Position numbers and translations under genes: made by a program | NCBI GenBank assembly: GCA_018389105.1 | Contig: JACATO010000921.1 | Span: 124,001 to 188,000, forward strand | Origin: Nautilus pompilius | Taxonomy: Eukaryota > Mollusca > Cephalopoda > Nautilida > Nautilidae | Direction: 5' to 3' | Length of the DNA: 64,000 nucleotides | Shown here: positions 1 through 64,000 of the stretch, piece by piece | How positions within the stretch are numbered: position 1 is the stretch's first letter | Layout: each line of letters starts with the position of its first letter | Notes under the pieces: generated by a model | Told to the model about the DNA's origin: nothing | Database searches by the model: none | What the model saw: only the letters and a program-made list of their open reading frames with translations

Positions 1-1312
1 AACATCAAATTATCCAATTTAATTTAGATTAATTTTTCTCACAATTTGTAAATAAGAAAATTATAATCACTGTGCTTTTAAGAATACTCTCCTAATATTT
101 ATTGTGCCTGACTAGCTGAATTTTTAATTCACTTATCTGATTTTACTGAAAATAAAGTTTTAATATTGAATTTTGATCTGTTCCTTTCGGATGCTTCTTA
201 AACATATTATCATGTTTAAATATGTATACTAAATAATTACTAATAAATTTTTAATATCCTGACTGATTCTATTAAGATCTTATGGTCAGATTATGTATAT
301 ATATATATTACAATTGTCTCACCTGAGTAATATAAATAAACTGACCAAATTATAAAAATGAGTACTGCTTGGAGTAACATAGCTATGCTTGTTCAATAAA
401 AGTGGACATTAACCTTGTCTGCTGAGAATTTTTTAAAAACATAAATAAATTTGTTTTTAATACATTGATATTATTAAGAATTTTGAAGGAAGAATGTCTT
501 AGATTAACGTGTTTTATTTCTAACAAATGCTTTTTGCTCTGAGACTTGTCTATAAATTTAACTTCACGTGTTTGCTCTTCAATAGTTTTTTTTTTTTACA
601 TTTTACGTCAACACCTTAATTTTCAACAACAGCATACATACACAAAATTGTTTTTATAAAATAAAATATAATGGTGTAAAGTTGATTATACCAGTTTCAA
701 TGAATGTTTTTTTTAAACATTGTTAAACGGATTCTCGATTTTCAGGAAATAAAGAGTTCCATGCAGTTATTTTTGCTCTTAGACAAGGTCACAGATAAAG
801 TAAATGTAATACATCATGAAGAGAAGATTAAGAAAATTTTTTCTTGCTACATCAAAAAGTACTGCTCTTTCTGGTAATAAAATTGTGATTTTAAACCACT
901 GAGTGCTTTTACTTTAAACAATATTTTAAAATAGGTATCACTTCTATCAGTTTATTATTTATAGCATCAATCATGAACATTTGAAACAAATTTCTTCATA
1001 TTAACTTTACATATTTTTGTGGAATAAATTAATACTTGGATATCCTGAATTAAATTTTCAGACAAAAATATATGGCAATAAAAAGAGTGCGAAATATGTT
1101 ATATAATCTTAGCTGCTAATTGATTGAAAATATGATACACATATATTACTTAATATGGGATACATAAAAGTATATACTTTTATCTTTTTTGTAATTAATG
1201 ATCTCAAGTCTTTACCATACCATTTATATTGGTATAGATTGCATTTAACAATATTCTTAAATATTTATGCAATGACATATTTATCTCAATCTTTTTGGTT
1301 TCCAATTTTCAG

Positions 1313-1315
1313 GCA
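1313..1315 (+). other. Putative 3-nt exon, alpha type (GCA)
   Basis: A pyrimidine-rich stretch with CTTTTTGG and CCAATTTTCAG ends in an acceptor AG. Three bases (GCA) and then a strong donor GTAAGTATCT follow. The matching places in modules 2 and 3 (11229 and 20073) keep acceptor and donor but have different triplets. A 3-nt exon never shifts the frame, whatever its phase. It is inferred to be one codon of an upstream sister gene, and no transcript data are available here. Confidence 0.45.
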
Positions 1316-4300
1316 GTAAGTATCTGATCATTTTTCTATTTTTATACTTATGTGTACATTAATTATTCTAAAATTGAATTAACTATATGTATTTTTCGAT
1401 ATCATCGATTTTAGAAAATAATTTCTGAAATCATTCAAGTCATTTTTATTCATGATTACTGGAAATATATTATTACTTTACTTTTAGCTTCTGTACTTCA
1501 AAAACATAATGCATTACAGTATACAATGGAAAGGATTATTCTTTCTCCATGAAATTTTTCTACCTTTTCTACTACATCATTTATTTACCTTTTAAAATGT
1601 TACAGGAAAACAAACCATTTTATATACAGTAGAAATTAGTACATTTTCCAATTTTGGTTTGGTGTATATTTAGAATTTTTAATTGATATTCTCTTTATCC
1701 TGACTCTATATCGTACAAAGTAATAAACTTAATCGTGTATGTTTTCCATATTAATATTATAATGTATTCCTTAAAAAATATGACTTCTCCAATACAATAC
1801 AGTTCCTTATTTATCATATGATGGTCTCTGTTCACTATGCAGAACAAGCTCTTACACCTTCCATCACCACTAGCTCCTTCTTGTTTTGTTGCCAAAATCC
1901 CAAAAAATTTATGCATCTGAAAGTATGCCTTTAAAAGATTTAGACCTTTTCAAAAACAATATAAATGTTATTTGTAACTCAAATACAAACAAACTCATCC
2001 TTAACAAATTCAGCATCACACACAGTATACGACTACCTAAATTCCACTTCATGACTATCTTTAATTATACTTTAGACCTGTTTCAGACTTTTAAAGCACA
2101 GTTAAAGTCATCTGAATAATCTTCAAACCCTACTCACCTGGAAAAACTTGATTTAAAATTCATCCACATCATCAACCAAATATATGCAACCCAATTGGCC
2201 TTATTATAATACAGATATAACATCCAATCCTATAACAGATTTGACGAACACATACAAACATGTGTATCATGATAGAAGCATTGGCCGGTTGAATCTAGGA
2301 TTAACCTCTATCGATTGATAAATAATATTTTTGTCAGATTCTATATCACAATCTTTCTTTTCCGGATTTATTTTTCCAATTTATTCTCAGATTTATTAAC
2401 CTATTTAACAAAATTATTATATCAGAAGGGTGGTATCCGATATGTATGTGAAACATCCTTTTACAATTTTCACTAATGTTTTCTCTATTTCTACCCGTTG
2501 TTATAAAAATATTTACAGTTTTATTTCTTTTATGATTTTACTAAAATTGTGAACTTCTATCCCCTTTTTCTCCAACCAGTCGCCTAATTATTTTAACGAA
2601 TATTTTCCCCTATATTTGCTGAGAATTTCCTTTTGATCATCAACAATTCTCCCAATTGTAACATACCTATGACTCTTCAAATAAAATTAATTATACCTAC
2701 CCGATTCTCTCCAAATTTTGCCACAAATGTATATATTTTCTCTGCCAACAATAGCTAAGATTTTTCCCTCTCAACATTCATAATACCCACACAATAATAA
2801 TTCCCACAACAAATCTTTGTATGGATAAACCGACAACAACAAGGTCCAAATCTTTTTTCTTTCTAAAATTAAAATACCTAGAACTGTAAGTACTTCTGGA
2901 AAGATGGATCAAGCCTCAACTTTACCATCTCTATAAGAATTTTTAAAATTTTAAATCGTTTATAATATGCAACATCTAATGTAGGATCTCCCGATGCAAT
3001 CCTACTGCTTTAGATAATAACATAAATAAAATGTAAGCAATCAATTTGTTTAATTAAATGTTGCACATTTAAGATTTTGCATAATATAATGTCAAAATAT
3101 AATTTAAACTCAATGCTTTTTAAAAGTATAGAATAATATTTTTTAAAATATCAAAACCAAAATCTGTTAATATGATATTTTTCTTTTGTATCTGTAAGTT
3201 CAAGATTTATAAAGATAAAATAAAAATTTATGAAAATAAGAATTGATTATTTACATATTTTATTCTACATTTTTATTACTTTTGATGTTTTATGAATTGG
3301 ATGCTGAAAATTACAGGTGTTTGATCATTATTGAAAAACCTGAGATCACTGCTGCTGTTTACATTTATAAAAGAACCTTTTACTAAAATAAAATGAAACA
3401 GTCTCTAATAATTATAATAATTACATATTCAGAGCTAATTAGATGCTCACAGGTTGTACAAAACCACAAAAAGCTATATACATAATTTTCAATTAATATA
3501 TATGTTAGTTACCTTCTTATAGAGCAAGGCATTACTGGCAATCAATATCCATGCTTATATAAAATTTGTTTGTATATTCTTTTGTAACAAAGTTATAAAA
3601 CTTGGACGAATTCAATTGATTTTGTTTAACAAATATTTGGATAAATTAGTAACAATCAAAGTTTAATTTTTCTCTTTCATTTTCACACTAACAACGTTAA
3701 TAGCGATATATTTGAAACAAACCAATTCTTTAAATTGCTTGTTATATCTCACTGCAGAATTATTTCCAAATTGACGTTGCATAATCTAAGCTTTGGTTAG
3801 TTTCTTTAAAATAGCATTAACATATTTGAAGATTTTTATAGATAATAATTATTACTTATTTCTTGATCAGTTATAAAAATTAATTTAAAGAATGAGTTAA
3901 AGATCTGGTTTAAATATGAATATTCACCTTTATTTATTCACTTTCCGAAACAAATAAAAGGATATTTATAAAAATAACTCCATAAATTATATATATAATT
4001 TATTCTCCATTGTCATTAATATTTGCATTATTTCATTATCTTTAGACAAGTAATCTCAGGAAGAGCAAACATAATTCAAATTGGAATGCTTTTTATTTAC
4101 ACTCACTGACAAAGTTTTTCATCTTTGTAGATAACAAAATATATTTTTTCAGATCATGCTCATAACATAACACTGTGCCAGAGAATAACTTATATATTTC
4201 ATCTTTGGATACTTTTAATTTTGTCACTTATTTTAAAATGATAAAATTTCTCATCAATCATGTCATGTTTTGCATATTGCATTAAATATTTTTGCATATT

Positions 4301-5779
4301 TTGGTTTGTACAAATAGCAATGCAATTATCATATGGAAAAATCAGTGCAGTAATAAAACGAAGATGTCAACTTTACATTGATATCCAAATGTAGTTAGAT
4401 AGTTTGAACTGGATGAAGCATCAGTTAATGTTCAAAAAGAGCTACGGATTTTCATATTACTTTTTATTCAATCAACGAAATAGTTTAAAAATAAAAATAT
4501 ATCATTAATTTTTTTAAAATTTTGATGGGAAATCCAGCCTGTATCTGAAGGTTAATTTTATTTGCAGTTACCTGGTGAACCTGGTGCTGCTCGGAGAAAA
4601 TAAGAGAAAAAAATTTATCTTGTGAAAAACAGATATTTTATTTTTTTAAACGCTCATTTATTGAATGAACATTAAATATATTCTAATGATATATTTCTCA
4701 ACAATTTATAATCTGTATCCTTACATTTAACTTTTTTTCCCATAAGAGCCACATTATAGAAAATGACTTTATATTTTCGTGAAATGAAAATTAAAATAGT
4801 TTTTCTCTTTTTTTGTATTTGGCTTCACTCATGATTATAGGAAACCTGCAGTTTTTGGCTTTTAAATGACCTTTCAGGAAACTTTTGAAAATTTGGAATC
4901 TGTGGGTTCTTTCGATTTGAAAGAGTACCATGAATTTGCAGTAAATCTGAATGTTGAAAAGTGGCTTTGTCAGTATTAGAGACCAAAATCTGGTATCATG
5001 GGTTCCAGACATTTAACCTAGTTTTTTATTATAATTTACAACTGCTATTTTGTCTAATTTTAATGTGTGATGTGAACTAAGTGATATCTAAAACGCTTTT
5101 GAAATGCAACTATAGTTGGCCACAGAACTACTTTATAGTCCAGCATGCGGTAGCTTAAATCCTTTCCAAAATTCTGAATTCCAAATATTTTAATCATGTT
5201 ATATTTCATGATAATTTAAATGTAGGAATTGAGATTCTTAAATGTAAAAAAATAAAGAAATTAACTAAATCATCTAATGAAGATGAATTAGTCTGCTTGC
5301 ATTAACTTAACAAAGCAGCTTTTGTTTCATGAAACAAGGGGGAAATTTCAAGTAGACAAATGCTATTCCTTAGAATTCTATTACTTCAGTTATGAATCCT
5401 GACACAGATTTTAAATATTGACCTTTTAATTAAGGTTTGTGAAATAACTGGCAAGGACCAATAATAATTTGTAAATATTTATTTTTCCAACACTTTGTAT
5501 TACTATTTAATTAATGAAGACAGTTGCCAAGATTTACACAATAGTAGATGGCATGGTGAAAAAAATTATACAAATAGTTTGCTAATGATTGCAGAATACA
5601 ATTATAGATAAATATTATTATCCATGATAATCATGAATGTATTTGATTATTTTAACATTTAAAAACATGTTAGGATTGTAAGTGCTTGTTAGTAATTGTA
5701 CACATTTCATTTATTGGAATACATAACCTAATTAAATTTTAATAACTGTTCCATATTCTAACTGGATGCAGTTTCAAAG

Positions 5780-5782
5780 TGG
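5780..5782 (+). other. Beta-type 3-nt site with damaged donor (TGG)
   Basis: This is the module 1 version of the beta site. A branch-point-like CTAAC lies about 20 bases before the acceptor (TTTCAAAG), followed by TGG. The donor reads TTAAGTATCT instead of GTAAGTATCT, so the usual GT is lost in this copy. A GT one base upstream could still be used but would give a 2-nt exon and shift the frame. It is probably a dead copy. Confidence 0.4.
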
Positions 5783-7131
5783 TTAAGTATCTGTCATTTC
5801 ATCCTTTTTTTACTTTGTGTATTCACCTTTCAAATAAATAATTTATCATCAGATGTTTAGAATATAGGCGGCACTTTGATCAAAAAAGGTTTGAAATTAT
5901 AACATAATTTTGTTGAAAATGTGTCCAAAAATATTATTTTGTTCATACAGGAAGTATCTATTAAAGATAATAGATATATCATGAGTTTAAGAGGAGCTCA
6001 TCCTTTTTCTCAAAACAGTAGGAAATCATAGTTGAGTGCCAGTTGAAGGGGCTACAGAGTAGATTATCTGTGTTTGACAAAATAGTTTCTCTAATAAATA
6101 GAATTATTCCTTCATTTAGTATTTATGCAGCTAAACTCAATTCATCTATGATTCTGTTACTAAAAGGGAATAAATAATAGATAGATAATATATTTAATAA
6201 AATTATTTTATAATTAACATTTTCTCTGATCTGTTTTCAAATAGTAATTTATCTAAATCATTTATAAAATAAATAAATATTTTATATATCAATAAAGTTA
6301 AATTATACATGTATTTATATTATCATTTTGGTTTAAGGTAAATTCAAACTTTTGTACAAAGTAGAGGAATTGAAGATTATCAGTTACAAGGTAAAGTTTT
6401 GTAGAATGATCAATATTTAATAATTACACATTTCCATATATAGATTTATAAATAATATTGACCAAAGAAACATGTATTCATAAGACAATGGCACAGGGCT
6501 ACAGATCTGCTGAATTTGATGAAGTAAATTTTTACATAAATATTATATAAACCCTAGAATATAGAATTCATTTTAATTATCTAATTAGTATGCACATATA
6601 TTTCTATAAATTGTCATTAATGAAGAGTCCTATGAATTCAAAATTTCAAAAAAGATTGCCATTTATTTTGTTGCAATTTAAAGCACTATGGAAATGTGTA
6701 ATCTCTCATTTAAAATGAACGATTAGATACATCAGCATTAATTTTGTTTACCTTAGAACTAATCATATGAAAAACTAAATTAAACAATGCATTTGATTTA
6801 ATAAATATAAACCTTGATAGTTAAACAACGGAATCTGATTTTGTGCATTTATTTTCACTCTCCTAACATTATTGGAACACAACAGAAGCCAAATCTTTAA
6901 ATCAACTTTCTATCATTAATGGAGAAAACGTTTAAATTTTTTAATGAGTTTTTAGGATTCTGTTCGTGTTCCAAAATAAAATTTAAAGATTTTATAGTTT
7001 ATACAAAATAATAATTAATAGTTGGGATACTATTTGATTAGTTCTTATTTACATATTTTTATTTTAAATATATATTAATTAACAATAATTTACCTGCTTA
7101 CCCTAAAGTCTGCCTTCGGAAGATAATTATA

Positions 7132-7355
7132 CAGGGTGTTCGGAAAGTCACTGTGCACTTTTCAAATCATATTTTTTTTATATTTCAGATTTTGATCCCA
7201 ATATGGTTTTAACATCTGAAGAACTTGTATTGATGCTAACGGGGGTCACTTTCAACATTGTTTATAATTGTCATTCATATTTACCTCCTGTATTCTATAT
7301 TGAAACATGTCTGTTAATAAATATATAAGTGTACAGTGACTTTGCGAACAACCTG
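7132..7355. mobile_element. Short mariner-type MITE
   Basis: Terminal inverted repeats of about 25 bases: the left end starts CAGGGTGTTCGGAAAGTCAC and the right end, reverse-complemented, starts CAGGTTGTTCGCAAAGTCAC. The left flank is TA. The right flank is CA, probably a mutated TA. The element is 224 bp and codes for nothing complete. The related place in the right-hand module (about 62940-62970) lacks it, so the insertion came after those modules split. TIR length, TA target and the GGTGTTCGGAAAGTC motif fit non-autonomous mariner relatives. Confidence 0.75.
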
Positions 7356-7868
7356 CAGCATTGATCAATTGATTTATAAAACTGTTTCAAAAGCTTATAT
7401 TAATATATTCTGCAATCATAAATTATTAATATCATGAAAATCATTGATTAATAATTAAGGAAATTTTTGTTGAACTATTATTTAATTTTGTTGACTACAA
7501 TTACATCTTCTTTCATTCTTCCAATTAAAGTTGAAATATTTTTAAATATCCATCATTTTTTCTGAATACACTTTTGTGAAACTAAGATACAAAATATTTA
7601 TTTTCTAAATTTATCATTTCATTCATCATGCATTAAATAGCAGTATACCACAACATATTAAACCAATCTATGCTTTAATTGGCACATTTAAGGACATCTC
7701 AGTGCATACAAGATTCATGAACAAATTGAATTGTTGCAGTCATTTTTTTTAAAATAAAGGTCAGGTTTATTGGTTGTCATTAATTATTATTTAATTTTAT
7801 TTATCGAATGTCTCAAAATTAACACAAGTATATGCTTTTTCTTATTCTACTTGGATCCATTTAAACAG

Positions 7869-7871
7869 TAT
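7869..7871 (+). other. Putative 3-nt exon, gamma type (TAT)
   Basis: Acceptor CATTTAAACAG, three bases TAT, then donor GTGAGT. The site aligns with two sites in module 2 (16829 and 17560) that also have exactly three bases between AG and GT. The shared spacing in diverged copies supports a real splice unit over chance, but this copy has a less pyrimidine-rich acceptor. Confidence 0.4.
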
Positions 7872-9522
7872 GTGAGTAACAAGCATCTTTCCATTTGTGT
7901 GTGCAGTAAAGTTTTTTAATAAATATTTACTGTCTTTGAAGCCTTGCTTAGCCGTTTCTTTATATATTCTTTGAAATGGAAATCTTAATTACTTTATATT
8001 TACAAAGTATCCTTAAAATTCATCTTGCTTATATCAGATGCATTTTTAAAATTTAATACATCATTTTATCTTGTATGGAGGAAGTATTACTTTTTCATTT
8101 AGCTCATAAATTTAAAGGCAGTGATGTTTTTGATTATCGCAAGGCAATCTTTGTACTACATTAATTTCACCAATAAATAATACAAAATGTTGCTTTCTTT
8201 TAGAAAGCCTAGATACAGTCTGACCTATATCTGGTATAGATTCCTCTAGCAAATATTTCAAGAAAGTGCAAAGAAAATAAGAGCAGCCTATTTTAAGATA
8301 AAGACTACGTTAAAATGCTTGATGAACTATATTCAAATAATAATTAATTTAACTAAATGGAATATTTTCCAATAAATGCAACAATTTATATATAGACTAT
8401 ATAAAGCATTTCTTGAACTATAAGTCCATGATTATTTCAACTAAATGCATTGTTGAAATTAATATGAAAGTTAGAATTTATTTTTCAACATAAAATATAG
8501 TCTTTTACAAAATTAATGTTAAAATTTTTCATTCTTTTTTTCAAAAAATTACTTTTGTTTAATTTGCTTTATATATGTACAAATTAACAAATAAATCTTG
8601 GTTCTTTAGATTCATCAAAATGTTAGACTTGCTATTAATTGAAGTGGAAGCAGATTTACTAAACTTGATAAGATAGATCTTTAATTGACATAACATAACA
8701 TATCAAAAGCACTGTAAGTAGTATTATTAGCTAATTAATACTCTCATCTTGATTTTAGTCTAGACATTTAAGGGAAAATATCTTAATATTTATTTGGATA
8801 TAGTAGAAATATTGTATACTTTTATGCAGAATAAATTATTACTGATATATAAAAATATATGTTTATATAATATTATTTCCTATCACATGCTTTTGTATTT
8901 AATTTATTATCTAATTTTTCTAAAATAAACTTAATTAATTTAACTTAATAGATTAAATTTTAACACAATTTATAAATAAGATAATTATAATTATTCTACT
9001 TTTAGAATTATTCTCCTAATATTTAGTGAACATGACTAACTGAAATTTTAAATTACATATTTGACTATAATAAAATATTTTAATTTTAATTTGAGCTTTG
9101 TTCGTTTCGTATGCTTCTTAAGACATATTAGCATATTTAATGATTTAAAGTAAATAATTACTAATAATTGTTTACTCTCCTGTAAGTTATATTATATTAA
9201 TATCTAACTTTTAGATGACACACACACACTCATATGTGTACTGAATATTACAATTATATCACCTGATTAATGTAAATAACCTGCCTAAATTATTTAAAAA
9301 TAAGTATTTTTCAGAGTAACATAGCTACACTTATGCAAAAAAAAGGGCTCAACAACATTCTCAGCTGAAAATTTTCTAAAAATATAAATATTTTCTTTTT
9401 GAATACTAGATATGTTTACGGATTTTAAAGGAAGTACTTATGCGCTTTTATTTATAACAAATGCATTTTGTTATAGTACTGGTCATTGAATTTAATTTTG
9501 CTTCGTTGCTCTCATTAATTTA

Positions 9523-10499
9523 ACGTAAATTCCGGCGTATAAGTCGATGTGGCGTATAAGTCGAGGTTATAAATTTGGCCTAAAAATCCTGATTTTGAGA
9601 TGTACCTGTTGTATAAGTCGACCCCTTCTCTGGCTCAAATCGCTTGGTCGGAATATTTCAATAATCAACTGCGTCATTTTCGCTGACTCATTCTTACGCT
9701 TCGCTGCGCTTTCACTCATGTGATGTTCACGTTGATTTATTTGTTTCGCCAGCAAAACATGCTTGCTTGACAAATAAGGCTTTCACTAGAAGAAGAAGTG
9801 TCACGTTTTATGCACTTTACAGTTCCTGTCTAGATTATTTATTGATTTATTGATTTATTGTCTAGAAATTTATTGATTTTCTTTTATCCGGTGTGTCTAA
9901 CCTTGCTATGCTTAGCTAGGAAATTTCAATTTACAAATTTCAGTGACAAATTTTCAAATAATTATAAATCGTTGAACAAGCAAGATGTCCGGTCAACCAC
10001 GAAGAAGGATGAAATATGATGCAGCATTCAAGATAAAAGTCGTTCAAGCAGCCAAAGACAGTAACAACAGCGCAACAGCTCGGCATTATTGCATAAGTGA
10101 AAAATTGGTCAGAGATTGGAGGAAGGCAGAAAACGGTATCAAAGAAATGGCTTCAACCAAATGTGCGAATTGTGGTCAAAATCAAGAAAAATGGCCAAGA
10201 TTAGAGAAGGAAATAGCAACATGGGTGTTATCTGAACATCAATGTGGCAGAATCGTAACAAGAGCCCTTATCCGACTGAAAGCTTTACAATGGGCAGCTA
10301 AGAATAAAGAAGACAGCATGGATTTCAAGGCAACAGTCAGTTGGTGTACCTGTTTTATGCATCGTCAAAAGACAAAAATTGCTCAAAAGCTACCGAAAGA
10401 TTTACGTCATAAAAAACATCACCGCCGTATAAGTCGAGGGTGGATTTTTAAACTTGAAATTTGGTGTCAAATTTTCAACTTATACGCCGGAATTTACGG
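9523..10499 (+). mobile_element. Pogo-like DNA transposon, internally shortened
   Basis: A 977-bp element flanked by TA. The ends are inverted repeats of about 23 bases, containing GTAAATTCCGGCGTATAAG on the left and its complement on the right. The core GTATAAGTCGA recurs just inside the left end (near 9537, 9553, 9611) and near 10425, as expected for subterminal transposase binding sites. It encodes one open frame that covers only a DNA-binding region (see 9985-10506). Module 3 keeps the unoccupied site near 19340. The size is well below that of a full pogo element, so it cannot move by itself. Confidence 0.85.
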
Positions 10500-10506
10500 T
10501 ATTTAA
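9985..10506 (+). CDS. Pogo-type transposase N-terminal DNA-binding fragment
   Basis: The open frame is 173 codons. Residues about 8-50 (RRMKYDAAFKIKVVQAAKDS, then ARHYCISEKLVRDWRK) match the Brinker/pogo helix-turn-helix. Residues about 66-135 (RLEKEIATWVLSEHQCGRIV, then ALQWAA) match the CENP-B-type second helix-turn-helix. The catalytic DDE domain that normally follows is missing. After about residue 140 the frame reads into the right subterminal repeat and terminal inverted repeat, giving a nonsense tail of about 30 residues. The ATG follows AACAAGCAAG and is the natural family start. The product, if made, could bind element ends but not cut them. The remaining frame is intact, so the loss was by internal deletion and not by gradual decay. 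Confidence 0.8.
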   Translation: MSGQPRRRMKYDAAFKIKVVQAAKDSNNSATARHYCISEKLVRDWRKAENGIKEMASTKCANCGQNQEKWPRLEKEIATWVLSEHQCGRIVTRALIRLKALQWAAKNKEDSMDFKATVSWCTCFMHRQKTKIAQKLPKDLRHKKHHRRISRGWIFKLEIWCQIFNLYAGIYGI

Positions 10507-11228
10507 ATTTTACATTAAATTTAGTGTAAACATATTAATTGTCAAGAACATCATCTGTAAACAAAATGGTTTTTTAAAATAAAACAATGGTGTAAAGTCA
10601 GTTATACCAGTTTCATCGAATGTTTTTTAAACATTCTTAAATGGATTCTCACTATTCAGTACATAAGGATTTCCACACCGTTATTGTCATCCTTGCCAAG
10701 ATCTGAGATAAATTAAATATATGGTAAAATAAAATGAAGAGAACATTAACATAAAAATTTCCTGGTACTTCAAAAAGTTATGTTGTTTCTCAGAAAAATT
10801 TGTGATTTTAAACCATGTGAATGCTTTTGCTTAACACATTTTTTAAATAGAAATTATTTTTGACTTCTTATTTCTTAAAGCAACAATCATGAAACTTTTG
10901 TGAAGAAATTTCTTCATATTAACTCAACATGTTTTAGTGGAGTGAATTAACATTCGGATAACCTGAATTAATAATTTCTAATAAAAATATAGAATACCAA
11001 TATAAAGAGTACGAAATATGCTCTACAATCTAATTTAATAATTAAAAGTAAAAATGATGCACATATATTACATGATATAGACATAAAAATATATATTTTA
11101 TAGTTTTTCTAAATAATCTTCAGGTCATTAGCTTGTAATTTTTATTAGTATACATTGCATTCAAATATATTATTTAATATTTACACAATGACATATTTAT
11201 CTCAAACTTTTTGGATCCAAATATGCAG

Positions 11229-11231
11229 CCA
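11229..11231 (+). other. Putative 3-nt exon, alpha type (CCA)
   Basis: Acceptor CCAAATATGCAG, triplet CCA, donor GTAAGTATCT. This is the module 2 counterpart of GCA at 1313. Flanking sequence on both sides is well conserved with modules 1 and 3, while the triplet differs in each. The upstream CTCAAACTTTTTGG is the polypyrimidine region. Confidence 0.5.
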
Positions 11232-12509
11232 GTAAGTATCTATGCTTAATCCATTTTTTCTATTTTTATACTTATGTTTTCAATAATTGTCATATAATTC
11301 AATTTACTATAAGTATTTTACAATATGATGAGGGATTTTCTAAAATATTTTCTGAAATTATTACTCACTGTTAATTATAATAAAATACTGGAAATATATT
11401 ACTTTACTTTTAGCCTATGTATTTCATAATGCATTGTATTATACAAAGGAATGAATCAAACTTTTTCCAAGTAATTTATTCCTACTTTTTCTTCTAAGTT
11501 ATTTTTAAAACCTTTTTGTACTTTTTTCCATGAATACATCAAATATTCACTAGTAATTTGTACAATATTTCCCTTTTTGATTTTGTCTATACTTTACATT
11601 TCAGATTAAAATTTTTCATTTATCATGGCTCTATACTGTACAATGTACCATACCTCATATTTGTTCTCATCATTAACCTGATTATGTAATCTTCAAAGGA
11701 CAAGACTACTCTAATAAACTGAACACTCTGATAATTTTCATATGACCATGCCCATTCAGTATAGTGAACAAGCACTTATACCTTCCATATCTCCTCCCCA
11801 TCTTGGTTTCTTTCCATGACCAGAAAATTTATGCATTTTAAATTAAAATATTAAAAACATTTATACCTAATCAAAGAAATTTTAATGTTATTTGATATTC
11901 AAAAACCCCAAACACACCTTTACAAAATTAAACATTGCAAACTATATTCTACTCTCTAAATTTCACTTGAATAGTATCCTGAAATCATACATAAAGAAAT
12001 ATGAATATTCTTGTAAATCCCAAACACCATGAAAAACTTGGCTTTATTATCTTTTACACCATCAACCACATAAATAAAAAGATTCTCTCAAAATGGCCTT
12101 CCTTAGATACAGACATAGTAACAAATCTAAAACAGATTTGAAGGAGGCCTCCTCATGCCTATGTTATTGAAGATTTGTCCGCTTGAATCTTGGAAACCCT
12201 ATATCGTATTATAAATAATATTTACTTCGGAAAAAGCATAGCCAGCTTTCTTTCTTGGATTTATTTCTCTGATATACATAATGAGATTTATTAACCTAAT
12301 TAACAAAATTATGATATCAGACTGGTCACATCAGATCTGTATGTCAAACATCCTTTACAATTTACACTAAAGTTTTCCATATATTTGCATTGTTGTTATA
12401 ATAAAACATTTCATTTGATTTCTAAAATTTTTTACTCAAAAATGGAGAATTATTCCCCCTTTTTCTCCAACCAGTCGCTAAATTAATATAAAGAATATTT
12501 TCCCCTATA

Positions 12510-13520
12510 CAAGGCCTGTCGAAAAGGTATCCGACCTTGAAAAAAAAATACGTATTTGGTGGGGTTAAATTGCTAATCCCCATTGAAGTAGGCCCCTTGT
12601 GCCTCCACACACTTAGCCCAGCGATCCTTCCACTGTTTGAAGCATGTCTGGAATGCTTCATCCGGAATGGCACTCAGCTCTGCCGTCGCATTCTGCATGA
12701 TGTCCTCTCAGTTCTCAAAGCGGGAGCCTTTCAGTGACATCTTCAATTTTTGGAACAACCAGAAGTCAGAAGGAGCTGTGTCTGGAGGGAATGGAGCCTG
12801 GCAAATGAGTGAAATGCTTTTCTTTGCCAAGAAACCTTGGATCAGCTGTGACGAATGAGCCAGTGTTGTCATGATGCAGCTGTCAGTTTTGCGAGGCCCA
12901 CAGATCGACTGAGCTTTGGTTTCTGGGTTGTACCCATACACCCATGTCTCATCTCCAGTTATCACAGTATTCTGGAACTGAGGATCCCTGCTGGCAGTAT
13001 CCAGCAGGTCCTGCGCAACCTCAAGACGAAGTTGTTGTTGTTCCTGAGAAAGCAGCTTGGGCACAGCGCAAGCCCAAATCCTTCTTTAAAATTGCATGTG
13101 CAGAATCTTTACTGATCCCAAGCTCATCACCAATTTCCTGCACCATCAAACAACGATCCTCCATCATCAACGTCCGCACTTTCTCGAGAACAATTGCATT
13201 GCGGCTTGTTGACGGCCTCCCGGAACGTTGGTCACTCTCCACCAATGTGCGGCCATCTTTGAACCTGTTTTACCATTCTTTAATTTTGGTAACACCCATT
13301 GTGGTTTTTGGCGAGCTTGCTGGATGCATTAGTCACTGTCAGGTAGCCAGCGTGTAAGGTGCTGTACTACTTACTCATCACATTTTCATTTCACCTGTGA
13401 TGACAGAACGTGTGGAGCAATGATCTTGCATCGCGGCTCCACTATGCACACTTTTGCCTCCCTAACGTCATTACTTCCCACAGGAAAAAGTAAAGTCGGA
13501 CACTTTTTCAACAGACCTGG
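12510..13520 (-). mobile_element. Decayed mariner element
   Basis: A 1011-bp element bounded by TA on both sides, with imperfect inverted ends of about 28 bases (left CAAGGCCTGTCGAAAAGG, right complement CCAGGTCTGTTGAAAAAG). It codes for transposase on the minus strand. Module 1 keeps the empty site CCCCTATATTTGCTGAG near 2608, and here the same words flank the element, so TA duplication is directly visible. Full mariners are near 1.3 kb, so about 0.3 kb is missing internally. Confidence 0.9.
12708..13380 (-). pseudogene. Mariner transposase, broken
   Basis: Two minus-strand frames carry the protein. The N-terminal part (13021-13245) includes ESDQRSGRPSTSRN and a helix-turn-helix region (VQEIGDELGISKDSAHAIL). 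The C-terminal part (12708-13064) contains VITGDETWVYGYNPETKAQS, with the first catalytic Asp, and PPDTAPSDFWLFQKLK, with the third Asp, typical of DD34D mariners. A frameshift near 13050 separates the two. An internal deletion joins the region after ETKAQS almost directly to the second-Asp region, where HHDN is readable only in another frame before AHSSQLIQGFLAKKSI. It is inactive. Its closest kin are likely the arthropod mariners with the same WVYGYNPETKAQS signature. Confidence 0.85.
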
Positions 13521-15623
13521 TATTTTCTGAGACTGTCCTTTCTAACATAATTGATTCTCCCAAATGTGAAAAACATACTTATAACACTTCAATTATAATT
13601 AACTATACATACCAGATTCATTCAAAATCTTCGCCACAAAATTACCTATTTTCTCTCTCATCATTTGTTAAGATTTTGTCCTTACAACTTCAGAACTAGC
13701 TACCCATGAAAAATTAATACATCAAATCTTTTTGAGGATAAAACAGAAAGAAAGTGGACTTAGTCTTTTATCTTCATAAATAAAACACCTATAACTGTGA
13801 TTGCTCCTATGATGATGGAAGAAGCCTCAACTTTACCATCTTTATAAGAGTTTTTTAAACTTTTACATCTTTCATAATATCCAATATCTAATGTCTACCA
13901 GTGCAATCATACTGCTACAGATAATATCAGAATGAAATGCAAGAAACCAATATATTTTCATTAGTATTGAACTTTTATGATTTTATATGATATAAGGTCA
14001 AAAACTAATTTTACCCAGCTACTGTTTACAAAATAAAGAATATGTATCATTCAGAAATAACGAAAAGAAAATCTCTTAATATTACATTTTTCTTATTTAC
14101 CTGTAAGTTATATATTTGAAAGATTAGAATAATATTTTTTAAAAAATTAAAATGATTAGATTAAAATATATATTGGTAAATTTTTCTTACATTTGTTTCT
14201 CTTTATGAATTGGATGTTAAAAAATACAGTTGATTCATTGGTTATTGAAAAGTCATTGAGGATACCAACGAGATTACATTGATAAAATAACTTTTTACTA
14301 AAATAACATAAACAGTCACTAATAATTACATACTCAGCAAAATAGTCACTCAAATTTTGTACTCTAATTGAAACATAAAAAGGCTGCAAACATAAAATTA
14401 TACATATGTCAGTTACCTTTATATAATGCAAAGAATTAGTGGCAATCAATATAAAAGCTTAAATAAAAATTGCTTGTATATACAATAGTAACAAACTTTA
14501 AATAGGGAGAAACAATTGATTCTGTTTCACAAATATATGCATAAATGAGTAGAAAACAAAAACAAAAAACGCTAAGAGTGGTATATTTTAACACATAACA
14601 AACCAATTTTTTAAATCGCTTGTTATTCCTCACTGCAGAATTAGCTTCAGATTGAAGTTGTGTAATCTAAGTTTTGGTTAGTTTCTTTAAAAAAAGCATT
14701 AAACATATTTGAAGATTTTTATAAATAATAATTATTACTTATTTCTTATTAGTTCTAAAATTGCTTTAGGGAATCAACTTAAACTACTTGTTGAAAAATA
14801 GATATTCACATTTAAATTTTATAGACTTTCAGAAACTTTCAAATGTTTAGATCAGTGCAGTATGAACACGTGAACGTTAACTTTATATTGAAATCCAAAG
14901 GTAGGCAGATCATCTGAACTGCATGACGTAGCAAACGAAAATTTCGAGCTTAATATTTAAATATAGCTACGGATTGTCATATTTCTTTTTATTCAATTAA
15001 CGAAAAAGTATAGAAAAATAAAAATTCTATGACATTATATACATATTGATTTTGATATGAATTCTAACCTCAACGTATGGAGATAAATGACTTTTATAAA
15101 AATTCTGTTTATATCCATTTGAAAAAGTAGCATTTTTATTTGAAACCATTTTTGAATGAACATTAAACCAATCTTATGATACATTTCTTTACATTCCATA
15201 TGCTGTACACTTAAATAGAAGTATTTTTCATAAGAGCCAGATTTTCTTTAGTTCCCCTTTTGACCATATGATATCAAAGCCAGAGGTCCAATGATTTTTA
15301 CATGACCTTTCAGGGCGAATGTTAAAATTTAAAAAAACTGTGGTTACATTTCGGTTCAATGAATACCGTTAAACTGTAGTGACTCTGAACCTTGAATGTG
15401 GGTGGCTTTAGTTAAATTTAGACTTGAGGAAGCGGAACCAATTGATCCTACATTGAACCTCAGATACCTTATAAATGTATCTGGCTATTTCAACATATTT
15501 CAATCAAAAAAATTCGGGATTGTAAGTGCTTTTTATTAATTGAATGATTTCCATTTATTGGAATACTAAACCTAATTAACTTGTAATAACTCTTCCACAT
15601 TCTAACTGCCTGCAATTTCACAG

Positions 15624-15626
15624 TGG
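15624..15626 (+). other. Putative 3-nt exon, beta type (TGG)
   Basis: A branch-point-like TTCTAAC sits about 20 bases before acceptor TGCAATTTCACAG. TGG and donor GTAAGTATCTGTC follow. This is the best-looking of the beta sites. Counterparts: 5780 (donor damaged), 23999 (TGG), 26306 (ATG) and 61463 (CGG, in the right-hand gene). There is no other AG between the branch point and the acceptor, so a longer exon is not supported. Confidence 0.5.
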
Positions 15627-16828
15627 GTAAGTATCTGTCGTTTCATCCTTTTTGTACTCTGTACATTCACCTTTCAAGTAAATAATTTACCATGACATGT
15701 TTAGACTATAAGCAGAATTTTCCTCAAAAAAGATCTGGAATTATAACGTTATTTTTGTTGGAAACCTTCCAAAGTTATCATCTTGTATCTACAGGCATTA
15801 TCTATTAAAGATAAAATATTCAGCGTTTTTTCTCAGAACAGAAAGAAATAAAAGTTAATTGTTTGTTTATAGGGATATTGAGTAGTCGTTCTTTCTTTAA
15901 CAAAATTGTTTCTCTAATAAATACATGTATTCTTTCACCACTTACTATTTATGCAACTAAACTCGAATTACATAAAATAGCTAAGCAGGAAAAGACGAAG
16001 AATTTTTACAACTTCATTGAAGAAATATGAAATGAAATGAAATAACAGGCTTGTTAACTTTCGTCAGATAAATCTTTAATTGTTATAAGATAAAGCATCA
16101 TAATTATTAAATGAAGTGTATTTAGTTAATTAGGTGCTTTCTTGTTCTCAGATCAGACATTGAAGAATGATTTTTATATATTTAATTACAAATATCCTTG
16201 TGTTTCTATGAGAAAAATAACGGAATTGGCAATATAACCATTCCTTTAGCTTCAATGATCATATTTTTATCAAAAGATATAAATTATATCATATAGATAT
16301 AAAATGGTATTCCTTGATCATATGATAAACAATTTTTTTTATATTAAATGACAAAAACAAACACGTTATATTTAGTCTACACAAATAAATATAATTTTAC
16401 TCTTCTTGTAAAGTCTGATTTAGATATTGATGCTGAAATATTCAGATTAATCTAAACATTTTAAGGCGTAAAATTATTATTCCAGTAACCTTCATTGCCT
16501 CCTTCTAAACATAATTTGATATAAATAAAACCACAATTGGTTTTCATAAAATTATCATTAGTTTAAGCATACATTATTTTGCTACATATATGGCAGAAAA
16601 ATTTAATTACAATCTATTCAAATAATTGGCAGAAGTAGTAGTGATAGACATTTCTCAACAAATATGATATTTATCGATATATTCAATTGTTTCAGTGTCT
16701 TTCTTTAATTAATGAAGAGGTAATTTTGTAGATGTCATTAGTTACTATAAACTTTTCATTTTTTTAAATTTTAAAATATTAATACAGGTATACATTTTAT
16801 TTTATTCTATCTGTATACATTTTATCAG

Positions 16829-16831
16829 AGA
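16829..16831 (+). other. Putative 3-nt exon, gamma type (AGA)
   Basis: Acceptor ACATTTTATCAG, triplet AGA, donor GTAAGTATCTAGC. A second copy of the same segment sits about 0.73 kb downstream (17560), and module 1 has a third (7869). All keep three-base spacing with different triplets. Confidence 0.45.
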
Positions 16832-17559
16832 GTAAGTATCTAGCATGTTTTTATTCTATATTATATCTATTCTTTTCTACAGTAAAAAGTATTAAAAAGT
16901 TATTTTTGTTGTTTTTTTTTATTCCATCATCTGAGACTTAAAGATATTTTCGCCGAAAGATACTTTCCATTTTACATTTACAAAGAGATCAGAGAAAATT
17001 TATCTAACCTATACTACCTGTCATTCTTAAATATAATGCAACATTTTTTCATGTAGAAAGAAATTTATACTTTTTCATTGAGCATAAATTTAAAATAAAT
17101 AATGGGACTTATATGTGCAGAAATGTTATCATTCTTTAACAAAATGTTTTATTAATAAATTCAACAATCAGTTTATTATGTTGCCTTTGCTGGGAAACAA
17201 AATGACTTAATAAACCTTGTAGAAGAAACAAAATTGCAGCACAGAAAATATTAGTCCAATATCTGGTATGGAATCACTCCACAATTGTAGCAGATAAAAT
17301 AAGAACAATATTATTAGGAATTTGACTAAGTATAGCTGATTCATGTTAGTTGTATGGATCACTATATTCCTTTTGCTTCGTTTATGTCCATTGAGTATGT
17401 GTAATTTTATAATTTTAATTGAAAACAACAGTAAAATATACATAGTTTCTTGTCTTTCTTTAATTAATGAAGAGATTATTTTGTAGATGTCATCTCATTT
17501 TCAAAAAAAAATTTAAAATATTAATACAGGAGTATATTTTTTCTGATACATTTTATTAG

Positions 17560-17562
17560 GAG
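17560..17562 (+). other. Putative 3-nt exon, gamma type (GAG)
   Basis: Acceptor ACATTTTATTAG, triplet GAG, donor GTGAGTATCTAGC. It arose with the AGA site at 16829 by a local duplication: both are followed by TATCTAGCATG and a T-rich stretch. Confidence 0.45.
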
Positions 17563-18614
17563 GTGAGTATCTAGCATGTCTTTATTTTATACTCTATTTT
17601 TTCTACAATAAAAAGTATTTATTATTCTTAGAAATCTTGTGCTTTCTTTATATTTATAATATATCCTGAAAATATCGTGTTACTTTTATCAGACGTATTT
17701 CTTAAATTTAATAAATCATTTTTTCATGTAGGGAAGAAAATGATACTTCTTATTTAGCACAAATTTAAAGGCAGTGGTGGTTCTGAATGCTTCAGAAAAG
17801 CTTCTATTTGTTTCACATTACTTTTCACCAATAATGTTGGAAGTTTTTGATTTCTTTTAGAAAGGCATGGAACAGTTTGACAAATATCTGGTATAGAATC
17901 CTCATGCAAATATTATCAAGTGCAAACAAAATAAAGCAATATATTTTAATTTGCTTTATATATGAATAAAATGAACTTGGTTCTTTAAATTCTTGAAAAT
18001 GTTAGACTAGTTATGACTGGAAATTGAAACAAATTTGCAAAATTTGATTGATAAATCATTAGTTCTCATAATATAAAACATCAGAAGAACTGAAAACATT
18101 ATCTTTAGGAAATTAATACTTTCATTTTGAATTTAGTGTAGACCTATAGGAGAAAATATATTAATATTGAATTTAAAGTTTGTATAAAAATTGTTAACTT
18201 TTATGCAAAAAAAATTATTACTGGTTTATAAAAGCTTTTTTTATTTAAATTAATAGTCCCTATCTTTTGTTTGCATTTAATTTAGGAACTTATATGCCTT
18301 TTTAAAAATAAATTAAACAATTAATTTCTTAGATTAATTTTTCTCACAATATGTAATCAGGAAAATTTTAATTACTGTGCTTTAAAAGTATTATCCCAAT
18401 ATTTAGTGTTTAATCCCTGGTACATGTGAATAACTGAATCTTTAAATTACGTATCTGACATTACTAAAATCAAAGATTAAATTTTAAATTGTGATGTCTT
18501 AATTATGGATGTTTTTTTAAAAACATATTAGCATGTTTAATTATTTATACTAAATAATAACTAATATATGTTTAATATCCAGTCATTTCATTCTACTAAT
18601 ATCCTAACTTTAAG

Positions 18615-18671
<57 letters not shown>
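18615..18671. repeat. Microsatellite (TA)n followed by (CA)n
   Basis: A run of TA repeats passes directly into a run of CA repeats. The equivalent place has a short TA run in module 1 (about 295-309) and a short AC run in module 2 (about 9219-9230), so one ancestral simple repeat has taken a different form in each module. Confidence 0.9.
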
Positions 18672-18672
<1 letters not shown>

Positions 18673-20072
18673 TATTGACAATTACAATTACCTCATCTGA
18701 GTAATGAAATACACTGCTCACATAAAAATAAATATTGCTCGGAGTAACATAACTAAGATTTGATAATAGGTGTGGATATTAACCTTTATTTAGAATTTAT
18801 TGAAAACATAAACATGTTTGCATTGAATACTTTGATATGTTTTCAACTTTAGATTTAACTTAAATATTTGTATCTGGTTTACTCAGTATTGTCTAATGTA
18901 TATATATATATCTATATTTCAAATTTGAATTTGATCCATCATCGCTAAAAAAATTGCATTATTTTATAAAATAATAAGAACATTACACTTCAGTCATTTT
19001 TATTTAGCAATATTATCATTAATTATGTGGAAAAGAGCAGTGAGGATTACAATAAATATAAAAATAAAACATTTCATCTAAATTTATCTAATATTATTCT
19101 AATGCAAAAAATTACCCATTGCTGTTCAAAGAGCATTATTGATTCTATCTATCTACTTATCTATCTTTCACAAAAACATAATTTGATATTTAATCTAGAT
19201 ATTAACATTAATAAGATTTGTATCAACTCTTATTGAAGGAAGAATAACATACATTGTTGCAATTTTATTTCTAACAAATTCTTTTTGTTAAGGTATCGGT
19301 TTTAATTCATTTTCACTTCATTGACTTATTTATTGTATTTAAATTTTACATTAAATTTGCTTTAATCCCTTTAATTTTGAACAACAACATATGAACACAA
19401 ACGCGTTTCTCGTAAATAAAACTTAATGGTAAAAAATAGATCTTATCCGTTTTAACGAATGTTTTTAAAAATTTTTTAAATGGATTCTCAATTTTCAGTA
19501 AATGAAGAGGCCCATGCAGTTATTGACACTCTAAGCCAAAACTCAAGATAAAGGAATTATATTATATCTTGAAGAGAAGATTAACAAAAATGTCTTTCTG
19601 GTAGTATAAAAAGTACTGGTATGTCATAGAACAAAAATGTGATTTGAAATTACTAGAATGGTATTACTTAAAACAATATTTTAACTAGAAATTATTTTTT
19701 GATCACATATTATAGCAATGATCCAGAAACATTTGTAAATAAATTTCTTCATATTAACTATATATATATATATACATATTTGTTAGGAATAAATTAAATA
19801 TTTAGATATCCTGAATTAATAATTGCTAACTTAGAATAGCAATAAAGAGCAAGATGTGTATTTTAATATAAGCTATTAATTTACCCCAAAAATAATGCAT
19901 ATATATATTACATAATATAAGAAACATAAAACTGTATAGTTTTATCATCTTTTTATAATTAATGAACAATCTTTATGGTTTCATTTGCATTGTATAGACT
20001 GCAGTTATCAATATTCTTTAATATTTACACATAGACATATTTATCTCAATCTTTTTCGTTCCAAATATGCAG

Positions 20073-20075
20073 ATA
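20073..20075 (+). other. Putative 3-nt exon, alpha type (ATA)
   Basis: Acceptor CCAAATATGCAG is identical to that of the CCA site in module 2. Triplet ATA and donor GTAAGTATCTATG follow. The flanks match module 2 almost base for base over about 40 bases, while the triplet differs at two of three positions. Confidence 0.5.
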
Positions 20076-23000
20076 GTAAGTATCTATGTTTAATCCACTT
20101 TTCTATTTTCCTACTTATGTATCCACTTAATATGCTTATTTTACGCTATGATCAATGATTTTTTAAAATATTTCTTGAAATTATTATAGTCATTTTTGGT
20201 AACAATATTTACTGGAAATATATTATTACTTTTAGCCTTTTTACTTCATAAAACTATTTCTTTGCATTAAACAGTGGAAAGGTTCATACTTTCTCCTTAT
20301 TTATTATTATATTTTGTTCTATTTTATTTTACAACTTTTTTTACGTGTTCCACGAAAAATTCACCCTTTTCATATAAATTAGTAATCAATGCAATTTTTC
20401 CTTTTTTCCTTTGGTATACATTTTAAATTTTAAATTGAAATTTTACCTTTATCCGGAATTCAATCTTTACAAAGAAGCATACGTACTTGTTTGTCCTACC
20501 AATATCCATGTCTTGTAATCTTAAAAAACTTGATTACTGAAATACACCATACACTTCCATATTTTTCATATGACCATTTCCCTTTACTTCACTCAATACA
20601 GCACTTAAAATATTCCTAGACACTCATCTCCATCATGTTTTTTCCAAGATCCCAAACATTTGCATCTGAAAATTCTATATTAAAAAAATTTATATCTATC
20701 CAAAAACCTATATAGATATTATTTGTAACTTAAAAACCTCAAGATAAGTTTAAAAACATCAGCATCACAAACCATGTGCAACTCCCCAAATTTCACTTGA
20801 AGAGTTCCTTATATATATATTTTAAACCTATTTCAATGTTTTCAAAGCAAAACTAAACGAAATTTGTATATAATGGAAACCACCAAAACACTATAAAAAT
20901 CATGGCTTTAATATCGTTTACAACATCAACCATATATATACAAAGAATCTCTCAAAATGAGATTCGTATGATAAAGATATAACATCTAAACCTAAAATTA
21001 ATGTGATGGAAGCACGCTTACGATTGTCTCCTAATATAAGCTTTGGCCAGTTGAATCTAGGACTACCCTATATTGAATTTTAAACAAATTTTTTTTTTGG
21101 ATTGTACATTGCGTGCTGACCTTTCGGGATTTATTTCTCCAATAAATTATAGGATTCATTAAATTATTTAACAAAATTATCATAACAAATGGGTGGCATC
21201 CAATTTGTATGTCAAACAATACAGTTTTCAATAAATTTTTGTCTTTTTACGTTGTTGTTATAAAAATACTTTCCATTTTATTTCTTAAATGTTTTTACTA
21301 AAATTGTGGAATTGTATCCCCCTTTTTGACAAAACAGTCGCTCAATTTTTTCAACAAAAATTTTATCCTATATCTACTGAGATTTCATGAAAAACATCAG
21401 CGATTTTCCAAAATATGTAACACATACCAATATCCGTCCATATGTAATTAATAATACAGTATATATCTGATTCTCTCCAAACCTTTACCACAAATTTAAC
21501 TATTTTCTCTTCCAACCTTTGCTAAAATTTTCCCTTTGAACATCAATATTAGTCATCCATTAATAATTCCTACAACAAATCTTTGTGTGGATAAACCGAA
21601 AAGTGCATGCTCCCAGTCTTTTATCTTCCTAAAAATAAAACACCGGAAACGACTATGAGTACTCCAAGAAAGATGGATCAAGCTCAATTTTACCATCTAT
21701 ATAAGGGTTTCTTACTTTTACATCTTTTATAAAATCCAATATATATAATGTAGGGTATCCCAGGGCAGTTATACTGCTATAGATAATAAAAGGCATATAA
21801 TGTAATCTGTCAATTCATTTACATAAGTACTGTGCATACAAGATTTTGCATAACATAACATAAAACGATAATTTAAAATCCCCGTTATTTATAAAAATAT
21901 AGAATATGTTCCTTCCAATATAACTAAATGAAATATCTTAATATTACGTTTTTTCCATAAGGTAATCATTTTTAAGGATACAAATACATGAAAATTATAA
22001 TTGATTATCTTTTAATTTTCTATAATAATTTTTTTTACATTTGGAATTTTAAGAATTGAATCTTTAAAAACTGTTTTTTAATCAATATTTTCAAAACCAG
22101 AGATGGCTTCTCTTAAGTTTATACTAAGTAGCATAAAAAGTCTCTAATAATTGCATATTCAGCAAAATAGTCACTCTCATTTTGTACACTAAAATGAAAC
22201 ACTAAAAAAGGTATATACTTACAATTAAGATTAGTATATATATATATATGTTAGTTACCTTCTTATAAATCAAGGCATTACTGGCAATCAATAACAAAGC
22301 TTATATTAAAATTGCTTGTAATTAAATTTGAAACAAATTTTAAAAAATTCAACAAAACAATTCATTTTATTCCATTAATATTTGGTTGATTTAAATTAGC
22401 CAAAATATTTTGATTTTGTGGTTTCATTATTAAAATAATGATGATGAGGGTGGCATATTTGGCACACTAAACAAACAATTTCTTTAAATCGCTTGTTTGT
22501 CCTCAATGCAGAATAAGCTTCAAAATGAAGTTGCATGATCTAAGTTTTGATTAGTTTCTCTAAAATAACATTAACAAATTTGAATATTTTTTAGTGATAG
22601 TATGTATAAATTTTTTTCTGATCAGTTATAAAAATTACTCTAATGAATCAAGTTAAACTACTGAAAATAAAAGTAGATATTCACCTTCTATATTTATACA
22701 ATTTAAGAAACATTCAACATTTAATTTCTGAAAATAAATCAATATCTAAATATACAATAAATCTCCATTATGTTTAATATTTGCAATATTTTTAATATCA
22801 AAGGGCAAACATAATTCATATTGGAACACTTTTTAATTACATCTATTTACAATATTTTGCATCTCCTTAAATATGACAAGCAATATGTATTTTCAAATCT
22901 TGCTCATAACAAGACACTGTGCCAGTGAATAACTTCTAAATTAATTTTTTGAATACTTCCAATTCAGTCACATATTTTATAATTTATATTATTTCTCATA

Positions 23001-23998
23001 AATCATGCCATGTATTTGCATGTTGCATTAAATATTTTACAATTTTGGTTTGGTCAATTAGCACTGCAATTATAATTTGGAAAAGGAAAGTAAAGTGTGA
23101 ACACAAAGGTATTAAACCATATATTGTTATCCAAAGGTATGCAGATTTTATAAATTGTATGAACCAGCAACAGAAAAATTTGATTTTGATAATTAAACGT
23201 AACTTTGGATTATTATATTAATTTTGAATCATTCAACAAAATAATATCAAATAATTAAAATTATACATGAATATTTATATATATATATATTTTTTTTTTA
23301 ATGTGAATTCTACCCTGTACATCAAGGTCAATTTTATTTCCAGTCTGACAAGACCAGTGCAATAAATGTTTTCAATATTGCTTTGAAATGCAAATTTACC
23401 TGGCATCAACATAGCCTTGAAGTCCAAAATTAGTTAGCTAAAATCCTTACCCAGATTCTCAATTCAAAATATTTCCATCAAATTATATTTCGTGAATATG
23501 TACACATATGTACTGACATTCTTAGGTGTTAAGAAACAATAAATAAATTAAGTAAATCATGTAATGAAGAAGAATTATGCCATTTAGATTAACCTATCAA
23601 AGCAGTTGTTGTTTTTTGAAAATCCAGAAAAGTTTTAAAGTGGGGAATGCTACTCCTTAGATTTCTGTTACTACTCTTGTGATTCATGATTCAGATTTCA
23701 AATATTTATGTTTTTATTAAGGTTTTTCTATTAAATGGTAGTGAAAAATAATCATTTGTAAATATTTATTTTTCCTACAGCTTTTATTGGAGGAAATTAT
23801 ACAAATAGCTTTCCCACTGATTTTTGAATACAATAAAGGCCAAATGTTAAAATCTCATGATAATTTCAACAAATTTAAAAAAGAAAACATCAGGATTGTA
23901 AGTGCATCTTAGTATTTATATATTTCTCATTTATTGGAATAATTAACATAATTAAGTTGTAATAATTATTCACTTTCTAAATGGATGCAATTTCATAG

Positions 23999-24001
23999 TG
24001 G
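23999..24001 (+). other. Putative 3-nt exon, beta type (TGG)
   Basis: Acceptor GATGCAATTTCATAG, triplet TGG, donor GTAAGTGTCTATC. The branch-point-like TTCTAAATGG is slightly decayed compared with TTCTAAC in module 2. Downstream text (ACAGAGTAGTTGCTCTTTGC near 24133) matches all other beta sites, including that of the right-hand gene. Confidence 0.45.
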
Positions 24002-25149
24002 GTAAGTGTCTATCATTTTATCCTTTTTCTACTTTGTGTATTTACCATTCAAATAAATAATTTAACGTTTAGATTGTAAGCAGCATTTACTTTAAAAATT
24101 TCTGAAAATAGAATCTGTTTTAGTTTATATGGCTACAGAGTAGTTGCTCTTTGCTTGACAAAATTGTTTGTCTAATAAATACAAGTACTTTTTGTCCTCC
24201 TGATGTTTATTCAGATAATTTCAATTTATTTAAAGGAGCTGTACAAAGACAACAAAATTTTGCAAACATAATCGGGAATATTTAGGTGCATATCACATCA
24301 CAATAATCATTCAGTTATTACAAAAGAATAAATAGAAGATGAATAATATACTTACTATAATTGTTATATAATTAATCTTTTCTATGATATATTTTAAAAT
24401 AATTTGTCTAAATAAATCTTGAAAATAAATGTTTTATTTACTAATAAAGTCATGTTATACATGTGATTACATTATCATTTTGGTTTGAGGTAAATTCAAT
24501 CTTTTGTTTAAATTAGATAAGTTGTTAATTATGTATTATCAAGTAACGTTTAACTGTTTTAATTAATTAATAATAAAATATTTTTAAAATTTATTATGAA
24601 TAATATATACCAATGAAAACTGCTTTGATAAATTTTTTTAATAGAGGCTGAACTTGCATAAAACAGACAAAGTTGCAAAGATACAGATTGGCTGACTTTG
24701 ATGAAATAACATTTTACAAATATATTATAAAATCCAGGAATATAGAAGAGAGTACAATTATCTAATTAGTAGGAATATATATTTCTTAAACTTGAAAATA
24801 AATAAAATACCTATGAATTCAAAATTTCAAAATTGAATGTTGTTATTTTGTTTCAATATAAAGCAGTATCACTACGTATAGTCTCTCTTTTAAAATAAAC
24901 AATTAGTTTAATATTGCCATTTGTTCTGTTTACCAAAGATCTAATAGGAAAAATTAAAATAAGCAATGAATTTCTCTCCATAAGTATTAATTTCAGTGGG
25001 TATTCGACTTTTTTGCTTTTATTTACACTCTTCTAACATTATTTGAAAAAAAATTCATCAACTTTAATTCAAATTCTCTCATTATTATTGAAAATGTTTA
25101 AAATTTACAAAGAATTCTTTAGGATTTTGTTGACATTCTAAAATACCTT

Positions 25150-28100
25150 CAATCCAGTCAAACATTTCATGTTATATAAATGTTTTTTTAAATTATGCAC
25201 CTACATGTTATATTCTTAGTTTTGGTCAATCTGCAGTGCAATCATCATACTAGAAATTTCAAAGCATTATGATTGCAACAATTTTAACTCTCACTATTAT
25301 CCATGTTTATGAAGGTTTCTTTAACTTTCTGAAGCAAAAAATGCAAGATTATTGCTGAATTTTCTGCAAATGATTATCGTATTTCTTTTATATTAAAACA
25401 TTGATTAAATAGATACTATGTAAATTTGTATCATTATATATTTTTCCCATTTTGATATTAATTTGAAATTTATGTCGAGGCTGCATTTATTTTAAATTGA
25501 AGATATAACGTGTTGCATTTATTTTTCTTTCTATTTTAACTGATTCATTTTTACTATCGTAATATTAAGTTTTTTATTTCTATTTGTTGAAGTTTAAATA
25601 AATAAATCTGTAATTAAAACGCCTGCAATTTGATTTACATTTTACTAGGTTTTATGCGAAATCTTTTCTCAACTAAAGCTAAAAAGTAAATTTTTTCCTC
25701 CATTGTCATCTAGTGATTTCTCATAAATTTTCTCAAAATATTTACATCAGATTATGTCTCATGAAAGTGTGCATGTAAATAATGACACTCATAGACACTA
25801 AGTAAAATAAGATAAATAACCAGATCATGTATAGAAAGATAATATTATTAATCAATTTTACCTAACAAAACAACAGTTGCTTTATGAAACCGCAAATAAT
25901 GTTTAAAGCTGACACGTTACTCTTTGTAATAGTATTATTTCTGTGGTCAAACATTACTCTGATGTTTAATATTGATGTTTTTCACACGCTTGCTAATTAT
26001 CTGGAAGTAAACAATAATCATTTGTGAATATTTATTTTTTCCTACTTTTTGTATAGAACATGATTAATAAGTTATTAATTAATTAGAGGAGACAGCTCTG
26101 AACAATAGCAAAATATAATTATAAATAGGAGCCATGAATAATTTATCATGATAAGCAGGATTTATTTGATTATATCATTATTTTTAAAACATTAAGTCAG
26201 GATTGTTTTAGTTTGTTATCAATTGTATACTTTTCATTTATGGAATATATAACCTAACTTAACTGTAATAATTGGACTCTATTCTAAATGGATGCAATTT
26301 CATAGATGGTAAGTATCTGCCGTTTTCTAATTTTTCCAGTCTGTGTATTCACATTGAAATAAATTGTTGAAGAATGATGTTTAGGCTATCACCAGCATTT
26401 TACAGAAACTTTATTGAAATTATTACTTAAACTTGATAAACTGTCTTCAACATTTCATCTGTTAGTTCATATGGTACACAGTAGCTGCAGCTCCTCTGGC
26501 AAAATTGATTCACTAATAATACTGTCGATTGTCCACTTTCTATTTATGCAAATGAAGTCAGTGAGAATAACGGGCCTATTAAGAATATACAAGAATTTTT
26601 TTCAAAAAATATTGAGGTAACATTAAGTGAAGAATCAAGAACGGGAATCATTCTGTTGGAAAACATAATAACTATAATGTGCAATATATTTGCTAAAATT
26701 ATTTTATAATTAATGTTTTCAATGATTTGATATCAAATAATAATTTTGTCTAAAATCTTTTCACGAAACAAATAAATGTTTAATTAGCAATATAGTGTAA
26801 TAATACATGTGATATTATTATCGTTCTGATCTGACGTAAATTCAAAATGTTTGCTCAGAGATGCAAAATTAATAATTATGAACTTAAATAACACTTAAAT
26901 ATTTATTCCAGTAATTTTCATATTTACAGATTTTATTTATAGTTTAAATAAAAGTGCTAAAGATTTTTTTTTAAAATCTGAGATTAGCAATTAACAGATA
27001 AGCTCCTATGACTACAGATTTTCTGACCTTGATAAAATAACTTTTGAATAAAGTTTTTAAAAACCTGAAAAATACAAAATGTATATGCAGCTAATTTGTT
27101 CGCATATATAGATAGGAACCATGTCAGCAAAGAGGCATATTAATTATTTTTATTAGAAAGTGGTTTACTTTATTGCAATGAAAAGCACTATTATTAGGTA
27201 AAACCATTCATTTAAAATCAACTATAAAATTTATAACGGATATAACTGTTTCAACTTTAGGACTAATTATAAAATAGTTAATTTAACCAAGTATTTATTT
27301 GCATAAATATTCGGCTTACTTAAAGAAAACCAGATTGCAATGCTTTTTATTTTCACTCTTCTAACATTTAGAATACCATCTTGGGATTACATTAGAAACC
27401 AAATTTAAAATACCAGTACTGCCAAAAAGTTTCAATTTTATGTTTGCTTTCCTAAGCTTTTTAAAATAACATTAATTTACTTAATGTTTTTATACTAAAT
27501 AATAACTAAACTTGTAATCGATGTGATCACATTGATTTATTAATATCTTAATATTAATATCTAAGTTTATTGAATGATTAGTAATTTTACTTCATTAAAA
27601 TAAATACTCGTTTCAAATATTTGTAGATAAAAATTGTTATGATCATTAAACTACATTTAACCTTCTCTGTCTAGGATTTTAAAACTTGAAAATTATGTTA
27701 ATAATACCAAATCTATTGTCAAATATTTATTATTTATCTTTCGAAATTCAATATTTTCTATTAGTTAATTAATGTCTAGATCTCACAGCCAGGTCAAAGG
27801 TTATCCATTACTCTAGATATATTAATAAAAGAATACACTTGCCAATGAACTAATCGATAACAAAGAAATGTCTGTCTTTTGAATACTTGCAAATGATTCA
27901 AATTTGTCATAATTTATATTGCTTGTTCGAATATTATTTATTAAACCTAAACTTTCAAATTGACACACTTTTTAATTTTGGATATTTTTTATGCTTGTGG
28001 AAATTCATCAGGGTGCAGGCACATAAACAAAGAAACTTAATTTTTATTAATATTTATCAAGTCTGTTTCGAATTTATTATGGAAAAGTACAAAAATTTAA

Positions 28101-29800
28101 TACGGATTTAAATATTTAGACATTTCTTTCATTGTGGGCATCTGCTACAATAAAAAGCACACATGTTGTATATTTTAAAAGATTTTCTTATTATTACACA
28201 TTATTGTCTAAGTTACGTTCTGTCAAATTAATGCAAGGAAATTCTTTTGTATTCCTGCTTTTAAATTTATTTTTAACTATTACCATTTTGCCATTGTGTC
28301 CACCACTATTTTGCTTTAAACATGTTCGTTTAGTAAGTTAAGTTTGCAATTAGAATGGCTGAGATGAGTTTCTGGTCCATTAATAACCTGATGCAAATAT
28401 TTTTTTTCTGCTCTCAAGACAGCAAAAACAGCAGTTAAATTTAATTTTAACAGTTTCAAAGAATATTAATTTATAATTTTTATATTAATTTTTACATTTA
28501 TGTTGAGGCTGTTTATTTTCAGTTGTAGGAGGAACATTTTTCATTTAAACCTTATATATTTTTCTGATCAATTTTACCATTATATTGTTTATTCTCTTTT
28601 AGTCCAATTTTAATAAACTGATAAATTAGTAAAATTAATGTTTGCAATTACCTTTTAATTTAATTATTTAATAGGAAATTATATATTTTCCCAACAAAAA
28701 TCTTAAGGAGTCAATTCTTTTCCCTCTGTGTTAATGAGAATTTTCTAAAAATTTTTTCAAAAACATTTACATATTCCAGCAGTGTTTCATAAGTAAATAA
28801 ATTTTGTTTTCTAGAAATGATCATGTTATTTTTCCAGCAAATGGCAATCAAAGTGAATTACCAATTCAAAAGGTTCCACGAAAATTAATGCTTTGAAAAA
28901 AATTGTTTGACTAATAAATCAAACATTCTTTTGTCTCATTTTTTATCAAACTAATTTTTATATTTATAATAAATATATGTATGATTGTCTTTGAATGATA
29001 ATTTTAGCTAAAGCATTTTAATAACTAAATAATAGATTTGTTAGAAACATTAGAATTAAACAAAAGACGCATTTTTATTCTGATTTGAATGTAATTTTAA
29101 AAGAAATTCCTTCAACATGAAATGTAGATTATATTCAAACTTTTTATAATTACTTTGATTACATAATATTAAGAATAGTTTTATATATTATTTTATGTAT
29201 AATATGTAGATATTAGATGTTGTTGATAAATTTATGCAAAGCAACTATACATAGCAACAGATCTTCATTTGATAAAATATCTTTTTGAGTAAAAAAAATT
29301 TTAATAAAGAATATGAAGAGATAAAAGTATATTCAGCCAATTATGTGGTCACCTATTCCACCTAAATCTTAAAACTAATAAGAACACTATTAATTTGAAA
29401 TTCCAAACATGTAAGGACATTGCTTAATTTTTGGACAACAAATTTTACTAGCATGAAAAATCTATTGTTTATAATGCCATATTTGGCAGAAATTATAAAC
29501 AAAATCTTTAAATTATTTATCTAACAAAAATATTAATTTCATCTCCAGTCATTCCCGTTATATTTGCTTTTCTTACAAATACCTTTTCATATTTGAAATA
29601 TTTATATAAAAGAGTTACTAATGCATGCTTAGAATATTATCAGTATACATGACGCAATCTGGCATTTCTTAAATATACATTCATGAGTAGCAATTTACAT
29701 GGTTACAATCAATATTTTGTTCATATTTTAAAAATATATAATGGTTTTATCAATTCATTTTAAGATACAAACTTAAAACTAAATAATAACTTTCTCTTTT
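25150..29800 (+). repeat. Partial modules 4 and 5
   Basis: Two shorter copies. Module 4 (about 25.15-27.6 kb) begins within the module at the segment with GTTTTGGTCAATCTGCAGTG and has a beta site at 26306. Module 5 (about 27.9-29.8 kb) repeats GAGGCTG..TTTATTTT (near 28505; module 4 near 25480) and ACAGATCTTCATTTGATAAA (near 29260; module 4 near 27020), but the part that should hold the beta site is missing. No coding frame is recognised in 27.4-29.8 kb. Confidence 0.55.
26306..26308 (+). other. Putative 3-nt exon, beta type (ATG)
   Basis: Acceptor GATGCAATTTCATAG is identical to module 3, but the triplet is ATG. Donor GTAAGTATCTGCC. The ATG is embedded between splice sites, so it is read as a Met codon or part of two codons and not as a translation start. 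Confidence 0.45.
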
Positions 29801-30933
29801 AATTGTTTTTATAACTTTCATGAGTTCCTTTATAAACAAACTTTCATTTAATCTAAATTATCATTCTTCATTTCTATATTTTCATATTGTTGGTCACACG
29901 TTTTGCATTTCTTTAAATATTACAATGAGGAAACAATGCTTCAGTTCATTCTCAAGCTTTGTGTATGCCTGAATATATTCTAAATGTCATCCTTTAAAAT
30001 CTTTCTAAATACTTCACATATTTAAAAATTTTAATACATTTTCGCACATCAAGTATTTACATCATACTTTTATGCATTAATGTGTGAAAGTAATATTATG
30101 CACATGCTGCAAATTCAATATGACTTTATGGAACAGAAATTTTAAAATGGTCTGATGCTGTGTAACTTTAGGTTGTGGTAACAGATGAATTTTGTATTTG
30201 CCCTACCTGGCTACATATAAAAATCAAACTTCTTAATGATGATATTTATTTTAAATGTTTCTATGATTATTGGCATTTCAGTCTAAACTACGTGCCTTCT
30301 GAATGATGAAATTTCTTTCTGCATTTATCCCCATTTATTTATATGTATCTTATACATTTCACAACGTGAAAGCTACTATGTTTAATATCAGTTTGCTGAT
30401 GTTCATAGAACATAGAATAATGTTTTAAAAAACTTCTGAGAACGCATGTTTTTATTTGCTGATTTTAAATTAAAATATCTTTCAGCTGGTAAAACACAAA
30501 CACCAAAATCTTTTTCACTGAGTGAAACTGAAGTTTTCTATCAAAGGTTTTCAAAATCATTATATAATATTTTATTCTATTAAGGTTTTCAGATGAGTAA
30601 ATAATAATATTCTTTTATTTTTTATATATGCATATTTTCTACAAAATGAAAAATAACATTTTCTTCTTCTAAATTAATGATGTTTGGTCTAAATTTGCAA
30701 AATTTGATATAATGGAGTTCAAAACGAACTCACAACAAATGACTGATTAAGACAGAATAATTGACATGTATTTTATAACATGAGTGATGTAAATGTAATT
30801 GATGGTTTAATCATTCTTTCAAATTCAGAGCATTTGTAGGGATTTGTATCTAGTTATATAATTTTTATTCATCACAATTTTATAAAATTTTACACTTAAT
30901 GTTTAATTATTCTATCTGGATAAAATTATACAG

Positions 30934-30940
30934 TAAATAA
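30934..30940 (+). other. Degenerate gamma-like splice site
   Basis: TATTCTATCTGGATAAAATTATACAG aligns with the gamma acceptor region of module 2 (TATTCTATCTGTATAC..CAG), and GTAAGTATTATG aligns with the donor. Here seven bases (TAAATAA, with stop codons) separate AG and GT. It is probably a decayed copy. Around it, 29.8-31.4 kb holds nothing else I can identify. Confidence 0.25.
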
Positions 30941-31399
30941 GTAAGTATTATGAATTTTATCTTTATATACTATCAAATCTTGAGTACCTTAAATCAAATA
31001 CAAATTATTTGCTTTAATAGTTTCAATAATTGATCATGTTAATTCAGAAGAGTGTTTTTGTCGTGAATTTGACAAAGATGTTTTAAATGTTCACAGTCAG
31101 TTATCTGCAATTTTTGAAAGAAATGACAATTTGTGATCTTAAATAGAGATTACTGACTTGTAGCTATACATATGTGCCTGATAATTAGGGACTATAAAGC
31201 AGACTACATATTAGACATAAGGAAAGGTATCTATTTATTTTGGAATCTGCTATAAAAAATCATTCTATTTGGTTTATTTAGTAATTGCATAAATTATATT
31301 TACCAAAATTGTTTGATTCATCAAAATATCTACTTATAAACTTTTACTGATTTTTTCCTTATTCATTAATTTTGCACTAACAGTTTGTTACTCACTGTT

Positions 31400-33550
31400 T
31401 GCTATAAACTTTTCATCATTTTGTTTCTTGTGTATTTATCAATGGTATTTAGCATCATTACAATTAATTTTGTACATGTTAAGAAAAATCATAAGTCATT
31501 GATAAGAAAATTTTTTTTAAAAAATGGCTTTAATTTAAACATGAATATGGACTATTTTTATGTTTATAATTAGTTTTTTTATGAATTATCCATGATATGT
31601 CAACAAATATTATTCATCGTCATAGCAACTAAACATGTTTAGTTTTATTTACTTTTATTTTTTCATGTAAAATTAAAACAGTATAATAAAATATACCTTT
31701 TTTATATATCTTTTGCTGTTATGATGTCTTTCCAGAGTAAATTCAGAATGGAACATTTCAAATGACTTTGGACACATACCCGGATTTTCATGGACTATTC
31801 TGCATTAATATCTAATCATAATCGAGTTGATGTAATTTAGATTCATCTTTATAAATGTAAAGGATGTTTGTTCACCATTTGACCTAGTGGTCTTTACTAT
31901 AAAACAGGCTAACGGTAAATATTTTATTAATTTTTACGTCCTAATTTCGACTTGTATATTGAATAAACTTTCAAAGTTCTAATATTTGTTTCTTCTTATT
32001 TGTTTCCAACTAATAGAGAAAAATATGATGATAATGAAGCATTCTTATGAGAGTAAAATCTAAATATCACTAATTCTAGATCACACTTTTTGTTCCTAGT
32101 TAATATTTATGGATTTTAATTATGCTAGGTTAATTCCCTCCTTTCTCTACCCAGGTGAGGAATGTCTGTTTTTAATGAACTGATAAATATAGAATACATG
32201 ATAAATTCCAAATGAATTCTTTATAAAGACAGATAAAATAATTATAATACTAAAGGATTAATCATAAAATTTTGTAATGACTCAGTAGTAAATTACTGCT
32301 TTTTTGGATTTTCTTTTCTTTTCAAGAAAGCCAAAAACCAAGTTACTGTCAACATATGAGACAATTTTGTTACTGTTAATTTTTAAAATTGTTAATATAA
32401 ATCATATATATTAAAGCACTATTTTACCCAAAAGAAATACTTGTATCAGATTATGTACATAAACATGACATATCTCATCTGCATAACGTAAAAGCTAGTT
32501 CCAAAAACAACCAAAGTATGAAAGAATATACAAACTTTACGCAAATAGGTATCAGTTCTGTGGTGATATCTTCATAAAAGAAAGGTAAAGCACCTAATTA
32601 ATGAGCATTAGTTTGTTTTTTGATTATTTACTCTTAGTGTATAAACCATTCCACAGATGAAATCTCAGAAATATATGGTTTAATTATATTTGTGTCATTT
32701 GCTCAATATATTTCCTGGCTTCCCAAAATTGTACAACAAAAAGAACAATAAAATCTTAGGTTTCACAAATTTAATAAAATTTTTAAGCTAAGCAGAAAAC
32801 ATGTAGTTCACTCTTTACCAAGTTATTATTTTATAACTAAAATTCAATTTGTGGGCCGACAAACACATTAAATTTGCACTCCATTTGTCCACCTGCACAG
32901 AGTACAGTTCTAAAACAAATTCAGTTACATTAAATTATATTGTTTTATGTTTTAGGAAAACTGATTTACTGTGCAGAATTATTCTGTTTCATGCACCTAT
33001 TCAAGTCACTTTATGGTCAGTGGATGATAAAAGAATAAACCAAATCATGGCATATTCGATTCTTAACCATTTAGATATAAATATGTTTTACAGAAACGCA
33101 ATATTAAAAGAAATATTAAACATATTTTTGTTTAAGCTTCATACAACTGGTTAACCTCTCCAACATCCACCGGTAATCAGTAATAGTAAGTGTTAAGTAT
33201 CTTTATGATTAATACCTCAAATCTAACTTGGAATAATGTGGCACATATGCAATTTTTCATGATATCTATACACACCTTTTTGGTTTGATGTTGACAAGGA
33301 GCAATAGAAAATGGTTTAAAAGTAGACATTTATATTGTAGATCAAACAGCAGCAGCTTCGGCTGAGTAAAGCATGAAGCTGAATATAAATGAATAGTTTA
33401 AATACCTGGAAATCTGAAGTTGTAGTAAAAAAACTTGTATTAGTAAAAGATAGATTAAAATAAAAACACATTTTAATCTTTGCAACATGGTAAAGAAAGA
33501 AGAAAAGAGTCATTACAAAAATAGCTGCAACAAAACAGATGAAAATGACA
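31400..33550. other. No recognised feature
   Basis: A+T-rich sequence with only short frames. The longest, on the plus strand at 32849-33154, codes for 101 residues with no recognisable domain or splice context, and is within what chance gives in this composition. No transposon ends were found. Confidence 0.5.
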
Positions 33551-33579
33551 AAAACATTGTTAATGTTAGAGGATTCTAT

Positions 33580-36000
33580 ACAGTTCAGCGGTATTGGAAA
33601 TACATTTTCTCTCTACATTCAAGATGTCATGCTGATTTGATTCAACCATTTATTATAAATATTCAGGTAACTAATATTTTTTTATTATGTAACCTGAAAA
33701 TATCTTTTAAGAAAAATATTCGCAGATCTTGCTTTACTAGTATTAATGCTTTACTGAAAAATATATCAAATGTAATAAATATTTAGAAATTTGCCCGCTT
33801 ATTAATGTTAAAACAAACTGTTAGAATATGATCTAGAAAATACTTCAGAAAAAAAGATGTTTATAAAATTTATTTAAAATCTATTTGCAAAAATTCTCCA
33901 GGATATGATAATTTATTCAATCATATTGATTTCCCAAGGTCTCAGATTTTGATCATTTTTTAAAGATTATTCTTCAAAGGCTGATTCGAAATAAAAAACC
34001 CACATCTTACCTGGCAAGTAATACAAGATATTTAAGCCATAATTTTACACCTGTATTTAGAATCTTCTCAAATAAACCTGTAAATTTAAATCTCAAAGTC
34101 TTTTCTTCAGAGAAACATCTGCAGCCAGTAAAAAGCATTATTTTTTTTAAAAATTAAAGGATTTTGAAAATTGTTATGGTTGAAATATATAATATTAAGA
34201 TACAAATAAAAAGTATTAATTTCTCCAAGAAAAACGAAAATAAATTTTAAAATACCACAAACTAAATGATTCTTCCAGATGAAAAGCGCAACGTAACAAA
34301 TTTAAATTTTATATAATGTATATTAAAATGACCTTTTTAATTTATTGGCAAATCACTTAAAATAATTTTTTAAAAAAAGGAATAAGTAATAAATTTATTT
34401 TGATGTTTATTAATAAAAAATGATGAAACAATTCAATTCATTCAACACTATTGATTTTTCCAATGTTCAACATTCTATGTTCAATTTTTTAAAGAATATT
34501 TGTTTCAGTCTTCATTAAAAAAGGAAAACCGCTACATTTATTTATTTGACAAGTAGAGCCTACTATAAAACAGTTTTGAAAAATAATTTGGAATCTAATA
34601 TCCTTCTGCACTAGTTCATTTCCCAACAAAAACAATATTATTCTACTCTAATAGCATATACAGTAAAATTATTTTTTTTTGAAAACTATATTGAAGAATT
34701 ATCGCAAATATTGAGTTTTAATTATTTAATACTAATATTTGAATATAAAATATTATTTTGAAAACAGAAAATAACATTAAATCAAAATATAAATATCGTT
34801 AAACTTACTGATATTTGTAATATTAAAACTTTACTGACCAAAATAAAATAAATTGTAAATTGTTTATAATTTAATATTGTAGTCTGATTTTTCCATTTAT
34901 AAAAAAAAATATCTTGAAATAAAAAATACATATTTAATAAATTTAATTTGATTAATATTTAAAATAAAATGTTAAAGCCATAGTTGTTCGAAAAATTTAT
35001 TCAACCAATTATACAAATGAGCTACATCATTTATTATCTAATCCGTTAGAATATTTATGTCTAGAAGAATTAATTATCTCTGTATTCTAAATGAATGTCC
35101 GAATATAATTGCCAATATTTCTGTTAGATTTATTGGTTGTGGAAATACATTTTTCCCCTCCTTCAAGTTGTCATGATTATTTGATTCAACATTCTATTAA
35201 AAATATTCATATAAACGATGATATTTTTAATATGAAAATGAAAATATCTTTTAAGGAAAACCATAAATCCTTTTTTTCCTAGTATTAATATTTTACTGAA
35301 AAAAGTAATATTCAATGTAATATTTCAAAATATATTCTGTAATTAATATTAAAGCAAAATAAAAGAATATCATGTAGAAGCTACATCAGCATAACAATCC
35401 TGGCAGGCAATAAACAAGATCTAACCCAACTTTTAATACAGTATTAAGATGTCTTAAGAAAAACCTGTAAAGTGAAATTGAAAATAAGTTTTTGAAATCT
35501 TTGCATACTTTCAAAAACATCTCATGGTTGTCAAAAATGTTAATTTTGAAGTAGTATACTGGATTTTAGCCATTATTATTGTTGAAATATGTAATATTAA
35601 CATTCAAATAAAAGTTATTAATTTAATTAGGAAAAATCGAAATAAATTTTAAAATCTCCTCAAATTAATGGTTTTCCAGACGAGAAAAATTGCCAAACAA
35701 ATGTATATCTTATATAATTATATTAAAATAGGTCTTTTTTAATAGTGAAAATTGTACATTGGAATTCCATCTGAAAATTGCATTAGAAGGAAAGTTAAAT
35801 ATGTAACAAAGTTATTTACATTAGCAATCACGAAATATGTTAAAACAAAAATCATTTCATTCAGTCCTATTCATTTTTCTAATCTTTACTAGTTTTTGAT
35901 CAGTTTTAAGAAGATTTTTTTCAGTCTTTAAGTATAAAATAGCAATTTATATAATATATTAATTTTGTATAATTAAATGGAACCTTTTTTATTAGCTAAT
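33580..36000. repeat. Left inverted-repeat arm, itself doubled
   Basis: Two direct copies, about 33580-34600 and 35130-36000, share blocks such as GGAAATACATTTT..TCAAG.TGTCATG and GAAAATATCTTTTAAG. The reverse complement of this arm matches the stretch at 48.6-51.3 kb: for example GCAAATAGATTTTAAAT..TTCTAGATCAT on the minus strand at about 33.83-33.89 kb against GTAAATAGATTAAAAT..TTCTAGATGAC at about 48.80-48.87 kb. Identity is moderate, so the duplication is old. No coding content is supported. Confidence 0.6.
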
Positions 36001-36872
36001 TCTGGCCTCAATATGTTTGAAATTGGTTTCATTGTAAGTTGTTTGTTGTTTTTACATTTGAAAAATCATATCATCTATAATTGAATACAACTAGAGAATT
36101 AATTTAAAATTTAAAATATTGAATGTATAAATTTTTAAGTAAAAGAATCTTCACAAAATCTTCTTTACAGTCAAACAAATAACATCACTAATTAATTTTA
36201 AATTTTAATATCTGCATAACACTTTATCTTAGAAAGAATAGATTAGAAAATTCTTTACAATAATCATTTGAGTACCACGTGTAAAATTCGTAAGTTTTTT
36301 TTCATTCTTTTTGAAGAAAGAATTTTTTCAGTGATTATTTAAAGAAAATATCTAAAAGATTACTGGATGCCACTTTTTCTATCACTGTCTTTTAGACCTA
36401 TAATTGGCCAAAAGCCATATTTGATTGCTACATTATGGAAATGTTGTGTACATTAAAAAATATATTTATTTTACCAGTTGGTGGGTAGACAAACTCTGAA
36501 ATGAAGTAATGATACTTAGAAATTAAATGTTACATGCTTTTTCTTTTTCATCTTATGATAAGTACAATCAGTACCCATGTTTTTAAAAGTACATAAGTAT
36601 ACTCAGGGAAATAATTAGTGGAAATGCAGTATAAAATTATATAATATATACTCTACAGAGATAATAATGGTTGGGAATACAAGATTTAACAATTTTTTTT
36701 GCTGCTTTTAATTCATTTTCATAAATAGTATTAAAATTTTTAATGGGTTTATTTTATAAACATTGTTTATAATGTAATGCTTGCCTTGTTTACATTTTAA
36801 ATAATATATTGTTTTTGTTGAAATGCTGAGCTGTTATTTTCAGGTTTTGTTTATGTTTTCACTGTTTTTAGA

Positions 36873-37136
36873 TTGTCACTCATTATGAAGATTTCTTTCA
36901 AGCAAAAAACGTTGGTAGGTATAGCAACAATTCTCTTGTCTTTCTCATCCTTTTTCCCTTTTCTTAAAATTAACGTAGCGAGTAGAAATTATATGAAAAT
37001 AGATAAGTCATTAATAATCGATTTGAAATTATTGAAAATGACAGCAAACTTGCAGATATGTAATGATCCAAAAGTTAAGAACATCCTCATGGATAGAATT
37101 AGAAATGTCCTGATTATCAACGTGTCAGATTACTAA
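36873..37136 (+). CDS. Uncertain small ORF with signal-like N-terminus
   Basis: The open frame has 87 codons. From an internal Met (MKISFKQKTLVGIATILLSF) it shows a basic start and a hydrophobic stretch like a signal peptide or membrane anchor, then a polar tail ending in NVSDY. A good acceptor-like TTCACTGTTTTTAG lies just upstream. There is no recognisable domain. The MKIS start resembles the MKVS start of the right-hand gene, which may be coincidence. In DNA this rich in A+T a frame of this length can arise by chance. Confidence 0.15.
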   Translation: MSLIMKISFKQKTLVGIATILLSFSSFFPFLKINVASRNYMKIDKSLIIDLKLLKMTANLQICNDPKVKNILMDRIRNVLIINVSDY

Positions 37137-37295
37137 TAAATTGGCTGAAATAATTGTATATTACCAATATATTTATTTTTATTAAAATAGAATTGAAATT
37201 TTGCTCTATTTAAGAACTTTTCTTATTATATGTATTCATATTTAAACAACTATTATAACATTAAAATCTGATTTTCATTTTATACAAACCCCTAT

Positions 37296-37625
37296 TCAGT
37301 GTTTTGAAATTATTGATTCTAAGCACTTTATCTGTGTTTGATTGCTAATTGTTAATTCAATGAATTGTTTGATAAAGTATAGACGAGCTGATTTATCAAG
37401 CTGACATTGTGATTGTTTCTGTTTTGATAAAAACTTAACTAAAGAATCATGTGCAATATTAGACATAATTTTTAGTGAATAATGTAGCTTAGAAACACAT
37501 GGTTTATCTCTAGTATACCTAACTATTATGTTTCTTATGTACCTACAGTTTTTAACCACAGCTCTGTTTGGTTTTGAAACTACAATACTGAAATAATCAC
37601 AGGTATCATTGAACCATATTTTCAT
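37296..37625 (-). CDS. Unrecognised minus-strand ORF
   Basis: An open frame of 109 codons, the second longest in the window. It has a balanced composition (NDTCDYFSIVVSKPNRAVVK, several Cys and charged residues) and no identifiable domain. Together with the next kilobase (to about 38.7 kb), less A+T-rich than its surroundings, it could be part of an old transposon or a single-exon gene relic. I could not match it to a family, and chance is possible. Confidence 0.2.
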   Translation of the reverse strand: MKIWFNDTCDYFSIVVSKPNRAVVKNCRYIRNIIVRYTRDKPCVSKLHYSLKIMSNIAHDSLVKFLSKQKQSQCQLDKSARLYFIKQFIELTISNQTQIKCLESIISKH

Positions 37626-37639
37626 TGCTATATGTTTTA

Positions 37640-38900
37640 AAATTTAAATATTGTGAATGAACACTTGATTCAAATATCTTTAAGCTGAAGAATTAGAAGC
37701 TAGAACTGAATCAGGCTGATTGACAACAAACTGTACATTTAAAGTAAATGTCAAACCATAGACATATTACAGATAAAGGTATTTTCAGAAGGGTCTGTAT
37801 GGACATATTCAAAGATACATTCAGACTCCAAGATAGATAACTACAAGATTTGCTATAAAAAGTCACAAAATAAAAATTGAAAGATTTTTACAACTACCAT
37901 TATCATAAGATAGTGATGCAACATGAGGCTAAATACAATGTAAAGCGTAAAATCAAAAAGAAGAGACTTCTGTTGCTGTTGAAAAAAAAAACTTATAGAA
38001 CACATAACAAGCAGTAGTTAACAAATAACTGTACAGATATCCATTGACAATCAATGATTTTAGAGTTGGAGTCATATAACAAAAATATGACAGATGATTT
38101 GAATGAATTTCAATCTTACTAAATTATAGCAGATATTGGTTTTTTATAGCTACTCGGTCTCTTGACTCCTATTTATATTATACTGCACCATAACAGTTTC
38201 ATTTAAACAGTGATGCCAATTACGTACAATGCTATTTTGCAAATTTTCAAAAAAAATGCAATTGTAATAAATGACAAGTATGAAATGAACGACAGACTAA
38301 TGCACAGCTAGTAATGGTGTAACACTATTTCTTGTTGTCACCAGTTATTGGCTAACACCAAATTTTTGAAGATATGAATCCATCCTAAATGTGATTCAAA
38401 TTTAAAATTAGATTCAACTCATCACTTAAGTCAGAAACTTGGAATTGGTTGAAGAAAGTTGAAATACCACTGAATAAGGTATATTTTGTTCTTATGGATA
38501 ACGATGCTAGCATGAAATAGTTTTACTTTTTATGTTTTCAGCTTTTTAATTGTCACTTACAGGGGTGGGAATCCTCAGTTGAGTTAAGATTTTTGCAGAA
38601 CAAAAGCTCACCAAAAGAGATTGTACTAAATTGTATAACAGTGCAAGCAATACGTGTGAGAAAGAGGATATCTTTATTGGATTTATAATGTTTTCTCTTC
38701 TTTTGCTTCAAGCGACAATGGTGATCGTTATTATCTGATTAATTTGATAAATTAATTTATTGAAAAATAGGTGTAAAGTGGAGAAGCATCAAAAGGCAGA
38801 AAGAAGAAATAAAATATTCAAAAAATTTATAGATGAATTTACTGTAAAATCTTCAGAACAAGGCAATCACATTGAATTTTAAAATATTCACCAGATGATG
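37640..38900. other. Unidentified, less A+T-rich stretch
   Basis: This part has visibly more G and C than its surroundings and no tandem-module text. Short frames occur on both strands and none is recognisable. It lies between the left inverted arm and the left paralogous block. It may be a decayed mobile element. No terminal repeats were found. Confidence 0.3.
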
Positions 38901-41633
38901 CTCAGTTTTCTGAGAAGATTATGTTTCTCAATTTCACTGCATTCTTAGTGAGCCACAGTATCTTTTCTTTTGAGTAATAACCTAGATAACAAATGTCATT
39001 TATTACCTGTGTAGTATCGACTCTTTTGAATTTGATGACTGCTAAGTAAAGACATTTCAACTCATTCAAATATTCTTATAAATTTAAACAAAAGAATTAT
39101 CAGGAATATTGCAGTTGAAATATTAAGAAATATTTAAATATGGCATAATATATAGATTTTGTAAAATTTAAATACTACTGAAAAACAAAAACATTTTTGA
39201 ATATATATATTTTTTAAATAGTAAAATTTAAATGAACAACATTAATTAATTATTAGATATTTTAAATACATTTTAAACTGACTTTAAAAGTAACCAAACA
39301 AATATGTTGTTACCATATAGAAAGGATTCATAAAATAAATAAAGAATATATATTTAATTAATACATATTTGAAACAAATGATAAATCACTATTTAAAGAA
39401 GAAATTAATTTAGCTGATTTAGCGAATATACTTCAAGTAGAGATCAGATTTGAAAAGTGTATATGATTTCAATCTTGATTGCATAGACGATTAACCATCC
39501 AGATAGTTTGATAACTTATATATATTATTTCATCTTTTTTGTCAGATCTTTTAAGATGTACCCAAATCAAGTACATTTTCAAAAATCTTAATTAATTTAT
39601 CTAATTTAGATTGTATAGGTAATTATGCTCAAAATTTATTTATAATATATTGAGCACATACGTGCATATTTCCACTCTCTTTACATGTTTTGCATAATAA
39701 TTACAAACATTTTGTCAAAAGCTGTACATATTTAATGGGTTTCATGGCAAATATTTGAAATAATGCAGCACATGTAGAGATTTTTATTGCTTCTAAATAG
39801 ATAACATTAATGGATCTCTTATTTAAAGATTATAGTTTATGAATATGCATCAGCTGGTTAAATCTGTTGCCTTTAATTTAATGTTAGATGTAACTCATGT
39901 TTAAGCTTATATTTTTTTCGTAATCTTCCCTAATAAATGATTTACTTTAAGGTTAATTAATGCGTAAAAAATTTTTCACGTATGAATTTTCTTCTTGAAA
40001 ATATTATAAATGGCTAGAAATAGAATGATTTTCTCCAATTTGCACACTTTTCTCAAGTACAAAAAATTAACCTCATTTTTCTCCCATTTTGCACATAACA
40101 AAAATTTGGAAGCAATTCCAGGTAGTAAATCATGTTCATATACAGAATGAATAAAGCTAAGTAAGATTAAAATAACAAAAATAATTTATGTTGCATTTTA
40201 TGAGTGATAAATTCTGACTGTTTATTTAGCAAAAGTTCTCCTTACATATTACATTTTTATTTATCTTCAAAGTTTTTATGAAGGTTACTTATAATTGAAA
40301 AAAATTTCAGGTAAGAAAATGGAAAGTACATTGCTTTTGTTTAAATAATCAAAGTAAAAGCCAAAACAAATGTATTGATTTAACAGCTTTTAGCTTTAAT
40401 ATTCAAATTCTAATAAATAATTAAATGAATACATATGTTAAACAAGGTGTGGTGGTCACATTTTTCTTTTTCTTAATAAACATATAATATTTTATTTATT
40501 TTTTATTTTTAATTTTTGTAATACATATATATTATTATCCTCTCTCGTTTCCTGATGAACTTCAATTTAGTATTGCTGCATCCTTCTTCATTTATTGCTC
40601 TCATTAATTTTTTTTGTTTTAGCACTTGTTACACTCAGCACTGTATTCTATTTTATTTATATTCTATTAATTTTTATAATAAAATAAAAAATATTATGTA
40701 GGGATGAATTTTATAAAACATAGATTGTTTTTCTCAAATTTTGTTTAGCCAATTTTCCTACCTACTTTTGCATTATATTTGATAGCAAAAGTTAACTGCA
40801 GAATAAGTTACATGAATTTTTGTTAAGATAGGTTGAAAAAATTCCTTTTAACAGAAAGTCTAATAAAGATAAGTAGAACGGAATACCAATGCTTTAGAAT
40901 GAACACTTTATAACATACATTTGTTTACTTTAAATTAAAGTAGTGTAAACTGTAATACATGGTGGGTGACTTAACAAATGCCACCAGCAGAAATATCTGT
41001 AAAATAATGCCCAAATTGTATTTTTATTTAGTAATTAAAAAGCGTTTGTAATTTTTTAGTAGTTTGCTTCCATCTGCAACTTGTTTATTTTATTGTAATA
41101 TCCCAATATTCTAAATCAAATTTAAAATTATTACGATAAATTCACTTTTTTACCAATCATGTTCATAACTATATATGCATCCTTGTAATCTTTATCAATG
41201 CAATACCTTTAGATATTTTTTTTTTTAAATTGTGAATTAACTAACTTAATTTCACATTTAAACAGCAATGACTGAAATTATCTTAAGGACCCTTCACTTT
41301 GGTTGTGTCCATAAAATATTTATATTAAAGAAATATGGAATTTATTCTATCTGATAAACAACTTCATCTCATTTAGAATTTTATTTTTAACTATTTTAAA
41401 ATTCTGTTTTCAAATTCAAAAATTGTACACTGATTGCTTGGTTAAATGGTTAAATGGGTACTAATAAATATACAGATGATGATAAAAGGAAAATAAATAA
41501 TTTTTTGCGATTTTAATTTCAATTGACATTAAATAGAATCTCTTTATTATTTAAGATTTTTTAAATCTAACTACTTGATTATCTTTTGTATATTATCACC
41601 TCTTACTATGTAAATAAATTCTATTTTTACAAG

Positions 41634-41648
41634 GCAGAAACCCACAAG
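41634..41648 (+). CDS. 15-nt microexon of paralog A
   Basis: Acceptor TTCTATTTTTACAAG, 15 bases, donor GTAAGTGTCC. In the phase set by the right-hand gene (one base carried over from the previous exon) it reads Gly-Arg-Asn-Pro-Gln plus one base. The counterpart at 56189 reads Gly-Asp-Asn-Leu-Gln. Six of the 15 bases differ, while the bases just outside (ACAAG before, GT.AGTGTC..AA.CC after) are better conserved. No signal-peptide exon was found upstream in this block. Confidence 0.45.
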
Positions 41649-42922
41649 GTAAGTGTCCTAAACCCATGTTTTATTTTCAAAACTATTTGATAAAGGTATT
41701 ATTAAACATCTAGACCTATTTAAATTTTGAGATTTGATGACATGTATAAAATTAATCTTTTTGAACTAATACTTTTTTCTGTTTGTTTTTCTCATGTTTC
41801 ATCAAATGTAATAGAAATTATGGCTACCATCAGTTTTTTATTTCAGTTGCATCAAAATAAGTATTTGCTTGGTTTCTAAACAACTCAACAAAGGTGTATC
41901 ATTTTAAGAAAATAAATGCTTTCAATTTGTTAGTAAACCTTTCCTAGTGACATCATCGTGTATTTCAAATGAATGATATTTTATACATGATATATTGGCA
42001 CAGAAAATTGAGAGTTATTATTTCATTATATTTGTCTTTAGGTTCAAGTTTAAAACAGCAGCATCATCGCTAAAAATGCTTTTATTAGTAAAGCAAATAC
42101 GATAAAATGTATTTACATATTTTCCAAATATTTCTTAGTTGTACCTTTGGTATAAAATCATGACTCTTACACAATTTTTTATACAATGAAAGCAACACTA
42201 TTACTTGATTGTGAACATCAACAGGTTATTTTACTAAATGGTTCCTGCAATGTGGACAATACTATAAGACAAATTCATGCACTTCACTCAATTATCTATT
42301 TATTCAATTGGTGTGATCGTAGCTCTAAATTTGTGTGAGATTACCATATGTGTGCTAATACTTTCTGATTACTTACACTAGATCTATGAAATCTAAAAGC
42401 TGAAAATAATAACAAAATTTTAAAGAATACCAATTTTATTTTAATTTTCAGTGAACTTTCTCATATATAAAAACAACGTCATGCAAATACGTTTAATTTT
42501 TGTAGTTTCCTTCAACCACTAGAGTGGTTATGCATTGTATAACATTTCCAATTTATTATGTTATATTAAAATGAATTGTTAAAATGATACGAAAAGTATA
42601 ATTAGTTATAGTCATACAACAAAATGTGAACATATTTTCTCTTTATTATTCTCAAAAACAGTACATTACATAAAAATAATAGTTTTTTATGTAAGAGAAG
42701 AAAATGATGATCAATATAGTATAACAGTGCTGTGAAATATCTAAAAGCTTTTAGGATAAACATCTTAAACCGATTTGGAAAACATTCGGTGTACCATTAG
42801 AAATCTTGGAAGAATAATCTTATGATTTATCTGATACCTTTTTTATAAATTTGACGAAGACTAAAAATTCAATCATAATATAAAAATGTAAACTTTTCAG
42901 TTCCTCTTTTTTTCGTTTGCAG

Positions 42923-43098
42923 ATCGTTTTGCAAGAGACACAGATAACAAATATAATGGCTTCTCTTTCATGTTTATAAAGATATTAAAATTTTTTTCAT
43001 TTAAATTCAGTACTTTCGAGGTCACTTCTGTACAGACTTTTTATATTAGAAACAGATGTCTGTCTTTATATCTCAGCATTATAATAATTCTTTATTAA
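42923..43098 (+). CDS. Possible terminal exon of paralog A
   Basis: A strong acceptor (CTCTTTTTTTCGTTTGCAG) is followed by a frame that, with the one carried base left by the 15-nt exon, stays open for 58 codons (starting DRFARDTDNKYNGF) to a TAA at 43096. The start is polar and protein-like; the rest is rich in Phe, Ile and Leu, as A+T-rich noncoding DNA would be. Block B has no aligned counterpart. It could be a chance reading behind a decoy acceptor. Confidence 0.2.
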
Positions 43099-43666
43099 TT
43101 AACATTTGGTTTAAGAAAGAAAATTTAATATAAACTTTTATCGGTTGCACATACGACAAAATAATCAAATGTGATCAATTACTATGCACTCTATGTAACT
43201 ATATGCTAGTAATGTAAAATCATTGATACACTATATTACAAAATCTATTTACTTATTTTCAAAGTTTCGAAGCTCTTAAAATGTGAAGTGTTAAATCGAT
43301 ATAATAAACACTTTAATTAGTTTTAATCCAAGTTAATTAATCTGGGATTTTTTCTTGTTTGATTTTAATGCCTTTTATATGAAAAGTCTGCCTATGTTAA
43401 CGTATAATTCGAGGTAAATACTAAACAAATTTCTGCTGAACTTTTTATCCTTTTTATGATACTATTATTTAATTTAATAGAATAAATTACTGAATAAACA
43501 AGCTGACGTAATTTGACTATGAACAGAGACAAATGGATGTTTAAATGTTATACCATGCAAAGCAATAGCCACTTAAGTAAATTTTGCACAGGTGGTTTCA
43601 GTAAGATGCAAAATTGTTTACACACCAGGAGTTTTATAGGTTTCAAATACATTCCCTTTTCCTATA

Positions 43667-44250
43667 CAGTTGACCCCCGCGTAATCGCGGTTCGGCATTC
43701 GCGGCCCCAGTTATTCACGGAATTTTCCTTAGAACCTAACTAATAATTGTTCGTGGAAACCCCTGCATATTCGCGGAATCGCAGATATCTTCCGCGATTT
43801 TTTATGGCTTTTTTCGTGGCAATATATATTTTTTCACGCTTTTTAATGCTAAATTATTAATAACAATATAATTTACTAATTTTGTAATATAAATACTAAC
43901 GTAAATTCAGCAAAATATCAATATAAAATAAACGCTATTGGCTGGAGGTTTGAAAGTAGCCAATCCGAGAGCATTATTCATTTCTACTTGCTGCCCACGA
44001 GGCGCTGTCTCAGGCAGATGCAGCCCAGCATCATCCCAGTTTACCACGTGTAGCTATCCCGAGTATTTCTCTGAGTGTTGTAATTTTTATTAAATTATTA
44101 TTATATATTTACTTATATATTTTTTATTATATGTTACGTTATATTTTCACATTTATAGGCATTTTTATGGACCAGGTCCAATATTCACGGTTTTTCACTC
44201 TTCGCAGGGGCTCTAGGAACGTAACCCCTGCGAATACTGGGGGACAACTG
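43667..44250. mobile_element. Tigger/pogo-like MITE
   Basis: A 584-bp element with TA on both sides. The left end starts CAGTTGACCCCCGCGTAAT. The right end, reverse-complemented, starts CAGTTGTCCCCCAGTATTCG. CAGTTG(A/T)CCC termini with subterminal TTCGCGG-type repeats are typical of Tigger/pogo non-autonomous elements. The ends are much richer in G+C than the surroundings. There is no transposase frame; the plus-strand frame at 43513-43743 only reads into its left end by chance. Confidence 0.85.
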
Positions 44251-46699
44251 TATATACTATTGAATTTATTTAAATAAAGCTAAATTAATTACATGGGGAA
44301 AAAACCATGATATAACCAATGGGCTAAATTAATAACATTTGTTGAGAAAAGAAAATAATGATAATTCTGTTTTATTCGTGCTATAACTATCGCTGTTTAT
44401 TTATTATCACTGAATATATGCAAATAATAGTTCAAAAAGTTGAACCACCTCCTATCTTAATTATATTCTTTAATAAGCCTATGTCAACTGATTGATAAAT
44501 TTTACATTATGAGGTGATAAACAAAAATAGAGTGCACACTGCTCTGTTTGGCAGAATCAATATGGCAACTATGATTTTGCTTTTCATGATTTGTAAAGGT
44601 TTCATAGCAATAATTGGTGGAAAAGGATACAGATGCCTTAGAATGTGTCACCTTGATCCCTCAGAAAGCCAAGATTTGTTATTTGTTTAGACATAGAAGA
44701 CTTAATTTTGTATTCTCAGTGAGTAACTTAGGCCACAATGAAGGATAATCGGTTAAACTTCATGATATTCTTCTTTATCAGATGTATGTCCTAAATAAAA
44801 ATCTCTTACTGTTTGTGTGAAGTCTATATTAGTGTTGGTTACTTCCGAAGTTGTGTAATTCACATTACCTGAATTTTTATGTTGTTGCAATTTCTATTTT
44901 GTTGCTACTTTATTTCTTCGTATGTTTCTAATTTCCTTTTAACTTAACCTATTTTGGCACTTTTCAGCACCAACTAAACATTTATTTTCTTTAATGATAA
45001 AATTAAATGCTTGATATTTTATAAGCATATAAATTCAATTTACTTTAATCTTAGAAAAGAAACCGAATGCTAATGCTTGTGGAGCGTCAAGATTATTGAG
45101 TAACTGAAAAATTCCAAAAGGCCACACTCCCCTATGCAATAATTTCTGTTCAAGTGCAAAATAGGTAAACAAACCACGTAACATTGATATAGTATAGAGA
45201 GGCGTTTACTTTGGCTTGAAAACAAAAGGAAGGAAAAATGAAAATGCCACTATATCTTTCAAATAACATAATTTTCCAACGCTAAATAATAATTCCTTTT
45301 TTGTACAGTAAAAATGTATTTTTCATACCTAATCACAATTTTTAAAATCATATTACATCATTTTCAAAACATATTTATACGGATCAAAATTGTATAACTT
45401 CAGAGTGATAAATAGATGTGACTGCAAGATAAATATTTTGGCTTTTGAAATATGTTAGACAGTAAATACAATAAGAAAAATTAGCAATGACTCTATGTTG
45501 TTCCGTTAGCATGTGGGATCCATATTTATTTAGGTCTGGGTACTTTTCTCCCACCACAACCTCATTCCAGTGCTACTTACACAATCAATACATCCTGATA
45601 ATTATTTCCATTTAGCTCAAAACTGTATATATTCTAAATTTATTCATTGTTTTGTTTTTTTAGCCAATATGTTGTTCCCATTCTCCAAAAACAAAAAGTA
45701 GAAAACTGATATTTGATAAAATAGCTTTGTGCCTTTATGTTTATTTTAAATTTCGTAAAGTTTCTCACATATCAGTTGAAAATTTTTAATACAATGCACA
45801 CTTTCCAACATAGAAATCTCAAAGTGACTTATGCCAAAACTTCCATCCTCCAGTGATCTTCAGTAAATAAATATGATAAATTTCTGAAAGGACTGTGTAT
45901 ATTTAACCACATCTTTTTGTCTCAGAAGGCCAATATTTAGTAGCGAGTTATCCAAATTTTAAATGTTTTAGTATCTGTCAACTGACCAGAAACTTGTTAT
46001 AAATGAACCTACTTTAAAGAATAGCAAATTATAAAAAATAGATTTTGCATTATAAATGCTAAAAATGTTAATGAATTGTTAAAAATTTTTCTTTTTATAT
46101 CAAGTGATCGTTTATTAAAGTGTCGACAGCATGAAAACTTTTTTATAGGGACAAAGAGAAGTAAAAAGCATGCATGTAAAAATTATAATATATGCTGAGA
46201 GAAGTCGGTAATATTGTAATAATTACCGGGGTGTATACAGAAGAAAGTTTGTTTTGGTGTAACTAGTAGAAAAGGTAAAAATATGATCTAGAACAAAAGG
46301 TATGAAAAATTACAAGGCGAAAGTATGATGCCTTCCTTATCATGTAACAGTGCTTTAAATCTAAATATAGCAAGCATAAATAAGATTATATTTCCAGTAA
46401 TATTTATCAATAGAAAATGATTATAATAACATCAGAGAATATTTCAGAAAATCGCTTATCATAGCCTATAACACTTACAGTAAATATATACCTGCTGTCT
46501 GTATAAATGAATTCAAAAAAGATTAATTAGAATATATCAAGGTATAAACATTGAAAAATGTTGCTAAATGAAATGTATACCAATACAAACAAAACAGTAT
46601 TGAACATTACTTATATAAAGACAATTAAATAATTCAATTTCTTCATGTAACTCATGTATCATCATCTTTGAAAACAGATTGTGGATAACAAAAGTAATT

Positions 46700-48600
46700 T
46701 CATTAATTAAATAAATATATTACAGACCTTATAATTATTCCAATTTTGTAACAGAGTGATAGTAATGATTTGGCATTTGTTCCACATAGCTTAATTATTC
46801 ATACTGGTTTTAGATGCACAAATAGGAGGCGGAGAAATGGTTGTATTGAATAATGAGAGAATTTTCGTGAACAAAAAGCAGCTATCCTGAAGCCCTATCA
46901 ACTAATACTCCATCTATACATTCTACTATTTAGAGAAAAACCATCCCCTTTTTGAGAGATTATTATATTTACTTTCAAGAATAGTCTTTGTAAATTTATC
47001 AACTTATTTCAAAGATGCTTTATAAAAAAGTTTATTGTAATAATTTCAGCAAATATTTTTTTTTAAAATGAGGCCATTGTCTTATCATCTCAAAAATAAT
47101 TTGTTTAAATAGCGAATAGACAGATAGTAACATTAATAGACTGCATATAATGATTGTGAAACTGGATACAATTAATATAAAATCAATTATTAAAGTTCAT
47201 TTGTTAAGTATTCTAATAAATCTAAACTATAAAAGTTACTATCAAGTTCTTAGAAGCATCAGTTTAAAATAAAAGAAATTCTGAAAAATTCAAGTACATC
47301 AATTTATATTATGTAATCTAATATACTGCCAATTTTTGTAAGGCAGTCATGGTCTTCCTTTGTGTATACTTTCAAAAATAAAATTTGTTGCCGTTCTATA
47401 TATTTCTTTCAACTTCATCATCATTAATTTAAATAAGGAAAATTTTAATTTATGAAAATATGTATATACAAAACTGAAAGAAAATAAATATTCACAAATA
47501 ATTATTGTTCATGGACAGGAATAAAAGCTTCCAAAAAGTAAACATGAAATTTAAATATTTACTTATAGTTTTATAACGGAAATGATACTGCAACAGAATT
47601 ATCAACCAACTGATTTTAAATATTTTATTGTTTCATAAAATATAAATCTAATATTTCGTAAATTTATAAAAACATTGATGAACAAATCAGTTGAAAACAG
47701 CGTAGACAATATTTTATGTTACATTTATAAATTTTTATTGTTGTAGATTTAATGAATTTAATAAACAGATGCATTATATAGAGCCATCGGCAAATATTTA
47801 ATCACTTTTATATTACTGATTGATAAATTCAAATTAACCCTGATAAATATGAATAATTATATGGTATTAATACGTGTTTTCTTCATGCATATTAATTTCA
47901 GATAAAAGAACAAGTCCAATGCATAACCCTCTTGACTAATTTTAGGTGATTGATTTTCAATTTAGCTGGAAGCAATTTGTGGGGAAAAAATTTGTTTGGA
48001 AATGGTTTGCACTTTTTCCACAGTAACAAAATGTTGGGATGTTTTGAAAGGACATTTGAAAACTACCCGAAATAAGCCTTAAATGAAACATGATAAAAGG
48101 CATGTGTTGACTAAGTTAATGCTCTTCGATTTGAGTTCAGTGTATAAAGCAGTTCAATAGATCAACTTATTAAAACATATGGCTTCTGTTCAGAAACAAA
48201 TTTTCTGCATGAAAGTTCAAGTCATTGTCATTTATTCTTTCTGTTATTTTTGTTACGATTTCATAGGTATCATAAGTTGTAAAATAAGCACATGTAAATA
48301 AAAAATATTAAAGCTTCAACATTATTAATAGAATGCAGTGAAAACACAAACTAAAAGCGTAAGACAATCCAGATTCGACACTGATAAAAAAGAAAAACAG
48401 CTTTTAAAAAATTGGCAGCAATCCCATATTCTCTACAAAAAAGATGCAGAAAAATAAAAGGCTTTCGATTAAATTTATGAAGATGAGGCTCACGGTGAAC
48501 CAATTGTTGTTTCAGCAATACTTTCTTTTAACTACTCATAGACAGTAATTTAACTCAGATAAGTGATAGATAAAGTGCTCATTCTAATATATTGGACAAA
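46700..48600. other. No recognised feature
   Basis: A+T-rich sequence past the end of the detectable A/B block alignment and before the right inverted arm. No splice unit with three-base spacing, transposon end or meaningful frame was seen. Confidence 0.45.
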
Positions 48601-51300
48601 TTTCATTCCTGGACTAAATAAATTTAAATAGACGTAATAGATAACGGCTTGAACATGTATTATTTCCAGTCAGGTATGACTTAGTAGTTTCTTTATTTCA
48701 AAATCACCTATTGAAGGATAATCTTCTCAATAAACTAAGAAAAACAGATCAACTCAAATAATGATTATGATTGATTAACTTTTCCTGCAGAGAAATTTCT
48801 GTAAATAGATTAAAATCAAATATGTTAAATATCTTTTTTCTTTTATGTAATACTTTCTAGATGACTTTCTAATTTTATTGTTTATATTAAAAGAGAAACA
48901 TCTTTTGAATCAAAAAAATAATATTACAAAAACAATATTTACCAAAGTTTCTTTTAAAGATATTTTCAGTTTTGATAATGAAAATAATATTGTTTAATTA
49001 ATATTTGTAATAAACAGTGGAATCAAGTATATTAATGGAATCTTAAACATGGAAAGTGCATTTTCACAACCAAGCATTACACATGAAAATATGGGAACTT
49101 ATACACCAAACTTAATTAGAAAAATTCAGAAAAGATAAATAATTCTTTATCATGAAGAAAATTATAACACATGGGGTAACATATAAAGTAACTTGTTGAA
49201 AGATCACAATTTTTTCTAGTTGTTAAATCTAAAAATTTTGAATAATTTTCAACAAATTTATTGTTACATATGTAATAATCTTAATCTGATTTTTAATTGA
49301 GATGCAATCAGATATCAGTTAAATAAATTGCATAACTAACAATTCAATAATCATTTAAATTACAATATTTCTCTAATTAGCTTAAATAAAATAGCTTCAT
49401 TAATTTTAGATGTCTTTAAAAAATGGTTTTCAGATTATAACATTAAATTACAAGTAATTTAAGACATTTTATATGTGAATTTGATCAGATCAATTTTAAT
49501 ATTTCTAATATACGTAAGATTAAGGGCATTTTCTGATTTGTTTCAATACTATTTTCTGTTTTAACAATTGAAATTTTTATTAGAAACATAGTTATAAATA
49601 TTCCATACACAATATTCCCGATAGTTCTTCAATATAATTTTACATAAATAATGGTATATTCTTTGAATAGATACATTTGTTTTTTCTTGGATCCTAATGA
49701 GTGCATAAGGATATTATTTCCAAAATTATTTTTCAAGATTGTTTCTCTGAAAGTTCAAACTGTCAAATAAATAAACATATCCTTTTTCCTGTGTTATTAA
49801 AGACTGAAACAAATATTCCTAAAAACTGAGAATCAAATGGTGAATATTGGCAAATCAATATGGTTGATAGAACTTGAGATGTTTCAATATTTTTTTGTAA
49901 ATACACATCTAAATAGATGTATTTTATATTCCATTTCCTCCGTTTTATTATAATTTCAAATATCTACTTTAACAAAATTAAAAAGAACATTTCAATTTAA
50001 TTTATATACAATTTAAATCATCAATGTTTTCTATCTGGAAGAAACAAAATTAGATTGAGGTAATTTTTTTAATTATTATCAAAAATCAATGTAAAAAAGA
50101 ATACTATATTCACTATAAAATATTTTAAATTCTCTACTATTAAATAAGTTAATGATTTTGAATGGTGCCAGATGTTTTTACATATGCAACAAATTCAGAA
50201 AAATATTTTATTATTATCTTTACAGCTGTTCTTGTGAACATTTTTAATACAGATACTAAATAAAAGCTTCAATCTCGTTTATTGCTTGCCAGATTTGATT
50301 TAATAGTTTCTTTATTTCACAAACACCTTTTGAAAGAAAATCTTCTTAATAAACTAAGAAAAACCAGGTGAACATTCGCATAATGTGTGTTATTGATTGC
50401 ATAAGTTTACTTGTGATAGAGAACCCAGTGTACGTTAATTTTAAATAAATTTGTTAAATATGTAATTATTTCTATAGTACTTACTAGATAACATTCTGTC
50501 TTTTTAATTTTCATATTAGATATAATAAACATTTTGAATCTAAATATTTAATACATATAAAATTCAACTTTTTCAGTAAATTATTCATAATACAAAGACA
50601 TTATTTACTAAAGTTTCGTTAAAAGATACATTCAGTTGTCTAAATAAAAGTAATATTGATTCACTGAATATTTGTATTAAATAATTAACTCACATATGAA
50701 AGAAATTTGTAAAATAATTGAGAATTAATGTATTTGACTAGCAACAGATGTTTATGCTACGTATGCAACAAAATCAGAAAATTATTTTTAAATTCATCAT
50801 TACAGCTGTCCTTGAGAAACCTTTTAATACAGGTACTAAATAATGGCTTAGATCTTGTTTATTACCTGCCAGGTTCAACTTAATTGTTTCTTTATTTCTC
50901 AAACACATTTTGAGAGAAAATATTCTTAATAAACTAAACAAAACCAGATGAACATTTGCATAATGAGTGTGATTGATTGAATAATTTTACATATGATACA
51001 GAGCCTGGTGTACATAAATTTGTTAAATATCAAATTTTTTTCTATAGTACGTACTAGATGACATTCTCTTTATTTTTCATATTAGATATAGTAAACTTTT
51101 TGAATCAAAATATTTGATACATCTAAAATTCAACTTTTTCAGTAAATTATTCATAATACAAAGACATTATTTAGTAAAGTTTCATTAAAAGATATATTCA
51201 GTTTTCATAAGAAAAGTAATATCATTTAGCTGATTATTGCAACAGGTGAGATTACATATGATGCATTTTCTTGAATGATTGCAATAGTTTGTTTTTATTT
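48600..51300. repeat. Right inverted-repeat arm, with internal direct copies
   Basis: Related segments start near 48640, 50225 and 50810, each with a block like TAGTTTCTTTATTTC followed by TCTT.(A/C)TAAACTAA(G/A).AAAAC. The last two also share TACAGCTGT.CTTG. The whole region corresponds in reverse complement to 33.6-36.0 kb. Arms in opposite orientation on either side of block A suggest an old inverted duplication. No coding content. Confidence 0.6.
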
Positions 51301-53743
51301 TTCAGTATTCTGTATAATTTTCTTCGCAATTATTGCTACAAATTTTATCATTGTGTTATCTTTTTTATTATAATGGCAATCTTAAATTCATGTGAATAAG
51401 TTTTTAACTATAATTTGATTAATCATTTTAATATAAATATTTATCTAATTAAATTATTTATATGTATATTTTGCATTTATAGATATTTTTTAAATGAGAA
51501 CCTGATTATGACATTCAATTTGAGGTAACTTATGATTTGCTTTATAAGTGATGTTGTTCAGTCATATTTGAATATTTAAAATATTCATCAGATTAATTGG
51601 ATTAATTCGTTTTGTATAGTATTTTAATTTTTCAAAATGAAATTTTAATCAAATTTTAATTTTACATATTTGAAACTTTTCACTAAATTCTTTTATTAAA
51701 TGTATTGAATATATGCATATTAATTCTATTTGATTATGAAAAACTGGACAATAGATCATCATTTAGAATGTTCTTATAAAGAGGAAAATTAGAATATTAA
51801 AAAATAAATGTATTTTAATTTGAATTTACTGTAAATTTATTAGCACTACATAAGTCATTCAGGCAGATTAATATTTTTGTATGTTCACCAGATGTTATTA
51901 TATTTTTTCTCATTGATTTCTTATGGAGCCAGAATAACTTATATGACAAGTAGAAAGCTAGATATTAGCTTTCGTTTACTATCTTTCCTTAAAGAATTAA
52001 GAAGAATTTTGTGAAGAATATAATTTTTAATTTTATATCTCCTAAGATAAAACATTTCGACTTAGTCAAACACACTTGTTAAATTATACATATAACAATC
52101 TAGAATATTGTAGTTGAAATATTTATCACAAATATTTAAATAGAGGAAATATATTTTCTTTTCATAAAATAAAAATACAATGGAAAAATCCCAAAGAATT
52201 GCTTTAAGCTTATGTATAGTTTATCATTATAATTTTGAAATATATTAATTTTTAAATTAGTAAAATTCATCTTAAACCTTTAGTTAAAATTAACTAATAT
52301 AACAAAAAAAATTTTAATATTTAAAGATGTTTCATAAAATAAATGAAAAATAAGCATTAAAATTATTATATTAATCGAATATTTGGACAAGTAACAAACC
52401 TATGATTGAGAAATTAATTCAGGAAATTTATGAAATATACATCAAGTAGAAATCAGATTCGGCTAGAAATTAATTTTTTCATTTGAATGCGTTAACGATT
52501 AACCCATCCAGATACATTAATAATTTATATCATATGTAAATGTATTTTTCAGAACTTTTAAGGTTATGCGCTAATCAAGTACTTTTTAATTATGTATTGA
52601 ATTAAGTTTAGTCTAAAATAGATTGTATGGATAATTATCCTCAACAATTAATTTATAATTTATTAGCCGAATAAATGCATAATCATTTCATCTATAAGAT
52701 ATTTTTAATAATAATGCAGAACAATCTGTCAAAAGGTGTGCATATTCATTGAGTTTCTAGGTAAAGTTTTGAAATAGTTGAAGGAATGTAATCTATTTTA
52801 TATTATTCTTTGCCTGTCTCATCTTCATAAGAGTTTGGAAAATACTTGTAAATAATGTGTTATTTTACTGAAATTACTCTATAAACAAAAATGTGTAATC
52901 TGTTTCTTCTTTGATGTAATCTGAAACCGATTATTTTACAAAGACTGACAGATTATTTCTTTCTGCTATATTTATTCATAATGTAAATAGTATAATGAAT
53001 ATTTTTATCAGTGAAGATGAATAAGATTAGTATTCAAGGAAAATTATCATTGAAAAGTAATTTGAAAATGACAGTTTTAATTAAAATTTTGAATGAATTC
53101 TACATATAAAACGTTGAATAAATACTTTCATGTAGTTGTTTCTTTGTATAAAGTGTCATAATCATTAAATAAACAAATATTATACTTTTCTAGATCTGCA
53201 ACTTGCCTTCTTTACATTAAAGGCATCAACTCAACAAAAATCAGTCTAGCCATTCCTGTAAAATAATTTGTTACTAATCTGGGATAGATATCGTCTAGAT
53301 GTGATCAATTCGTGATGAACATGTGTAGTATCTGTATGAATTAACGAATTGCTTAACTATAGATTTGAGAAGATGTTTGGTTTAATTTTCGTTTTAAGTA
53401 AATTAAAAAAAATATATCTTATCCTTTTAGTTAAATATTTCTGCTACAGACATTTCCTTTAATTTTTATTAAATTTTTTTATTATTTATATTTCACTATT
53501 GTAGAAAAGGTGCTATTTAAAAATAATCAATGTATGAACAACATGGTGTAATCAATATTTACTTCCAGATCGTTCCTGGTAAGATTTACAATAACAGTTA
53601 GTAATCATCAGGTGACATCAGATTCAATGATGTCAGTTAATAATTTATTGAATATTGTTATTTATTATTTCCCAATCAATGAAATGCAATACAGCTGGTA
53701 TCTATTCTTTAGCTAATCGTATGACTCAGGGTTTACATAAACA

Positions 53744-53749
53744 TATAAA
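53744..53749 (+). promoter_or_regulatory. TATA box of the microexon gene
   Basis: TATAAA lies 56 bases before the ATG at 53800. A start of transcription about 30 bases downstream, near TGCGCACTTTCATCC (53771-53785), would leave a very short leader ending in AGAAAGATAAA. A clear TATA box and short leader fit a strongly and tissue-specifically expressed secreted product; that last point is inference. Confidence 0.5.
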
Positions 53750-53799
53750 TTCTCGAGTTTTTACCATTACTGCGCACTTTCATCCATCAGAAAGATAAA

Positions 53800-53860
53800 A
53801 TGAAGGTTTCTCTAATCATTTCAGCTTTGCTGCTCTGTTTTTCAATCAGCATTTGTTCAG
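53800..53860 (+). CDS. Exon 1: signal peptide
   Basis: Twenty codons plus one base, ending TGTTCAG before donor GTAAAACACT. A Lys near the start, a hydrophobic core (LIISALLLCFSI), then Ser-Ile-Cys-Ser with small residues where signal peptidase would cut. This is the first ATG after the TATA box and has AAA just before it. An intron directly after the signal peptide is common in genes for secreted animal peptides. Confidence 0.7.
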
Positions 53861-56800
53861 GTAAAACACTTTCTTATTTTAATTTTGTCTGAAATATTTT
53901 CATGGCTTGTTCAGCTGGTGTCTATACCGAAACTGTTATGAAAACACCATCAAATATTTTAATTTGTTTTTTATTCCTGAGTTACGGACACAAATATAAT
54001 CTAAGTGTAGCATTTTCCATAATTCATGTTACATGTTATATAAAGATGCTATCTTCATTTTAGGGGGAAGTCATTCAAAATGTGTTTTGGTCTCAAGCTG
54101 ACAAAATATGATTGGTCAGATGAATTTATGTAGATTTGTGATTTTGTTCTTGATGTTAGATCTCCATTCGTTAGTAATTAGATGTGTTCCCCTATGTTGT
54201 ATATCTGTTGAAGTTACTTAAATTTAAATTGCTTGCACAAGGCACATCAACTAGGACTCGAACGTTTCTCTCACATACACAAATCTAAATACATTTTTGT
54301 CTTTTATGTTCATATAAAAATAAGGAAGTAATTTTAGGTAACCCCTGCTTATACATATTCTGAAAAAAATTTGGTAAAATTGCAATGACGAGAAATAATA
54401 AATATTCTATTATATAAGTGATGCAACATCACTCTTTTTTGGCAACCCTTTTCCATATATATTAATGTTATTATTTCTATGCTTCTTATCAAGGTTATTT
54501 TTAAGTACACAAAACTTTCACACCATAAAGATGGAAAGTAAATTGATTTTTGCTGAAATAGACTAAATAAAACCAAAATAATTATATCGATTCAACCCCT
54601 TTTAATTACAGTACCTAGATTGTATAAATAATTAAATGAATACATAAGTAAAACAGTTCTAATCTTCATAATTTTTCATTTTTCATGCTAAAAACATACA
54701 ATCAGTTGTTAATTTAAATACTTTCAACACATCTCTTTTATCCCTAAATTCAGAATCCCCATTTAAGATGGAAACCCAATCAACTTCAACTTCCATAACA
54801 ATGTGCCATTTTCAAGAGGTCTAGTAGTTAATCCATGGACCACCGCACTGCCTACTTTAGGTTATCTATTTTCTTTATTTTTGTGTTTTATTTAATTTGT
54901 AATATTTTTTCTCATATATATATATATATTTTTAAAATTATGATGTGTTACCTGATGAACTTCAACTTAATTTAGCTGCATCTTTCTACATTTACTACTC
55001 ACAGGATTTTTTTGTAATATTACCTGTCATGATCCACATTAAATTCTATTTTATTTCTCATTTCTTTTAAATGGTGGACATAATGGGTTGTAAAGAAATT
55101 ATCTTAAACATTTTAGTTTTTCATTTAACTGTTCTAATAACAGTTATATAAATATCATGTACCAAATATTCTTTCAGTAATTATGAATATTTTATCAAAA
55201 GTCTATTAGATATATTCTATTAAGATTAATAGATGTATTTCCAGAAATTTTCCCATCAGTTTTGTGCATTATATTTATAAGCAGCAAACCAACTGCGGTG
55301 TAAGTTATGTGATCTTTCGTAGAACAGGTTGATAAATATTCTTTTAATTAGGAAGTAAAAAATGTGATTAAAGAGTGGAATATCAATAATTAAAACGAAC
55401 ATTTATATATTTATTTTTTCACTTCAAATTTAAAAAAGAAAATTGTAATGAACATTCGGGTATAAATAGATACCTGCTGGAAAATCTTTAGCATTTTGCT
55501 TATATAGTATTTCATTTTTTTTTTGGTAAATAACAGAAAGCTGTGATTTTAGTGAAGTTATCTTTCAATCGTTCCCTATTGTTCATTTAATTTGAATATT
55601 TTACTATTTTAAATAAAATGTAAAACTCATTATGATAAATACATTACATTTATCATTCATAGGTTCATAAACATAAACAGATTTGTCATCTATCATTCAT
55701 AGCAATAATTTCAGATATTTTAGAAACAAAATTGTAAAATAACCAACTTAATTTCAAATTTAGACAATAAAGATTAAAATAATCTTAAAGAACCTTCACT
55801 TTGGTTTAGCCCATAAAATATTAATTTATGGGGAATATGGAAATTTTGCTAGTTTTATTTTTTAATTTGTCTGAAATATACAGATAAGTGTGTATCTTTA
55901 TTATTTAATCAAACAAAAAATTTGACTGGATAATGAAGAAAGTAGAGAACATTCATCACTTATTTTTGATGATAGTTAAACCAGTTTGTTGAATACAAAG
56001 ACATGTCAGTGAAATAAAATTTATATTGTACTCCGATCTTCGAAATCTTTTAACCTATATATGTATCTAAATACATCTCTACATTACTTCAGATAGTTTT
56101 TTAACCTACCTGCTGGTGGGTTTTTTTTTTTTTGTATATTAACACATGTACTCTTATGAATTAATTCCATTTTCTTTATTTTAACAAGGTGACAACCTGC
56201 AAGGTTAGTGTCTTAACCCAACATTTTTTTATTATTAAACCATTCTCACCAAGATATTATAAAACATCCAGACATGTATACATTTTTCTGGATTTCTTCA
56301 TATTAAACAAATTCCATTAGATTTAGGTATCAGATTATTTCTTTATTAATAAAATTCTTGTTATACAAGAAAAATTTTCATATTAAACCTGCTCTGTTTA
56401 CCTTAATACTGAAATAATCAATTGTGATGAAATACTTTGCATAATACTTAGCTATGAAAAACATTATTATATTGTTATACTGTAGGTGAATACAAAATAT
56501 ATGTACTTAATCTTCAAGTTTCAAAGCTCTTAAAATCAACGTGTCAAATCTGTTTAATAACAAGTTGGGATATTTTAATGCAAATTACTTAATTTGAGCA
56601 GGGTTTTTGTTTTATTTTATCATCATTTAAAGCAAATATCTGTGTTATTCTATAATTCGGAGTAAATAAGAAACTAATTTCTGCTGAATACTCTCTTTTG
56701 GTTTCATATTCTGTAATTGGATTTAACAAAATAAATTCTTGAATAAACTAGCTGTAGAAATTGAACTATGATGGGAAAGAAATTTATGTTTAGCTTTATG

Positions 56801-59800
56801 TTGTAAAAAGCAAAAGCAGTTTAAACAAATTTTGCACAGGTGATTTCTGTAAGACAAAGTTGTTTACTAACCTGGTGATAATTATTGTCTTCGGACATTT
56901 GTTTGTTTTTACATTAGCTGTCTAGAGCAAGGTGAATTAATTTTATCGATGAGAATAAATACATTTTTATATTAGAAGTGATCAATTTTTTTTTTTTTTT
57001 ATTTTATAGTTATTCTGTAAATTATTATGGACATTATAGCCAGGGATGAAAACAAATCTCAGCAATAACTAAAATGATCCTGTTTTAAACCATCTTTCTT
57101 TCTTGTTTAGAACAAACAAATGAAAACAGTCTCAACAAGGTAAGAATTTTTCCGCTACGTGCAAATCCGTTGCTCTGATTAGGGTTAAATTTGTACTGTT
57201 ATCTACTAAAATAAACATTAGCCACTTTTAACTATAACTTATCTGAACAATCAAGGCTGTTATAATTATTCCAGTATAATTTCTAAAGGATGTCAAATTA
57301 GAAAATTGTCATGCATCCAACAAAAAATAAGAGAAATAGAAAACCTCCTCTTATTCTTGTACACTTTAAAGAGAGGAGATTGAAATACATAGGCAACACA
57401 TTTTTAGTGATATTATTGATCTCCTATTTAAGTAGTATATATAATAGGTATATTTTATTATATAATATATTCTTATTCCTGAAAAAGTAATTTAAAACTG
57501 CTGGTTTACAAATTGGTAGTTAAATAAAAAGTTCATATACAAAACCTGGTAACTATCATCAGGATCTAAGCAGTAGAAGCCTACACGCATGCCTATATTT
57601 CTCTGGGGGGTTTAATGCAAGCTCTACATTGTGAGGCCTCTGTCCTCCCAAGCAATTAATAATTAAGACTATTATATTAAGATCAATTTTCATATATGAT
57701 TTAAATTCTGGCAACACATATATCCTACCATTCCACCATACTTTCAAATTCAGAAAGCCTTGCTTCCTTCCTGTCAATTGACAAGATACCCAAAAATTTG
57801 AGTGTGTCATGATTCATTGTTGAGTGCAGATACAACCTTAATTTGCTGAAGAATTGTTTAGCATTGTCATTGCATCCAGCAAAGTTTCATGTATTCGTAG
57901 ATCTATACCGTTTGAATACTTGGTCAAACCTTTGAATTATTATAAACCTCAATAACCCTATTGCTAATATATTTTTCCCTGGGATCACTTAGAAGAAGTT
58001 TCTTAGAATATTCATTTCTCCTGCAGTAACAGGACTGACACCATATGAAACCTGATAATTTAATTCCACTTTCTTTTAGAACTATTTATATCACTTAGGT
58101 ATTCTAGGAATTTAAATTTGTTCATTGTTGTAGGAATGGTACTGAATCAGTCGTAAAATTACATCATTTGACTTTTCTTTTCACAAAAGCGTTTTGAAGG
58201 GAATATGGAGTTGCCACCAATTTTTTTAACAATTGTTTCTTCTTCCTTCAATTCAGTGCCAACTGTGGATTGTCTTATTTCCTAAATTCATAATTTTGTT
58301 GCATTTATTAATAATAATGTAAACAAAAAAGGCAATGACTTGATTTTTTCGCACATACTGTTTGCTGTCGAAAGAGCAGCCTTGTTCAGTAGGTACTTTA
58401 ACAAGTTCATTTAATGCATTACATGTTGCACCGAACTGAAATCGGAGAACTTTGACCAAGTAAATTTGTATCTCCCATCACATCTCACTTAAGAGTTATA
58501 GAGTACGTTTCTTTAATACACCCTGGCATACTATTGACATGAGGAAAAGATGTAAGCAATTTTTGTAAAGTTATAAACAAATATTTACATTACTAATTGG
58601 TCCCAGTTCCATTGAAAAGCGTTAAGATGAAATTATTTGCCAAGCAAGATACGATATGGGGAGTATTTGAATAGTTGTTCCATGAGGCCAAGAAACTTTC
58701 CGTTGCTGCTATTTTCCACTTTCATCTGACCCTATGAAGGAAGGGTTTCCAATTGTCAAGAATAAATTAAAAATAATTCCACGATTCATTAATTTTAGGC
58801 GTTGCTTTTATTTGTGTTATTATTTTGACTGAGTTGAAGATCTTCAGATTCTACTGAAGTTTTCTTCCAAGTTCCTGACACAGAAAGTAGCAATTAATAC
58901 CTTTCCGTTTCATGATCTTGAAGAGTACTGCTTAGTTTTAACCAGGTTTTATAACCATTTTTAGGTCCTGATATATTTACATTACTATTAAATAGTAAAT
59001 AACAAAAACAATAACATTGTTCTGTTTAACTAAATAAATAACCCAACTGTTTTTTCACGATTTTTTAAAGGTTTTATGGTAATAATTAGCAGAAACGATC
59101 TGCATGCCTTATCATGAGTGTCACTTTGATCACTCTGAAAGTCAAAGTTTGTTATTTGTTTACACAACTACTTAAGTTTTTTTGTTTCATCAATTAATAT
59201 ATTAGGAAACAATGATTGATTATAGGTACCATTCAGGATATTTTTTCATCAGCTATTTGTGCTAAATCAAATTCACAAACTGTTTGTGTCATGCCTATAT
59301 TAGTGTTCAGCAGTGCTGATAATGTATAATACTCAGAAGAATTTTACATTTTATTTGCAATTTCTACTTTGTAACTACTTTGTTTATTCTTGTCTTCACA
59401 TTTTCCGGGCTACTGTAAAATCACACACTAATTTGTTTTCTCAAATTTTTTAGTTATTTATTTTGCGCTTTTGGGTACCAGATAAGTATTCCCGTTGTTT
59501 AGACATATTTAGAGCTTGATATTTTTAAAATTTACAATTTAATTTAGTTTGATCACGGAGAAGAAACCCGATGCCATCACATGTTTTTCAGAGTAACTTT
59601 GTGTGATTCACAGATTTGGAAATTTAGTCTCACAGTCAGTCATTGTGACGGGACAATCTTGTTTCTTTATTTCATAATTTGTATAGAAAACCTCCATAGC
59701 GCTGCACCTACCTACTGGATTACTTCTTTTCAAGAACAAATTATGCTTCCAAACCATATGGCAATGATATTGTATGGCAAGGCATTTATTCCAACTTGCG

Positions 59801-61465
59801 AAGAAAAGGAAATAAAAATATAAAATAATATCAAATGAGAAAAAAGTGACTAGTGATGAAAGCAGACTAACGTCAAAAAATAAAGAGACTAATTTATTTT
59901 TTCTTATCAAAGATATTTGGTTTTGGCAATTATTTTTTTCACTTAGAAATATTTTTTCTGATTCATTTAAAATTTTTAAAAATTAATTAATTTTTTTTAT
60001 GTTAGTCTGCTTCCTTTGCTATTGTCTTACCCCATCAGAGTTCACAGTAGCAAAACGAAAAGCACATTTTTATTTAACATTTTTATCACTACCAACTTTC
60101 CAAATGACGAACAGTTTCCACTTCTTGTCCCCTAACCCTGATGCCCATGACCACAATTTTCAAACTACCCTACTGCATTTAAAATGCATACGGATATGTG
60201 ATTTCAAAAACTGTATAACTTTATGGTGATAAATAGTTGAGAAAACAAAAATAAAAAATTGGCATTTGAAATGTAAATTAGACAAACAAAAAACACAAAG
60301 AAAAAATTTGCGACAACTATATTAGGAGCCGTTGCCTTTGTAGGCCTTCCTATATGTTGAGGCTTGGGTGCTTTGTGCTTGCTGCACCCTCTAGAAGTCA
60401 GGTGCTGCACACCTTAGGTGACATTTGACAAATCTTTAACACTATTCACACTTTCCGAACTAGAAGTCTCAAGAAAACTCATGCTGAAACTTGCTTCATC
60501 CAGTGTCCTCAGTAACTAAATACTGCAGTTTTAGAAGACATGTTGTGCATGTGTAACTCTTGTCTCTTTGTTCTAGATAGTCATTAATGAATAGTAACAC
60601 AGATTTTAAATCTTAATATCTATCAACTCAAAAATGCATTTTTATAAATAATCATATGTTGTAAGATACCAAATAATAAAAATAACATTTTACTTTGAAA
60701 ATACAGTATGTGTTAGTGAAATGTTAAAATCTTTACTTTCATATATTATGTGATTGTTCATTAAAGTGTCGAGAGCAAGTAAACATTCTTATAAAGGCCA
60801 AGTAGTATAAGGATAATCTACAATGAACCAGTCACAAATCAACGGCAACCGAATTATTTTGTTCAAATTAAGGTTTTAGGCAATTTTCGAAGATACACTT
60901 CCAATTTAAATACATATATGAACTACATAAAATCTTCTAAAATTATTTGACAGAATTTTCTGTGAATGTCCTCTGAGAAGAAATTTTATTAAACGTTTCA
61001 CCTTTCAGCCTATCACATGCTTCTCAGCAACAGAGGTTGCAGATCCCTGCCTTAGTTATGAGATTAGGGATCATGGCCTTAAGTGGTGAAGCTTGGGAAG
61101 CCACAAGTGAAGGTATCCGGTAGAACTCCTCAGTTATCAAATGTGGGAGCCGACTGGCAAAAAAAAGACCAGATTAGTAGAGAGCACCTAATGGAGCTGG
61201 TCTCATCTAGGATTTGAAATTTGGCCCATACTCAGCAAACTACCTCTGGACCACCGTGTTTTATACCTAGATAATAAACGTCTAATGGCCACATAATGGA
61301 CATAAGCGTATTTGATCATTCCATATTTTTATTTTGTCAAAAGAATACCATTCAAACAAAATATTACCATTTGTTTTAATGTATTTACCAATATTCCATA
61401 AATATTTTTTTAAAATGTAAATTCATTTCTCTTTTTTTATTGAAATTTTGATTCAACAACAGCGG
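53800..61465 (+). CDS. Microexon gene for a small secreted peptide precursor (partial at 3' end)
   Basis: Four exons are proposed: 53800-53860, 56189-56203, 57111-57139 and 61463-61465; the gene continues past the window. The product starts with a signal peptide (MKVSLIISALLLCFSISIC), followed by a short polar, acidic segment (SGDNLQEQTNENSLNK) and Arg from the 3-nt exon. The Lys-Arg so formed would be a dibasic processing site, as in propeptides of secreted peptides. Exon phases agree: 61 nt leaves one base, 15 nt keeps that, 29 nt completes the codon, and 3 nt is whole. Introns are about 2.3, 0.9 and 4.3 kb. The design (signal exon, then tiny exons that preserve the frame) resembles schistosome micro-exon genes and insect effector genes in layout only. 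No family name can be given. Confidence 0.55.
54690..54870 (-). repeat. Possible decayed tRNA-derived SINE
   Basis: Block B has about 180 bases here that block A lacks at the matching place (near 40440-40470), so it looks inserted. The minus strand carries GTGCGGTGGTCCATGGATTA, recalling the CACGGTGGTCCAGAGGTAG head of the clearer SINE at 61010. No B box is convincing, and target repeats are not seen. Confidence 0.3.
56189..56203 (+). CDS. Exon 2: 15-nt microexon
   Basis: Acceptor CTTTATTTTAACAAG, 15 bases, donor GTTAGTGTC. With the base carried from exon 1 it reads Gly-Asp-Asn-Leu-Gln plus one base. It is conserved in length and position in paralog A (41634), where 9 of 15 bases match. An exon and not a chance gap is favoured because both paralogs keep length, phase and splice sites. 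Confidence 0.6.
57111..57139 (+). CDS. Exon 3: 29-nt microexon
   Basis: A strong polypyrimidine tract and acceptor (CATCTTTCTTTCTTGTTTAG), 29 bases, donor GTAAGAATTT. It reads Glu-Gln-Thr-Asn-Glu-Asn-Ser-Leu-Asn-Lys with the base carried from exon 2 and ends on a full codon. It is rich in polar residues, like a propeptide spacer. No counterpart is visible in block A, where the matching stretch is missing. Confidence 0.6.
57540..58770 (-). pseudogene. hAT-like transposase relic (DUF4371/TTF type)
   Basis: A stretch less A+T-rich than its surroundings, absent from block A. On the minus strand near 58600-58760 two adjacent frames read NWKPFLHRV and then SSNGKFLGLMEQLFKYSP. These match the family pattern W..LPFRG..E....N.GNFL.L.ELLAKYDP of zf-TTF/DUF4371 hAT-like proteins. 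Further downstream on the same strand are short pieces in changing frames (FQFGATCNALNELVKVPTEQ near 58400; GGQRPHNVELALNPPEKYRH near 57620). It has several stops and frameshifts and is dead. Terminal repeats were not found, so the ends are approximate. Confidence 0.5.
58960..61000 (+). other. Intron 3 sequence shared with block A
   Basis: This aligns with about 44.5-46.3 kb of block A. Small frames on both strands at 59581-59910 and 59999-60410 show no domain, no splice context and no conservation as protein between the blocks. Nothing else was recognised. Confidence 0.5.
61010..61256 (-). repeat. tRNA-derived SINE
   Basis: Read on the minus strand, the element begins CACGGTGGTCCAGAGGTAG. 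It has an A-box-like TGGTCCAGAGGTAGTTTGC (61235-61253) and a B-box-like ATTTCAAATCC (61211-61221) at roughly tRNA spacing. About 200 bases of body follow, more G+C-rich than the intron around it. There is no clear poly-A tail or target-site duplication. It lies about 0.2 kb before the 3-nt exon of the microexon gene. Confidence 0.6.
61463..61465 (+). CDS. Exon 4: 3-nt microexon (CGG, Arg)
   Basis: Acceptor TTGATTCAACAACAG, triplet CGG, donor GTAAGTATAG. Exon 3 ends on a complete codon, so CGG stands as one Arg codon and makes Lys-Arg at the junction. It is the counterpart of TGG, TGG, TGG and ATG at the beta sites of the left array, as shown by the shared downstream text. Confidence 0.45.
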
Positions 61466-63234
61466 GTAAGTATAGAATTTAATGAATTGTTCTAAGTAAA
61501 TATCTACTATAAGTTGTAGGTTACTAACATGTATATCCTACATCAGTATTCAAATATAATATTTAAAAAATGTTCCATGAAATCAATCTTTTGCAATTAA
61601 AAAAAATTCTGAGATGTATTTGCACATTATCATTAGTATGAAATAGAAAACAGTTAATAAAACATGTTATTTAATGGATAAATATTTGGCACATTTTGTA
61701 AAAACACAATATCTGTTATGCACAAACCCAAACTCATCATTGCAAAAATGAATTTAATTCAGAGTTTTCCTTTGTTGTATCAGTTGATTTTTCACAAAGT
61801 TTTTATGCAAATTAATTAGTCTGATGCCATTCACATATTATGTTTTTCGTACATTATTATTTCTGAAAGAGGAATTCATGCTTTTCCTCTGAAAAATATA
61901 AGCCCACAGCAGCTGCTCTTTCTTTGAAAAAATTGTTCCATCAAAGAACAATCATTCTCTTACAAGAAAGAATAAATATGAGGTCAGCAATATATTTATT
62001 TTAAAATCTTAATTATATTAAACGTTTTTTAATCTTTTTTAAATTTTATTTTCAATGAAAATTATTTGTTTTAATTACTAATATGGTTAAATTATGCCAT
62101 TATATTATTATTTTGTTCGAAGAGCAATTAAAAATTCTATAAAATGAAAACAATTATAATTATTAATTACAGTTCAACATTTTTCAATATTTAATAAAAA
62201 TTTTTGTCATACATAGATTCATATATAGTTTGTAATTATAATTTGCAGTAATAAAACTGCTTTCAAACATTTTTTATAAAAAAAGGTGGGCTATCAATAA
62301 ACAGATAAGGTCACATAGCAACAGATTTGCTGACCTTGAAAAATAACATTTTTACTAAAGTAACAAAAATATGAATAGTGATAAAGTATATTACCTAATT
62401 GGTATGCAGATATTGTTTTCAAATTTCACACTAAAGAAGGGTTTTATTAATTTAAACATGTAAAACATGTTAAAAAGTTGTTTACTTTATTAATGACAAG
62501 CACTAATAGTATGTAAAAATAGTCATCTAAAAGGAATGAATAGGTTTATATTGGGCATGCTTGATTTTACTTTCGTAAGAAATGATAAAAAATGTAATTA
62601 AAAATTCTTTTATTTTCCTAAAATGTTTGACTGATTTACTAACCAAAATTATGTGATTTGTATCCTTCTATTTTCACTCTCCCAAGTTTTTGGTACACAT
62701 TATAAACAAAAAAATCTTTAAATAATCTCTACCATTACAAAAGAAAAAATTTCAATTTTATATTGTTCTTTAGGTTTTGGTTGATTTCTTTAAATAACAT
62801 TAGCATTAACATATTTGATCCTTTTTAACTAAATAAGAACCAATGCAAGATTACTATTTGAATAGTTTTTTTAATTTATATATATAATTATGATTAATAA
62901 TTCACCTTATTACAGTAGATTCTCTACTCTCGTTTGGAAGATAACTACATGTTTGATCAGTCGACTTATGCAATCACATTAAGAGAGATTATTAATCTTC
63001 TCAATTAAAATTTTAAAATCATGAAAAATGTTCATTGATTAATACACGAATTTATCTTTGAATCATTACTTAATATTATTGACTACAAATAAGGAAGCAG
63101 ATGAACAAGACAGCATAATTTTGTTATACAAATTTGGAAGATATAATTTAGTTTATCAAGCATGAAAAGAAAATATAATATTAGTAGAAATATTTTGCCC
63201 TGGGTGTACATAATGTCTTATTTACTTTATCCAG

Positions 63235-63240
63235 TTATCT
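63235..63240 (+). other. Possible 6-nt exon, gamma position
   Basis: CTTTATCCAG, six bases (TTATCT), then GTGAGACAC. It lies where the gamma site of module 1 (CCATTTAAACAG, TAT, GTGAGTAAC) would align. Six bases would keep the frame and add Leu-Ser. The alignment around it is loose. Confidence 0.25.
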
Positions 63241-64000
63241 GTGAGACACACTAAAATACTTAATGGCAATATTTATTTTTTTTTGTGAATATCACTGATA
63301 TTCCTGTCATAACTACGTTCTTTAGTTTAACATCTATGCTTCTTTATATATCTTGAACTGATACATGATTCGATCAGATGGATCACTATATTCTATTTCA
63401 CTTCGATGATGTTTATTAAATGATTATAGTTTATAATTAATAATGGATAGAAACACTAGATACACATTAATAACCACAGATAAACAAAGCATTTTACACT
63501 AAAGTGAAAATATAATAGAAAGAATTGATTTAGTAGATACAATTAAAAATTGTTCTAACATTTTTGGAACATTTACATGATTTTAGAATTTGTGAATATT
63601 ATCAATTACAACACTTGTTACTGTTGCAGTGAAATTGAACACAAATTTCAAATATAAGTAAATTTGTGATGACTTTATATTTTTGTTAGTAATCCATAGA
63701 ATTTTGTAAACAGAGTTTTCTTTCAATGTACATAACTTCGATAAATTAAAGTAAATATTCGGTTCTTCAGAATTAATCACTGTTCACAACAAGTGTGAAA
63801 TAGCAATAAAGATAGTACGAAATAGTAAATAAAAACTACGCCACTAATTGACAGGCAAAATGACGGACATCTATTACCTCATATGAGATACATAATGAAA
63901 TATAAGTGTTTACAGTGTCATCATTAATCCTATAGATTTCATTTAACAACATTTTCTACATTTATACTTGTATCTTTCTCAATTTTTTCAATCTATTTCC

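Follow-up and report, generated by a model that had tools for sequence, protein, structure and literature searches.

Candidate single-codon exons in series within a tandem cluster of putative small secreted peptide genes in Nautilus pompilius

Neuropeptide and venom prepropeptides typically carry a signal, a pro-region and a KR site, then Gln first and Gly last, and to our knowledge the known ones are encoded on ordinary exons. Schistosome micro-exon genes (MEGs) have 10–20 exons per gene, most of them 15 bp, with introns of 0.1–5 kb; exon lengths are given as 6–81 bp in the text of the source and 3–81 bp in its abstract (PMC10526429). For the aphid bicycle genes, the source describes internal exons that almost all start at codon position 2, a single megacycle gene with 118 exons in ~100 kb encoding 2092 aa, and acknowledged bicycle homologues without a CYC motif (PMC9168663). 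Microexons of 3 nt in mouse Ncam and in Drosophila TnT and homothorax, and a 1-nt exon in Arabidopsis APC11, are reported to be spliceable (PMC8042270, PMC4674806, PMC7392893); these are reported singly in otherwise ordinary genes, whereas the units described below stand in series. Drosophila ratchet points are zero-nucleotide sites that as a rule leave nothing in the mRNA (PMC8605326). Among the matches listed from the open-access literature, none named a series of single-codon exons in its title or the opening of its abstract.

We analyzed a window of 64,000 nt from Nautilus pompilius (contig JACATO010000921.1, positions 124,001–188,000; the contig is called C878 here, and coordinates without a prefix are those of the window). 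The initial annotation had listed ten plus-strand sites at which an AG, three bases and a donor follow one another, and all ten coordinates are exact. AG precedes the triplet at 10/10 sites and GT follows at 9/10, leaving the nine intact donors that had been claimed and 5780 as the exception. The predicted single-codon exons are GCA (1313..1315, in gene 2 of the cluster described below), CCA (11229..11231) and ATA (20073..20075) in class alpha; TGG (15624..15626), TGG (23999..24001) and ATG (26306..26308, assigned by sequence) in class beta; and TAT (7869..7871), AGA (16829..16831) and GAG (17560..17562) in class gamma. The remaining beta unit, TGG at 5780..5782, has a non-GT donor and as it stands is probably unspliceable. 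The extended donor previously attributed to all three classes is found as exactly GTAAGTATCT at six units, with variants at 17560 (GTGAGTATCT), 23999 (GTAAGTGTCT) and 7869 (GTGAGTAACA). The classes can be aligned over ±300 bases around the unit. The unit at 26306 is a beta copy by sequence, yet lies opposite gamma units in the module alignment. Some homologous units change the amino acid, for example the alpha triplets GCA, CCA and ATA. A profile made from the ten units recovered its own units, by construction, at E ≤ 6e-8, and its only other match above the inclusion line was at 30908–30943.

The spacing of three bases is biased to one strand. AG-NNN-GT[AG]AGT[AG]TCT occurs eight times on the plus strand of the window and never on the minus strand, and was absent from all 60 first-order Markov sequences. 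For AG-NNN-GTAAGT, about one chance occurrence per strand had been estimated; we computed 0.6 and observed eight on the plus strand, including one at 61463. An AG lies 3 nt upstream of 10/26 plus-strand and 0/17 minus-strand GTRAGT in the window. Across a surveyed 304 kb of the contig (C878:4001-308000), AG stands exactly 3 nt before 90/163 plus-strand and 3/75 minus-strand GTRAGT donors. Counts of AG at 0 to 9 nt before the donor were 7, 4, 1, 90, 8, 8, 1, 6, 3 and 2 on the plus strand and 5, 3, 3, 3, 4, 1, 1, 4, 1 and 3 on the minus strand. Acceptor and donor matrices that were scored separately, both trained on the 86 strict 3-nt units themselves, yielded 83 pairs with a length of 3, whereas the other lengths from 0 to 60 averaged 0.18 pairs each; the minus strand had 0 pairs of length 3. 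The ten window units belong to a plus-strand array of these 86 strict units in the surveyed interval. The 25-kb span given at first is right for the units it covers and far too small for the array, which extends over several tandem genes.

Genome-wide (728 Mb assembly), the bare 15-base pattern showed no excess over a reversed control (110 + 44 vs 122 + 129); the signal is clustering and strand, not the bare pattern count. A second locus lies on another contig, where AG is found at 3 nt for 7/7 plus-strand GTRAGT in C590:668001-677500 and for 7/10 in C590:619001-629000, with no minus-strand GTRAGT in either interval. Two of the 7 triplets in C590:619001-629000 themselves end in AG, so AG also stands at 0. 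One 9.5 kb piece of C590 had no blastn match to C878. Loci L001-L008 are not a background sample because they were chosen for carrying the pattern.

The surveyed interval of C878 contains five copies of a signal-peptide exon, called by eye and with a simple hydrophobicity rule. The exon order within a gene is signal exon, a 15-nt exon in some genes, a 29-nt exon (found in four) and then single-codon units. Of these genes, the window covers the 3′ third of gene 2 and the opening exons of gene 3. Most exons are tiny and a multiple of three (the 86 strict units and the 15-nt exon), and exon 3 differs in being 29 nt in genes 2–5, where it is always open and ends in Lys at phase 0. The next unit in genes 3, 4 and 5 is a homologous Arg, which gives a dibasic site. 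Exons 2 and 3 were not found in gene 1, and exon 2 was not clearly found in gene 4. From signal to stop, genes 2, 3 and 4 have 20, 29 and 27 strict units, the last two figures including the stop unit, while the stretches from stop to next signal have 0, 0 and 2. Those two are C878:268475, a Cys unit after the gene 4 stop, and C878:284390, which sits in a decayed array; the strict units of genes 2–4 include no Cys. Three further strict units lie before gene 1, four in gene 1 and one in the 15 kb surveyed of gene 5.

Gene 3 begins in the window on the plus strand. Its predicted signal-peptide exon (53800..53860) runs from an ATG, with a TATA-like box ~55 nt upstream, and ends after codon position 1. 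It is followed by a predicted 15-nt exon 2 (56189..56203) and a 29-nt exon 3 (57111..57139) that shifts the reading frame from phase 1 to phase 0 and has Lys as its last codon; with this Lys, the single-codon exon CGG (Arg, 61463..61465) forms the dibasic KR. Exons 1–3 plus Arg translate as MKVSLIISALLLCFSISICSGDNLQEQTNENSLNKR. A plus-strand copy of the 15-nt exon at 41634..41648 lies in a duplicated stretch where no signal exon was found. The strict chain of gene 3 reads RQQQQGQGQGADMVDKSDVEAMIEAHKG-stop and that of gene 4 RQKGAII-18 Pro-G-stop, with each stop predicted to be its own 3-nt exon. The stop triplet is the last unit in genes 3 and 4, preceded in both by Gly, and gene 2 has a unit beginning TAA without the Gly. 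Chain frames +1 and +2 contain stops in genes 2 and 3, and all three chain frames are open in gene 4. A lack of stops among the triplets was considered as proof and dropped after a column shuffle (3 observed vs 3.9, P(≤3) = 0.40); it is the positions of the stop triplets alone that carry information, not their rarity.

Identity between classes is 90% for AG plus donor, 47% for the flanks and 18% for the triplets. None of 2000 neutral simulations was as conserved as the observed AG and donor, under an assumed ancestor with the consensus, for ten copies originally picked by motif and with homologous stretches lacking a working motif (the inverted copy at 46.2-47.5 kb among them) excluded. The inverted beta + alpha copy, on the minus strand at 46173..47511, is a natural control in which the splice signals have been lost. 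An alpha-like upstream flank at 63671..63988 on the plus strand has its unit, CAA, at C878:188005, just past the window end. Within their modules, the alpha and beta units rank among the best-conserved windows, alongside others. Differences at some homologous units are synonymous only (Arg CGG/CGC/CGC, Gly GGA/GGG, Pro CCA/CCG), and the homologous stop units are TGA/TGA/TAA. A cluster of 20 Pro units has CCA at 18 and CCG at 2 with flanks 71% identical, counting only units that begin with CC plus two with weaker donors (C878:257456 and 260238); the unfiltered unit list holds no non-Pro unit between C878:255287 and 262657. Gene 4 has 18 strict Pro units, mostly 150–190 nt apart.

Dense arrays of this kind, with units mostly of 150–190 nt and ~70% identity, might be taken for a repeat or satellite, or for a DNA- or RNA-binding motif unrelated to splicing, with AG-NNN-GTAAGTATCT inside it by chance. 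We find this extremely unlikely, as AG and donor are constrained whereas the three bases between them are not, and the arrays are bracketed by signal exons and stop units. The conserved donor extension presumably suits U1/U6 pairing, and the C590 units share the spacing and strand bias, one 9.5 kb piece being without a C878 match.

The units are like Drosophila ratchet points in their juxtaposed acceptor and donor, strong regenerated donor and proposed stepwise removal, and unlike them in the three bases that separate acceptor from donor. They could in principle be recursive-splicing waypoints in long introns, with an incidental or later removed triplet and no selected codon, and the near-adjoining sites, the strong donors and the many introns that are kilobases long fit this idea. 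It is nonetheless very improbable in our judgment: the spacing is 3 and not 0 (90 vs 7 of 163 GTRAGT), onward splicing from a regenerated donor would retain the triplet, and the Pro, Arg and Gly units show synonymous-only change while stop triplets come last. The shortest introns measure 123 nt and the medians are 211 nt in gene 3 and 182 nt in gene 4, sizes at which a waypoint is needless.

Gene 2, the host of the ten units, has its signal exon at C878:68715 and its terminal unit at 30934..30940 on the plus strand, where 7 nt (TAAATAA, stop first) are homologous to the TGA units at C878:212509 and 267848. Its first Arg unit (C878:80983) is no more than a possible homologue of that in genes 3–5. 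The gene is irregular in its broken donor at 5780, a non-GT donor at the 15-nt exon and the terminal unit of 7 rather than 3 nt, and its introns hold two transposon-like insertions. These traits would be expected if the architecture were real and gene 2 a decaying copy from which no peptide is made. We consider such decay rather unlikely, since 0/20 strict units of gene 2 are stops, its 29-nt and signal exons are both open, AG and donor exceed neutral conservation, and skipping 15-nt or 3-nt units leaves the frame unchanged.

Compared with described systems, the predicted genes resemble schistosome MEGs in that they would encode secreted proteins, occur in clusters, consist largely of tiny exons with lengths divisible by three, have introns of 0.1–5 kb, and carry a signal on the first exon and a 15-nt exon (the commonest MEG exon length, exon 2 here). 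Unlike MEGs, each has up to 29 strict 3-nt units of a single codon, plus a stop unit. Aphid bicycle and megacycle genes, many of which encode a signal peptide, are similar in having numerous tiny exons, internal exons of one phase and internal duplication, but each exon of the array here would add 1 aa in phase 0, and only exons 2–3 start at codon position 2. A bicycle gene, suspected from AT-richness and microexons, was dropped on this phase difference and on PF00379 (arthropod cuticle family), which had no match in the genome; the latter is weak evidence because 14 control genomes were likewise empty. With no Cys in the strict units of genes 2–4, CYC motifs are missing here; this alone would not exclude a bicycle gene, because the source paper admits homologues without the motif. 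Neuropeptide and venom prepropeptides are matched in signal, pro-region and KR and, for genes 3 and 4, in an initial Gln and a final Gly; unlike in typical prepropeptides, Gly-stop was not seen in gene 2.

Searches for conventional features were negative within their scope: Pfam at E ≤ 0.05 for plus-strand frames of 27401-64000, Rfam at gathering score, and a tRNA search gave no match, and no long conserved ORF in the modules was convincing. On the minus strand and in 1-27400 the Pfam scan covered ten ORFs. A 97-codon ORF at 36844-37133, at first regarded as the terminal exon, is a doubtful candidate given the stops in its homologue at C878:26791. We also dropped a 9-nt exon at 43592/56840 because its donor is weak, and U12-type introns after consideration.

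Reading from the DNA alone, we think it highly probable that the window is part of a tandem cluster of small secreted prepropeptide genes that splicing would assemble codon by codon, and we infer that the cluster is transcribed and spliced and its products cleaved. The spacing (90/163), the signal exons, the 29-nt exon that sets phase 0, the synonymous units and the terminal stops all favor the initial proposal of a gene made of serial single-codon exons. Each gene would begin with its signal-peptide exon and continue with a short pro-region on the 15-nt exon, where present, and the 29-nt exon with Lys last. The 3-nt exons would then add one phase-0 codon each, Arg first to give the KR cleavage site, followed by the mature sequence, which in genes 3 and 4 closes with Gly, and finally by a unit that starts with a stop codon. 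Splicing is likely sequential and ratchet-like, because the short distance between acceptor and donor probably prevents both from being bound at the same time. Joining to the AG would put NNN directly before a very strong donor, GTAAGTATC, which we take to be complementary to the U1 5′ end and an adjoining U6 stretch, and onward splicing from that donor would add one codon per step. Duplication of exon-intron units may create new codons, such as the Pro units of gene 4.

More tentatively, the loci, at least two on different contigs, may represent a genome-wide class of genes for secreted peptides spliced residue by residue and evolving by unit duplication beside point change, a possibility that we put at somewhat less than even. 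Each unit would act as a phase-0 cassette open to inclusion or skipping, and one gene could therefore yield a combinatorial peptide library. If the architecture is as proposed, exon size would have no effective lower limit, even in series, and a single transcript would need 20–29 consecutive single-codon exons to be recognized and joined in order, a case for which exon-definition models make no provision. Such genes would escape usual annotation and splice-aware alignment, and whole families may therefore be hidden. The cluster would then be a direct test case for ratchet-like splicing and for peptide diversity made by splicing.

The ten AG-NNN-donor units that the initial annotation had placed on the plus strand of the window lie at exactly the positions it gave. 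The extended pattern AG-NNN-GT[AG]AGT[AG]TCT occurs eight times on the plus strand of the 64 kb and never on the minus strand, with 0 matches in 60 first-order Markov sequences. The window occupies C878:124001-188000, and with its neighborhood added the stretch analyzed was C878:4001-308000 (C878, a 1.19 Mb contig in an assembly of 727.6 Mb and 2558 contigs; coordinates not marked as window refer to it). Here AG stood exactly 3 nt upstream of 90/163 plus-strand GTRAGT motifs, with at most 8 at each other spacing from 0 to 9 nt, and of 3/75 on the minus strand. Training matrices for acceptor and donor on the strict units themselves and scoring the two independently gave 83 pairs at length 3 and a mean of 0.18 at each other length from 0 to 60. 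The unit consensus was tttTtTtTggATccAtTTacACAG-NNN-GTAAGTATCTA, and the three exon bases carried 0.12, 0.05, and 0.46 bits.

The window has three tandem modules of ~9 kb each that are ~70% identical (window 16-9216, 8937-18616, and 18310-27400). Module 2 contains two transposon-like insertions: a plus-strand pogo/Tc5-like HTH ORF with Pfam matches (window 9976-10506) and a minus-strand mariner-like relic identified by eye (window about 12510-13520), whose ORF piece at window 12708-13085 had no Pfam match. From their sequences, the three unit classes (alpha, beta, and gamma) appear to descend from a single unit by old duplications. Between classes, identity was 47% in the flanks, 90% in AG plus ten donor bases, and 18% in the triplet. 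Only 6/120 letters had changed in AG plus donor, compared to a mean of 52/120 and a minimum of 23 in 2000 neutral simulations run on the tree of the flanks. An inverted homologous copy on the minus strand (window 47.5-46.2 kb) has lost the splice signals. A conserved GTAAGTGC ~100 nt upstream of three beta units (window 5678, 15522, and 23898) is a candidate for a regulatory donor or for the donor of a short intron. A repeated sequence family with direct and inverted copies and ORFs of ~70-110 aa occupies window 33595-35389 and 48623-51238; a plus-strand Pfam scan of these ORFs found no match.

Five plus-strand copies of a predicted signal-peptide exon, at 31828, 68715, 177800 (window 53800), 241167, and 293008, define five tandem predicted genes. 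All five end after codon position 1, and a TATA-like box lies ~55 nt upstream of the signal-exon ATG. After the signal exon, genes 3 and 5 have an exon of 15 nt; the gene 2 copy has no GT donor, and this exon was not found in gene 1 or clearly in gene 4. The next exon, of 29 nt, was present in genes 2, 3, 4, and 5 and not located in gene 1. In 4/4 genes it has an open frame when reading starts at codon position 2, with Lys as its last complete codon, and because it closes in phase 0, every later 3-nt unit equals one codon. The unit after it, at homologous positions, is Arg in genes 3, 4, and 5 (CGG, CGC, and CGC), which gives Lys-Arg in all three. The first unit found in gene 2 is also Arg (CGA, 80983), counted apart from these.

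Gene models used strict units only and are therefore incomplete. Between signal exon and stop there were 20, 29, and 27 strict units in genes 2, 3, and 4, and between stop and the next signal exon 0, 0, and 2 (268475 and 284390, the latter in a decayed array). Three others precede gene 1, four lie in gene 1, and one in the 15 kb seen of gene 5. Introns separating strict units ranged from 123 to 9913 nt, with a median of 2693 nt in gene 2, 211 nt in gene 3, and 182 nt in gene 4. The strict chains read RAIQEINSPDWPAPWREIWM in gene 2, RQQQQGQGQGADMVDKSDVEAMIEAHKG-stop in gene 3, and RQKGAII, 18 Pro, G-stop in gene 4; frames +1 and +2 were closed in genes 2 and 3 and open in gene 4. Stop triplets were not unusual in number (3/86 strict units, 3.9 expected). 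Their place was: one in 29 units of gene 3 and one in 27 of gene 4, both times the final unit, TGA, preceded by Gly (GGA and GGG, respectively). The gene 2 homologue of the stop unit is a 7-nt TAAATAA (window 30934). A 97-codon ORF at window 36844-37133, after a fair acceptor and with AATAAA downstream, may belong to gene 2 as a 3'-terminal or 3'UTR exon; its homologue at 26791 contains stops. The Pro cluster of 20 units, a count that takes in two with weaker donors, has 18 CCA and 2 CCG despite flanks only 71% identical. The decayed array (L018, C878:278100-286250), for which no signal exon was found, is a natural control: its donors are degenerate, the homologue of the Gly unit is TAG, and a fourth stop-unit homologue (286.1 kb) lacks the AG.

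The analysis establishes the anatomy, constraint, strand, and frame of the units; we infer that these predicted genes are transcribed and spliced and their products cleaved. Acceptor and donor complexes are unlikely to fit on a 3-nt exon together, so stepwise splicing is the likeliest mechanism: the acceptor would come into play before the regenerated NNN|GTAAGTATC donor. The way the donor extends to +8/+9 is consistent with pairing to the U1 5' end and the U6 stretch before ACAGAG. Zero-length AG|GTGAGG and AG|GTAAGA sites resembling recursive splice points occur at window 32155 and 40311. For an exon of 1 nt, a similar model that combines intron definition with recursive splicing has been put forward (PMC4674806), and Drosophila ratchet points act stepwise (PMC8605326).

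The same spacing recurs on other contigs. On C590, AG lay at 3 nt in 7/7 plus-strand GTRAGT motifs at 668001-677500 (L033) and 7/10 at 619001-629000 (L034), both stretches chosen around pattern hits and neither containing a minus-strand GTRAGT. The L033 triplets are TGT, TTG, CCA, TCC, TGT, AAA, and AGT; those of L034 are ATG, TAT, TAT, GAA, TGT, and AAG, plus a doubtful AAG at 620415, and two of the seven themselves end in AG. Two TGT (Cys) units ~42 kb apart have flanks alike by eye. The 13 C590 pattern hits fall in strand blocks over ~207 kb, no convincing signal exon was located in the two stretches, and L033, the one compared, had no blastn match to C878. C590 is a second locus with predicted single-codon units. 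On C399 (L035, 15001-24900, 9.9 kb read), AG lay at 3 nt in 4/7 minus-strand GTRAGT motifs, with the triplets AGA, GGA, GGA, and AGA. By eye these units closely resemble C878:5374 and 7882, so C399 may well carry a further part of the C878 cluster.

In the portions of the literature compared, the nearest known kind is the schistosome micro-exon gene (PMC10526429), as a likeness short of established membership, and the nearest in layout is the aphid bicycle/megacycle gene (PMC9168663); bicycle-gene membership fails since the phase differs. The arthropod cuticle family PF00379 had no match in the genome, weak evidence against an arthropod source. Isolated exons of 3 nt and even 1 nt are already known, and none of the texts compared describes either a series of single-codon exons or a single-codon stop exon. 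CAA units at 188676, 189006, and 189335 alternate with GGA at a period of ~330 nt. Two 3 kb stretches, at 194.8-197.8 kb and at 201.6-204.6 kb, share 93% identity. New codons would be added to these genes through unit duplication.
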